DNA of 64,000 nt, taken from NCBI GenBank assembly GCA_015143295.1, contig CM026565.1, positions 13,142,041-13,206,040 on the forward strand, read 5' to 3'. Positions 1 to 64,000 of this stretch are shown here, piece by piece. Source of the DNA: Tetracentron sinense (Eukaryota; Streptophyta; Magnoliopsida; Trochodendrales; Trochodendraceae). Under the pieces are notes generated by a model. The model saw only the letters and a program-made list of their open reading frames with translations. It did no database searches and was not told the DNA's origin. The first letter of the stretch is position 1. Each line of letters begins with the position of its first letter. The position numbers and the translations under genes were made by a program.

Positions 1-492
1 TCTCTCTTTCTTTTCCCGTGCACCGATCGGAAAATACTTCTTGTAAAAAGTATCCTTGAACTCCTCCCAAGTCCAAGGTTGACCCTGCATGGTCAAGTCT
101 CGCGTCCTCAATGCGGACAACCACCAATGGTGGGCTTCACCCTCTAGCATGAAAACTGCCCATGCTACTCTATCCTCCTCTGTAGGCGAGAGGACTGCAA
201 AAATCTTCTCCATCTGGAGGATCCACGCCTCCGCAGCAAGAGGGTCCACACTCCCATGGAAGGATGGAGGCCTCAATCTCCTGAATGCCTCAACTCCAGC
301 TGTACGATGTACTGGAGCTGCGGGCGGTGGAGTAGGTGCCGCTGATGCCGGTATAGTTTGCCGAGCCGCCAGGATGGCGAGTGTCTCAGCAATAGAGCCT
401 AAGACCTGGGAGAGGTCCGGCTGCTCATCCTCATCTCTGGAAGAAGATGAAGCTCTGGTGTGTGGTCCACGACCCCGTGTGCCCCGCCTCAT
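1..492 (-). CDS. gag (N-terminal part) of family A Tekay-like element
   Basis: This is the capsid-region polyprotein of a Ty3/gypsy element, read from the ATG at 492-490 toward the left edge. The visible 164 codons look open. The N-terminus is basic and Ser/Asp/Glu-rich (MRRGTRGRGPHTRASSSS), followed by an Ala/Pro-rich linker. Then comes the retrotransposon-gag core with the typical tryptophans (VAWAVFMLEGEAHHWW and WTWEEFKDTFYKKYFP). The start was chosen because the copies at 18738 and 28437 begin at the same aligned ATG. The protein would form virus-like particles in the cytoplasm; this is known of the family, not shown here. The nucleic-acid-binding zinc knuckle would lie beyond the window edge. 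Confidence 0.75.
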   Translation of the reverse strand, partial: MRRGTRGRGPHTRASSSSRDEDEQPDLSQVLGSIAETLAILAARQTIPASAAPTPPPAAPVHRTAGVEAFRRLRPPSFHGSVDPLAAEAWILQMEKIFAVLSPTEEDRVAWAVFMLEGEAHHWWLSALRTRDLTMQGQPWTWEEFKDTFYKKYFPIGAREKKER

Positions 493-852
493 GACTAAAG
501 TCCTGAGAACAATAGCACCACATGAGTCTCACTAAAACCACAGTTTATTTCCATGTCATTTCACAATAATTCAATTTGTATTAGTTGTATAATACTAATA
601 TACATCACATCAAGTCATCAGAGTATTCATCACATTATACTTATACTTTAGTGTTCTAGCGTACCTAGGACCCGTACTTGGTTAATGCAACCATTTTAGA
701 CTAAGACTAAAGTTTAGTCTTAAACTTGGAACCAGACTCGTTCCCGACTCACTTCCTTCCTAACTTGTTTCCTAACATATGCTCTTGTCAAGCCGTGGTA
801 TAAGATTCTAAGTGACCCTAGAGACCTAAAGCCTAAGCTCTGATACCACTTC
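493..852 (-). other. untranslated leader and primer binding site of family A element
   Basis: Leader between the LTR and gag. The minus strand at 837-848 reads TGGTATCAGAGC, the sequence complementary to the 3' end of plant initiator tRNA-Met, four bases from the LTR edge at 853. No open frame is evident in the leader. Confidence 0.8.
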
Positions 853-1156
853 TGTCACGACCCAAAACCCACCCTAGGAGTTAGAGTGAATCTTGGACGA
901 CTCCATCATGACTTACATGACTTGCTTGACAAACCAACCTGCAAAACCCCACAGAGCATATACAATAGAGGACATCATAGCGGAAACATAACCATAAAAC
1001 ACAGCGGAAGTCTAACAAACCTCTAAGTATATACATATGGTCCAAGTTTATACAAAAAAAAAGGTAACCAAAAGAAAGTGCGGACAGACCCGCCAAAATA
1101 CATGGATAAAATCTCTCATCTCACCCACAGCTAATCCTCTCAGAATCTACAACCAC

Positions 1157-1276
1157 CTAATGGTAACCCTCAACTGGAGGTTCCTCAAAAGGCTCCTCGA
1201 CGTACTCCTCCTCCACCCAAGGGCTCGGAGCACAGATATCAAATGGAGCAGCTGCTCCGCCATCACCTGCCGACAT
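1157..1276 (-). CDS. short acidic LTR-encoded frame (39 codons)
   Basis: This open frame runs from ATG at 1276 to TAG at 1157 on the minus strand and encodes 39 residues. The N-terminus is MSAGDGGAAAPFD, the middle is SPWVEEEYVEEPFEEPP, and the protein ends in GYH. It is strongly acidic, with no signal peptide or membrane segment. The same frame, length and core are found in the LTRs at 19406-19525, 24788-24907 and 39324-39443. It lies between the LTR minisatellite and the LTR terminus. The ATG-TCG-GCAG-GT context also resembles a 3' splice acceptor, so this could instead be the start of an exon. I know of no function for it. Confidence 0.4.
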   Translation of the reverse strand: MSAGDGGAAAPFDICAPSPWVEEEYVEEPFEEPPVEGYH

Positions 1277-1590
1277 AAGAAGTACGGCTGAGCATGGAAT
1301 ACTCAGTGGGTACTAAATACTAACCAATAGTCATAGCATACAGATAGCATATATAAAGCAGGAGACAATTCATGCATATAAAACAGGAAAAATTCATATC
1401 AGGACAATAAAGTAAAGGAGTATATAATCATGCTTGAATTCATAAAAGCCGGTAAAACCCTTGAAAATACCGTGCACTTGACTTGACTGAAAATACCATT
1501 TCCTTGCTTGGAAGCTTGTCACGTTTGTCTTATCCTATCGTATCATGCGTGTCATGCCATGTCATGCTTGCTTGGAAAGTAAACTACTTG

Positions 1591-1810
1591 CGAGGGAAGG
1601 GAGACCCTTCATCCTAAATGCCCATGCTTGTCATGCCATGTCATGCTTGCTTGGAAAAGTAAACTACTTGTGAGGGAAGGGAGACCCTTCTTCCTAAATG
1701 CTCATGTCATGTCCTTTCACTTGTGAGATGTTCTTGTGAGATGTACTTGCGAGGGAAGGGAGGCCCTTCTTATGTTAAGTATGCACTTGCGAGGGAAGGG
1801 AGACCCTTCT
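1591..1810 (-). repeat. GAAGGG-AGA-CCCTTC hairpin minisatellite in LTR
   Basis: Four spaced copies of a unit built around GAAGGGAGACCCTTC, a perfect 6-bp stem with a 3-nt loop (variant loop AGG). They lie at about 1591-1610, 1671-1690, 1751-1770 and 1790-1810. Equivalent tracts are at 19861-19990, 24216-24450 and 29590-29730. Confidence 0.75.
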
Positions 1811-2320
1811 TATGAAAATGCATGATTGTCTTGTCCTTGCCAAAAGCGAGGTAAAACATATCGTACGATATGCCCCACCTCTAAATCCCATTCTTGAAAA
1901 CCTCGGTAAATCATGTCATGTATGCGTGCTCGTGAGGTCGTGTGCATACTTACATTTGGAATTAAATATGGCATTTGAGTAATTCATAACACATAACATC
2001 AATGATTTGGGCAATTTAATATTGATATCATTTAGGGAAAGCGAACACTCACACTATCATAACCCTAGCAATTTCCATAAACCTTAAACATGCATTTTCT
2101 TAATTTATCATTCATTTTATTCACCTTGGCATTTCATCAAACATGGTACATTCATTATTCATTAACCCTACAACATGCTTTTCTAGGTGGGTTATACTCA
2201 CATCACACTTGTATGTTTATTATTAGTACTATGCCCTTCCCCATTCATTCATTTCATCATCCACACGGCATCCATTCGCCAACATCCCTCTCCATTTACC
2301 ATACATACCACCCATCTCAT

Positions 2321-2343
2321 AATATATATATATATATATATAT
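2321..2343. repeat. (TA)n microsatellite in LTR
   Basis: Run of alternating A and T in the middle of the LTR. A shorter version lies at the corresponding place in the solo LTR (about 23680-23693). Confidence 0.85.
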
Positions 2344-2725
2344 GAAGGAAAACAAGAAGAAATAAGGGAAGGAGAGGCTATAACTAGGAGGGTAGTAAAA
2401 AGTACCGACCTTGAAGAGATGAGGAAGGAACCCCTCTTCCAAACGACCGTGAGTTGCTGCCCTAGCTTGGAACACGAGCTCCACCCGAGCTTGAGCCGAG
2501 ATCTTGAAGGAAAACGTGCTTGAGGATAATCTAGGGTCTCAAACCCTTTGATTTCCCTTCCAAAAATCAAACCCTAGGTTAGGGATCGCCTTCTTCTCCC
2601 TTCCTTAGCTCTCAATCTTCTAAGTATTGCAAATAAGCCCTAAAGGCTCGGGCAAGACTCTTAAGGTAAGAGTAAACCACTCAAAAGACTAAAACACCCT
2701 TCTAAATTTTCTGCAAAAACGCGAG

Positions 2726-2912
2726 TACCGAGCGATCGGTGTTAATGACCGATCGATCGGTTGCCTACCGATCGATCGGTGTTTATGACCGATCGACCGG
2801 TCAAAAACTCACTCTCTGGAAAATTTCCCCATACAAACTTTCTGACCGCGCGATAGCTACCGATCGATCGGTTATGGACCGATCGATCGCTGACTGGACC
2901 GAGCGATCGGTT
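2726..2912 (-). promoter_or_regulatory. U3 cluster of ACCGATCGATCGGT palindromes
   Basis: Seven copies of the 14-bp palindrome ACCGATCGATCGGT or near variants (ACCGAGCGATCGGT, ACCGATCGACCGGT) in two groups (4 + 3), separated by an A/T-rich spacer of about 55 bp. Each unit carries up to three CpG sites. Equivalent clusters occur in the other LTRs that keep this end, in both LTR families. Placement in U3 suggests a protein-binding or methylation-sensitive control region; this is inference. Confidence 0.5.
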
Positions 2913-3121
2913 CTCTGTATGTCTGGACTGTTTTGACCATATCTTTTGACTCGCTCGTCGGATTTCGACGATTCAACTTGCGTTGGGTTCGTACTTCGAA
3001 AACGAACATTTCTGACGTTTCGGAATTTCCAATTTATTCCTTATTTATTAATTGCATTACTTTAAAGGAAAAATGGCTACGAAGGGTCATGCATAAATGT
3101 GAAAAGGTCCGGGGCTCTACA

Positions 3122-4973
3122 AAATCCATAGTTAGAAAGTATACTTCGTCCTAAACCTAAAAAAGTGCACCACATCCATACCGGTGGTCGGATTTCGATG
3201 CCTTTTCTTCTAACGCGTGTTTTTCGACCCAACCTAAATGTGGGAATTTGATTCGATGGAACCCGAGGTTGTTTGCGAAATTTGGGCTCCGAGAGGCTCG
3301 AAATCCATACTTGGAAAGTATACTTTGGCCTAATCGTAAAAAAGTGCCCCAATTCCAAACCTGAGTGTAGGAATTCGTTTTGATGGAATCCGGGGTCATT
3401 TCCCCGATTTGGTCACCGAGAGGCTCGAAATACATATATAGAAAATATACTTCGGCTTGAACCAACAAATGCGCACCAAATCCAAACCGGGGGTCAGATT
3501 TCGATGCCGTTTCTTCTTAAGCGTGTATTTCGACCCAACCTAAATGTGGGAAATTGTTTCGATGGAATCCGAGGGTCGTTTGTTCGACTTAGGCACTGAG
3601 AGGCCTGAAATTCATACCTAGAAAGTATACTTTGGCCTGAACCTAAAAAACACGCACCAAATCCAAACCTATTATTGGATTTCACTGTCATTTGTTCCAA
3701 CGCTGTATTTCGATCCAACCTAAGTGTGGGCATTCATTTCGATAGAATCTGAGGTCGTTTTCCCAATTTGCGCAATGAGAGGCCAAAATCCACACTTAGA
3801 AAGTATACTTCATCGTAAACCTAAAAAATTGCCTCACATCCATACAAGGGTCGGATTTCAGGGCCGATTCTTCTAACGCGAGTATTTCGACCCAACCTTT
3901 GTGTGGGAAATCGTTTCGGTGGAATCCGAGTTCGTTTGCCCGATTTGGCCACCAAGAAGCTCGAAATTCGTACTTAGAAAGTATAACTCGGCCTAAACCT
4001 ACAAACCCGCACAAAATCCAAACCTGTGATCGCATTTCGATGTCATTTCTTCTAACGCGTGTATTTCGATCCAACCTAAATGTGGGAATTCATTTCGATA
4101 GAATTCGAGGTCGTTTGCCCGATTTGCCCAACGAGAGGCCGCAATCCACACTTAGTATACTTCATCCTAAACCTAAAAAAGTGCCCCACATCCATACTGG
4201 GGTCGGATTTCAAGGTCGATTCTTCTAACGCGGGTATTTCAACCCAACTTTTGTGTGGGAAATCGTTTCGATGGAATCCGAGTTCGTTTGCCCGATTTGG
4301 GCACCGAGAGGCCAGAAATTCATACTTAGAAAGTATACTTCGGCTTAAACCTACAAACATGCAACAAATCCAAACCTGTGATCGGATTTCGATGTCATTT
4401 GTTCTAACATGTGTATTTCGATCCAAACTAAGTGTGGAATTCACTTTGATAGAATCTGAGGTCGTTTGTCCGATTTGCGCACCAAGAGGCCAAAATCCAT
4501 ACTTAGAAAGTGTACTTCATCCTAAACCTAAAAAAGTGCATGGATTTCGATGCCGTTTCTTCTAACGCGTGTTTTTCAACCCAACCTAAGTGTGGGAATT
4601 CGATTCGATGGAATCTGAAGTCGTTTGCAAAGCTTGGGCACCGAGAGGCTAGAAATCGATACTTAGAAAGTATACTTCGGCCTAAACCTACAAATGAGAA
4701 CCAAATCAAAATCAGGGGTCAGATTTCGATGGCCTTTTTTCTAACGCTTGTATTTCAACCCAACCTAAGTGTGGGAAATCATTTCGATTGAATCCAAGGT
4801 CGTTTGCCCGATTTGGGCACCGAGAGGCCGAAATCCGTAGTTAGAAAGTATACTTCATCCTAAACCTAAAAAAGTGTGCCACATCCATACCGGGGGTCGG
4901 ATTTCGATGCCTTTTCTTCGAACGCGTGTTTTTCTACCCAACTTAAATGTGGGAATTCGATTCGATGGAATTC
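3122..4973. repeat. Satellite block S1 (about 178-bp monomer)
   Basis: About ten tandem monomers, recognised by the recurring landmark TAAGTGTGGGAA at about 3236, 3363, 3541, 3722, 3900, 4080, 4254, 4431, 4591, 4768 and 4945. Most steps are 174-181 bp; one of 127 and one of 160 mark shortened monomers. The monomer types resemble those of S5 more than S2-S4. Chance open frames occur on both strands and shift frame from one monomer to the next, so they are not called as genes. Confidence 0.95.
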
Positions 4974-7900
4974 GTGTTAGACATGATGCCCAAAAAAGTC
5001 ATTTAGATTGTTAGAACCTTACTAATTTGATTAATAAATGAGAGACCTCTTGTATAAACATACTATCAGATAGTTAGTATCTCATTCACATTGAACGGTT
5101 TCGATGATCCTTAGATTTGATGAGTTCATCTATGACTGAGCGGTGATCTCACTGTTTTGATTCCACCAATGTATTTTCTAACTTATGAAATACAATACAA
5201 TGACAGTTGGATAGTAAGAAACCTGTTCGAGTCATGATGAATTTCAAACAAGAAATCCATGCTCATTAATTTGAGAGATTATCCAAGTTTTGAAATATAC
5301 TTTTATTAAAAATTATTATACTTATAAAAGGATTTTCTCAGAATTGTTTTCATAAGAAATTGTTTCTCATGGCTTAATCATAAGTCTTGGAAACCTGGAT
5401 GATTTGCAATGGGCTATGGGTTAGATAGTATGTCAATTTCGAAGGCCCATTAGGGATAATGTATTTGGAAGGATAAATCAAATTCAAAAGTTCATGTGGC
5501 GGGATCTGTATTGGCTAAATGTTCATATACTGGGATTCAATTGCAACATGGATATCTCACGTCACTTGCAATTCCGATGTAATTCCTGATTAGGGTCAAT
5601 GGGATAACATTGTGTAATTCAGGGTAAGAATGTCTCAGAGCAATCTGTGGAGGTGCTCACATAAGAAATACAAGCTCAATAATTGATTAAAAGTTAATCT
5701 ATGGTTTAAATTAATTGTTAATTTAAATCTAGGGATTATTTTATTAATTATTTAATTAACATAATTGAAGGGGAAATGGGTTTGACCCATATGCATAAAC
5801 CCATTAAAATAGACCTTTAATAGGGCTAAAGCCCATGGGTTTAAACCCTAGGGTGGGGCGCCCACTTGAGGAATCCTAATTGGATTAGGATTATGTTAAT
5901 TAAATAATGGTTGAAATATAATTCCTATAATTATGGAATTAAAATCCAATTGTTGGATTGTAATTAGGATTAAGATGGAATTGTAATAGGATTTAAAAAA
6001 AGAGTTTTAACTCCTCAAAACTCATGCCCCATTGAAGCTCACGCCCCCCTTTGGAGATGGTCTCCTAGTTTGACTTGGTTTCCTTCTCTTGTATAGGATG
6101 TTGACTTATCCCTTTAATTAAGGAACCCTCTTATTAGAAGGATCCTTAATTAGAAGGTCTTCTATAATTAGAGTAGTTATAGATAAACTAGGAAATTATT
6201 TATTAAATAATAAGAGTTATTATTGTTAAATAATTCCTTAAGAGATTAGGTCAAGTTGGAGTAGGATTAGGATATGATCCTAGTCTATAAATACCCCAAC
6301 ACCCTAGACCATTAAACACTTTTCTCCAGAATTTTTTCTCTCCTCTCCTCTCTCTCTCCAAACCGTGAGCCCTAGGGGATACCCTAGGGATTTTCGTGAG
6401 CTACTAGGTGGTCCAAAGTTGGGTTTTGTAAATCTAGGGTTTAGAACCTTAGTACTTTTGGTGATAGAAGGTATACGCCATTACTCCATCTTCTTCCTCT
6501 TGCTTCTATAATTTCAAAGGAGATTCTAAAGCTTCGTGAGAATAGCGAAGAACAAGAATCAAGGTTTTAGTATTTTTTTCGGAGAAATCTCTAAAGTTCT
6601 GACGGTTTGAGTGGATTAAGCTTCACCGGTGAAAAGCATTCACCGAGGTGATATGACTAAAACTTTTAGATAAATTTGATGCTTTCTATGATGTTAAAAT
6701 CTAGGGGATCCAGTTTCCGCATAAATAATTTTTTCGGATCCCCCTTCAAGTTTTTATTATTTTAATTGTTCATGAGATGAATAAATAAATGTTTATTATA
6801 TTATTGAATGAGATTTGATAATTAAATAAATTTTAAAAACTAGTATTATATGTGATATAATTAAATTCGAAATAAAGAGTTTATTTTGAAATTTCTTTTA
6901 AATGATTTGATCATTTAATATATACTTATTAATTGTTTAAAATAATTAATAAATGATTTTTCCCATAAATAGATTTTATTCGAAAAATTATAAAACCCTT
7001 ATTTATGATATGATCATATTTAGGTTTTTCAATTCTCTTATTTTTTATTTTAATCCTGGATAATAGTAGAACCAATCTATATGAGAGGTTCTTGCATTTG
7101 AGAAAGGATCTTGCATTCGGGAAATAAATAAAAATTTGTAAAGATTTGAAGAAAATTCTATCTTATATTTTAAAAATAATTTTATGAAAATTGTTTTATG
7201 GGAAATATAATTATTTTATTTTTTTCAGGGTTAGATCTATATAAGATATAGATTTTATCGATCGATTTGATAATTGTTATCAAATTTTAGATCATTTTAA
7301 AATAAGAAAAAGTACTCTATCACCATGTAGCATCTATTTTATATGAGATTATAATTATGGGTCAAATTTTATGATAAATTGTTTATCATTCATACATTCA
7401 TATTAGAGGTTAATATGCAGTAGGTTTTGGCAATCTGTAAAGGGCAGATTCATTCGGTTTCCCTGAAAAGGGCGAATGGAATACTGGTTTCCCTAATGCC
7501 ATTTAAATTCTGTTTAATGCATTGGTGGCAATACTGTTAAGGAGAATGCTGGGTTGTGATCTCGATAAGATGATAAAGGAAGAGATTGCGAAAGAGTTTG
7601 CGAGTTGCCTTTATTTTTATCTCATTCCCTTGTATCCATGCATTTTAATTTATTGATCCATAACGATTAATCTCGTATATTATTATCATGAGATGACAAC
7701 TGCTGTTTATTTTATCATGAGATGATATCTGTTTATATGTTTAATTATTCTGTTGAAATAATTGCCCTTGAATATATCATGTGTATATAAAACTGGGGAC
7801 AAGTCCCAAAGTATTATGATCTTTTGTCATACACTGTGTGATCTTATAGTGGGGAGTGTGAGTAAGCTGACAAGCCAAAGCTGGGCCCAATCCCTCTCGC

Positions 7901-8316
7901 CTATGAGTGAACATGGTGAAAACTGAATAAGCAAATAGTGGGAGCAATAACGCCAAAGCGTGAGCTTTCGCTAGGTGTTTATTAGGTTCATGGTAGGTGG
8001 GCACATGAATAAGAGATATTATACAATAACGCAAAAGCGTGAGTATAACATCCCTTATAGATCAGATAGTAAATTGAATACTCCAGAATTCGTAAGATAA
8101 GATCTATGAAATTGGAGAAAATAGTTTCTATCTGCCTATTCAAGGCGATGTGATGATGTGCCTAAAGGCAGGATTACATAAGCCAGTGTCTAGGTTTTCG
8201 ATGCCAAATGATTCGTCCTAAATTGGTAATACCATTAGAAACAGACCCATAATCTAATAGGTATTAATGAATACAATAGATCCCTAATACTATCTATTTT
8301 GTCATTTGATTAGATC
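4974..8316 (+). repeat. copia 5' LTR plus leader (boundary not resolved)
   Basis: A/T-rich non-coding stretch from the TG start of the element to gag. A TATA-type promoter is at 6285-6293, followed by a CT-rich tract (about 6335-6358) typical of an R/5' untranslated region. I could not find a convincing primer binding site, so the LTR/leader boundary is undefined. From 7780 to 8040 two copies of a CAATAACGC(C/A)AAAGCGTGAG motif occur about 80 bp apart. No coding frame is convincing here. Confidence 0.6.
6285..6293 (+). promoter_or_regulatory. TATA box of copia LTR
   Basis: CTATAAATA followed by CCCCAACACCCTAG and then a CT-rich tract. The spacing suits a plant RNA polymerase II promoter, with a start expected near 6315-6325. 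Confidence 0.55.
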
Positions 8317-9215
8317 ATGATAGGCCTACACCTATTGACTGAAATTCTTCGTGATGAAAAGTTAGTTGGAACTAACTATGTAGACTCGAAAAGAAAGATT
8401 AGAATTGTATTTGCTGTGGATAACCTTGACCTATGTCTTAAGACACCTAAGCCCAAAATTCCTCTAGATGCTTCACCGGCCCAAAATGCTGAGTTAGAGC
8501 AATGAAAGAGGTCTAATCAGATGACCAAGTGTTACATACTGGCTTTGATGTCTAATATCTTGCAAAGCCAGCATGAACACGTAGATAAGGCTTTTGACAT
8601 TTTGGAAAACCTTTATGAAAGGTTTGGTGAGCAAAATAGGTCAGCTCGACAAGAAAAGTTGAAATCCCTTGTTAACACCAAGATGGCCGAGGGAACTCCA
8701 GTCAGGGGAGCACATCATAAAAATGATGGGAAATTCTTGGTGGAAAGATGGATGTCATCACTCAAGTTGACACTGTTCTGCAGTCACTCCCTTCGTCCTT
8801 CAATTCGTTTGTGTTAAATTATAACATGAATAAGAGTGAAATGTCACTTAGTGAGCTTATGAACTCACTTGTGGCTGCAGAAGATTTGATCAGAAAGTCA
8901 ACTAAAGGTGAAACTTTAATCATCAATAAGGGTAAGGCAAGAGTTGCCAAAGGTTCTTCAGGAAAAACTAGCAACAAGGGCAATGGAAAGTGTTTCCACT
9001 GTGGTAAAATAGGCCACTGGAAGAGGAATTGCAGGACTTACCTCGCAACTCATAAGAAGGGTGGCGGAAATACTCAAGGTATAAGATGCTTTGAAGTATT
9101 AACTACTGTTGAGTCTAACTTTCTGGATGGTCATCCTAACTCATGGTGCATGGATTCTGGATCCACTGTACACGTATGCAATTCTTTGCAGGGTTCTAGG
9201 AAACCAGAAAACTGA
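8317..9215 (+). pseudogene. copia gag with zinc knuckle and start of protease
   Basis: Ty1/copia gag region. Its N-terminus has the family pattern (LLTEILRDEKLVGTNYVD), followed by the UBN2-type capsid core (HEHVDKAFDILENL, ARQEKLKSLVNTKMAEGTPV, MSLSELMNSLVAAEDLI). A CCHC knuckle CFHCGKIGHWKRNC is encoded near 8992-9033. The aspartic protease signature WCMDSGSTVHVC follows at about 9144-9179. Gag would package the RNA into particles and the protease would cut the polyprotein. The region is broken and no longer a single frame. Confidence 0.75.
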
Positions 9216-9533
9216 CCAAACAGGAACAAAAGCTTAAAGTTGGCTCCGGTGCAAATGTTGCAGTGAAGTTAATCGGCTTGTTTACTCTTTATTTACCTAA
9301 TGGAAAAACATTAATTTATAGAAGACTGTTTTTATGTGCCTTCTGCACATCGTAATTTGATTTCAGTATCTAGACCTTTACATGGTGGATTCTCTATCGT
9401 TTTTAATTCAATTGTTGAAATTAAGAAAGATGGAATGCTCTTGATAACTGGTAATCTTATTAATGGTCTTTATTTAATATTTCCGTTAGTAAATAATGAA
9501 TGTCTGTAAAGTGACAATGTCTCATCATCTAGA

Positions 9534-10223
9534 ATGTCTGGAATGAAGAGACATTGCACTGAGTCTACTTATCTTTGGCATAAGAGACTTGGTTGCATTA
9601 ATCTTGATAGGATCAAGAGGTTGGTAATAGATAGTCCCTTTGACTTCCTCAAGGTAGAACCACTACCTACATATGAGTCTTGTCTCGAAGTGAAGATGAC
9701 CAAGAAGCCTTACCCTAAAAAGGTAGGAAGAGCCGAAGAAAAGCTAAGACTAATACATAGTGATATATGAGGTCCATTTAACATTGTTGCACGAGGTCAA
9801 TACCGATATTTTGTCACATTTACCGATGACTATTCCAGATATGGATATGTCTATTTGATGGAACACAAATCTGACACATTTGAAAAGTTCAAAGAATTCA
9901 GATTAGAAGTTGAGAATCAAACTGACAAATCCACAAAGACACTTCGATCAGATCGAGGTGGTGAATACCTCAACAACGAGTTTATGGATTACTTAAGGGA
10001 TAATGAGATTATCTCGCAATGGACAAGTCCTGTTTCTCCTCAACAAAATGGAGTTTCTGAAAGAAGAAACCGAACCTTAATAGATATGGTTCGCTCTATG
10101 ATGAGCTATGCCGATGTTCCTTCATATCTTTGGAGATATGCTATACAAACTACCATTTATATTCTGAACTGGGTTCCATCTAAGTTTATTCCGGTTACAC
10201 CTTATGAATTGTGGACTGGGTGA
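9534..10223 (+). pseudogene. copia GAG-pre-integrase and integrase core
   Basis: Two recognisable parts. A GAG-pre-integrase segment (YLWHKRLGCINLDRIKRL, about 9560-9615) is followed by the rve integrase core, with KTLRSDRGGEYLNNEF at about 9938-9985 and SPQQNGVSERRNRTLIDMVR at about 10036-10095. These contain the second Asp and the Glu of the DDE triad. Integrase would insert the cDNA into the host genome. The order before RT identifies Ty1/copia. The region is broken. Confidence 0.8.
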
Positions 10224-10589
10224 AAACCTAGTTTACAACATATAAGGGTATGGGGTTGTCCTGCGCATGTTCGCAAACTCGAACCCACTAAGTTGGAATC
10301 TAGGACAGAGAAATGAAATTTTGTAAGATATCCAAAAGAAACTAAGGGTTTCTATTTCTACTCCAGGGCAGACTAAACAATAGTTGTTAGGCTTCATGCC
10401 ACTTTCTTGGAGGAAGAAATGGATCTCCTTAAGAAGGTTGAATTTCATGAGATGAAAGACGACACAGTCAGTATCCAACCTGAATATAATCCTTTCACTT
10501 TAATTTCACCTAATTCTGTTCCACTGTAAAGGTCAGAAAGAGTTTCTAGACCACCGGATAGACTTCAGTATTAAAATAATGAAGTTTAT

Positions 10590-10930
10590 CTAGTTACCCC
10601 TGATGATGAGGATACAGATCCTAATACTTATCGGGAAGCTACATTAGATGTATATGCATCTAAATGGAATAAAGACATGAATGCTGAAATAGATTCCATG
10701 TATGACAACGGTGTCTGGACTTTATTAGTTCCACCAGAGGGTATAAGGCCAATTGGATGCAAATGGATTTACAAAAGCGAGAAGGGTGTCGATGGTAAAG
10801 TAGAGACCTATAAAGCTAGACTTGTTCTAAAAGGTTATACTCAAATTTAAGGAGTTGATTATGAGGATACCTTTTCACCTGTAGCTATGCTCAAATCCAT
10901 CAGGTTATTGCTAGCTATAACTGCACACCA
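10590..10930 (+). pseudogene. copia reverse transcriptase, N-terminal part
   Basis: Start of the RVT_2 domain. WNKDMNAEIDSM and NGVWTLLVPPEG are followed by GCKWIYKSEKGVDGKVETYK and VDYEDTFSPVA, which are copia RT landmarks. The catalytic YVDD region is not present, because the element meets the family B LTR at 10931. Confidence 0.8.
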
Positions 10931-11203
10931 TGTCGCGCCCCAAAATACCCCTTAGGAGTTGAGGGATACTTTAGGTGTGACTATACTTAACCTGACAAAC
11001 CATTCTGTAACGAACAAGGTACAACATGCTCTAATGGAAATATAATACAGAGTGCGGAAGCTAAAATATGGCAGGAATACAATCAACTTTTTCTTTTCTT
11101 CTATAAACTTGACAAGTATTCCAAGTTTATACAAAATATGACATGTAAAGGTGGACATTCCCACCTATCAAAATACAAAAGACAGAACACAACTCTATTT
11201 CGC

Positions 11204-11353
11204 TCAATAGTCACCCCCGTGGGGCCAATGGTCTAAGTCTCTCGCCTCAGCCTGAGGCTCAACTACCGAATCCTCGTATGGTTCTTCCTCGCCGTAGTCC
11301 TCCTCAACCCAAGGATCCGGGGCAAAAATGTCGAAAGGGACTCGTGTACCTGC
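11204..11353 (-). other. LTR acidic open frame, family B variant
   Basis: Frame ending in TGA at 11204-11206 on the minus strand. It encodes PFDIFAPDPWVEEDYGEEEP, clearly alignable with PFDVYAPSPWVEEEYVEEP of family A at the same place in the LTR. The GCA-GGT preceding the aligned start is kept, but the aligned ATG seen in other copies is not. Codon differences in the PWVEE core are largely third-position. Confidence 0.4.
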
Positions 11354-11365
11354 TTCCTTTCCATA

Positions 11366-11757
11366 TTTCTTATGAGCCAGAGGTTAGTACTCGCACAACC
11401 CTAGGCTACCAACCTCCTTGACAGTACAATACTTCTGAATCTTTTTTTATGAGTCAGGGGTTAGCACTCGCACAATCTTGGGCTACCAACCCCCTTGACA
11501 ATTCCAATACTTTACTTATGAGCCAAAGGCTAATCAACCTCCTTGACAGTTCACATCATTCTTATGAGCCAGAGGTTTAGCACCTGCACACCCCTGGGCT
11601 ACCAACCTCCTTAAAAATACAATACTTTTGAACATTTCTTATGAGCCAGAGGTTAGCACCCGCACACCCTTGAGCTACCAACCTCCTTGATAATACCATT
11701 CTCTTATCAGCAAGAGGCTAGCACTCTTAACCAGGCTACCAACCTCCTTGACATTTC
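11366..11757 (-). repeat. family B LTR minisatellite (six copies)
   Basis: Six imperfect copies of a 60-80-bp unit with the plus-strand landmark TTATGAGCCAGAGGTTAG and CTACCAACCTCCTTGACA. Five copies are in the LTR at 37303-39753 and three in the LTR remnant at 44020-44876, so copy number varies. Confidence 0.8.
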
Positions 11758-12135
11758 TCCATATACATGTGTGCTCGTGCATAGTTATTGTGAAACATAA
11801 TGACATATACGATTTGAGAAGTAACATATAGAATTTAAACAAGCATATAGAAATATGATCACAAAAGCCATTTTAGGGAAACTAAATGATTCATGTTTTT
11901 CGAACTTCATTCAATTCAAAGTATTTTCATTCATGCATTTTACCAAGCAAGAGGTATCCTACATTTTCTTTAGTCCTTTAAACTCATAATTTCTTTCTCA
12001 AGCATCACATGTGCATTCATTATGTGTACAATACCCTCCCACCATTTTCCATCATCCAACACAACACAACATGCCGTCCCATCGGCTCAATCCCCTCCTC
12101 CATCCATACATTCCACCATTTATTCATATTATCTT

Positions 12136-12155
12136 TTTTTTTTTTTTGGTCCAAA
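12136..12155 (-). repeat. 20-bp micro-insertion with 10-bp target duplication
   Basis: The direct repeat ATATTATCTT occurs at 12126-12135 and 12156-12165. It flanks a 20-bp stretch whose minus strand is TTTGGACC followed by poly-A. This is the footprint of an extremely 5'-truncated LINE-type retroposition, keeping only the last few bases and the tail. Confidence 0.55.
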
Positions 12156-12270
12156 ATATTATCTTATTTATGTTTTAGGGATTTAGCATATATCAACACA
12201 AGGGGGCAATGGGGAAGATATAACACCATAATCACAAGAAAATCTAGGTTATTACCATAGTAGCTAGGAA

Positions 12271-12574
12271 TGGTGAGGAGTATATTTGCTGGATTCCTAT
12301 GGGGAGGAGTTAATATGGATAAACGGTGTCACAAGGTAGCTTGGAGTACCATTTGTATGCCGCGTTCCGAAGGGGGCCTTGGCTTGAGGCTAGTGGAAGA
12401 TTGGAATAAAAGTGCCCTTATGAGAAGGGTGTGGGAGCTGGCCTGTAACAACGAATCTATTTGGGTTCGGTGGTTCTACAGCAAATACTTGAGGAGCAAC
12501 TCCGTTTGGACCATGAACATGCCATCTTCGCCATCATGGAGTATTCGAAGTATTCTAAATGTGCGGCACCTGTC
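12271..12574 (+). pseudogene. LINE ORF2 fragment, post-RT region
   Basis: Encodes the segment that follows the RT palm in plant L1 ORF2. FLWGG and HKVAWSTICMPRSEGGLGLR are followed by DWNKSALMRRVWELA and WVRWFYSKYLR. It runs up to the MITE insertion. The frame in front of the first target duplication copy (CAC CTG TC) is the frame that resumes after the second copy at 12866, so this reading frame was still continuous when the MITE inserted. The N-terminal RT catalytic part is absent through 5' truncation. Confidence 0.8.
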
Positions 12575-12865
12575 CAGGGGCGGAGCCACATGGGGCCCAG
12601 GGGGGCTGAAGCCCCCCCTGAAATTTTGAAAAAAAAAAATTCCCTTTTGTAAAACTAAGGGTGCAGCCTGGGAAAGGGGCGGTGTCGGAGTGACGGGGGA
12701 CTCTAGCCCCCCCTAAACTTCCAAAAAAGATATATATTCTTTATAAACGGACACAAACAAATGTGCTCACCCACGAACTTGGCACTCAAAAAAAAATTTC
12801 GGGGGCTTTGCCCCCGAACCCCCATTGTTAGCCCCCCCTGAAAGAGATTCCTGGCTCCGCCCCTG
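12575..12865. mobile_element. hAT-type MITE (291 bp)
   Basis: Terminal inverted repeats CAGGGGCGGAGCCA (start) and TGGCTCCGCCCCTG (end) are perfect over 14 bp. The flanking 8-bp direct repeat CACCTGTC lies at 12567-12574 and 12866-12873. An 8-bp duplication and CAGGGGCGGAGC-type ends are characteristic of the hAT superfamily. There is no transposase; the interior is C/G-rich with short A tracts. It interrupts the LINE ORF and is therefore younger than the LINE, which is itself younger than the family B LTR. Confidence 0.9.
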
Positions 12866-13933
12866 CACCTGTCTGAGCGTGCAGTAACACATTTGATTGG
12901 GAATGGGCAATCTACATGGGTTTGGTTGGACCCTTGGCATCCTCGAGGTATTCTCTTACACCAAAACTGGCACCTTAGCCTTCCTATGAATGGTATTAAC
13001 AAGAGTGCTACTATTGACGCCTTACGAGATGGGAATAGTTGGGATCTTCCTATCCCCACTGAGCTAGAACTTTTTGAGGCTTGGGATGAGATTAATTATA
13101 TCCAGACCATGGCTCCTGACATTGCAGACAAAATATTATGGAAACCAGATCACCATGGTGTCTTCACGCTTATTTCGGCCTGGGAGTCTATTAGACCCCG
13201 AAATGGGATGGTTCGATGGCATGAATTAACTTGGTACACAGGAAACATTCCTCGGCATTCTTTCATTCTATGGATGGCTATAAAGGAGGCGCTGATGACG
13301 AGAGACAAGTTACTCCGTTGGGGTGTCATAAATGATGACAGGTGCTTACTTTGCAATGGATCCCATGAAGACCACTCTCATTTGTTTATGTTATGTCCTT
13401 TTTCCATCAGCATTTGGAATGCTTTAGCCCAAAAAATCCAGGTGCGACCTCGTTCCTTCCCTACTTTCAATGACATGATCCAATGGTATAGCCGGAGGTG
13501 GAGTGGTAAGAGTTTTGCTAATCGGATCCGAAAGGTGGTTTTAGGAGCTTTTGTGTACCATATTTGGGGGGAGAGGAACCGAAGGAGGGTTAATAATATT
13601 CTAATGCAAGCTGATTTTGTTATTTATAATATTATGGAGGAAGTATCCCTCAAGTTTGGTGGAGACTTGAATCAAGTTAATGACTGCCCTCGGAACAGAT
13701 TCATTGCAGACAACTGGAACTTAAGGCTGAGATGGAGAACAAAAACCATTACATGGGTCTCTTGGCTGCCTCCCGAACCGGGTGTTATTACAGTTAATAC
13801 GGATGGAGCCTTGTCACCAACTCACCACGGCTATGGATGCATTTTTCGAAATCACAATGGTGTTGTGGTTCATGCTTTTGCCGGGACTAGTAACTCAAAC
13901 TCGATTCTGGATTTGGAGCTCCTGGCCGTGTGA
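12866..13933 (+). pseudogene. LINE ORF2 fragment: zf-RVT and start of RNase H
   Basis: Continuation of ORF2 after the MITE. NGQSTWVWLDPWHPRG is followed by the zf-RVT region, with the zinc ligands CLLCNGSHEDHSHLFMLC (about 13344-13397). WVSWLPPEPG leads into the RNase H start VNTDGA (first catalytic Asp) and LDLELLAV (catalytic Glu). The frame ends at 13933 and the homology continues one frame over in the next entry, so a single frameshift splits the RNase H domain. Confidence 0.8.
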
Positions 13934-14259
13934 GAAGGGGTCTTGAAGAAGCCACTCGATTGCATTTGATGAGTATCCAGGTGGAATCTGACTCCTCTTG
14001 GGCGGTGTGCTGTATATCCAAAACATGTGTATGGCCTTGGAAATCTACCAATGTTCTGATGGATATTGAAGTCCTAATTAGAAGCTTCGACAGGTTTTCC
14101 ATTAGATTTGTGCCGCGTGAAACAAACAAGGCTGCTGACTTCCTCTCTAAGTTTTGTTACTCTCCTAGTGAGATTTTCCTTTCTACTGATGAATTTCCCC
14201 TAACTCTAGCTAAAATTGTTAGTGATGATGCTAGGGGCCATCAGTATTTAAAGATGTAA
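13930..14259 (+). pseudogene. LINE RNase H, C-terminal part
   Basis: Second half of the RVT_3-type RNase H domain: EEATRLHLMSIQVESDSSWAV, with the third catalytic Asp in VESD, then FVPRETNKAADFLSKFC, which holds the last conserved Asp. The domain is followed by the stop at 14257-14259 and the LINE 3' untranslated tail. RNase H would degrade the RNA of the RNA:DNA hybrid during target-primed reverse transcription. Confidence 0.8.
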
Positions 14260-14631
14260 TTTGTTTGGTTTAATTTACCTGGTCGGGGTCTGCCTAACCC
14301 CAGCTTTCCTCCCCCCCAAAAAAGAAGAAGATAGGAAACCCTTGTGAATGCCGAGGGAGACGCTGCCTTAGCTTGGAGAAGGAACACACATGTCCTTGAG
14401 GGTGGATTTGAGGATTCCAAGCTAAAGGGATGATCTTGGGTCTTCAAAACCCTTGATTATCTCCAAGATGGTGCCCTAGGTTTAAAACCCCTTTCTACTC
14501 TCCCCCTTTCTCTCAAAAACTCTAAGTGTGATGAAATAAGAACCCAAGGCTCGTGCAAGTCTTATAAGCAAGGGTTGAATACCCCCAAAGACGAAAAAAC
14601 CCTTAATGAAATTCTGCAAAAACACGAAGGA

Positions 14632-14845
14632 CCAAGCAATCGGTGGTTATGACCGAGCGATTGGTCGCCTACCGAGCGATCGGTGTTTTGACCGGGCGAT
14701 CGGTCAAAAACATGCTCTCGGAAATTTTTTCCCATACAAAAAAGTTAACCTGTCAATAGCTACCGATCAATCGGTTTTGGACCGATTGATTGCCAGTTTG
14801 GACCGAGTGATCGGTTGTGGACCGATCGACCCCTAGTGATCGGTG
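14632..14845 (-). promoter_or_regulatory. palindrome cluster in family B LTR U3
   Basis: Degenerate set of ACCGA(T/G)CGATCGGT-type sites in the same 4 + 3 layout as in family A, again split by the A/T-rich TTTTTCCCATAC spacer. Many sites here carry CG-to-CA or TG changes, as expected of decaying methylated CpGs. Confidence 0.45.
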
Positions 14846-15153
14846 CTCTGCAGGTTTTTACTGGTTCGGTCATATCTTTTGACTCATTTGTCGGATTTTG
14901 ACGATTCAACTTGCGTTGGATTCGTCTTTCGAAAAGGAACATTTCTGGCATTTCAGAATCTTTAATTTCTCTCTTATTTATTAATTAGATTACGTGAAAG
15001 GCCAATTAGTTACGAAAAGTCAGGGGTGCTAAATTCGCCCCCCCTTACAAAAATTTCATCATCGAAATTTGGAAGATAAATACATGCACAAAACCACAAC
15101 AAAATATAAGGGAATGTCAAAGCTCTAAACAAATAGTTGGGGATATTTTTCCT

Positions 15154-15534
15154 TTACTTCGGCCTCACGCCCCAAGTAGCTTCTTCCCTCGAATGGTGTT
15201 GCCATCTTACAAGGACTAACAGAATGATTTTGTTGTGCAAGACTTGATCTCGACTGTCCAAGATCTGCACTGGTTGTTCAACTAGAGTGAGGTCTTCCCT
15301 GATTTCCATCAGATCAAGCTCGGTGACGTGGGATAGGTTTGGGATATATTTCCAGAGCATAGAAACATGAAATACATTGTGGACCGCCGTCATGTGAGCG
15401 GGTAAAGCAATCCGGTAAGCTACCTCACCGACCCTAGTGATGATCTCGAATGGGCCCACATACCTCGGACTGAGCTTGCCTCGTTTTCCAAATCTCATAA
15501 CATCCTTGGTCGGTGAAATTTTGACAAAAACCAA
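15154..15534 (-). pseudogene. integrase C-terminus with chromodomain-like segment
   Basis: Encodes [18 protein letters not shown] (GPF/Y region of Ty3/gypsy integrase), then [15 protein letters not shown], then a C-terminal segment VEQPVQILD...[16 protein letters not shown]. That last segment is the chromodomain-like ending of Tekay/Del chromoviruses. In the family this tail guides integration toward particular chromatin, which fits a heterochromatic location. Confidence 0.75.
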
Positions 15535-15639
15535 GTCTCCAACCGAAATTCAAGATCTCTCCTTCGGTTGTCGGCATAACTCTTCTGTCAATCTTGTGCG
15601 GTCTTGAACCTTTCCCGGATAAGTTTGACCCTGTCTGCA

Positions 15640-16560
15640 GTTTGCTCAATCAATTATGGGCCTAAGATCTTCCTTTTTCTGACTTCATCCCAATACAAAG
15701 GGGATCTACAACTTCTCCCGTACAAAGCCTCAAAAGGCACCATCTATATGCTTGGCTGGTAGCTATTATTATAAGCAAACTCTACCAAAGGCAAGTGGTC
15801 TTCCCAACTTCCCTTGAAGTCTAGCATACATGCCCGGAGCATATCTTCTATCACCTGATTTACCCTCTCAGTTTGCCTATCAGTCTGTGGATGGAAAGCC
15901 GTGCTGAAGTTCAATCGAGAACCCATAGCGCTCTGGAAGCTCTTCCAGAACCTAGAAGTGAATCGAGGATCCCTGTCTGATACAATACTCACCGGCACTC
16001 CGTGCAACCGAACTATTTCTTTGATATACAATGCAGCCAACTGATTGGAATTGAAGGTGACTCCGGTACGGTAAGAAATGGGTGGACTTCATGAGTCTGT
16101 CAACTACAACCCATATAGCATCGGTGTTTCTAGCCGTCTTCGGCAACCCCACAATGAAGTCCATGGAGATTTGTTCCCATTTCCACTCGGGAATAGGGAG
16201 GGACTATAAAAGTCCAGTCGGTCTCCTGTGCTCGGCCTTAACTTGCTGGCACACCAAGCACCTGGATACATACTCCGCTACTTCCCTCTTCATGTTTTGC
16301 CCCCAAAAGTACCCATTGAGGTTCCGGTACATCTTGGTACCCCCAGGGTGAATGGTATACTTGGACCGGTGAGCTTTGTCCAATATCTCCCTTCTAAGCT
16401 CTTCGTCTACAGGAACACATGTTCTTCCTTTGAATGTGATAGTTCCATCTCCTCTTTTGGCGAAATCCTTGCTACCCCTACCAATCATCTTGCCTCGGTA
16501 AGCAAGTAACTCGGTATCCAGTTCTTGCAATTCTCAGATCCAGGCCAAGATGTAAGGCTA
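15640..16560 (-). pseudogene. integrase zinc-binding and catalytic core
   Basis: Ty3/gypsy integrase region. The HHCC zinc segment (HRSKYTIHPGGTKMYRNL and CLVCQQVKAEH, about 16204-16450) is followed by the catalytic core with MDFIVGLPKT, VSDRDPRFTSRFWKSF and TAFHPQTDRQTERVNQ. These include the DDE region. The region is broken. Confidence 0.8.
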
Positions 16561-17428
16561 AACGGTGATGTTAGCCATTATCGGCCAAAAAGTAGGGAAA
16601 CTAAGACTGATGTCAAGGTTAGATGCATCCTCCAACAATTTTCACTCTTGCACCATCATGTGAGCCAAGAGTCCATGAGGTTTCCTACTATGTGCATCGG
16701 CCACCACATTCGCCTTGCCTGGATGGTATTGAATTGAGCATTCATAATCCTTCAAAAATCCATCCATCCCCGTTGCCTCAAGTTCAAATCCTTCTGGGAA
16801 AACAGAGACTTAAGGCTTTTGTGATCTGTGAACACATCGAATTGTTCCCCGTAGAAATAGTATCGCCATATCTTCAATGCAAATACAACGGCAGCAAGCT
16901 CTACGTCATGTGTAGGGTAGTTCTTTTCATGATCCTTCAATTGCCTTAAAGTATAAGCTACCTTCTGGTTTTGCATCAAGACACACCCCAACCCAACGTG
17001 CAATGCATCACTATAAACCACAAAGCCACCACTCCCGGATGGCACTGTAAGGACTGGAGCCGTAGTGAGCCTTGTCTTCAACTCCCTGAAGCTACTTTCA
17101 CACTTATCATCCAGGTAAACCTGGCATCCTTCCGAGTAAGGTATGTGAGGGGTCCAGCCAGACTGGAGAATCCCTCCACAAACCTTCGATAGTAGCCTGC
17201 CAATCCGAGAAAACTTCGTATCTCTGTGATACTCTTTGGTTTCTCCCAGTTCAACACTGCCTCTATCTTTGCCAGATCAACTGAAATGCCTTCCCCGGAC
17301 ATTACGTGGCCAAGGAATGTCACTTTTTCCAACTAAAACTCGTATTTACTTAGCTAAACATACAACTTATGCTCTTGAAGCGTCTTAAGAACAATGAGAA
17401 GGTCCCGATCGTGCTCCTCCCGTGTTGG
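16561..17428 (-). pseudogene. RT C-terminal part and RNase H
   Basis: Carries [21 protein letters not shown] and [20 protein letters not shown] from the end of the Ty3/gypsy RT. RNase H motifs follow: [37 protein letters not shown] and [17 protein letters not shown]. The palm of RT is not visible in this copy. The region is broken. Confidence 0.8.
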
Positions 17429-18738
17429 TTAAAAGAATAACTCTAAACGCGTACCTTGCACTACATCATCAGATGCAAGTGCATCACCCTCTGTCAAGGA
17501 AAAAACTCGTCCCTGGTTCGCTTGGCGAGGCGGAGGTGTAGACCGGATAGTCTGGGATGACGCTTGGTATGATCCTGCTGGGCGTGCTGGGGGCCTAATC
17601 CCCTGAGGCTGGCTTGGTAAATGCCGACTGGGGCAATCCCTGATCACATGGCCCTGGCGACCACAATGAAAACATCCACCCGATGCCCTTCGGTAATCTC
17701 CTGCCGGGTGCCTTCGGCCGCACGAAGTGCAGACCTCATGTGTATAGGTCGGATGGGCTGCAGGTAGAACATACCTCACCGTCTGAGGTGCAACTGGCCG
17801 TGGAGCTGGAAAAGCCTGAGGCATGTACGACCGTGGAACTGGAGGCACATAAGATGGCCTCATCGGTGGTGCTGGCCACGTGTACTGATAAGGGTCGGTA
17901 CGAGCCTGCCTCTCTGGAGGTGCTGAGCTACTGGCTTGGCCTCTCGCCAACTCCCTCTTTCTCCATAATGATATCCTTGAGCCCTTGCTCAAATCTCCTC
18001 GCCTTCCTTGCCTCAGTAGCAACCATGTGAGGCGCAAATCTAGCGAGTTCCGAGAACTTAGCCTCATAAGCGGCCACGGTCATTGAACCTTGTTCTAGGT
18101 CAATGAACTCTCTTTCTTTCTTTTACCGTGCTCCAACAGGAAAGTACTTCTTATAAAAAGTATCCTTGAACTCCTCCCAAGTCCAAGGTTGACCTTTTTT
18201 TTTTTTTTTTTTTTGTTTTTCTGTTTTTCTTTAAAAAGGAAAGCTGGGGTTAGGCAGACCCCGACCAGAATAAATTAAAAACAAAGAGATTACACTCTTA
18301 TGAATCTACAACCCCGAGCTTCATCCTGAATTAGCGCATGGTCAAATCTTGTGTCCTCAAGGCGGACAACCACCAGTGATGTGCCTCCCCCCCCTCTAGC
18401 ATGAAAACTGCCCATGCTACTCTATCCTCCTCTATGGGCGACAGGACCGCAAAGATCTTCTCCATCATCCACGCCTCCGCAGCAAGAGGGTCCACATTCC
18501 CATGGAATGATGGAGGCCTCAATCTCCTGAATGCCTCAACCCCAGCTGTACGATGTACTAGAGCTGTAGGCGGTGGAGTAGGTGCCGCTGATGATGGTAT
18601 AGTTTGCCGAGCCGCCAGGATAGCGAGAGTCTCAGCAATAGAGCCTAAGACCTGAGAGAGGTCCGGCAGCTCATCCTCATCTTTAGAAGAAGATGAAGCT
18701 CTGGTGTGTGGTCCACGACCCCATGTGCCCCACCTCAT
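17429..18738 (-). pseudogene. gag of internal region 1
   Basis: Begins at the aligned ATG (18738) with MRWGTWGRGPHTRASSSS. The capsid core VFMLEGGEAHHWWLSAL follows. After a nested LINE tail (18195-18335) come the Pro-rich linker and the zinc knuckle CFHCGRQGHVIRDC at about 17630-17672. It closely resembles gag of internal region 2. The region is broken. Confidence 0.8.
18195..18335 (-). mobile_element. LINE 3' tail (about 140 bp) nested in gag
   Basis: Begins with a long T tract (minus-strand poly-A, 18195-18214). It then holds, on the minus strand, GGTCGGGGTCTGCCTAACCC and AGCTTTCC, nearly identical to the 3' end of the LINE at 12271-14331. The uninterrupted gag sequence at 28015-28040 gives the empty site. 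I see no clear target duplication. Confidence 0.75.
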
Positions 18739-19094
18739 GACTAAAGCCCTGAGAACAATAGCACCACATGTGTCTCACTTGAAACCACAATTTATCACAG
18801 TTCCATTTCACAACAATTCAATTTGTTTTAGTTGTATAATACTAATATACAGCGCATCACAGCCATCGGTGTATTTATAATATTATACCTTGGTGTTCTA
18901 GCGTTCCTAAGACTCGTACTTGGTGGAAATAACCATTTTGACTAAGACTAAAGTTTAGTCTTACACTTGGATCATAACTCGCTTCCGACTTACTTCCTTC
19001 CTAACTTGTTTCCTGACATATGCTCTTGTCAAGCCGTGGTATTAGATTCTAAGTGACCCTAGAGACCTAAAGCCTAAGCTCTGATACCACTTCT
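18739..19094 (-). other. leader and primer binding site of internal region 1
   Basis: Non-coding leader. The minus strand at 19078-19089 reads TGGTATCAGAGC (initiator tRNA-Met type), five bases from the LTR edge at 19095. Confidence 0.8.
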
Positions 19095-21304
19095 TGTCGC
19101 GACCCGAGACCCACTCTAGGAGTTAGAGTGAATCTTGGACGACTAATCATGGCTTGCATGACTTACTTGACAAACCAACCTACAAAACCCACAGAGCATA
19201 TACAATAGAGGATAAAAATAGCGGAAACATACTCTAACATAGTACAGTGGAAGTCTACCAAACCTCCATGTATATACATACGCACATGTTCCAACTTTAT
19301 ACAAAAAGGTACACAAAAGAAAGAAAGTGCGGACAGGCCCGCCAAAATACATGGATACATCTCTCTCAACTCACCCACAGCTATCTACTCTAAATCTACC
19401 ACCACCTAATAATAACCCTCGACCGGAGGTTCCTCCACATGTTCCTCGACGTACTCCTCCTCCACCCAAGGGCTCGGAGCACAGACATCGAATGGAGCAG
19501 CCGCTCCGCTATCACCTACGGACATAAGAAGTACGACTGAGTATGGAATACTCAGCGGGTACCAAATACTAACCAACAGTCATAGCATACAGATAGCGAT
19601 ACATAGAGCAGGAAACAATTCACACATATAAAGCAGGAATAAATAATATCATAATTGCATTCATAAAAGCTGATAAAACCCTTGAACGTGCACTTGACTT
19701 GACTTAAAGTACCATTTTCGTGCTTGAAAACTCGTCTTGTCTATCTTGCTTGATTCTTGTATGTCGTGTCATGTCATGCATGTCATGCGTGCTTGCTTGT
19801 GATCATGTAACTTGTGAGATACACTTGTAAGATGTACTTGTGAGATGCGCTTGTGAGATGCCTTGAGAGGGAAGGGAGACCCTTCTTTATGCAATGCACT
19901 TGAGAGGGAAGAGAGACCCTTCTTCATGATATGTATGTACTTGCGAGGGAAGGGAGGCCCTTCTTTATGCTATGCAATTGTGAGTGAGGGGAGACTCCTC
20001 GTGGAATGTTTGTTCTTGTTTTCTAGTGAAAAGCGGGGTAAAACATATCGTAGGATATGTCCCACCTCTAATCATGTTCTTGAAAATACGATAAATCATG
20101 TCATGCATGCCGTGCTCATGGAAGTCGTGTGCATACTTACAATTGAATTTAAATATGACATGTTTGGGGATTTCACAATACATTGCACATCATCATTTAA
20201 ACAAGTAACAAATTAAACAATTAAGGGAAAGCGCGAAAACACACTATCATAACCCAAACAATTTCCATAAACTTTAAGCATGCATTTTCTTAATTTATTA
20301 TTCTTTTATTCACCTTGGCATTCCATCAAACATGGTATGTTCATTATTTGTTAACCCTACAACATGCTTTTCTAGGTGGGTTATAATTCCATCATACATG
20401 TTTGTTCATTATGGATACAATGCCCTCCCCATGTCAATTATCACAACATAACCATTGGCATCCAATCGCCCATTCCATCTCCATTCACAACATCCACACG
20501 TCCCAACTCATAGCACAAGCATAGATGAAGGAAAACAAAGAAACATGGACGAAAAAAGGAACTATGACTAGGAGGGTAGCAAGAAGTACCGACCTTGATC
20601 AATGAGGAAGAAAACTCCTCCAAAAACGTTTGTGAGGTGCTACCCTAGCTTGGAACACGAGCTCCACGAGTTCTTGAGCTTGAATCTTGAAGAAAATGGC
20701 TTGAGGTTGATCTAAGTCTTCACCCCTTTCGATTTCTTCCCCAAATGGAAACCCTCGGTTAGAAATCGCCAGCTCCTCTTTCTCTAACTCTCAAATGTCT
20801 CTAAGTAATGTAGATGAGCCCTAAAGGCTCGGGCAACCTTTAAGAGTAAAAGAGTGAAACGCCAAATGACCGAAACACCCTTACTAAAATTTCTGCAAAA
20901 CACGATACATTGATCGATCGGTGGTCGATACCGAGCAATCGGTTGCCTACCAATCGATCGGTTTCATAACCGAGCGGTCGGTTAAAAATCTACTCTCTGG
21001 AAAATTTCGTCATACAAAAATCTTGACCAGTCGATAGCTACCGATCGATCGGTTTTGGACCGATCGATCGCTCCATGGACCGAGCAATCGGTGATCTGCA
21101 GGTCCAAACCGTTTTGGCCATATCTCTTGACTCGTTCGTCGGATTTTGACGATTCAACTTGCGTTGGGTTTGTACTTCGAAAAGGAACATTTTTGACGTT
21201 TTGGAATTTTCAATTTCTTCCTTATTTATTAATTGTACTACATTAAAGGCAAATTGGCTACGAAAGGGCCATGCATTAAACATGAAAAAGTCCGGGGCTC
21301 TACA
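19095..21304 (-). repeat. shared LTR, Tekay-like family A (2210 bp)
   Basis: Canonical TG...CA ends on the minus strand (TGTAGAGCC... to ...GTCGCGACA). It has a primer site on its low-coordinate side and a polypurine tract (minus-strand GTAAGGGGGGAAGA) on its high-coordinate side, so it belongs to both internal regions. A palindrome cluster lies at 20911-21093. It differs from the LTR at 28794-31004 by about ten substitutions in the first 240 bp (roughly 4 %, counted by eye). Confidence 0.9.
19406..19525 (-). CDS. short acidic LTR-encoded frame (39 codons)
   Basis: ATG at 19525 to TAG at 19406 on the minus strand. It has N-terminus MSVGDSGAAAPFDV, core SPWVEEEYVEEHVEEPPVE and end GYY. Length and placement equal those in the LTRs at 1157-1276 and 24788-24907. 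It is acidic with no hydrophobic segment. A short inverted repeat (GCTGAG...CTCAAC-type) precedes it. Confidence 0.4.
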   Translation of the reverse strand: MSVGDSGAAAPFDVCAPSPWVEEEYVEEHVEEPPVEGYY

Positions 21305-21403
21305 TCTTCCCCCCTTACAAAAATTTCATCCTCGAAATTTAGACGATACTTACACTACAAATCAAAAAAAATTATAAGTCATATACAAAACCTATACAAA
21401 AAC

Positions 21404-21646
21404 TCATTCACACAATTCCGGGTACTTTGGTTTGACTTCGGCCTCTCGCTCACACGTAGACTCTTCTCGAGCATGATGTTGCCACTGCACGAGAACCAAC
21501 GGAATCATTTTGTTGCGAAGGACTTGATCTCTTCGATCCAATATATGAACGCCGCTCTCAACTAAAGTGAGATCCTCTCGAATTTCCAACGGTTCCAAGT
21601 CTATGACATGCGAAGGTTCCGCAATGTACTTCCGAAGTATAGACAC
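21404..21646 (-). pseudogene. chromodomain-like C-terminus of integrase
   Basis: Encodes [19 protein letters not shown] and IPLVLVQWQHHAREEST, the same chromodomain-like tail as at 15154-15534, ending close to the polypurine tract at about 21306-21315. It marks the copy as a chromovirus of the Tekay/Del type. Confidence 0.7.
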
Positions 21647-21806
21647 ATGAAAAACGTTGTGAACTGCACTGCGGCCATGTGAGGTGGAAGAGCTACCTTG
21701 TAAGAAACCTCACCAACTCGCGTGATGATCTCAAACTGGCCAAAATATCAAGGACTAAGCTTGCCTCGCCTGTCAAATCTCATAATCCCCTTGCTAGGAG
21801 ATACCT

Positions 21807-22897
21807 TCACAAAGACTTGACCCCAACTTGGAATTCCAAGTTCCTACGGTGCGTGTCCGCATAACTCTTCTGACGATCTTGAGCGGCTTTCAACCGATCC
21901 CGGATGATTTTGACTATGCCCGCAGTTTGCTCAATCAACTCCGGACCTAGTACCTTTCTCTCTCGTACTTCATCCCAATAGAGAGGAGACCTGCTGCTTC
22001 TCCCATATAAGGCCTCAAATGGTGCCATTTGGATGCTCACCTGATAGTTATTATTATAGGCGAATTCCACCAAAGGCAAGTGTTCTTCCCAACTGCCCTT
22101 GAAATCCAGCATACAAGCCTGAAGCATGTCTTCTATAACTTGGTTCACCCTCTCGGTTTGTCCATCTGTCTGTGGATGAAAAAGCAGTGCTGAAATCAAG
22201 TCGGGAACCCATATCTTCCTGAAAACTTTTCCAGAATCTTGACGTGAATCTTGGATCCGATCTGACACAATACTGACTGGCACCCCGTGTAGCCTAACCA
22301 CTTCCTTGATGTACCGAGCGGCCAACTGGCTCGAATTGAACGTAGTTCGGTAGGGTAGGAAATGAGCGGACTTTGTCAAACAATCCACTACTACCCATAT
22401 CGCATCTGAGCCCCTTACCGTCTTTGGCAAGCCAACTATGAAATCCATTGATATGTTCTCCCATTTCCACTCGGGAATAGGAAGAGACTGCAATAGACCG
22501 GCGGGTCGCATGTGTTATGCTTTCACCTGTTGGCACACCAAGCACCGTGCCACATATTCCGCAACATCTCTCTTCATATTCTGCCACCAAAAGTGACTCT
22601 TGAGGTTCCGGTACATCTTCATACCCCCAGGATGTACTGTGTACTTCGAACAGTGTGCTTCATCCATGATCTCTCGTCGAAGATCCACATTGGCCGGAAC
22701 ACATAGCCTTTCTTTAAACGTAATAGCACCTCGACTAGTGAGAGAAAAGTCTTCACTACCCTTGGCAACTTCCTTGTCCCGATAGGCCAATAATTCAGCA
22801 TCCGTGGTTTGGTATTCTTGGATCAAATCTATAATGTATGGCCGAACTGTGACATTTGCCAAAACAGGACTGCGAACTGTATCATTCACACTAATGT
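21807..22897 (-). pseudogene. integrase of internal region 2
   Basis: The zinc-binding segment (HCSKYTVHPGGMKMYRNL, CLVCQQVKA) is followed by the catalytic core: WENISMDFIVGLPKT, DAIWVVVDCLTKSAHFLPY, RLHGVPVSIVSDR and HPQTDGQTERVNQVIEDM. WDEVRERKVLGPELIEQT and the region leading to the GPF/Y module come next. The region is broken. The high-coordinate edge meets the solo LTR at 22903. Confidence 0.85.
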
Positions 22898-23109
22898 CCA
22901 GATGTAGAGCCCCGAACTTTTGACATTATGCATGACCCTTCGTAGCCATTTTTCCTTTAAAGTAATGCAATTAATAAATAAGGAAGAAATTGGAAATTCC
23001 GAAACATCAGAAATGTTCGTTTTCGAAGTACGAACCCAACGCAAGTTGAATCGTCAAAATCGGACGAACGAGTCAAAAGTTATGGCCAAAACAGTTCAGA
23101 CATACAGAG

Positions 23110-23297
23110 AACCGATCGCTCGGTCCAGTCAGCGATCGATCGGTCCATAACCGATCGATCGGTAGCTATCGCGCGGTCAGAAAGTTTGTATGGGGAAATT
23201 TTCCAGAGAGTGAGTTTTTGACCGGTCGATCGGTCATAAACACCGATCGCTCGGTAGGCAACCGATCGATCGGTCATAACCACCGATCGCTCGGTCC
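23110..23297 (+). promoter_or_regulatory. palindrome cluster in solo LTR U3
   Basis: Seven ACCGATCGATCGGT-type sites in a 3 + 4 arrangement in plus-strand order, matching 2726-2912 in reverse. The sites are well preserved, in keeping with a young LTR. Confidence 0.5.
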
Positions 23298-23357
23298 TCG
23301 CGTTTTACAGAATTTTCACTAAGGGCATTTTCGGCATTCGGGTGTTATACCCTTTCT

Positions 23358-23365
23358 TATATAGG
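23358..23365 (+). promoter_or_regulatory. TATA-like box of solo LTR
   Basis: TATATAGG lies about 60 bp downstream of the palindrome cluster, followed by CCCGAGCCTTTAGGGCTC, a block conserved in all these LTRs. The position suits the U3/R boundary. Confidence 0.4.
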
Positions 23366-24215
23366 ATTGCCCGAGCCTTTAGGGCTCATTCTCAACCCTT
23401 AGAAGATTTGGGAGATTAGGAGAGAGGAGAAGGGGTTCCTAAATCTAGGGTTTCCATTTTGAAGAGGAATCAAAGGGGTTTGAGACCCTAGATCATCCTC
23501 AAGCACGTTTTCCTTCAAGATCTCGGCTCAAGCTCGGGTGGAGCTCGTGTTCCAAGCTAGGGCAGCAACTCACGGTCGTTTGGAGGAGGGGTTTCTTCCT
23601 CATCTCTTCAAGGTCGGTGCTTTTTACTACCCTCCTAGTTATAGCCTCTCCTTTCCTTATTTCTTCTTGTTTTCCTTCATATATATATATATTATGAGAT
23701 GGGTGGTATGTATGGTAAATGGAGATGGATGTTGGCGAATGGATGCCGTGTGAATGATGAAATGAATGAATGGGGAAGGGCATTGTACTAATAATAAACA
23801 TACAAGTGTGATGTGAGTATAACCCACCTAGAAAAGCATGTTGTAGGGTTAATAAATAATGAACACACCATGTTTGATGAAATGCCAAGATGAATGAAAT
23901 GAATAAGAAATTAAGAAAATTCATGTTTAAGGTTTATGGAAATTTGCTAGAGTTACGATAGTGTGCCTTCTTGTTTTCCCTAAATTACACAAATATTGAA
24001 TTGCTCAATTGATTGATGTCTATGGATTGTTATGTATTGTTAACTCTCCAAATGTCACATTTAAATTTAAATGCAAGTATGTACACGCTTCCACGAGCAC
24101 GCATGCATGACATGATTTACCGAGGTTTTCAAGAATGAGATTTAGAGGTGGGGCATATCCTACGATATGTTTTACCTCGCTTTTGGCAAGGACAAGACAA
24201 TCGTGCATTTTCATA

Positions 24216-24456
24216 AGAAGGGTCTCCCTTCCCTCACAAGTGCATACATAACATAAGAAGGGCCTCCCTTCCCTCGCAAGTACATCTCACAAGGACATCT
24301 CACAAGTGAAAGGACATGACATGAGCATTTAGGAAGAAGGGTCTCCCTTCCCTCACAAGTAGTTTACTTTTCCAAGCATGATACAAGCATGACATGGCAC
24401 GGCATGACAAGCATGGGCATTTAGGATGAAGGGTCTCCCTTCCCTCACAAGTAGTT
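24216..24456 (+). repeat. GAAGGG hairpin minisatellite in solo LTR
   Basis: Four copies of the GAAGGGTCTCCCTTC-type unit (stem of 6 bp, 3-nt loop), the same unit as at 1591-1810 read on the other strand. Confidence 0.75.
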
Positions 24457-24787
24457 TACTTTCCAAGCAAGCATGACATGGCATGACATGCATGATACGA
24501 TAAGATAAGACAAACATGACAAGTTTTCAAGCAAGGAAATGGTGTTTTCAGTCAAGTCAAGTGCACGGTGTTTTCAAGGGTTTTATCGGCTTTTATGAAT
24601 TCAAGCATGATTATATACTCCTTTACTTTATTGTCATGATATGAATTATTCCTGCTTTATATGCTTGAATTGTTTCCTGCTTTATATATGTGAAATGCTT
24701 CCTGCTTCCTATACTGCTATGGTTTTGCTATGACTATTGGTTAGTATTTAGTACCCGCTGAGTATTCCATGCTCAGCCGTACTTCTT

Positions 24788-24907
24788 ATGTCGGCAGGTT
24801 CTGAGGGAGCTGCTGCTCCATTTGATGTCTATGCTCCTAGCCCTTGGGTGGAGGAGGAGTACGTCGAGGAACCTTTGGAGGAACCTCCCGTAGAGGGTTA
24901 TCAGTAG
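24788..24907 (+). CDS. short acidic LTR-encoded frame (39 codons)
   Basis: ATG at 24788 to TAG at 24905-24907, 39 residues. It has N-terminus MSAGSEGAAAPFDVYAP, core SPWVEEEYVEEPLEEPPVE and end GYQ. A perfect 6-bp inverted repeat (GCTGAG...CTCAGC, 24757-24777) lies 10 bp upstream. GGCAG|GT inside the first codons resembles a 3' splice site, so the frame could be read from an ATG or as part of a spliced exon. Function unknown. Confidence 0.45.
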   Translation: MSAGSEGAAAPFDVYAPSPWVEEEYVEEPLEEPPVEGYQ

Positions 24908-25210
24908 GAGGTGTTAGATTCTAAGTGGTTTAGCTGTGGGTGAGCATGAGTGATTATATCCATGTATTTTGGCGGGCATGTCCGCACTTTCTTTGTTTTG
25001 TTTTCTTTTGTATTAAACTTGGACCATGTGTATATATACTTAGAGGTTTGTTAGACTTCCGTTGTGTTTTATAGTTATGCTTCCGCTGTTATCCTCTATT
25101 GTATATGTTCTGTGAGTTTTGCAGGTTGGTTCGTCAAGCAAGTCATGTAAGAAATGATTAAGTCGTCCAAGATTCACTCTAACTCCTAGGGTGGGTTTTG
25201 GGTCGCGACA

Positions 25211-25790
25211 CCAGATTTGCCAAATCCTCCAATAGTCTCCACTCTTGCACCAACATATGTGCTACTAATCCCGGAGGTCTTCTACTCAAGGCGTCCGCTA
25301 CAATGTTTGCTTTGCTTGGGTGGTATTGGATGGTGCAGTCCTAGTCTTTCAAAAAATTTCATCCAACGCCATTGCCTTAGATTCAGCTCCTTTTGGGAAA
25401 AGAGATACTTGAGACTCTTGTAATCCATGAACACATAGAACTCCACCCCATAAAGGTAATGACGTCAAATCTTAAGTGTAAACATGACCGCCGCAAGCTC
25501 CAAGTCGTGCGTGGGATAATTCTTTTCATGCTCTTTCAATTGCCTCGATGCATAGGCAATGACTTACTTGTGTTGCATGAGCACACACCCAAGTCCAACA
25601 TACGAGGCATCACTGTACACCTCATAACCACCATGTCCGGATGGCACTGTAAGGACGGGGGCTGTGGTAAGCCTCTTCTTCAGTTCCGTGAAACTGATCT
25701 TGCACTTGTTACTCTATACAAACTTCGCATTCATCCTTGTTAGGTAAGTGAGTGGTGCTGCAAGGCTGGAGAAACCCTCCACAAATCTCC
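25211..25790 (-). pseudogene. RNase H region of internal region 2
   Basis: Minus-strand reading recognises the RNase H stretch after RT: a YSDAS-type first motif region near 25600-25640, then the [11 protein letters not shown]-like and TDHKSL-like segments around 25400-25530. Continuation toward integrase is split by the solo LTR. The region is broken. Confidence 0.6.
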
Positions 25791-26567
25791 TGTAATAACC
25801 TGCCAACCCAAGGAAACTGCGTATCTCCGTGACACCCTTGGGCCTCGCCAAACTCATAACTGCCTCTATTTTCTTTGGATCAACCGAGATGCCCTCCGCA
25901 GAAACAACGTGGCCTAAGAATGCCACCTCTTCCAACCAAAACTCACACTTGCTGATTTTGGCATATAGTTTGTGCACTCTCAACATTTCCAAAGCAAGGC
26001 GAAGGTCTCACATGTGATCTTCCCGTGTCTGGGAATACACCAAGATATCGTCGACAAACACGATCACGCATCGATCTAGATATGGCCGGAACACTCGGTT
26101 CATTAAATCCATAAAGGATGCCGACGCATTTGTGAGACCAAAAGGCATCACCAAGAACTCGTAGTGCCCGTATCGAATCCTGAAGGCAGTTTTGGGAACA
26201 TCTTCAGCGTTAATCTTCAATTGGTGGTAACCGACCAAAGATCAATCTTAGAGAAAAATTTCGCTCCCTTTAACTGATTGAACAAGTCATCAATCCTAGG
26301 TAATGGATACCTATTCTTTATGGTGACTTTGTTCAACTGCCTATAATCGACGCACATCTGCATCGAGCCATCTTTCTTCTTAACAAATAGAACTGGGGCA
26401 CCCCAAGGTGAGACACTTGGTCGAATGAAACCAAAGTCTTGCAATTCCTCCAACTGAGTCTTCAACTCCTTGAGTTCAATCGGGGCCATTCTACACGGAG
26501 CCCTGAAAATGGGAGCTGCGCCTGGTGCAAGCTCGATTAAAAACTCAATCTCCCTATCTGAAGGCAA
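25714..26567 (-). pseudogene. reverse transcriptase of internal region 2
   Basis: Ty3/gypsy [22 protein letters not shown] is followed by [58 protein letters not shown] and the catalytic [31 protein letters not shown] comes last. The YVDD-type box is present as FVDD. RT would copy the genomic RNA inside the particle. The region is broken. Confidence 0.9.
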
Positions 26568-26573
26568 TCCTGG

Positions 26574-27152
26574 CTACTCCTCTGGAAATATGTCCAAGAA
26601 TTCACTCACGACCGGGATAGTCGAAAAGTCCTTTGCCTCGAGGTTCGCTAGGCTCAATGCCGCAAAACGGGCAATATCTCTACTTCTCAACCCCCGAAAA
26701 TGAAATGGTTTGCCTTCCACTGGCCGGAAGAGTACCATCTTTTCAAAACAAGCCACATGCCCATGATGTGTAACTAACCAGTCCATTCCCAAGATGACAT
26801 CGAAGTCTTGAAATCCGAGGATGATTAGATCAACCGTCAACTCGTGGTTCCCCACTTGAACCACACTGTTTCTATACACTTTATCAGCCAATACTGTCTT
26901 GCCAAGAGGAGTCGAAATGGCTAACTCCGGTTCTAGCTGACTAGGCTCCACAGAAAAGCCTTCTGAAAAGCTCGGCGAGACAAACGAATGAGTAGACCCA
27001 GTATCAAGCAACACTCGAGCTAAACATTCATTGACTAGTAAGGTTCCTGAAATTTTAGCTAGCTCAGTCAATCCATGCATCAACATCATATATATAGGTA
27101 AATAGATATATATAGCATGCCACATACGTACACAAGGAATAAGGCATAACAT
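26574..27152 (-). pseudogene. aspartic protease of internal region 2
   Basis: Carries LARVLLDTGSTHSFVSPSF, the DTGS active-site motif of retropepsin-like proteases, followed by VILGMDWLVTHHG, the conserved ILGMDWL flap/C-terminal signature of gypsy proteases. The protease would release gag and pol products. Confidence 0.85.
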
Positions 27153-27179
27153 GAAATCGCGGTTAAAAGAATAACTCTA

Positions 27180-28437
27180 AACGCGTACCTTGCAATACAT
27201 CATCAGATGCAAGTGCATCACCCTCTGTCAAGGCAAAAACTTGCTCCTGGTTCACCAGGCGAGCCGGAGGTGTAAACCGGATAGTCTGGGATGACGCCTG
27301 GTATGATCCTGCTAGGTGTGCTAGGGCCTAATCCCCTGAGACTGGCCTGGTAAATGCCAACTAGGGCAATCCCTGATCACATGGCCCTGGCGACCACAAG
27401 GAAAACATCCATTCTATGCCCTTCGGCAATCTCCTGCTGGGTGCCTTCGGCCGCACGAAGTGCAGACCTCATGTGCATAGGTCGGAGGGGCCGGAGGTGG
27501 AACATACCTCACCGTCTGAGGTGCAACTGGCCGTGGAGCTGGAAGAGCCTGAGGCCACGGTGCCTGAGGCATGTACGGCCGTGGAACTGGAGGCACATAA
27601 GATGGCCTCATCGGTGGTGCTGGCCACGTGTGCTGATAAGGGCCGGTATGAGCCCGCCTCTCTGGAGGTGCTGAGCTACTGGCTTGGCCTCTCGCTAACT
27701 CCCTCTTCTTGGACACGGCCTTGGAATTCGCCTCGACCAATAAGGCCTTATCCACTACTTTTAGATAAGTAGCGTGCCTGAAAGCTGATACTTTCTCCAT
27801 AATGATATCCTTGAGCCCTTACTCAAATCTCCTCGCCTTCCTTGCCTCAGTAGCAACCATGTGAGGCGCAAATCTCGAGAGTTTCGAGAACTTATCCTCA
27901 TAAGTGGCCACGGTCATCGAACATTGCTCTAGGTCAATGAACTCTCTTTCTTTCTTTTACCATGCTCCAACAGGAAATTACTTTTTATAAAAAGTATCCT
28001 TGAACTCCTCCCAAGTCCAAGGTTGACCCTGCATGGTCAAATCTCGTGTCCTCAAGGCGGACAACCACCAGTGATGTGCCTCCCCCTCTAGCATAAAAAC
28101 TGTCCATGCTACTCTATCCTCCTCTGTGGGCGAGAGGACCGCAAAGATCTTCTCCATCTGGAGGATCCAACTCCTCCGCAGCAAGAGGGTCCACACTCCC
28201 ATGGAATGATGGAGGCCTCAATCTCCTGAATGCCTCAACCCCAGCTGTACGATGTACTGGAGCCGTAGGCGGTGGAGTAGGTGCCGCTGATGATGGTAAA
28301 GTTTGCCGAGCCGCCAGGATGGCGAGAGTCTCAGCAATAGAGCCTAAGACATGAGAGAGGTCCGGCTGCTCATCCTCATCTCTAGAAGAAGATGAAGCTC
28401 TGGTGTGTGGTCCACGACCCCGTGTGCCCTACCTCAT
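27180..28437 (-). pseudogene. gag of internal region 2
   Basis: Begins at the aligned ATG (28437). The capsid core (EKIFAVLSPTEEDRVAW, EGEAHHWWLSALRTRDL, WTWEEFKDTFYKK) is followed by FRHATYLKVVDKALLVE and a Pro/Ala-rich linker with many PAPP-type repeats. The zinc-knuckle region lies at about 27375-27420. The region is broken. Confidence 0.8.
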
Positions 28438-28793
28438 GACTAAAGTCCTGAGAACAATAGCACCACATGTGTCTCACTTGAAACCACAATTTATCACAGT
28501 TCCATTTCACAATAATTCAATTTGTATTAGTTGTATAATACTAATATATATCGCATCACAGCCATCGGTGTATTTACAATATTATACCTCGGTGTTCTAG
28601 CGTTCCTAAGACTCGTACTTGGTGGAAACAAACATTTTGACTAAGACTAAAGTTTAGTCTTACACTTGGATTATGACTCGCTTCCAACTTACTTCCTTCC
28701 TAACTAGTTTCCTGACATATGCTCTTGTCAAGCCGTGGTATTAGATTCTAAGTGACCCAAGAGACCTAAAGCGTAAGCTCTGATACCACTTCT
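28438..28793 (-). other. leader and primer binding site of internal region 2
   Basis: Non-coding leader. The minus strand at 28777-28788 reads TGGTATCAGAGC, five bases from the LTR edge at 28794. Confidence 0.8.
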
Positions 28794-31004
28794 TGTCGCG
28801 ACCCGAGACCCACCCTAGGAGTTAGAGTGAATCTTGGACGACTAATCATGACTTGCATGACTTACTTGACAAACCAACCTGCAAAACCCACAGAGCATAT
28901 ACAATAGAGGATAAAAACAGCGGAAACATACTCTAACATGGTACAGCGGAAGGCTACCAAACCTCTATGTATATACATACGCACATGTTCCAAATTTATA
29001 CAAAAAGATACACAAAAGAAAGTGCGGACAGGCCCGCCAAAATACATGGATACATCTCTCTCAACTCACCCACAGCTATCCACTTAGAATCTACCACCAC
29101 CTAATAATAACCCTCGACCGGAGGTTCCTCGACGTACTCCTCCTCCACCCAAGGGCTCAGAGCACAGACATCGAATGGAGCAGCCGCTCCGCTATCACCT
29201 GCCGACATAAGGAGTACGGTTGAGTATGGAATACTCAGCGGGTACCAAATACTAACCAACAGTCATAGCATAAAGATAGTGATACATAGAGCAGGAAACA
29301 ATTCACACATATAAAGCAGGAATAATTCATATCATAACAATAAAGTAAAGCAGTATATAATCATGCTTGCATTCATAAAAACTGATAAAACCCTTGAAAA
29401 CACCGTGCACTTGACTTGACTTGACTTGACTTAAAGTACCATTTTCGTGCTTGAAAACTCGTCTTGTCTATCTTGCTTGATTCTTGTATGTCAGGTCATG
29501 TCATGTATGCCATGCGTGCTTGCTTGTAATCATGTAACTTGTGAGATACACTTGTAAGATGTACTTGTGAGATGCGCTTGTGAGATGCCTTGAGAGGGAA
29601 GGGAGACCCTTCTTTATGCAATGCACTTAAGAGGGAAGGGAGACCCTTCTTCATGATATGTATGTACTTGCGAGGGAAGGGAGGCCCTTCTTTATGCTAT
29701 GCACTTGTGAGTGAGGGGAGACCCCTCATGGAATGTTTGTTCTTGTTTTCTAGTTAAAAGTGGGGTAAAACATATCGTAGGATATGTCCCACCTCTAATC
29801 ATGTTCTTGAAAATACGATAAATCATGTCATGCATGCCGTGCTCATGGAAGTCGTGTGCATACTTGCAATTGAATTTAAATATGACATGTTTGGGGATTT
29901 CAATATGCATTGCAAATCATCATTTAAACAAGTAACAAATTAAACAATATAGGGAAAGAGCGAAAATACACTATCATAACCCAAACAATTTCCATAAACT
30001 TTAAGCATGCATTTTCTTGATTTATTATTCATTTTATTCAGCTTGGCATTCTATCAAACATGGTATGTTCATTATTTGTTAACCCTACAACATGCTTTTC
30101 TAGATGGGTTATAATTCTATCATACATGTTTGTTCATTATATTACAACACAACCATTGGCATCCAATCGCCCATTCCATCTCTATTCACAACATTCACAC
30201 ATCCCAATTCATAGCACAAGCATAGATGAAGGAAAACAAAGAAACATGGAGGAAAAGAGGAACTATGACTAGGAGGGTAGCAAGATGTACCGACCTTGAT
30301 CAATGAGGAAGAAAACTCCTCCAAAAACCTTCATGAGGCTCTGCCCTAGCTTGGAACACGAGCTCCATGATTTCTTGAGCTTGAATCTTGAAGAAAATGG
30401 CTTGAGGTTGATCTAAGTCTTCACCCCTTTTGATTTCTTCCCCAAATTGAAACCCTAGGTTAGAAATCTCCCTCTCCTCTTTCTCTAACTCTCAAATGTC
30501 TCTAGGTGTTGTAAATGAGCCCTAAAGGCTCGGGCAACCCTTAAGAGTAAAGAGTGAAATGCCAAAAGACCGAAACACCCTTACTGAAATTTCTGCAAAA
30601 CACGATACACCGATCGATCGGTGGTCGATACCGAGCGATCGACCGCCTACCGATCAATCGGTTTCATAACCGAGCAATCGGTTAAAAATCTACTCTCTGG
30701 AAAATTTCCCAATACAAAAATCTTGACCAGTCAATAGCTACCGATCGATCGGTTTTGGACCGATCGATCGCTCCATGGACCGAGCGATCGGTGGTCTACA
30801 GGTCCAAACTGTTTTGGCCATATCTTTTGACTCGTTCGTCGGATTTTGACGATTCAACTTGCGTTGGGTTCATCCTTTGAAAAGTAGCAATTTTTACGTT
30901 TCAGAATTTTCAATTTCTTTCTTATTTATTAATTGTACTACATTAAAGGCACATTGGCTACGAAAGGGCCATGCATTAAACATGAAAAAGTCCGGGGCTC
31001 TACA
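28794..31004 (-). repeat. 5' LTR, Tekay-like family A (2211 bp)
   Basis: TG...CA ends as in 19095-21304. The outer end (31004) abuts satellite block S2. It contains the palindrome cluster at 30609-30794, three to four minisatellite units at about 29590-29730 and the acidic frame at 29101-29208. Confidence 0.9.
29101..29208 (-). CDS. short acidic LTR-encoded frame (35 codons, in-frame shorter)
   Basis: ATG at 29208 to TAG at 29101 on the minus strand. It has N-terminus MSAGDSGAAAPFDV, core SPWVEEEYVEEPPVE and end GYY. Relative to the 39-codon versions it is exactly four codons shorter, so the length difference preserves the frame. Confidence 0.4.
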   Translation of the reverse strand: MSAGDSGAAAPFDVCALSPWVEEEYVEEPPVEGYY

Positions 31005-34000
31005 ATTTCGATGTCGTTTCTTCTAATGCGTGTATTTTGACCCAACCTAAGTGTGGGAATTCAATTTGATGGAATCCAAGGTTGTTTGCAAAATTTAGGC
31101 ACCGAGAGGCTCGAAATCTATACTTAGAAAGTATACTTCGGCCCAAACCTACTCATGAGAACAAAATCAAAACCGGTGGTCGGATTTCGATGGTCATTTT
31201 TCTAACACTTGTATTTCGACCCAACCTAAGTGTGGGAAATCGTTTCGATTGAATCTCAGATCGTTTGCCAGATTTGGGCACCGAGAGGCTCGAAATTCGT
31301 ACTTAGAAATTATACCTCGGCCAAAAGCTACAAACCCGTACAAAATCCAAACCTGTGATCGCATTTCAATTTCATTTCTTCTAATGCGTGTATTTCGATC
31401 CAACCTATAGGTGGAATTCGTTTCGATAGAATCTGAGGACGTTTGCTCGATATGTGCACCGAGAGGCCGAAATCCATACTTCGAAAATATTCTTCGTCCT
31501 AAACCTAAAAAAGTGCACCACATCCAAATCGGGGGTCTGATTTCGATGTTGTTTCTTCTAATGCGTGTATTTTGACCCAACCTAAGTGTGGGAATTCGTT
31601 TCAACAGAATCCGAGGTTGCTAGTCCGATTTGGGCACCAAGAGGCCGAAATCCACACTTAGAAACTATACTTCGGCCCAAACCTAAAAAAGTGCACATCC
31701 AAACTGGGGGTCATGTCTTGATGTCGTTTCTTCTCACCCGTATATTTTGACCCGACCTAAGTGTGGGAATTCGTTTCAATGGAATCAGAGGTCGCTAACC
31801 CGATTTGGGCAACGAGAGGCCGAAATCCATATTTAGAAACTATACTTCGGCCTAAACCTAATAAACTGCACCAAATGGAAACTGCTTATTGGATTTCCAT
31901 GACGATTCTTCTAACGCGGGTATTTCGACCCAACCATTGTGTAGGAAATCATTTCAATGGAACCCGAGGTCTTTTACTCGATTCGGGCACGAGAGGCCCG
32001 AAATTCATACTTAGAAAGTATACTTCGGCCTAAACCTACAAACGTGCCCCAAATCCAAACCTGTCAATGGATTTCGAAGTCTTTTGTTCTAACTCGTGTA
32101 TTCCGACCCAACCTAAGTGTGGGAATTCATTTCGATAGAATACGAGGTCGTTTGTCCGATTAGTGCACCCTGAGGCCGAAATCCATATTTAGAAAGTATA
32201 TTTCGTCCTAAACCTAAAAATGTGCACCACATCTAAACCAAGGGTCGGATTTCGATGCCGTTTCTTATAACACATGTTTTTCGACCCAACCTAAGTGTGG
32301 GAATTCGAGTTGAAGGAATCTAAGGTCGTTTGCAAAATTTAGGCACCAAGAGGCTCGAAATCTATACTTAGAAAGTATACTTCGGCCTAAACCTACAAAT
32401 GAGAAGAAAATCAAAACCGGTGGTCAAATTTCGATGGCCATTTTTCTAACGCTTGTATTTCAACCCAACCTAAGTGTGGGAAATCGTTTCAATTGAATCC
32501 CATATCGTTTTCCAGATTTGGGCACCGAGAGGCTCGAAATTCCTACTTAGAAAGTATACCTGGGCCAAAAGCTACAAACCCGCACAAAATACAAACCTGT
32601 GATCGCATTTCAATTTCATTTCTTCTAACGCGTGTATTTCGATCCAACCTAAGGGTGGAATTCGTTTCGATAGAATCCGAGGACGTTTGCTCGAATATGT
32701 GCACCGAGAGGCCGAAATCCATACTTAGAAAATATTCTTCGTCCTAAACATAAAAAAGTGCACCACATCCAAACTGGGGGTCATGTTTTGATGTCGTTTC
32801 TTCTCACGTGTGTATTTCGACCCGACTTAAGTGTGGGAATTCGTTTCAATGGAATCCGAGGTCGCTAACCTGATTTGGGCACCGAGAGGCCGAAATCCAT
32901 ACTTCGAAACTATACTTCGGCCTAAACCTAAAAAAGTGCACCAAATGCAAACCGCTTATTGGATTTCGATGACGATTCTTCTAACGCAGGTTTTTCGACC
33001 CAACCATTGTGTAGGAAATCATTTCAATGGAACCTGAGGTCTTTTACTCGATTTGGGCACGGGAGGCCCGAAATTCATACTTAGAAAGTATACTTCGGCC
33101 TAAACTTACAAACGCGCACCAAATCAAAACCTGTGAACGGATTTCGAAGTCATTTGTTCTAACGCGTGCATTCCGATCGAAACTAAGTGTGGGAATTCAT
33201 TTTGATAGAATACGAGGTCGGTTTGACCGATTAGTGCACCCTGAGGCCGAAATCCATATTTAGAAAGTTTATTTCATCCTAAACCTAAAAATGTGCACCA
33301 CATCCAAAACAAGGGTCGGATTTCGATGCCGTTTCTTATAACGCATGTTTTTCGACCCAACCTAAGTATGGGAATTCGATTTGATAGAATCCAAGGTCGT
33401 TTGCAAAATTTAGGCACCGAGAGGCTCGAAATCTATACTTAGAAAGTATACTTCGACCTAAACCTACAAATGAGAAGAAAATCAAAACCGGTGGTCGAAT
33501 TTCGAGGGCCATTTTTCAAACGCTTGTATTTCGCCCCAACCTAAGTGTGGGAAATCGTTTCGATTGAATCCCAGATCGTCTACCAGATTTGGGCACCGAG
33601 AGGCTCAAAATTTGTACTTAGAAGGTATACCTTGGCCCAAACCTACAAACCCGCACAAAATCAAAACCGGAGATCGCATTTCAATTTCATTTCTTCTAAT
33701 GTGTATATTTCGATCCAACCTAAGGGTGGAATTCGTTTTGATAGAATCCGAGGTCGTTAGCTCGATTTGTACACCGAGAGGCCGAAATCCATACATAGAA
33801 AATATTCTTCGTCCGAAACCTAAAAAAGTGCACCACATCCACATCGGGTGTCTGATTTCGATGTCGTTTCTTCTAATGCTACTATTTTGACCCAACCTAA
33901 GTGTGGGAATTCGATTTCATGGAATCCAAGGTTGTTTGCAAAATTTAGGCACCGAGAGGCTCGAAATTTATACTTAGAAAGTATACTTCGGCCTAAACCT

Positions 34001-37000
34001 ACAAATGAGAACAAAATCAAAACCGGTGGTCGAATTTCGATGGCCATTTTTCTAACGTTTGTATTTCGACCCAACCTAAGTGTGGGAAATCATTTCGATT
34101 GAATCCCAGATCATTTGCCAGATTTGGGCACCGAGAGGCTCGAAATTCGTACTTAGAAAGCATACCTCGTCCAAAAGCTACAAACCCGCACAAAATCCAA
34201 ACCTGTGATCGCATTTCAATTTAATTTCTTCTAACTCGTGTATTTCGATCCAACCTAAGGGTGGAATTCGTTTCGATAGAATCCGAGGACGTTTGCTCGA
34301 TGTACACCGAGAGGTCGAAATCCATACTTAGAAAATATTCTTCGTCCTAAACTCAAAAAAGTGCACCACATCCAAATCGGGGGTCTGATTTCGATGTCAT
34401 TTCTTCTAATGTGTGTATTTTGACCCAACCTAAGTGTGGGAATTCGTTTCAACAGAATCCGAGGTCGCTAGTCCGATTTGGGCACCAAGAGGCCGAAATC
34501 TACACTTAGAAACTATACTTCGGCCTAAACAAAAAAAAGTGCACCACATCCAAACTGGGGGTCATGTTTCGATGTCGTTTCTTCTCACGCGTGTATTATC
34601 CATCTAAGTGTGGGAATTCGTTTCAATGGAATCCGAGGTCGCTAACCCGATTTGGGCACCAAGAGGCCGAAATCCATACTTAGAAACTATACTTCGGCCT
34701 AAACCTAAAAAAGTGCACCAAATGCAAACCGCTTATTGGATTTCGATGACGATTCTTCTAACGCGCACCAAATGCAAACCTGTGAACGGAATTCGAAGTC
34801 ATTTATTCTAATGCGTGTATTCCGATCCAACCTAAGTGTGGGAATTCATTTCGATAGAATACGAGGTCGTTTGCCCGATTAGTGCACCGTGAGGCCGAAA
34901 TCCATATTTAGAAAGTATATTTCGTCCTAAACCTCAAAATGTGTACCACATCCAAACAAGGGGTCGGATTTCGATGCCGTTTCTTATAATGCATGTTTTT
35001 CGACCCAACTTAAGTGTGGGAATTCGATTTGATGGAATCCAAGCTCGTTTGCAAAGTTTAGGCACTGAGAGGCTCGAAATCTATACTTAGGAAGTATACT
35101 TCAGCCTAAACCTACAAATGTGAAAAAAATCAAAACCGGTGGTCAAATTTCGATGGCCATTATTCTAACGGTTGTATTTCGACCCAACCTAGGTGTCGGA
35201 AATTGTTTCGATTGAATCGCAGATCGTTTGCCATATTTGCGCACCGAGAGGCTCGAAATGCGTGCTTAGAATGTATACCTCGGCCTAAACCTACAAACCC
35301 GCAAAAATCAAAACCGGTGATCGCATTTCAATTTCATTTCTTCTAATGCGTATATTTCGATCCAACCTAAGGGTGGAATTCGTTTTGATAGAATCTGAGG
35401 TCGTTAGCTCGATTTGTGCACCGAGAGGCCGAAATCCATACTTAGAAATTATACTTCGACCTAAACCTCAAACAGTTCACTACATCCAAACTGGGGGTCT
35501 GATTTCGATGTCGCTTCTTCCAACGCGTGTATTTTGACCCAACCTAAGTGTGAGAATTCATTTCAACGGAATCCGTGGTCGCTAGCCCAATTTAGGCATC
35601 GAGAGGCCGAAATCCATACTTAGAAACTATAGTTCGGTCGAAACCTAAAAAAGTGCACTAAAGGCAAACCGCGGGTTTGATTTCGATGCCGATTCTTCTA
35701 ACGCGGGTATTTCGACTCAACCTTTGTGTGGGAAATCATTTCGATGGAATCCGAGGTCGTTTGCCCGATTTGGGCATCGAGAGGCCCGAAATTCATACTT
35801 AGAAAGTATACTTCGGCCTAAGCCTACAAACGCACACCAAATCCAAACCCATGATCGGATTCCGATGTCATTTATTCTAACGTGTGTAATTCGATCCAAC
35901 CTATGTGTAGAATTCATTTCAATAGAATCCGAGGCCGTTTGCCCGATTTATGCACCGAGAGGCCGAAATCCATACTTAGAAAGTATACTTTGTCCTAAAC
36001 CTAAAAATGTGCACCACCTCCTAACCGGGGATTGGATTTCGTTGTCGTTTCTTCTAATGCCTATATATCGACCCAACCTGAGTGTGGGAATTCGATTTGA
36101 TGGAATCCAAGGTGGTTTGCAAAATTTAGGCATTGAGAGGCTCGAAATCTATACTTAGAAAGTATACTTCAGCCTAAACCTACAAATGAGAAGAAAATCA
36201 AAATGGGTGGTCGAATTTCGATGGCCATTTTTCTAACGCTTGTATTTCGACCCAACCGAGGTGTGGGAAATTGTTTCGATTGAATCCCAGATCGTTTCCT
36301 AGATTTGCGCATCGAGAGGCTCGAAATTCGTACTTAGAATGTATACATCGGCCTAAACCTACAAACCCGCACAAAATCAAAACCGGTGATCGCATTTCAA
36401 TTTCATTTCTTCTAATGCGTATATTTCGATCCAACCTAAGGGTGGAATTCGTTTTGATAGAATCTGAGGTCGTTAGCTCAATTTGTGCACCGAGAGGCCG
36501 AAATCCATACTTAGAAAATATATTTCGACTTAAACCTCAAACAGTTCACTACATCCAAACTGGGGGTCTGATTTCGATGTCGCTTCTTCCAACGCGTGTA
36601 TTTTGACCCAACCTAAGTGTGGGAATTCGTTTCAACGGAATCCGAGGTCGCTAGCCCAATTTGGGCATCGAGATGCCGAAATCCGTACTTAGAAACTATA
36701 CTTCGGCCTAAACCTAAAAAAGTGCACCAAAGGGAAACCGCGGGTTGGATTTTGATGCCGATAGTTCTAACGCGGATATTTCGACCCAACCTTTGTGTGG
36801 GAAATCATTTCAATGGAATCCAAGATCGTTTGCCTGATTTGGCCATCGAGAGGCCCGAAATTCATACTTAGAAACTATACCTCGGCCTAAACATACAAAC
36901 GCGCACCAAATCCAAACCCATGATTGGATTCCGATGTCATCTGTTCTAACGTGTGTAATTCGATCCAACCTATGTGTAGAATTCATTTCGATAGAATCCG

Positions 37001-37302
37001 AGGTCGTTTGCCCGATTTATGCACCAAGAGGCTAAAATCCATACTTAGAAAGTATACTTTGTCCTAAACCTAAAAATGTGCACCACCTCCTAACCGTGGA
37101 TTGGACTTCGATGTTGTTTCTTCTAATGCCTGTATATCGACCAAACCTGAGTGTGGGAATTCGTTTTGTTGTAATCCGAGGTCGTTTCCCAGATGTAGTC
37201 GCCAAGAGGCTCGAAATCAATACTTAGAAAGTATACTTCGGCCTAAACATACAAACCCGCACAAAATTCAAACTTGTGATCGCATTTCAATGTCTTTTCT
37301 TT
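31005..37302. repeat. Satellite block S2 with seven-monomer higher-order repeat
   Basis: About 35 monomers of about 178 bp. Seven types (here A-G) recur in order. A is marked by AACCGGTGGT followed by GGCC(A)TTTTTCTAACG, B by GATCGCATTTCAATTTCATT, C by GGGGGTCTGATTTCGATGTC, D by GGGGGTCATGTTTCGATG, E by CGATTCTTCTAACGCGGGTA, F by CGGATTTCGAAGTCATTTG and G by TTTCTTATAACGCATG. The A marker begins at 31171, 32415, 33486, 34021, 35134 and 36202. These steps of 1244, 1071, 535, 1113 and 1068 bp fit full or shortened versions of the seven-mer. Open frames here rotate between frames from one monomer to the next and are not genes. Confidence 0.95.
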
Positions 37303-37516
37303 TGTAGCACCCCGAACATTTCTATACTTAATGGGTACCACTTTCGTAGCCAATTGGCCTTCCACGTAGTCTAATTAATAAATATGGGTGAAATTTGAAA
37401 TTCTGACATGTCAGAAATGTTAATTTTCAAAAGATGAATCTAACGCAAGTTAAATCGTCGAAAACCGACGAACGAGTCAAAAGATATGGCCAAAATAGTT
37501 GGGACCTGCAGAGAAC

Positions 37517-37742
37517 CGATCGCTCGGTCAAACGTAGAGATCGATCGGTTCACAACCGATCGCTCGGTCATTATTAGTGATCGATCAGTGCAAAACCGAT
37601 CGATCGAAGGCTATTGACTGGTTAACTTTTTTGTATGGGGAAATTTTCCAGAGAGTATGTTTTTTACCGATCGATTGGACAAGAACACCGATCGCTCGGT
37701 AGGCAACCGATCGATCGGTCATAACCGCCGATCGCTCGGTCT
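37517..37742 (+). promoter_or_regulatory. palindrome cluster in family B LTR U3
   Basis: Eight ACCGATCGATCGGT-type sites (several as ACCGATCGCTCGGT), split by the conserved spacer containing GGGGAAATTTTCCAGAGAGT. Position and layout match family A although the rest of the LTR has diverged. Confidence 0.5.
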
Positions 37743-38697
37743 ATCGCGTTTTGCAGAAATTTCAGTAAGGGCTTTTTCGTCTTTTGGGCGTTAAACCCTT
37801 ACCAATAAAGGCTTGCTCGAGCCTTTAGGGCTTCACTCACTATACTTAGAAGGTTTTGAGAGATAGAAAGAGAGGAGAAGGTTAGGTTTTCCTTTTGGGA
37901 AGAAATCAAGAGTTTGGATTGCCAAGATTTGTTCCAAGGCTTGGATTCTTCAAATCCAAGGTTCAACTCGGGAGGAGCATGTTCTCAAGCTAAAGCGGCG
38001 TTCTCCAAGGTATTTTCAAGAGGCTTTCTTCCTCCACTCAAGCTTTCTTCATGCAAGGGTCCTCCTTCTTCCAAGTTGGAGCTTCAATCAAGGTTTACAC
38101 CCAAGATCAAGCCTTGATTCAAGGTTAGTACACTCTACTAACTTCCCTAGCAATAACCTAGGTTTTCACTCTTGATATTATGCTTTCTTTCCTTATAAAA
38201 CGTATTACCTTCACTAAATATAAACAAGATAAGAAAAAGGTTCGAATGTCTGGATGGGATGTGGATTGTGGCGATTGGATGCCGTTGGATGTGGATGTGA
38301 TGTGTGAAATAGAAAATGGTGGATGGGCATTCTATAAATAATGAACATACCAAGATGATTGATGGAAAATATGCGCTAAAAAGGGTAAAGAAAAACTACT
38401 AAAAATGTTGCACACCGGATGTTTGTAATATGCCTAAACCAATAATAAATTAATTTAATAAAGGAAATGGATGTAAGCCCTATGTAATTGTTCTTGTAAA
38501 TGATGACTCGACCAAATGCTATGTTGATCACCTAAATGCTTACATGTTATACTATGAATTGAAATGTGATGCGATATTCCTCTTGTTACATGTGTTCCCA
38601 TGATTGTCACTATTGGCACGCACGCGAGCACGCTTGTGTGCATGAACCGAGTTTTCAATAGCATATGCATTAATAAATCAACAAGAAAACATTACAT

Positions 38698-39046
38698 ATC
38701 AAGGAGGTTGGTAGCCCAGGGGTATTCGGGTACTAGCCTTTAGCTCACAAGAAAACTGAAAATACTACCTGTCAAGGAGGTTGGTAGCCCAGGGATATTC
38801 GGGTACTAGCCTCTGGCTCAGAAAAAAACTAAATAAGAACACTAAAAGCTACTATATGTCAAGGAGGTTGGTAGCCCAAGGATATTCGGGTACTACCCTC
38901 GGGCTCACAAGAAAATCATATGTCAAGGAGGTTGGCAGCCCAGAGAGGTTCTGGTGCTAGCCTCTAGCTCATAAGTGAAGAAAAATATTACATGTCAAGG
39001 AGGTTGGCAGCCCAGGGATGTTCGGGTGCTAGCCTCTGGCTCACAA
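38698..39046 (+). repeat. family B LTR minisatellite (five copies)
   Basis: Five copies of a 65-90-bp unit starting TCAAGGAGGTTGGTAGCCCA and ending CTAGCCTCTGGCTCAC. Units begin near 38698, 38777, 38858, 38922 and 38993. Confidence 0.85.
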
Positions 39047-39323
39047 GTATACAAGATGATGAAAGGACACGCATGTATGATTTTCACAAGCAAGACCGAG
39101 ACATGAAACGAGTTTTCAAGCATGAGCTTTATCTACGTTTTCGCATTCATGCAGGCAACTCATGATAATGATATTGTTCTTGTTCAATACCATTTATCTA
39201 ATGATGCTACTATTGATTTAAATCGATACATTGTATTTTGTTCATTCTTGTTATGCTTCTATTATTTCTATGGTTTGCTAATAGTTTGTATTCGCTGAGT
39301 ATTTCATGTTCAGCCGTACTTTC

Positions 39324-39443
39324 ATGTCGGTAGGTACTGAGGAAGCCCTCGACCCTGAGCCTTGGGTCGAGAAAGAGTATGTAGAGGAGAGGAACCCTTC
39401 TATCCCGTCACAGTCTCAGGCAGATAGAGACCTCAACGTGTGA
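39324..39443 (+). CDS. short acidic LTR-encoded frame, family B (39 codons)
   Basis: ATG at 39324 to TGA at 39441-39443, 39 residues. It has N-terminus MSVGTEEALDPE, core PWVEKEYVEERNPS and a polar C-terminal part SQSQADRDLNV. Length, start context (ATGTCGG-TAGGT) and core match family A, but the flanks of the core have diverged. A G-T-tolerant stem (GCTGAG...TTCAGC-type) precedes it. Confidence 0.45.
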   Translation: MSVGTEEALDPEPWVEKEYVEERNPSIPSQSQADRDLNV

Positions 39444-39753
39444 TCGTACCTCGACTACTGTTAAGGGGAGAGTACGAGAGGGTCCTTTGGTGTATTTTGA
39501 CATTTTGATAGGTGGGTCTGTCCACCTTAGAATTTGATATGTATTGTGTATATGTTTCACTTGGAATACTATTTTGGAACTTTAGAAGAAAAGAAAAAGT
39601 TAGTTTACACTCCTGCATATATGTTTAACTTCCGCGCTATGATTATTATCCTTATTGTATTGTGTTAGCCACGTTACTTCAGGATGGTTTGGCAGGTACG
39701 TATAGTCACACCTAAATTTCCCTTAACTCCTAGGGGTATTTTGGGGCGCGACA

Positions 39754-40082
39754 GAGGTGGTATCCGAGCCCTAGGCATTAGAGTCCCTAGGGTCACTTGA
39801 TATCATGATTGAATAAGGCAATAGGTGTTATGAACGAGTTGTATTCCAAGTATAGACTAACAACAGTTAGTCTTAGTCAAAATAGGTTGAACTTCAACTA
39901 AACTTAGAGTCCTACGCTAGGAACACGGATTGTATGTTATGATATTGTATGGTATACCATACGTGCATTATTTGTGCTTAGTGAATATGCTAGATGAATA
40001 TGTATTGAGTGAAGTGTGAAACTATTTCTAAAATGCGTATCCAAGTTAGATTCATGTTGTATTGTCGTTTTCAGGAGAAATC
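39754..40082 (+). other. leader with primer binding site
   Basis: TGGTATCCGAGC at 39758-39769, then about 310 bp of non-coding leader before the gag ATG at 40083. Confidence 0.75.
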
Positions 40083-41183
40083 ATGAGACGCAATACCCGG
40101 GGTCCCGGATACAACACTCGGGGAAATGAAAGTGATGCTCCACCAGGTGATGATTAACCCGATTTTGCCCAAGCCTTTGCTTCAATAGCCGAGACTTTGG
40201 CTATGCTAGCGGCATGGCAACCGGCTACTACTACGAATTCCGCACTTATACCCGCTCCTCCTAATCGAGCTCAAGCTGGAATAGAGGTTTTTCAGAGGAT
40301 GAGACCTCCAGCATTTTATGGGAGTATTGACCCGCTTATTGCCGAAGGATGGATTCGGCAATTAGAAAAGATATCTTCGGTGTTAGCGCCTACTGAGGCG
40401 GAAAGGGTTACTTGGGCCACCTTCATGCTTGAAGGTGAGGCCGATCATTGGTGGAAGTCCGCACTCAGGACCCGGGAGTTGGCCCGACAGGGTCAAGACT
40501 GGAGTTGGGTAGAATTCAAGCACGTCTTCAACAAGAAATACTTCCCAATAAGCATGAAAGAGAAGATGGAAGTTGATTTCATTACCTTGGAGCAAGATAA
40601 TATGTCCTTAGCGGCTTATGAAGCGAAGTTCTTGGAGTTATCTCGATTTGCTCCATATATGATAGCTACCGAGGCCATGAAAGCTCGAAAATTTGAGAGG
40701 GGTCTAAAGGCCTACCTCAAGGATCGAGTCTCAATGTTTAGACATGAGACATATTCAGAAGTTGTGGATAAGACACTTTTGGCCGAATAAAACTCCGAGG
40801 AGTTCTTCAAAAGAAGAGGAATGGAGAAAGGACAGTCAAGCAGTTCAGGGGAGAAGAGAGCAAGGACTAGCTCGTATCAGTCCGTAGGGCCGGCTCAGTC
40901 ACAGAGGATGTATTCGACACCACAGGCTCCCCGTCCTTATACTCCACCGACTTTTCGCCTGGCTTTTTCTCATGCTCCTCGCCCCGCAGTTACTCAGGCT
41001 ACGGGATATGCTCGTCCCAACTATTTGTACGATATCTGCACCCTTTGTGGAAGGAGGCATCCAGCGGGGGAATGCCGGAGGGCTACCGGAAGTTGCTATC
41101 ATTGTGGTGACCAAGGCCACATTGTTCGAGATTGTCCTCGATGTCAATTGCCAGCTCAATCTCAAGGTACGCAAGAATTCTAG
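40083..41183 (+). pseudogene. gag of family B element
   Basis: N-terminus MRRNTRGPGYNTRGNESD, then the capsid core (EVFQRMRPPAFYGSIDPL, ATFMLEGEADHWWKSALR, WSWVEFKHVFNKKYFP). A Ser/Pro-rich linker and the zinc knuckle CYHCGDQGHIVRDC (about 41094-41135) follow. It resembles family A gag throughout. The region is broken. Confidence 0.85.
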
Positions 41184-41275
41184 AGTTTTAAGTTGTGTAT
41201 AATTTCCATTATATGATGAGTGGTTATTTATACCAGGGGTTACCTATGTATGATGTATGTCCTATTTGAAATCTA

Positions 41276-41692
41276 TTGATGTTTGTGTTTAATCGCACAG
41301 GCGCCTTATTAGTGAACGAGTGTCTCGCCCGATTGTTGATTGACACAGGATCCACTCACTCCTTTGTTTCACCCAGTTTCGCAAAGGAATTTTCGACTGA
41401 GGCTACTCCGTTAGAGCGGGAGTTGACCATTGCAACTCCGCTTGGCAAGTCGGTTGATATGGATAAAATTTATAGAGATTGTGTGGTTCAAGTGGGGGAG
41501 AATGAACTATTAGCCGATCTCATTGTCCTAGATTTCCAAGACTTGGATTTCGATGTCATCCTAGGAACGGATTGGTTATCAAACCACAACGGGCATGTTG
41601 CATGTTTTGAAAAGATGGTGAACTTCAAGCTGGAAGGGGGTAAGCCTTTTCACTTTCGAGGATTGAGAGAAAAGGACATGCTCGCCTCGTAG
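41276..41692 (+). pseudogene. aspartic protease of family B element
   Basis: LARLLIDTGSTHSFVSPSFA contains the DTGS catalytic motif. DVILGTDWLSNHNG is the C-terminal signature of gypsy proteases. The stretch between them carries VDMDKIYRDCVVQVG, as in internal region 2. Confidence 0.85.
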
Positions 41693-41694
41693 TT

Positions 41695-43020
41695 TTGAGC
41701 ATAGCAAACCCAGAGGCACCAAACTCCTCGGCCATTCCAGTCATGAGTGAGTTCTTAGATGTGTTTCGGGAAGAATTTCCCGGATTGCCTCCTGATAGAG
41801 AGATCGAGTTTGCTATAGAGCTTACTCTAGGCACAGCTCCGATTTCAATGGCACCGTATAGAATGGCCCCAATAGAGCTTGAAGAGTTGAAGAAACAAAT
41901 TGAGGAGTTACAACAACTTGGTTTCATCCAACCAAGTGTCTCGCCATGGGGAGCTCCGGTCCTCTTTGTAAAGAAGAAGGACGGGTCGATGAGGATGTGC
42001 ATAGACTACCGTCAGCTGAACAAGGTCACTATCAAAAATCGTTATCCCTTGCATCGGATAGACGATTTATTTAACCAACTGCAGGGAGCAAAATTTTTTT
42101 CCAAAATTGATCTTAGGTCGGGGTATCATCAGATAAAGATTAAGGTGGAAGATGTTCCGAAAACGGCTTTTAGGACTCGATATGGGCACTACGAGTTCCT
42201 TGTCATGCCTTTTGGGCTTACGAATGCACCGGCGGCGTTCATGGATCTGATGAACCGGGTGTTCCGATCGTACTTGGATCGATGTGTGATTGTGTTCATA
42301 GATAACATTTTGGTGTATTCCCAGACACGGCAAGATCATGCACGAGACCTCTGCCTTGCTCTGGAGATGTTGAGAGAGCATAGGCTATATGTCAAATTGA
42401 GTAAGTGCGAATTCTGGTTAGAGAAGGTAGAATTTCTCGGCCACGAAGTGTCAACTGAGGGCATTTCAGTAGACCCGGCAAAGATAGAGGCAGTTATGAG
42501 TTGGGAGAGGCCCAAGAACGTCACTGAGATACGAAGTTTCCTTGGATTAGCGGGCGACTACCGGAGATTTGTGGAGGGATTTTCCAGTTTGGCTGCACCT
42601 CTCACTTACCTGATAAGGAAGAATGCTTAGTTTAGTTGGAGTGACAAATGCGAAGTGAATTTTCAAGAGTTGAAGAAACGCCTCACCACGGCCCCCGTCC
42701 TTACTGTGCCATCCGGGCATGGTGGTTAGAAGGCGTATAGCGATGTTTCGCACATCGGACTTGGGTGTGTCCTCATGTAGCATAAGAAAGTCATTATGCA
42801 TCAAGGCAACTGAAAGAGCATGAAAAGAATTACCCCAAGGCAACTGAAGGAGCATGAAAAGAATTACCCCACTCACGACTTGGATCTTGCTGCGGTCGTG
42901 TTTGCACTCAAGATTTGGCGCCAATACCTTTACGGGTAGAGTTCTATGTGTTCACAGATCACAAGAGTCTCAAGTACCTCTTTTCCCAAAAGGAACAAAA
43001 TTTGCGGCAACAGTATTAGA
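41695..43020 (+). pseudogene. reverse transcriptase and RNase H of family B element
   Basis: RT motifs in order: [73 protein letters not shown], the catalytic-loop region [14 protein letters not shown], and [18 protein letters not shown]. RNase H signals follow toward 43020. The region is broken. Confidence 0.85.
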
Positions 43021-44019
43021 TGGAATTCTTGAAAGATTACGAGTGCACCATCCAATATCACCCAAGAAAAGCGAACGTAGTGGCTGATGCTTTGAGTAGA
43101 AGACCTCCGGATCTATTGGCTCACATGTTGGTGCGGGAATGGAAACTGTGGCAAGATTTGGCAAATCTGGACATCAGTGCGAATGATTCTGTCAACAGTC
43201 CTGTCTTGACCAATGTCACGGTTCGGCCGTACATTATAGATTTGATCCAAGAGTATCAAGCCACGGATGCTGACTTGTTGGCTTTCCGAGATAAGGAAGT
43301 TGCCAAGGGTAGTAAGGACTTCTCTCTCACTAGCCAGGGCGCTATTACATTCAAGGGAAGACTTTGTGTCCCAGCCAAAGCAGATCTTCGGAGAGAGATT
43401 ATGGATGAAGCTCACCGATCCAAGTATACAGTGCATCCCGGGGGTACAAAGATGTATTGGAACCTCAAGAGGCACTTTTGGTAGCAAAACATGAAGAGGG
43501 AGGTTGCGGAGTACGTGGCACGGTGTTTGGTGTACCAACAGGTGAAAGCAAAGGACTTGATACCGATAGGACTTTTACAGTCTCTCCCTATTCCCGAGTG
43601 GAAATGGGAACACATCTCCATGGACGTCATTGTGGGATTGCCAAAGACAGTTCGAAAGACCGATGCTATATGGGTTGTTGTTGACAGACTCACGAAGTCC
43701 GCCCATTTCTTACCGTACCGAACTACTTTCAATTCAAATCAGTTGGCTGCATTGTATATCAAAGAGATAGTCCGGTTACACGGGGTGCCAGTGAGCATTG
43801 TGTCGGATCGGGACCCGAGATTCACGTCCAGGTTTTGGAAAAGTTTTCAAGGGGCAATGGGTTCCCGGTTAGACTTTAGCACAGCTTTCCATCCACAGAC
43901 GGATGGGCAAACCGAGCGAGTGAATCAGATTATCGAAGACATGTTCCGTGCATGTATCCTAGACTTTAAGGGAAGTTGGGAAGATCACCTACCTTTGGTA
44001 GAATTCGCCTACAACAATA
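43020..44019 (+). pseudogene. integrase of family B element
   Basis: Starts with DYECTIQYHPRKANVVADAL (RNase H/integrase linker typical of gypsy), then the zinc region HRSKYTVHPGGTKMYWNL. The catalytic core carries WEHISMDVIVGLPKT, DAIWVVVDRLTKSAHFLPY, VSIVSDRDPRFTSRFWKSF and AFHPQTDGQTERVNQIIEDM. It ends at the start of the partial LTR. The region is broken. Confidence 0.85.
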
Positions 44020-44876
44020 GTTCTTGTAAATGATGACTTGACCAAATGCTATGTTGATCACCTAAATGCTTACATGTTATACTATGAATTGAAATGTGAT
44101 GCGATATTCCTCTTGTTACACGTGTTCTCATGATTGTCACTATTGGCACGCACGCGAGCACGTATGAACCGAGTTTTCAAGAGCATAAGCATTAATAAAA
44201 CAAAAGGAAAACATTGCATGTCAAGGAGGTTGGTAGCCCAGGGGTATTTGGGTACTAGCCTCTGGCTCACACGAAAACTGAAAATATTACATATCAAGGA
44301 GGTTGGTAACCCAAGGATATTCTGGTACTAGCCTCTGGCTCACAAGAAAACTAAACAAGAACACTTAAAGCTACTATATGTCAAGGAGGTTGGTAGCCCA
44401 GGGATATTTGGGTACTAGCCTCTAGCTCACAAGAATACAAGATGATGAAAGGACACGCATGCACGATTTTCACAAGCAAGACCGAGACATGAAACGAGTT
44501 TTTTAGCATGAGCTTTATCTGCGTTTTCGCATTCATGCAGGCATGTCATGACAATGATATTGTTTTTGTTCTATACCATTTATCTTATGATGCTCCTATT
44601 GCTTTAAATCGATACCTTATATTTTTTTCATTCTTGTCATGCTTCTATTATTGCTATGGTTTGCTAGTAGTTTGTACTCGCTGAGTATTCCATGTTCAGC
44701 TGTACTTTCATGTCGGCAGGTACTGAGGAAGCCCTCGACCCTGAGCCTTGGGTCGAGGAAGAGTACATAGAGGAGAGGGACTCTTCTATCCCGTCACAGT
44801 CTCAGGCGGATAGAGACTCGACGTGTGGCCGTACCTCGACTACTGTTGAGGGGAGAGTATGAGAGGGTCCTTTGGT
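44020..44876 (+). repeat. partial 3' LTR of family B element
   Basis: Aligns with the middle of the 5' LTR from about 38486 to 39488. It holds three minisatellite units (44219-44429) and the acidic frame (44710-44862). Neither LTR terminus is present; satellite follows at 44877. Confidence 0.85.
44710..44862 (+). other. LTR acidic open frame in partial family B LTR
   Basis: Frame starting MSAGTEEALDPE with core PWVEEEYIEERDSS, aligned with 39324-39443. It remains open over the whole aligned length. Confidence 0.35.
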
Positions 44877-47598
44877 GTGGGAATTCGTTTCAACAGAATC
44901 CGAGGTCGCTAGTTCGATTTGGACACCAAGAGGCCGAAATCCACACTTAGAAACTATACTTCGGCCTAAACCTAAAAAAGTGCACCACATCCAAACTGGG
45001 GGTCAAGTTTTGATGTCGTTTCTTCTCATGCGTGTATTTCGACCTAACCTAAGTGTGGGAATTCGTTTCAATGGAATTCGAGGTCGCTAGCCCGATTTGG
45101 GCACTGAGAGGCCGAAATCCATACTTAGAAACTATACTTCGGCCTAAACCTAAAAAAGTGCACAAAATGCAAACCGTTTGTTGGATTTCGAACCCGATTC
45201 TTCTAACGTGGCCCGACATTCATACTAAGAAAGTATACTTTCGGCCTAAAGCTACAAACGCGCATCAAATCCAAACCTGTGCTCGGATTTCAAAGTCATT
45301 TGTTCTAACGCTTGTATTTCGATCCAACCTAAGTGTGGGAAGTCATTTCGATAGAATCTAAGGTTGTTTGCCCGATTGGTGCACCGGGAGGTAGAAATCC
45401 TTACTTAGAAAGTATACTTCGTCCTAAACTTAAAAATGTGCACCACATCCAAACCAAGGGTCGGATTTCGATGTCGTTTCTTATAACGCATGTTTTTCGA
45501 CCCTACCTAAGTGTGGGAATTTGATTTGATGAAATTTGAGGTGGTTTGCAAAATTTGGGCACTGAGAGGCTCGAAATCCATATTAAGAAAGTATACTTCG
45601 GTCTAAGCTTACAAATGAGAACAAAATCAAAACCGGTGGTCGGATTTAGATGGCAATTTTTTTAACACTTGTATTTCGACCCAACCTAAGTGTGGGAAAT
45701 CGTTTTTATTGAATCCGAGGTCGTTTGCCAGATTTGGGCACCGAGATGCTCAAAATTCGTACTTAGAAAGTATACCTCAGCCTAAACCCACAAACCTGCA
45801 CAAAATCCAAACTTGTGCATATCAGTGTCATTTCTTCTAACACGTGTATTTCGATCCAAACTAAGGGTGTAATTCGTTTCGATAAAATCCCAGGCCGTTT
45901 GCTCGATTTTTGCACCGGGGGTCTTATTTCGATGTCGTTTCTTCTAACGTGTGTATTTTGACCGAACCTAAGGGTGGGAATTCGTTTCAACAGAATCCGA
46001 GGTCGCTGGTCCGATTTGGGCATCGAGAGGCCGAAATCCACACTTAGAAACTATACTTTGGCCTAAACCTAAAAAAGTGCACCACATCCAAACTGGGGTT
46101 CAGGTTTCGATTTCGTTTCTTCTAATGCGTGTATTTCGACCCAACCTAAGTGTGGGAATTCGTTTCAATGGAATCCGAGGTCACTAGCCCGATTTGGGCA
46201 CCGAGAGGCCAAAATCCATACTTTGAACTATACTTCGGCCTAAACATAACCAAGTGCACCAAATGCAATCCGTTTGTTGGATTTCGATGTCGATTCTTCT
46301 AACTCGGGTATTTCGACCCAACCTTTGTGTGGGAAATCATTTCGATGGAACCCGAGGTCTTTTGCTCAATTTTTGCTCGAGAGGTCCGAAATTCATGCTT
46401 AGAAAGTATACTTCGGCCTAAAGCTACAAACGGGCATCAAATCCAAACCTGTGATCAGATTTCGAAGTCATTTGTTCTAACGCGTGTGTTTCGATCCAAC
46501 TTAACTATGGTAATTCATTTTGATAGAATCTGAGGTGGTTTGCCCGATTGGTGCACTGTGAGGCTGAAATCCATACTTAGAAAGTATACTTCGTCCTAAA
46601 CCTAAAAATGTGCACCACATCCAAACCAAGGGTCGGATTTCGATGCTGTTTCTTATAACGCATGTTTTTCAACCCAACCTAAGTGTGGGAATTCGATTTG
46701 ATGGAATCCAAGGTGGTTTGCAAATTTTGGGTACTAAGAGGCTCGAAATCCATACTAAAAAAGTATACTTCGGTCTAAACCTACAAATGAGAACCAAATC
46801 AAAACCGGTGGTCGGATTTCGATAGCCATTTTTCTAACGCTTGTATTTCGACCGAACCTAAGTGTGGGAAATCTTTTCGATTGAATCCGAGGTCGTTTGC
46901 CATATTTGGGCACCGAGAGGCTCGAAATTCGTACTTAGAAAGTATACCTCGGTTAGCCTACCAACCCACACAAAATCCAAACCTGTGATCGCATTTCAAT
47001 TTCATTTCTTCTAACACGTGTATTATGATCCAACCTAAGGGTGGAATTCGTTTCGATAGAATCCGAGGTCGTTTGCTCGATTTTTTGCACCGAGAGGCCG
47101 AAATCCATGCTTAGAAAATATATTTCGTCTTAAACCTCAAAAAGTTGACCACATCCAAACGGGGGTCTGATTTTGATATCGCTTCTTCCAATGCGTGTAT
47201 TTTGACCCAACCTTAAGTGCGGGAATTTGTTTCAATGGAATCCGAGGTCGCTAGCCCAATTTGGGCACCGAGAGACCGAAATCCATATATAGAAACTATA
47301 CTTCGGCCTAAACCTAAAAAAGTGCACCCAAGGCAAACAGCGGGTTGAATTTCGATGCCGATTCTTTTAACGCGGGTATTTCGACCCAATCTTTGTGTTG
47401 TCTCATTTCGGTGGAATCCGAGGTCGTTTGCCCGATTTGAGCACCAAGAGGCCCGGAATTCATACTTAGAAACTATACTTTGGTCTAAACCTACAAACGC
47501 GTACCAAATCCAAACCTGTGATTGGATTTCGATGTCATTTGTTCTAACGCATGTATTTCGATCGAATCCGAGGTCGTTTGACCGATTTGAGCACGGTG
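44877..47598. repeat. Satellite block S3
   Basis: About 15 monomers of the S2 types in the same A-G order. The A marker AACCGGTGGT begins at 45631 and 46803, a step of 1172 bp (the seven-mer with shortened monomers). Confidence 0.95.
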
Positions 47599-47634
47599 AG
47601 ATGGGATTATTTGATTTTAGTTTTGCAGAAGATG

Positions 47635-48056
47635 CGGTTCATTGAAATCTTTATTCAATGGCTGATTCCTTGTATTACTACGCCTCGCTTCTCGGTAGTT
47701 ATCAATGGATCCCCCCAAGGTTATTTCAGCAGCTCTCGTGGTCTTCGCCAGGGAGACCTCTATCACCCTTTCTCTTTGTTATTACTATGGAAGGCTTCAC
47801 GTCATTGCTTCATTAGGCTGCCAGCACTGGTCTTTTATCCTTGCATCCAAGGTGTGGTAATCCCCTTATTACCCACATTAGTTTCGCTGATGACTTATTT
47901 GTTTTTCTTAAAGTAGACCAAAGATCAGGCACAGCTCTTGGATCAGTTTTATTCAAGTTTTCATCTATCTCAAGACTTCATCCAAATCCTCATAAAAGTC
48001 AGATTTTTTTGCTGGAACTGCTCCTACTACTCAATCTATTTTCAAGCGCATCTTGA
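47635..48056 (+). pseudogene. LINE ORF2, RT palm region
   Basis: Carries MRFIEIFIQWL and VVINGSPQGYFSSSRGLRQGD, the INGSP...RGLRQGDPLSP signature of L1-type RT. Then ITHISFADDLFVFLKVD contains the FADD catalytic box. It is spread over two frames, with a frameshift between the GLRQGD and FADD motifs. RT would perform target-primed reverse transcription. Confidence 0.85.
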
Positions 48057-48532
48057 ACTTTAGAATTGGAAGTCTGCCTGTAAAATACCTTGGCATGCCT
48101 CTTATCTCTGGCTGCCTATCTACTGCAGTTTGCCAATTGCTGCTTGATCGGATTCTCAACAAGGTTCAAAGCTGGAAGGCTAATTTCTTATCCTATGCTG
48201 GGCGATTGGAGCTTATTAAATTAGTCTTAAACAGCTTACATATCCACTGGACCAAGCTGCTCATTCTCCCCAAATCAATAGTCAAGCAAATTGATCAAAT
48301 CTATTGCAAGTTTCTATGGTCAGGTTGTGATCTTCGAAACAAAATCCATCCTATCTCCTGGTCTACCATTTGCAGGCCAAAGAATGAAGGTGGCTTAGGC
48401 ATCCGCAAAGTCACGAAATGGAACAAAGTAGGTATTATTCGCCAGGTTTGGGCTTTAGCTTCTCACTCCGATAGCTTATGGGTTCAGTGGTGTTACAAGA
48501 AACTTATCAGGCACAAATTTTTTGGACTATGA
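48053..48532 (+). pseudogene. LINE ORF2, post-RT region
   Basis: Open stretch with LPVKYLGMPLISG, KVQSWKANFLSYAGRLELIK, KQIDQIYCKFLWSG and ISWSTICRPKNEGGLGIRKV. This is the segment between RT palm and zf-RVT in plant L1 ORF2, homologous to 12271-12574. Confidence 0.85.
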
Positions 48533-48534
48533 AA

Positions 48535-49180
48535 ATTCCCTCTGAATGTTCGTGGAGCTGGCGGAAAATTCTTCAATCAAGAGATCTGGCCAAAGACCAT
48601 ATTTCTCATTGCATTGCTGATGGATCAAGAACTTCTCTTTGGCATGACCCTTGGCACCTGTTAGGCATTCTCTTTGAGCAATTTGTTGAGCACCTTCAAT
48701 ATGATTCTGGCCTTCCAAGGGATGCTTCGGTTGCCTCTATCATCTCTGCCTCTCATTGGAACCCCCTCCTGCAGTTTCAGTCGATCTCTTAATAGTTTGG
48801 AATGTTCCTCAATAGGTTGAAATGAATTCATCTTTAACTTCTGATCATGTGATATGGAAACTTAATAGTAAAGGGTCTTACTCACTCAAGTCAGCATGGG
48901 ACAGCATTCGCTCGAATCAGTCCTTAGTGCCTTGGGGGAGCCTTGTTTGGTCTGGCAATTACATTCCACGATACTCCTTTATCTCTTGGCTAGCCATCTC
49001 CAACAAACTTCAAACGCAAGACCGCCTCCTTTCCCTAAATATCATCTCTCAATCCCGATGTATCTTCTGCTGGGCATCTTCTGAAAGCATACAACACTTA
49101 TATTTTGAATGCCTCTTCTCAAATCAGATCTCGAAGTCCATTCTTTGTCTTTGCCGCTACTCATCCCGATAGATTCTTCC
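48535..49180 (+). pseudogene. LINE ORF2, zf-RVT region
   Basis: ADGSRTSLWHDPWHLLGIL is followed, in another frame, by VIWKLNSKGSYSLKSAWDSI and PRYSFISWLAISNKLQTQDR. The zinc ligands CIFCWASSESIQHLYFEC sit near 49060-49112. At least two frame changes occur within the segment. Confidence 0.8.
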
Positions 49181-49325
49181 TTGGAATAATGAGATTGAAT
49201 GGGCTTCTACAGAATTTCATGGCTGGCAATTACCCCAAAACATCAAGCGAATTGCTTTTAGTGCTACAATATATCACATTTGGAGTGAAAGAAATAACTG
49301 TATCTTCTCCAATTCCTTCAAGCAC

Positions 49326-49973
49326 ATGGAATACATCCTTAGATCCATAATTACAGATACTAGGCTCAAGTCTGAGGCCTTAAATGCTCAAGTGGAAGAC
49401 ACGGCATCAAATAGAGAATTCCTTACTGCTTGGCAGATTCGTCTTAATTTTTTCACTAAATCTCTAAAATGGTGTTCATGGTCTCCGCCTCCCCCAGGCT
49501 TTTGGGTTCTAAATAGCGATGGCTCAGTCAGAAATGGTGTAGCGGGATTCGGAGGCACTCTTAGAGATTGCAACGGTCAGCCTCGTCGGGCTTATGCGGA
49601 AGGAGTGGAGGCAACAGATGTCCTAAAGCCTGAAATTTTGGCTATAGAAAGAGGTATTGATCTAGCCCTAACTCAAGGCATTCAACGCCTCTACATTGAT
49701 TTAGATTCGTTGCATGCCACTCGGCTTTTGCAGGTCTCTAGTGATCCTCCTTGGTACTTGGCGAACCTAGTTTCGAGATGTATTAGAAAATTACCCAGCT
49801 TTTCCGCGCATTCTATTCGCCACATTTGGCGGGAAAGTAATTCTGGAGCTGACTTTCTAGCTAAATTTTGTAATATAAATAGCTCCATTGTTTTTTTTCC
49901 AAGGGAATTTCCCTCTGATCTCCTATCCATTTTGGAAAAGGACAGAGCGGGTTGTCATTATCTTAGATTGTAA
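49326..49973 (+). pseudogene. LINE ORF2 RNase H domain
   Basis: Open for 215 residues. After WCSWSPPPPGFW come the catalytic residues of RNase H: Asp in LNSDGS, Glu in KPEILAIERG, Asp in YIDLDSLHA and Asp in WRESNSGADFLAKFC. It ends at TAG just before the LINE 3' tail. The domain itself looks whole, though it is cut off from the rest of ORF2 by upstream breaks. Confidence 0.85.
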
Positions 49974-50031
49974 TCATTTTTCTTTTATATATCCGGTGGG
50001 GGTAACCCTAGCTTACCTTTCAAAAAAAAAA

Positions 50032-53000
50032 CCTAAGTGTGAGAATTGATTTCGATAGAACCCAAGGTCGTTTGCCCGATATGCGAAACAAGAGGCCGAA
50101 ATCCATACTTAGAAAGTATACTTCGTCCTAAACCTAAAAAAATGCCCCACATCCCAATCAGGGTCGGATTTCGTTGCCGGTTCTTCTAAAGCGGGTATTT
50201 CGACCCAACCTTTGTTTGGGAAATCGTTTCGATGGAATCCGAGATCGTTTTCCCGATTTGGGCACCGAGAGCCCCGAAATTCATACTTAGAAAGTATACT
50301 TTGGCCTAAACCTACAAACGTGCACCAAATCCAAACCTGTGATCGGATTTTGATGTCATTTGTTCTAACGCATGTACTTCGATCCAACCTAATTGTAAGA
50401 ATTCATTGTGATAGAATCCGAGGTCGTTTGCCCGATTGGCGCACCATGATGGCGAATTTCATACATAGAAAGTATGATGCTAAACCTAAAAATGTGCACG
50501 ACATCCAAACCAAGGTTCGGATTTCAATGCCATTTCTTCTAACACATGTTTTTTGTCTCAAACTAAGAGTGGGAATTTGATTTGATTGAATCCGATGTCG
50601 TTTGCAAAATTTGGGCATCGAGAGGCTCAAAATCCATACTCAGAAAGTATACTTCGGCCTAAACCTACAAATGATAACCAAATCAAAACCGGTGGTTGGA
50701 TTACGGTGGCCATTTTTCTAACACTAGTATTTCGACCCAAATTAAGTGTGGGAAATCGTTTCGATTGAATCCGAGGTCGTTTGCACAATTTGGGCACCGA
50801 GAGGCTCGAAATTCGTACTTAGAAATTATACCTCGGCCTAGACCTACAAACCCGCACAAAATCCAAACTTGTGATTGCATTTCAATGTCATTTATTCTCA
50901 CGCGTGTATTTCGATCCAACCTAAGTGTGGAATTCGTTTCGATAGAATCCGATGTCGTTTGCTCGATTTGGGCACCGAGAGGCTGCGGGTCTGATTTCGA
51001 TGTCATTTCTTCTAACGCGTGTATTTTGACCCAACCTAAGTGTGGGAATTGGTTTCAACATAATCCAAGGTCGCTAGCCCGATTTTGGCACCGAGAGGCC
51101 GAAATCTACACTTAGAAACTATACTTTGGCTTAAACCTAAAAAAGTGCACCACATCCAAACTGGGGGTCAGGTTTCGATGTCGTTTCTTGTAACGCGTGT
51201 ATTTCGACCCAACCTAAGTGTGGGAATTCGTTTCAATGGAATCCGAGGTCGCTAGCTCGATTTGGGCACCGAGAGGCCGAAATCCATACTTAGAAACTGT
51301 ACTTCGGCCTAAACCTAAAAATGTGCACCAAATGCAAACCGTGGGTTGGATTTTGATGCCGATTCTTCTAACGCGGGTATTTCGACCCAACCTTTGTGTG
51401 AAAAATCATTTTGATGGAACTTGAGGTCTTTTGCCCGATTTGGGCAGGAGAGGCCCGAAATTCGTACTTAGAAAGTGTATTTCGGCCTAAACCTACAAAC
51501 GCGCACAAAATCAAAACCTGTGATCGGATTTCGAAGTCATTTGTTCTAACGTGTGTATTCCGATCCAACCTAAGTGTGAGAATTAATTTCGATAGAATCC
51601 GAAGTCGTTTGCCCGATTGGTGCACCGTGAGGCCAAAATCCATACTTAGAAAGTATATTTCGTCCTAAACCTAAAAATGTGCACCACATCCAAACCAAGG
51701 GTCGGATTGCAAAGCCGTTTCTTATAACGCATGTTTTTTGACCCAAACTAAGTATGGGAATTCGATTTTATGGAATCCGTGGTCGTTTGCAAAATTTGGG
51801 CACCGAGAGGCTCGAAATCCATACTTAGGAAGTATACTTCGGCCTAAACCTGCAAATGAGAACAAAATAAGAACCGGTGGTCGGATTTCGATGGCCATTT
51901 TTGTAACGCTTGTCTTTCGATCCAACCTAAGTGTGGGAAATCGTTTCGTTTTAATCCGAGGTCGTTTGCCCGATTTGGGCACCGAGAGGCTCGAAATTCG
52001 TACTTAGAAAGTATACCTCGGCCTAAACCTACAAACCCGCAGGAAATCCAAACCTGTGATCGCATTTCAATGTCATTTCTTCTAACGCGTGTATTTCGAT
52101 CCAACCTAATGGTGGAATTCGTTTCGATGGAATCCGAGGTCCTTTGCTCAATTTGTGCACCAAGAGGCCAAAATCCATACTTAGAAAATATACTTCGTCC
52201 TAAACCTCAAACAGTTCACCACATCCAAAACGAGGGTCTGATTTCGATGTCGCTTCTTCTAACGCGTGTATTTTGACCAAACCTAAGTGTGAGAATTCGT
52301 TTCAATGGAATCCGAGGTCGCTAGCCCAATTTGGGCACCGAGAGGCCGAAATCCATACTTTGAAACTATACTTCGGCCTAAACCTAAAAAGGTGCACCAA
52401 AGGCAAACCGTGGGTTGGATTTCGATGGTGATTCTTGTAACGTGGTTATTTCAAACCAACCTTTGTGTGGGAAATCATATCGATGGAATCCGAGGTTGTT
52501 TGCCCGATTTGAGATCGAGAGCCCAAAATTCATACTTAGAAAAGTCTACTTCAGCCTAAACCTACAAACGCGCACCAAAGCCAAACCTGTGATCGGATTT
52601 CGATGACATTTGTTCTAACGCGTGTATTTCGATCCAACCTAAGTGTAGAATTCATTTCGATAGAATCCAAGGTCGTTTGAACGATTTGCGCACCGAGAGG
52701 CCGAAATCCATATTTAGATAGTATATTTCATTCTAAACCTAAATATGTGCACCACCTCCTAACCGGGGATCAGATTTCGATGTCGTTTCTTCTAAGGCAT
52801 GTATATCGACCAAACCTGGGTGTGGGAATTTGTTTTGATGGAATCTGAGGTCGTTTCCCCAATTTGGTCACCGAGAGGCTCAAAATTGATACTTCGAAAG
52901 TATACTTCGGCTTAAACCTGCACGATTCGGGGGTCGGATTTCAATGGCCTTTTTCTAACGCTTGTATTTCGACCCAACCTAAGTTTGAGAAATCGTTTCG

Positions 53001-53228
53001 ATTGAATCCGAGGTCATTTGCACGATTTGGGCACCGAGAGGCTTGAAATTCGTACTTAGAAAGTAAACCTCGGCCCAAACCTAGAAACCTTCACAAAATC
53101 CAAACTTGTGATCGCATTTCAATGTCATTTCTTCTCATGCGTGTATTTCGATCCAACCTAAGTGTGGAATTCGTTTTGATAGAGTCCGAGGTCGTTTGCT
53201 CGATTTGTGCACCGAGAGGCCGTTTGCC
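50032..53228. repeat. Satellite block S4
   Basis: About 18 monomers in the A-G order of S2. The A marker begins at 50687 and 51872, a step of 1185 bp. The block ends within a monomer at the junction with the Tat/Ogre-like element. Confidence 0.95.
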
Positions 53229-53447
53229 ATATTTCATTGATGCATGAAGAGTGCAGTGAGTACATGGATAGTGTGACTCAACAAAAAGGAAAGAAAATAC
53301 TCGATCCTAAGCAGGCCCTTTAGGGATCGCAAAGTCAATTGGTCGGGGCGCACCCTTGAGATCTATGATCAGTTGCTGAAGGGATGCGATTTCATCCTCC
53401 ATGTGTGTAAGGGTCTCAGTAGTGTTGAACATGCGGTATCCAAATTA

Positions 53448-53717
53448 TTGGATACGGGAGGTCATCTCCGCCTTTGCACTATCAAGCTGTTCTTGGTGGA
53501 AGTGAAGCTGGGCCCGGATGACGGCTGCTTCCCTGTCGTCGCCTCTGCGTCTCCTGTGAAGGGACTGGATAGCCTGCTCCAATTGCTTAACCTGCTCTTG
53601 TATGGCTTGAAGTTCATGACCTTGTTCTTCTTCCTGCTGCCTGAATGCACGCTGGGCTTTCCGTAGCCTTTTCCATTTTTGCTGGACATAGAGCTGTCTC
53701 TTCAGGAAGAAGTTTGT
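53448..53717 (-). other. coiled-coil-like segment of ORF1 region
   Basis: Minus-strand open stretch of 90 codons, very rich in Gln, Glu, Arg and Lys with heptad-like Leu/Ile/Ala spacing. Examples are KRLRKAQRAFRQQEEEQ, ELQAIQEQVKQLEQAIQSL and QLHFHQEQLDSAKAEM. This composition predicts a coiled coil. It would be the C-terminal part of an ORF1-type product. I do not recognise a function. Confidence 0.45.
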
Positions 53718-54037
53718 CTAGGGAACCACTATTTCTGCTAGGGGTATGGTTCCTTGTGAAGTATAGACTACGAAGTGGTGTATAGACTGCGGAGCCTATT
53801 ACCAGGAAGAATCATGCATCGTCTGCCGGTGATGAAAACACGAGGTAGCCTATTCAATACAAGCCAATCACATTACCAATTGATTTCTTCCTTTGACAGT
53901 TCTTGGAGGAGCTGGTAGAGCTCTCCAACATTTGTAGTTGCTATCGGGCCTTGATTCTGAGAAATCTTCTGAGGTAGACTGTAGACATTGCGGATGCCGT
54001 CCGGTACGGATATGATTATAGACTAATGAATTACCAA

Positions 54038-54226
54038 TCAGAAGTGTAGGAGAGGTGTACTAGCATGGAAGATGCCTTTTCTATGGTCTGCCGACTGGTT
54101 GAGAGTCTTAAGAAACTCAGCTAGGATGACTAGTACAATTGAGCAGGAGTTGTGCATGTCCTCAACGATCTCGACTAGAACTGCTTCGACAAGTGAACGA
54201 CACATTGAGAATACCAGCTGAGACAT
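54038..54226 (-). pseudogene. ORF1 region fragment, helical domain
   Basis: Encodes MSQLVFSMCRSLVEAVLVEI and NSCSIVLVILAEFLKTLNQS. This resembles the helical Val/Leu/Ala-rich domain of plant transposon-associated proteins (DUF7745-like or plant-mobile-domain-like). The resemblance is from memory of the family style and is weak. Confidence 0.35.
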
Positions 54227-54477
54227 GGCTACCAGTGCAAGGGCGTTGAGACCGAGAAGTTCCGCTGCAAAAGAGTCAGGGTTCCACTTGCCCTTATACT
54301 TCTTTTAAATGAAAGACACGGGTATCCTATCAAAAGAGCTGTTAGGATCGGGCTGTAAGCAGGCAAACTTGATATGCAAGAACCTGGATAGGTCTGCATG
54401 GTATGTTGTCTTGTAGCGCGGTAATATGGCTTCGCCGTCCATGTTTAACCCTAGAATGCGTTGAATCTCTTCCAGTG

Positions 54478-54747
54478 TTAGGCAGAGCTCGTTCTACCAA
54501 AAAGGAATGCCATGTGAGATGAGCTCAAACACTGGATGGCAGCATTCATTAGGCGCGAGTCTGGATTAACCATGGATAGGTCTAGGATAGTCCCGGTTTT
54601 GTAGTACTGAGCCCAAACAAGAAGCTGACTCGAGGTAGAAGCCTCAATTGCCTCCTGGAGGTTGTTATCACATGCCCCCTGAGAAGTTAGATGCACGAGT
54701 CTTGATGGTCGACCCATTGACTGAACAATCCCTGAAGGACCTGCCAT
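54478..54747 (-). pseudogene. ORF1 region fragment, N-terminal part
   Basis: Starts MAGPSGIVQSMGRPSRLVHL, continues AIEASTSSQLLVWAQYYKTG, and TILDLSMVNPDSRLMNAAIQ. A following stretch (toward 54300) carries LTLEEIQRILGL, like the ELTPTLEEY...LG motif of DUF7745-type proteins. It is first in the coding direction after the leader. The region is broken. Confidence 0.4.
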
Positions 54748-55496
54748 CTACTTGGATAAGAATGTACAGACTCTGTGAGTACACTGTGCATGCAGATGGA
54801 ATGCAAAATGATAATGCAATATTCTTGATTTTTCATTTTGATTGGGTGTGACAAGGCATATGTGATTCGATAAGGCAGACGGACGTAGGTCCGACGAGTT
54901 TTAGCCTAGGTTGTTGGAAACCGAGGGACCTATCAGATCAAGGTTGGGACAGGCCCAGTGAAGGTCTGTCTGCCTGTTAGTCAACCATGATTGGGACAGG
55001 TATAGGGTGCAAGTAGGTTAGGGTTTGTAGTAGCCCTCCCTGGATGGACTGCTTGTAGACTATACCCTAATTTAGACTACATTTATGAATGCTAGTTTGA
55101 TGCATGTGTGTTCCTAGTAGGATGAGGGGATCACTTAACATCGTATATGCGACTCCCCGGTATAGAACATACTTGAAAAGGGACGATTGGTGTAAGTAGG
55201 AGTGTTTAGAATTCTTCCCTAAGGGTAATCACCCAACATGAGTAACTTCGTGGGCCTCCAAGACGTTTAAGTCACTGACACTAAGGATGATCATCCAGCA
55301 GCCGTTAACGTTAAGTTTGTCTACTGGGTTGAATGAGATAATTACACTACTATGACATGTATGGATGCACAGTACACAATTAACCAAGAGATGTAAAACG
55401 ATTACTGTTGAGTTAAACGCTTAGGCATTTTAATCAAGATTAAGGTTTAGTTGGCTTAAACTCGGGTTCTTGGTTGAACCCTGAAAAGTACAACAA
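54748..55496 (-). other. leader of Tat/Ogre-like element
   Basis: About 750 bp without a convincing frame, between the primer site and the ORF1 region. A long 5' leader is usual in this lineage. Confidence 0.5.
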
Positions 55497-55514
55497 TCCC
55501 TAGCAAAGTCGCCA
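55497..55514 (-). promoter_or_regulatory. primer binding site of Tat/Ogre-like element
   Basis: The minus strand reads TGGCGACTTTGCTAGGGA, four bases inside the LTR edge at 55519. TGGCGAC...GGGGA sites complementary to non-Met tRNAs (Arg or Asp type) are known from Tat/Ogre and Athila lineages. Which tRNA is used here cannot be settled by eye. Confidence 0.5.
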
Positions 55515-55518
55515 AAGC

Positions 55519-57901
55519 TGTGAGCGCTGGGAATTGTTTCCCTCCCACTCACAAAAAGATGAGATGGTGTTATACCTGTGTACCATCATGGGTGTGAAAG
55601 GTTTTTATCGTTTAAGAGTTGCCACCTATTCATTCAGAAGGGATAAGTCCCCCGGGTTTGGATAAGGTCTTGGTCTACGAATAAGATCAGGGTTAGGGGT
55701 TCGGTTAAGTCCGGGGAAGGTGTTAAGCACCTCGAGGCTTCCGTCTTTACAACGGTTTCGTACTCCCTGGGTTTCAGCCAATTTAAAATTAATCATGATT
55801 AGAATGTCGGAGTGTTTTAAGTTAACACTAATCCAATAAAGGAAAAACTAACTGGGGTCGGGTCCGTGTTGGGATGCCTACGTACTCACAGGGTGAGATC
55901 AGACCGAGCGTAGTTCTGGCACGTGAGCTTATGCCGAGGCTAGGGGAGGGTGTGTGTGCACCAAGGATAGCTAACATGGACTTGTCCGGTAGACTAGGAT
56001 TTGGTTGACCAAGGAAGGTCAAGTGCATGGTATTTAAGCCCGGTAGGCTTAGCGAGGGTAGTACGGTAGACTAAGATGGAGTCTGGCCCGAGTTAGGGAT
56101 GCTAACTATGGTTAGGGTTGCTAACCACAGTTAAGAGTAAGTGAGATGTAGCCCGGTAGGCTAAAGGGAGGCCCAGTAGGCCAAAGATAGTCTGGTAGAC
56201 TTGGTTTTTAGGCCCGGTAGGCAGTAAGCCGAAGTTAACTGCGGTTAGGGTTGCTAATCGCAATTAAGAGGGGTCTAACTGTGGTTAGGGTTGCTAACCA
56301 GTATTAGGGAGAGGGCCAAAGTCAGTATTATGGTCTGATTGTATTTTTAGGAATTTTTATTTAATTTCCCAAAGTTTGTGGGGTTAAGGGGTGCTTAACC
56401 GCAGTTAAATGTTAACCGGAGTTGTATTTAACCGTGGTTAAGGGTCTGGTATAGTCTGAGGTAGGCCCAGGGGGCTAGGCGGGCCTAAAGAGGCCTCCTA
56501 CAGGGCCTGGGCCCCTGCAAAAGCCCAAAATAAAAACAAAGTTTAATGTCAGTAATTCGATTACCGACATTAATCACAGTGTTTTTAAGTTGTGTTTTTG
56601 CCTCTGCTAACTAGGGTTAAGGTGTAACCCAAGCTGAAGTGAAGGCATGGGAGTGTAGAGGGGACTCCTGGGGAGAGTTCAGGCTAGGTGTGGGCCCCAG
56701 GGGATACCTGGAGTGGGTCCCACACAGCTGCAAATCACTGTGCCAGTAACAGCATATTGGCGGTAGTTATTCTACCGCCAATACAAAACTAGGCCAAAAA
56801 CAGGTTGTCGATAAACAGTTCATTGATAAAAAGAAAACATGTTCTTCCAGGAATGGCGGTACTGGTATTACCGCCATTCCTGATTTTTAAAAAAAAATCA
56901 GGTTTATGATGTGAGAGACCCCCAGAGGGTTCAATGGTGGCTGCAATGCTCAGTGAAGGGATGTATACCCATAGGGGTTCACACACCTATGGATAAGTTG
57001 GGTGAACACCCTGTTTGGGTTCGGTTTATACAATAAGTTTCAAAAAATAAAAGAAAACTACCCCGGGAGATGACCAAGGGCTCATATGGTGGAGAGAACA
57101 AAAAGGAACTCGGTAGGTCGTGTCCCTACCTTGTGCCCTGTTTTAGCCGAAATGGTGGAAGTCTGCAATCGTAGTGGTGATGCCCCAATGGCGAAGTGTA
57201 GCTGCTAGGGGGAACTCGAGATAGGTCTAGGGGAAGCCTAGAACTATAACCAGAGGGTTGAAGAGGATGATGTCCAGGCCTTTGGCAGCAAGGGTTCACT
57301 TCTAAAAATGCAGACCCTGTATTTGGTTGCTAAAGCTAGGTTTTATAGAGGAAGCTTAAGGGGACCTAAAAGGGATTAAGGAGAAGAGGAAGAAGGGAGA
57401 GATCGAGGTGGGGGTTGAGTGTGCAGGGGTGTTCGCAGACTGAAACTCGGGACTTGCATATTGTCAGTAGAAGGTCTACTAACAACCGAAAATTAGGCTA
57501 ATTTATAATGTCGGTAGACCTTCTACCGACATTATGAGATCTGCCTGAATTGGGCTGGGCCCTGCACACACGGGTATGGGGCTTATGTTTATTGGTTTTT
57601 TTTTGGCCTTGTGGGCTTGAGGCTAACGGTCAAGCCCTATAGGCCACGGGTTTTAGGGTTTAAGCCCTAAGGGCTCTAGGGTTATGCTAGGGTCACCTAA
57701 GGCTACGATTTTGGACCTGAGGTTGAGTCCTAGGATTAGCTAGGGTTTGACTTGGGATAAGTCCTAGGGTTTTAACTAGAGTTTAACTAGGGTGAGTCCT
57801 AGAGTAGGATTTGACCTAGGGTGGGGGATTTGGTAGGGGATAGCCATAGTTAAAAGTCATTAACCATGGTTTAGAAGGGGTGTAAAAATTGGGTGCTTAC
57901 A
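55519..57901 (-). repeat. 5' LTR of Tat/Ogre-like element (2383 bp)
   Basis: On the minus strand it runs TGTAAGCACCC... to ...GCGCTCACA. The outer end joins satellite at 57902. The LTR is dense in inverted repeats (five GTCGGTAG-type hairpins at 56543-57535) and in TTAACYGYGGTTAG-type repeats (56100-56450, 57840-57875). A block of short CCGGTAGGC repeats lies at 56035-56225. Confidence 0.7.
56543..57535 (-). repeat. family of five related hairpins in Tat/Ogre-like LTR
   Basis: Inverted repeats lie at 56543-56573 (14-bp arms, one mismatch, loop TCG), 56755-56783 (12-bp perfect arms TATTGGCGGTAG, loop TTATT) and 56848-56882 (14-bp perfect arms CAGGAATGGCGGTA, loop CTGGTAT). Two more are at 57461-57485 (11-bp arms, one mismatch, loop AGG) and 57505-57535 (14-bp perfect arms ATAATGTCGGTAGA, loop CCT). 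They share the core (T/G)CGGTA / TACCG(A/C). Confidence 0.8.
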
Positions 57902-60900
57902 AGGTCGTTCGCTCGATTTGGGCACCGAGAGGACTGAAAATCATACTTAGAAAGTATACATCAGCCTAAACCTACAAACGCGCACCAAATCCAAACCAGT
58001 GATCGGATTTCGATGCAATTTATTCTAATACGTGTATTTCAATCCAAATCCTAAACCTAAAAAAGTGCTCCAAATCCAAACCGGGGTCGGATTTCAATGC
58101 GATTCTTCTAACATGATTATTTCGACCCAACCTTTGTATGAGAAATTATTTCGAAGGAATTTGAGGTCGTTTGCCCGATTTGGGCACCGAGAGGCCCGAA
58201 ATTCATATACTTTGGCCTACAACTAAAAACATGTACCAAATCCAAACCTGTGATCGGATTTCGAAGACAAGTTTTTTAACGTGTGTATTTCGATTCAACC
58301 TAAGAGTGGGAATTCATTTCGATAGAATCCAAGATCGGTTGTCCGATTTGTGCACCGAGAGGCTGAAAATCCATACTTAGAAAGTATACTAAACCTAAAA
58401 AAGTGCACCACATCCAAACCGGGGGTTGGATTTCGATGCTGTTTCTTCTAACACGTGTTTTTAAACCTAATGTAAGTGTGGGAATTCGATTCAATGGAAT
58501 CCGAGGTTGTTTGCAAAATTTGGGCACCGAGAGGCTCGAAATCCACACTTACAAATATACCTCGGCCTAAACCTACAACTGAGAACCAAATCAAAATCGG
58601 GGGTCGGATTTCGATAGCCTTTTTTCTAACGCTTGTATTTAAACCCAACCCAAGTGTGGGAAATCATTTCGTTTGAATCCGAGGTTGTTTGCCCGATTTC
58701 GCACCACGAGGCTCGAAATTCATACTTAGAAAGTATACCTCGAACTAATCCTACAAACCCGCACAAAATCCAAACCTGTGATCGCATTTCAATGTCATTT
58801 CTTCTAACCCGTGTATTTCGATCCCACCTAAGTGTGGGAATTCATTTTGATAGAATCCGAGGTCGTTTGCCATATTTGCGCACCGAGAGGCCGAAATCCA
58901 TAGTTAGAAAGTATACTTCAACTTAAACCTAAAAAAGTGCCCCACATCCATGCCGGGGGTTAGATTTCGATGTCTTTTCTTCTAACGCGTGTTTTTCGAC
59001 CCAACCAAAGTGTGGGAATTCGATTCGATGGAATCCGAGGTCGTTCACGAAATTTGGGCACCGAGATGCTCGAAATCCATACTTAGAAAGTATATTTCAG
59101 CCTAAACCTACAAACGAGAACCAAATAAAACTGGGGGTTGGATTTTGATGCCCTTATTCTAATGGTTGTATTTCGACCTAATCTAAGTGTAGGAAATCGT
59201 TTCGATTGAATCCGAGGTCGTTTGCTCGATTTGGGCACCGAGTGGATTGAAATTCATACCTAGAAAGTATACATTGGCCTAAACCTACAAACGCGCACCA
59301 AATCCATACCTGTGATCGGAATTCGATATCATTTATTCTAATGCGTGTATTTCGATCCAACCTAAGTGTGAGAATTCATTTTGATAGAATTTGAGGTTCT
59401 TTGCCCGATTTACGCAACGAGATGCCAAAATCCATACTTAGAAAGTATACTTTGTCTTACACCTAAAAAAGATCCCCACATCCAAACCGGGGTCGGATGC
59501 CGATGCAGTTTCTTCTAATGCTTGTTTTTCGACCCAACCTAAGTGTGGGGAATTCGATTCGATGGAATCCGAGGTCGTTTACAAATTTTGGGCATCGAGA
59601 GGCTCGGAATCCATACTTAGAATGTATACTTCGGCCTAAACCTACAAATAAGAACCAAATCAAATCTGGGGGTCGGATTTCGATGGCCTTTTTTTTTACG
59701 CTTGTCTTTCGACCCAGTCTAAGAGTGGGAAATCGTTTCGATTGAATCCGAGGTCGTTTACCGATTTGGGCACCATGAGGCTCGAAATCCTTAATTAGAA
59801 AGTATACCTCGGCCTAAACCTACAAACCCGCACAAAATACAAACCTGTGATCGCATTTTGATGTCATTTCTTCTAACACGTGTATTTTGATCCAACCTAA
59901 GCGTGGGAATTCATTTCGATAGAATCCAAGGTCGTTTGTCCAATTTGCGCACCGAGAGGCCGGAATCCATAGTTAGAAAGTATACTCTGCACCACATCCA
60001 TACCGAGGGTCCGATTTCGATGCCTTTTCTTTTAAAGCGTGTTCTTTGAGCCAACCTTAGTGTGGGAATTTGATTTGATGGAATCTGAGGTTGTTTGCGA
60101 AATTTGGGCACCGAGAGGCTCGAAATCCAGTATTAGAAAGTTTACTTCCGCCTAATCGTAAAAAAGCACACCAATGCCAAATCGGGGGTCAGATTTCAAT
60201 GTTGTTTCTTCTAATGCCTGTATTTCAACCAAACCTGAGTGTGGGAATTCGTTTCATGGAATCCGAGATCGTTTCCCCGATTTGGGAACCGAGAGGCTCG
60301 AAGTAAATACTTAGAAAGTATTCTTTGGCCTAAACCTACAAATGCAAACCAAATCAAAACTGGGGGTCGGATTTCGATGTCGTTTCTTCTCACGCATGTA
60401 TTTCGACCCAACCTATGTGTGGGAAATCATTTTGATGGAATCCATGGTGGTTTGTCCGATTTGGGCACCGAGAGGCCCGAAATTCATACTTAGAAAGTAT
60501 ACTTCGGCCTAAACCTATAAACACACACCAAGTCCGAACCTGGGATCGAATTTCGATGTCATTTGATTTAACGCCTGTATTTCAATCCAACCTAAGTGTG
60601 GGAAGTCGTTTCGATGTAATCCGAGGTCGTTGGGCCGATTTGAGCATCGAGAGGTCGAAATCCATACTTAGAAAATATACTTCGGCCTAAATGTTAAAAG
60701 GCACACCAATTCCAAACCGGGGGTCGGATTTCCATGTCGTTTCTTCTAACACTGGTATTTCGACCAAACCTGAGTAATGGAATTCCTTTCGTTGGAATCC
60801 GAGGCTATTTGCTCGATTTGGGCACCGAGAGACTCGAAATCGATACTTAGAAAGTATACATCGGCCTAAACCTACAAACGTGCACCAAATCAAAACCTGT

Positions 60901-63900
60901 GATCAGATTTCGATGTCATTTATTCTACGTGTGTATTTCGATCCAACTTTAGTTTGAGAATTCATTTCGATAGAATTTGAGGTTGCTTGCCCGATTTGCG
61001 CAACGAGAGGCTTAAATCCATACTTAGAAAGTTTACTTCGTCCGAAACCTAAAAAAGATCCCCACATCAAAACCGGGGTCGGATGTCAATGCCGTTTCTT
61101 CTAACACTTGTTTTTTGACCCAACCTAAGTGTGGGAATTCGATTCGATGGAATCTGAGGTTGTTTGCAAATTTTGGGCTCCGGGAGGCTCGAAATCCATA
61201 CTTAGAAAGTATACTTCGGCCTAAATCTACAAATAAGGACCAAATCAAATCCGGGGTTCGGATTTCGATTTTATTTGTTCTAATGCTTGTATTTCGATCC
61301 AACCTAAGAGTGAGAATTGACTTCGAAACAGCCCGAGGTGGTTTGCGAAATTTGGGCACCGAGAAGCTCGAAATCCACACTTAGAAATATACTTTGGCCT
61401 AAACCTACAAACCCGCTCAAAATCCAAACCTGTGATCGAATTTCGATGTCATTTCTTCTAAGGCGTGTATTTCGATCCCACCTAAGTGTGGGAATTCATT
61501 TCGATGGAATCCGGGGTCGTTTGCTCTATTTGCACACCGAGAGGCCGAAATCCATTGTCAGAAAGTATACTTCATCCTAAACCTAAAAAAGTGCCCACAT
61601 CCATACCAGGGGTTAGATTTCGATGCCTTTTCTTCTAACGCGTGTTTTTCGACCCAACCTAAGTGTGGGAATTCGATTCGATGGAATCCGAGGTCGTTCG
61701 CGAAATTTGGGCACCGAGAGGCTCGAAATCCAAACTTAGAACGTATACTTCGGCTTAAGCCTACAAACGAGAACCAAATCAAAACTAGGGGTCGGATTTT
61801 GATGGCCTTATTCTAACGGTTGTATTTCGACCTAATCTAAGTGTAGGAAATCATTTCGAATGAATCCGAGGTCGTTTGCTCGATTTGGGGACCAAATCTA
61901 AACCTGTGATCAGAATTCGATATCATTTATTCTAATGCGTGTATTTCGATCCAACTAAGTGTGAGAATTCATTTCGATAGAATCTGAGGTTGTTTTCCCA
62001 ATTTACGCAATGAGAGGCCAAAATCCATACTTAGATAGTATACTTCGTCCTAAACCTAAAAAAGATCCCCACATCCAAACCGGGGTCGGATTTTGATGCC
62101 GATTCTTCTAACGCAGGTATTTCGACCCAACCTTTGTGTGATAAATCGTTTCGACGGAATCTGAGGTTGTTTGCCAGATTTGGGCACCGAGAGGCCTGAA
62201 ATTCATACTTTGGCCTAAACATAAAAACATGCACCAAATCCAAACAAGTGATCGCATTTCGATGTCAATTATTCTAACGCGTGTACTTTGATCAAACATA
62301 AGTGTGGGAATTCATTTCAATAGAATCTGAGGTCGTTTGCCATATTTGCGCACCAAGAGGCTGAAATCCATAGTTAGAAAGTATACTTTGTCCTAAACCT
62401 AAAAAAGTGATCCACATCCGTACCGGGGGTCAGATTTCAATGCCTTTCCTTCTAACGCGTGTTTTTCGACCCAACCTAAGTGTGAGAATTCGATTCAATG
62501 GAATCCGATGTCGTTGGCAAAATTGGGGCACCCAAAGGCTCGAAACCCATACTTAGAATGTATACTTCGGCGTAAACCCACAAACGAGAACCAAATCAAA
62601 ACTTGTGGTTGAATTTCGATGGCCTTATTCTGACACTTGTATTTCGACCCAGTCTTAGTGCGGGAAATCTTTTCGAATGACTCTGAGGTTGTTTGCTAGA
62701 TTTGGGCACCGAGAGGATTGAACTTCATACCTACAAAGTATACTTCGGCCTAAACCAACAAATGCGCAACAAATCCAAACCAGTGATCGGATTTCAATGT
62801 CATTTATTCTAACGCATGTATTTTGATCCAACCTAAGTGTAAGAATTGACTTCGATAAAGTTCGAGGTCGTTTGCCTAATTTGCGCAACGAGAGGCCGAA
62901 ATCCATATTTTGAAAGTATACTTTGTCCTAAACCAAAAAAAGTGCCCCACATCCAAATCGGGATTTCGATGCCAATTCTTCTAATGTGGGTATTTCGACC
63001 CAACCTTTGTATGGGATATCATTTCGACAAAATTCGAGGTCGGATGCCCGATTTGGGAACCGAAAAGCCTGAAATTGATACTTAGAAAGTATACTTCTGC
63101 CTAAAAGTAAAAACGCGCACCAAATCCACACCTATGATCGGATTTCGAAGTCATTTGTTCTAACGTGTGTATTTTGATCGAACCTATGTGTAGGAGTTCA
63201 TTTCGATAGAATCCGAGGTCGGTTGTCCGATTTGTGCACTGAGAGGCCGAAATTCATTCTTAGAAAGTATACTTCATCCTAAACCTAAAAAAGTGCACCA
63301 CATCCAAACTGGGGGTCCAATTTCGATGCCGTCTCTTCTAACGTGTGTTTTTCGACCCAACCTAAGTGGGCGAATTCGATTCGACGGTATCCGAGGTCGT
63401 TTACGAAAATTGGGCACCGAGAGGATTGGAATCCATACCTAGAAAGTATACTTTGGCCTAAACTTGCAAATGAGAACCAAATCAAAATTGGGGGTCGGAT
63501 TTCGATGTCCTTTTTTCTAACGCTTGTATTTCGACCCAAACAAAGTGTGGGAAATCATTTTGATTGAATCCGAGGTTGTTTACCCGATTTGGGCACCAAG
63601 AGGCTCGAAATTCGTACTTAGAAAGTTAACCTCGGACTAAACCTATGAACCCGCATAAAATAACCTGTGATCGCATTTCGATGTCATTTCTTCTAACGTG
63701 TGCATTTCAATCCAGCCAAAGTGTGGGAATTCATTTCGATAGAGTCCGATGTCGCCGAGAGGCCGAAATCCATAGTTAGAAAGTATACTTCGTCCTTAAC
63801 ATAAAAAAGTGCACCACATCCATACCGGGGGTCAGATTTCGATGCCTTTTCTTCTAACGAGGGCTTTTTGACCTAATCTAAGTGTGGAAATTCGATTCGA

Positions 63901-64000
63901 TGGAATCTGAGGTCGTTCGTGAAATTTGGGCACCGAGAGGCTCGGAATCCATAGTTAGAAAGTATACTTCGGCCCAAACCTACAAACGAGAACCAAATCA
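57902..64000. repeat. Satellite block S5
   Basis: About 34 monomers of the same satellite, running to the right edge. Types corresponding to A, B, E, F and G occur. They are joined by a prominent G variant (CCTTTTCTTCTAACGCGTGTTTTTCG) and additional H/I/J-like types around 60190-60720. The order is not the A-G seven-mer of S2-S4. There is no gene; chance open frames are present on both strands. Confidence 0.95.

What the first reader, a model, noticed from the sequence alone, without database searches (positions are those of the whole stretch)
1157..44862. A short acidic peptide frame conserved inside the LTRs of two gypsy families
Seven LTR copies keep one reading frame at the same place: 1157-1276, 11204-11353, 19406-19525, 24788-24907, 29101-29208, 39324-39443 and 44710-44862. 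Five start at an aligned ATG; four of these have exactly 39 codons and one is shorter by a whole four codons. The core PWVEEEYVEE survives between families with mainly synonymous changes (Val GTG/GTT/GTC, Tyr TAC/TAT), while surrounding sequence has diverged. LTRs are normally non-coding, so a selected micropeptide, or an exon read by spliced transcripts, is unexpected. I do not know of a described counterpart.
Basis: seen in the sequence. Interest (0 to 1): 0.75.

Follow-up and report, generated by a model that had tools for sequence, protein, structure and literature searches.

The report
Selected micropeptide frame inside plant LTRs
Long terminal repeats of several related plant jumping genes, usually thought to hold only control signals, carry a short stretch that has evolved like the code for a small acidic protein fragment, which suggests the repeat itself encodes an unrecognised peptide.

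Summary
The seven frames exist and are the only strong copies in the window. Six, not five, start at an aligned ATG; the 11204 copy has none. A codon model on a nucleotide alignment gives dN/dS 0.38 for the frame (nominal p 0.0004) and 0.19 for its core PFDxxAPxPWVEEEYVEE (p 0.00009); codons 1-9 look neutral. Nominal p-values are somewhat optimistic: 4 of 24 flank tests pass 5%. Indels in the shared part of the frame are multiples of three; in the a1-c1 flanks 3 of 13 are. A 13-bp hairpin directly 5' of the ATG is more conserved than the frame. Hosts are Ty3/gypsy elements with chromovirus-like features in a plant satellite array. Best reading: an acidic micropeptide encoded wholly inside the LTR and kept by selection between families. 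Expression, and the transcription start relative to the frame, are unresolved. Extra ORFs in plant LTR elements, and coding that runs into the 3' LTR in CRM group A, are known; my searches of the held papers showed no free-standing LTR peptide. No relatives outside the window were obtained.

The parts
1157..1276 (-). peptide frame, copy a1, 39 codons + stop
24788..24907 (+). peptide frame, copy a2 (in a solo LTR), 39 codons + stop
19406..19525 (-). peptide frame, copy b1, 39 codons + stop
29101..29208 (-). peptide frame, copy b2, 35 codons + stop (12-nt in-frame gap relative to b1)
39324..39443 (+). peptide frame, copy c1, 39 codons + stop
44710..44862 (+). peptide frame, copy c2, 50 codons + stop; LTR homology to c1 ends about 44878, satellite DNA follows
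11204..11353 (-). peptide frame, copy d; no in-frame ATG, upstream block missing
853..3121 (-). LTR a1 (TGTAGAGCCCCG...GTGACA), satellite DNA on its 5' side
22903..25210 (+). LTR a2, solo LTR flanked by CCAGA on both sides
19095..21304 (-). LTR b1, followed by PBS and leader
28794..31004 (-). LTR b2, followed by PBS and leader; 92% identical to b1 over LTR plus leader
37303..39753 (+). LTR c1 (2451 nt)
10931..11353 (-). 3' part of LTR d, from LTR end to the frame
1282..1313 (-). conserved hairpin sequence 5' of the ATG, a1 (minimum-energy prediction prefers a competing fold in this copy)
24751..24782 (+). conserved hairpin, a2 (z -2.38 for the 61-nt stretch)
19531..19562 (-). conserved hairpin, b1 (z -3.07)
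29214..29245 (-). hairpin site, b2; not folded as such by prediction (z +0.42)
39288..39319 (+). conserved hairpin, c1 (z -1.23)
44674..44705 (+). conserved hairpin, c2 (z -0.86)
837..848 (-). primer-binding site TGGTATCAGAGC (tRNA-iMet type, recalled) after LTR a1
19078..19089 (-). primer-binding site after LTR b1
28777..28788 (-). primer-binding site after LTR b2
39758..39769 (+). primer-binding site (1 mismatch) after LTR c1
40072..40085 (+). acceptor-like CAG|GAGAAATC 8 nt before the gag ATG in c1; a1, b1 and b2 have TTCTCAG|G 10 nt before the ATG at 492, 18738 and 28437 (-)
   Evidence: splicing is inference, no RNA data; c1's site was seen but not scored

Best explanation
The frame is a real short coding sequence lying wholly in the 3' third of the LTR of Ty3/gypsy elements that look like Tekay-type chromoviruses. 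It encodes an acidic micropeptide (35-50 residues, net charge -7 to -13, probably without a stable fold) whose working part is PFDxxAPxPWVEE[ED]YVEE. Selection kept this core between families. I think it is translated from RNA that starts in the LTR, with the conserved hairpin and ATG block just before it controlling start-codon choice or splicing, and that the product acts in trans as a short docking motif (tryptophan and tyrosine in an acidic stretch) on a host or Gag partner. Shown: the frame, its conservation pattern, its position in the LTR, the hairpin sequence. Inferred: transcription, translation, action in trans. Not determined: whether transcription starts upstream of the frame (then it is a 5'-leader ORF) or downstream of it (then it is a U3 gene read at the 3' end of the RNA or by splicing).
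For: Codon model on a nucleotide alignment, not protein-guided: omega 0.38, 2dlnL 12.4 over 39 codons; core codons 10-28 omega 0.19, 2dlnL 15.4; omega below 1 in 9 of 9 further, overlapping subsets and nominal p<0.05 in 7 of the 9. Of 30 frame-by-segment tests the frame has the strongest signal below 1; the antisense frame that shares its third positions is close (11.25) but holds stops in 7 of 7 copies. Indels in the interval aligned to a1's frame are 12, 18, 6 and 3 nt (9 in one pair), all multiples of three, against 3 of 13 in the a1-c1 flanks. Pairwise a1-d: dS 1.74, dN 0.25 (protein-guided alignment). The frame is intact in a solo LTR. No Pfam match up to E 1 for 7 of 7 copies and no PDB match up to E 10. 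AlphaFold2: mean pLDDT 71.9, pTM 0.16, DSSP gave no assignment.
Against: Only four lineages, and no copies from outside the window. Without copy d the whole-frame p is 0.03. Codons 1-9 look neutral (omega 0.90) and codons 29-39 are not significant. The stop is not shared between families, and a 1-nt indel separates the ends of the two c frames. Of 24 flank tests, 4 pass the nominal 5% level (about 1 expected), one of them below 1 (-240 to -121, frame 0: 2dlnL 7.4, stops in only 2 of 7 copies), so the background is not silent and nominal p-values are too small. A model with neutral terminal branches fits slightly worse than one omega for all (lnL -527.8 against -526.6), so selection relaxed after insertion is not shown. 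The 60 nt upstream are more conserved than the frame without coding. L002, the only other Tekay-like LTR end at hand, shows no such peptide. No RNA, ribosome or peptide data.
Confidence: 0.6

Rival explanations
1. Regulatory upstream ORF: the frame sits in the 5' leader of the element's RNA and its translation (or a nascent-peptide effect) tunes ribosome access to gag; the peptide itself has no job elsewhere. (Shares the coding claim with the best explanation.)
For: It lies before the PBS and gag, with a hairpin ending 4-5 nt before the ATG. A TATATA box lies about 80-105 nt upstream in family a. The sequence downstream holds many further ATGs (by eye).
Against: Arrest-type uORFs usually conserve the C-terminus and the stop (recalled); here the middle is conserved and the end is not. 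A TATA-like GTATAAA lies downstream of the frame in a1, b1, b2 and d (altered in a2 and c1), which could put the start site after the frame.
Confidence: 0.2
2. Coding exon of a larger spliced protein: the core is joined by splicing to a start in another exon (acceptor at CAG|GT at codons 3-4), as in accessory genes of complex retroviruses. (Shares the coding claim with the best explanation.)
For: The site ranks 2nd to 4th of 148-192 acceptor-like sites in 5 of the 5 copies scored. The 100 nt before the ATG are 40-50% T in those copies. Codons 1-9 are neutral while the core is constrained. Copy d aligns from about this point on. Acceptor-like sites also stand just before the gag ATG in a1, b1, b2 and c1.
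Against: The matrix was recalled and simple. I saw no conserved in-frame donor after the core (by eye). The exon-like region at LTR ~487-712 has no ATG in a1, a2 and b1 to start from. Splicing there would discard the conserved ATG.
Confidence: 0.17
3. DNA or RNA element only: conservation comes from promoter, processing or packaging sequence and the open frame is a by-product.
For: The hairpin block upstream is the most conserved part; 76 of 78 cells pair.
Against: No pair changes on both sides and no excess over shuffles. In the frame itself changes concentrate at third positions and indels of the shared part keep phase.
Confidence: 0.12
4. Chance: G-rich, stop-poor sequence that stayed open, with a selection signal from a small, uneven alignment.
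For: Few lineages. The four a and b copies would stay open by chance in 6% of simulated runs. 4 of 24 flank tests pass the nominal 5% level.
Against: 0.8% (open) and 0.025% (open with ATG) for six copies in a rough simulation; codon-model nominal p 0.0004 and 0.00009.
Confidence: 0.08

Closest known systems
Additional or extra ORFs (aORF/eORF) of plant LTR retrotransposons, incl. the 5'aORF of sunflower and grass Tekay elements (PMC11728184: section 2.5 read, other passages seen; PMC7264820: abstract, introduction and one passage; PMC6317226: passages)
   Same: Element-carried ORF outside gag-pol with no known domain, kept in most copies of a family (500 of 523 in sunflower Tekay group 2); that protein is largely disordered and at the 5' side.
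   Different: Those are described in the internal region; PMC6317226 counted ORFs of at least 250 codons and the sunflower one has 402 aa. This one has 35-50 codons and lies inside the LTR, hence also in solo LTRs.
[quoted passage not shown]
   Same: Protein coding inside a plant chromovirus LTR.
   Different: There it is the end of the polyprotein. Here the frame is about 1.8-2.0 kb into the LTR, has its own ATG and is not continuous with pol.
U3-encoded accessory genes of retroviruses (MMTV sag, HIV nef; recalled)
   Same: A small protein encoded in the LTR, possibly read from the 3' copy by splicing.
   Different: No sequence relation shown; far smaller; expression unknown.
BARE spliced subgenomic Gag RNA in barley (PMC3735527, abstract and outline seen)
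   Same: A plant LTR element with a separate spliced RNA for Gag, as the acceptor-like site before gag hints here.
   Different: A different element family (copia type, recalled); splicing there is demonstrated, here only inferred from sequence.
Conserved-peptide uORFs of plant genes (recalled)
   Same: A short upstream frame with amino-acid-level selection.
   Different: Position relative to the transcription start is unknown here; the conserved part is the middle, not the C-terminus.

Membership tests
Ty3/gypsy chromovirus, Tekay clade (host elements) | gypsy-type gag and pol domains | tested here: met
   Retrotrans_gag, RVP_2, RVT_1, RT_RNaseH, Integrase_H2C2 and SH3_Tf2-1 above cut-off in separate pieces of several elements, rve below cut-off; no single complete element was tested
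Ty3/gypsy chromovirus, Tekay clade (host elements) | tRNA-iMet-type PBS next to the 5' LTR | tested here: met
   TGGTATCAGAGC exact at 3 sites and with one mismatch at 1, 4-5 nt after LTR ends; identity of the tRNA is recalled
Ty3/gypsy chromovirus, Tekay clade (host elements) | chromodomain at the integrase C-terminus with EEXTWEXE and (K/R)X(L/T)RX(K/R) (motifs from PMC3350952 passages) | tested here: inconclusive
   Pfam lists no Chromo match up to E 0.01 in 2 of 2 C-terminal pieces scanned. By eye EEATWGVR and EESTCERE with QVLHNK and QVLRNK are imperfect matches
Ty3/gypsy chromovirus, Tekay clade (host elements) | RT placed in the Tekay clade of a tree | not tested
   no reference set of plant RTs at hand
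Plant LTR-retrotransposon additional ORF (aORF) | kept in all or most copies of the family | tested here: met
   6 of 6 LTR ends found by pattern in the window have it, plus the truncated c2; genome-wide not testable
Plant LTR-retrotransposon additional ORF (aORF) | lies in the internal region, outside the LTRs | tested here: not met
   the frame ends about 270-310 nt before the LTR end, inside the LTR, in the 6 copies with an LTR end
CRM group A LTR-encoded polyprotein extension | reading frame continuous from pol into the 3' LTR | tested here: not met
   in the b element pol stops before the LTR, and stops stand in frame upstream of the peptide in the 7 copies shown
Retroviral U3 accessory gene | located in U3 and expressed as subgenomic mRNA | not testable with these tools
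   no RNA data; TATA-like motifs exist on both sides of the frame
Conserved-peptide uORF | in the mRNA 5' leader, with peptide-level purifying selection | tested here: inconclusive
   selection supported for the core; leader position unknown

The most novel reading that the evidence does not exclude
The LTR is a self-contained small gene: its own promoter, an untranslated first exon near LTR position ~490-710, a repeat-filled intron, a hairpin-guarded micropeptide exon and a T-rich 3' end, so that complete elements and even solo LTRs can make a trans-acting acidic peptide that helps the family, a hitherto unrecognised kind of accessory gene in plant retrotransposons.
Probability: 0.15. Interest if true: 0.8.

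Novelty: new variant of a known kind. Interest (0 to 1): 0.57.

Why it matters
LTRs make up a large share of many plant genomes and are treated as non-coding. A selected peptide inside them would mean that surveys of long extra ORFs (250 codons or more in PMC6317226) missed a class of element proteins, that solo LTRs may express something, and that LTR dating by substitution counts uses partly constrained sequence. The claim is directly testable with existing genomes and ribosome-profiling or peptide data.

Tried and rejected
Neither contaminant matches the frame region: nhmmer with filters off 0 hits, tblastn nothing better than E 0.15. L002 holds an LTR end and leader; L001 was only seen to hold pol, so one of the two is informative.

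Chance from a stop-poor composition: judged unlikely on codon-model and indel evidence, with the caveat that 4 of 24 flank tests pass 5%. Antisense gene: some antisense frames are open (84 codons in a1), but the antisense frame with low omega has stops in 7 of 7 copies.

ATG-free first exon at LTR ~487-712: 0 ATG in 226, 226 and 223 nt in a1, a2 and b1, but 2 in b2 and 2 in c1; shuffles of the same segment do as well in 17-33% for the first three and 77-83% for the other two. The longest ATG-free stretch exceeds every one of 200 whole-LTR shuffles in a1 (512 against 360) and a2 (504 against 476) but not in b1, b2 or c1. I keep it as a weak hint.

Hairpin as a covarying RNA: 13 pairs, 76 of 78 cells paired, but 0 two-sided changes and no excess over shuffles; slid versions pair in 10-45% of cells. 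Four of six copies fold into it by minimum energy, a1 and b2 do not; z-scores run from -3.07 to +0.42. Rfam: 2 weak matches, both below gathering, in the 3.2 kb scanned. The long LTR-end fold is more stable than shuffles in a1 (z -2.06) but not in c1 (z -0.12), so no shunt-type structure is claimed; passages of PMC5902531 on shunting named no plant LTR element.

Literature: the strings PWVEEE, WVEEEYVEE and EEEYVEE occur in no held paper. Searches for LTR-internal or extra ORFs and for uORFs or spliced RNAs of LTR elements gave no counterpart in the listings and passages that I saw; most listed papers were not opened.

Changed on checking: the confidence of the best explanation went from a planned 0.66 to 0.6, and two rivals up slightly, because recounting the controls and the branch model showed the background less silent and the post-insertion relaxation unproven.

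Full report
Setting. The 64-kb window (GC 43%) is plant-like in my judgement: arrays of a ~178-bp satellite interrupted by Ty3/gypsy elements. No genome is held for it, so everything rests on copies inside the window. LTRs run TGTAG(A/C)..CCCCG to ...GCGACA or GTGACA, 2.2-2.45 kb: 853-3121 (-, a1), 22903-25210 (+, a2), 19095-21304 (-, b1), 28794-31004 (-, b2), 37303-39753 (+, c1), plus the 3' part of d from 10931 (-) and a truncated c2 near 44.0-44.9 kb. PBS sequences follow a1, b1, b2 and c1. a2 is a solo LTR flanked by CCAGA on both sides. Domains typical of gypsy gag and pol are present in separate pieces. The C-terminal tails resemble the Tekay chromodomain motifs given in PMC3350952 (passages read) only imperfectly, and Pfam lists no chromodomain, so I call the elements Tekay-like chromoviruses without settling the clade.

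The observation. All seven frames are there and open, and they are the only matches above the inclusion threshold of a profile made from them. Six start at the aligned ATG. Copy d at 11204 lacks the ATG and the upstream block. Lengths are 39, 39, 39, 35, 39, 50 and 49 codons for a1, a2, b1, b2, c1, c2 and d. All are acidic: net charge -10, -10, -10, -8, -7, -9 and -13 in that order (the calculated pI of 4.05 is the same for all and looks like the program's floor). Invariant columns are G7, D13, P19, W20, V21, E22 and Y25 of a1.

Is it coding? I used the MAFFT nucleotide alignment of frame plus flanks, so the codon frame did not guide the alignment, and fitted a codon model on the assumed tree ((a1,a2),(b1,b2),((c1,c2),d)). 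Frame 0: omega 0.386, 2dlnL 12.3 against omega 1. One search made 30 tests (5 segments of 120 nt, 6 frames each). In the ORF segment the other five frames gave omega 1.17 (0.3), 2.53 (10.0), 0.90 (0.15), 0.40 (11.25; stops in 7 of 7 copies) and 3.50 (18.4); values above 1 are what one expects where the third positions of the true frame fall on first or second positions of another. In the 24 flank tests the largest 2dlnL below omega 1 is 7.4 (-240 to -121, frame 0, stops in 2 of 7 copies) and the largest above 1 is 4.9; 4 of 24 pass the nominal 5% level, where about one is expected, so the nominal p-values are somewhat too small. Split by part: codons 10-28 omega 0.19 (2dlnL 15.4, p 0.00009), codons 1-9 omega 0.90, codons 29-39 omega 0.50 (p 0.18). 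Leaving out d gives p 0.03 for the whole frame and 0.0015 for the core; leaving out c gives 0.0007 and 0.006; a and b alone give 0.012; c and d alone 0.039. Indels in the interval aligned to a1's frame are 12, 18, 6 and 3 nt (9 in one pair); the a1-c1 flanks have 26, 1, 10, 7, 9, 1, 13, 4, 8, 6, 12, 1 and 2. Beyond that interval, near the end of the listed c frames, c1 and c2 differ by a 1-nt indel. Changes within the b pair (1 synonymous, 2 non-synonymous) and the c pair (4.5 and 8.5) are too few to say whether selection stopped after insertion, and a model with neutral terminal branches fits slightly worse than a single omega.

What else is conserved. The 60 nt before the ATG differ by 27% between a1 and c1, less than the frame (41%) or the farther flanks (38% upstream, 56% downstream). 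They contain GUAC-(2 nt)-GCUGAGUAU-(3 nt)-AUGCUCAGC-(1 nt)-GUAC, ending 4-5 nt before the ATG: 13 pairs, 76 of 78 cells standard, only one-sided changes. So there is a second, non-coding constraint next to the coding one. Copy d has lost this block and the ATG, and its 5' LTR part does not align; I read it as an old fragment that still shows the core as PFDIFAPDPWVEEDYGEE.

How it might be expressed. TATA-like motifs stand on both sides: TATATA about 80-105 nt upstream in family a, not clearly conserved, and GTATAAA about 70-105 nt downstream of the stop in a1, b1, b2 and d (altered in a2 and c1). A third candidate region near LTR position 450-490 precedes a conserved, ATG-poor stretch that ends in AAG|GT(C/T)(A/G)GT, but the ATG poverty is weak statistically. 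An acceptor-like site stands just before gag: TTGTTCTCAG|G 10 nt before the ATG in a1, b1 and b2, and GTTTTCAG|G 8 nt before it in c1 (c1's was not scored). With a recalled matrix the best donor of b1, b2 and c1 lies 57-72 nt before the LTR end, and good ones lie 60-90 nt before it in a1 and a2. This suggests that gag RNA may be spliced in the leader, as BARE makes a spliced subgenomic Gag RNA (PMC3735527, abstract), but there is no RNA evidence. Depending on the true start site the peptide frame is either a leader ORF or a U3 ORF. I cannot decide this.

What it may do. The product is short, acidic, without Pfam or PDB relatives at the limits used; the structure model has pLDDT 72, pTM 0.16 and no DSSP assignment, which may also be a failure of that step. 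A conserved W-x(4)-Y in an acidic run with flanking prolines is a typical docking-motif composition (general knowledge). I therefore favour a trans-acting peptide that binds a host or Gag partner over a nascent-chain stall, because the middle and not the end is conserved. This step is inference.

Comparison with what is known. Extra ORFs in plant LTR elements are well known but are described in the internal region (PMC7264820 introduction) and were counted from 250 codons up in a large survey (PMC6317226 passage). The sunflower Tekay 5'aORF has 402 aa, is predicted nuclear and largely disordered, and shows no amino-acid similarity to the grass ones (PMC11728184, section 2.5 read). CRM group A elements code into the 3' LTR, but as the end of the polyprotein (PMC3059260, one passage). 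None of these is a free-standing micropeptide inside the LTR. My searches showed no description of one; they cover only the held open-access papers, and most listed papers were not opened.

Verdict. The mechanism is open. It is a new variant of the known additional-ORF theme, with a bolder possibility (an LTR that is itself a small gene) that the evidence does not exclude.

Noticed in passing
1282-1313 (-) and the five homologous sites: A 13-bp hairpin sequence ending 4-5 nt before the frame's ATG is in the most conserved block of the distal LTR between families a, b and c; function unknown.
   Followed up: partly
492-515 (-), 18738-18761 (-), 28437-28460 (-), 40060-40085 (+): Acceptor-like sites TTCTCAG|G or TTTTCAG|G stand 8-10 nt before the gag ATG in families a, b and c, with good donor-like sites 57-90 nt before the LTR end, hinting at a spliced 5' leader for gag.
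   Followed up: partly
LTR positions 1-360 (e.g. 37303-37660 +): The first ~360 nt of the LTR are 70-90% identical even between a/b and c and hold repeated ACCGATCGATCGGT-like palindromes; strongly conserved compared with the middle of the LTR.
   Followed up: no
about 1400-1800 (-) and homologous LTR middles: Repeated GAAGGGTCTCCCTTCCCTCGCAAGTAC-like units in a/b and GGAGGTTGGTAGCC...GGCTCACAAG-like units in c/d fill the fast-evolving LTR middle.
   Followed up: no
18336-31004 (-): LTR b1 is followed by PBS and leader although it lies where the 3' LTR of the b2-headed copy is expected: an LTR-internal-LTR-internal arrangement, perhaps unequal recombination, with solo LTR a2 nested inside.
   Followed up: no
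L001 and L002 (BMWJ01000031.1, NZ_VCHY01000050.1): Two short contigs filed under Streptomyces clavifer and Labilibacter sediminis encode gypsy pol 66-72% identical to the window's RT, apparently plant contamination of bacterial assemblies.
   Followed up: partly
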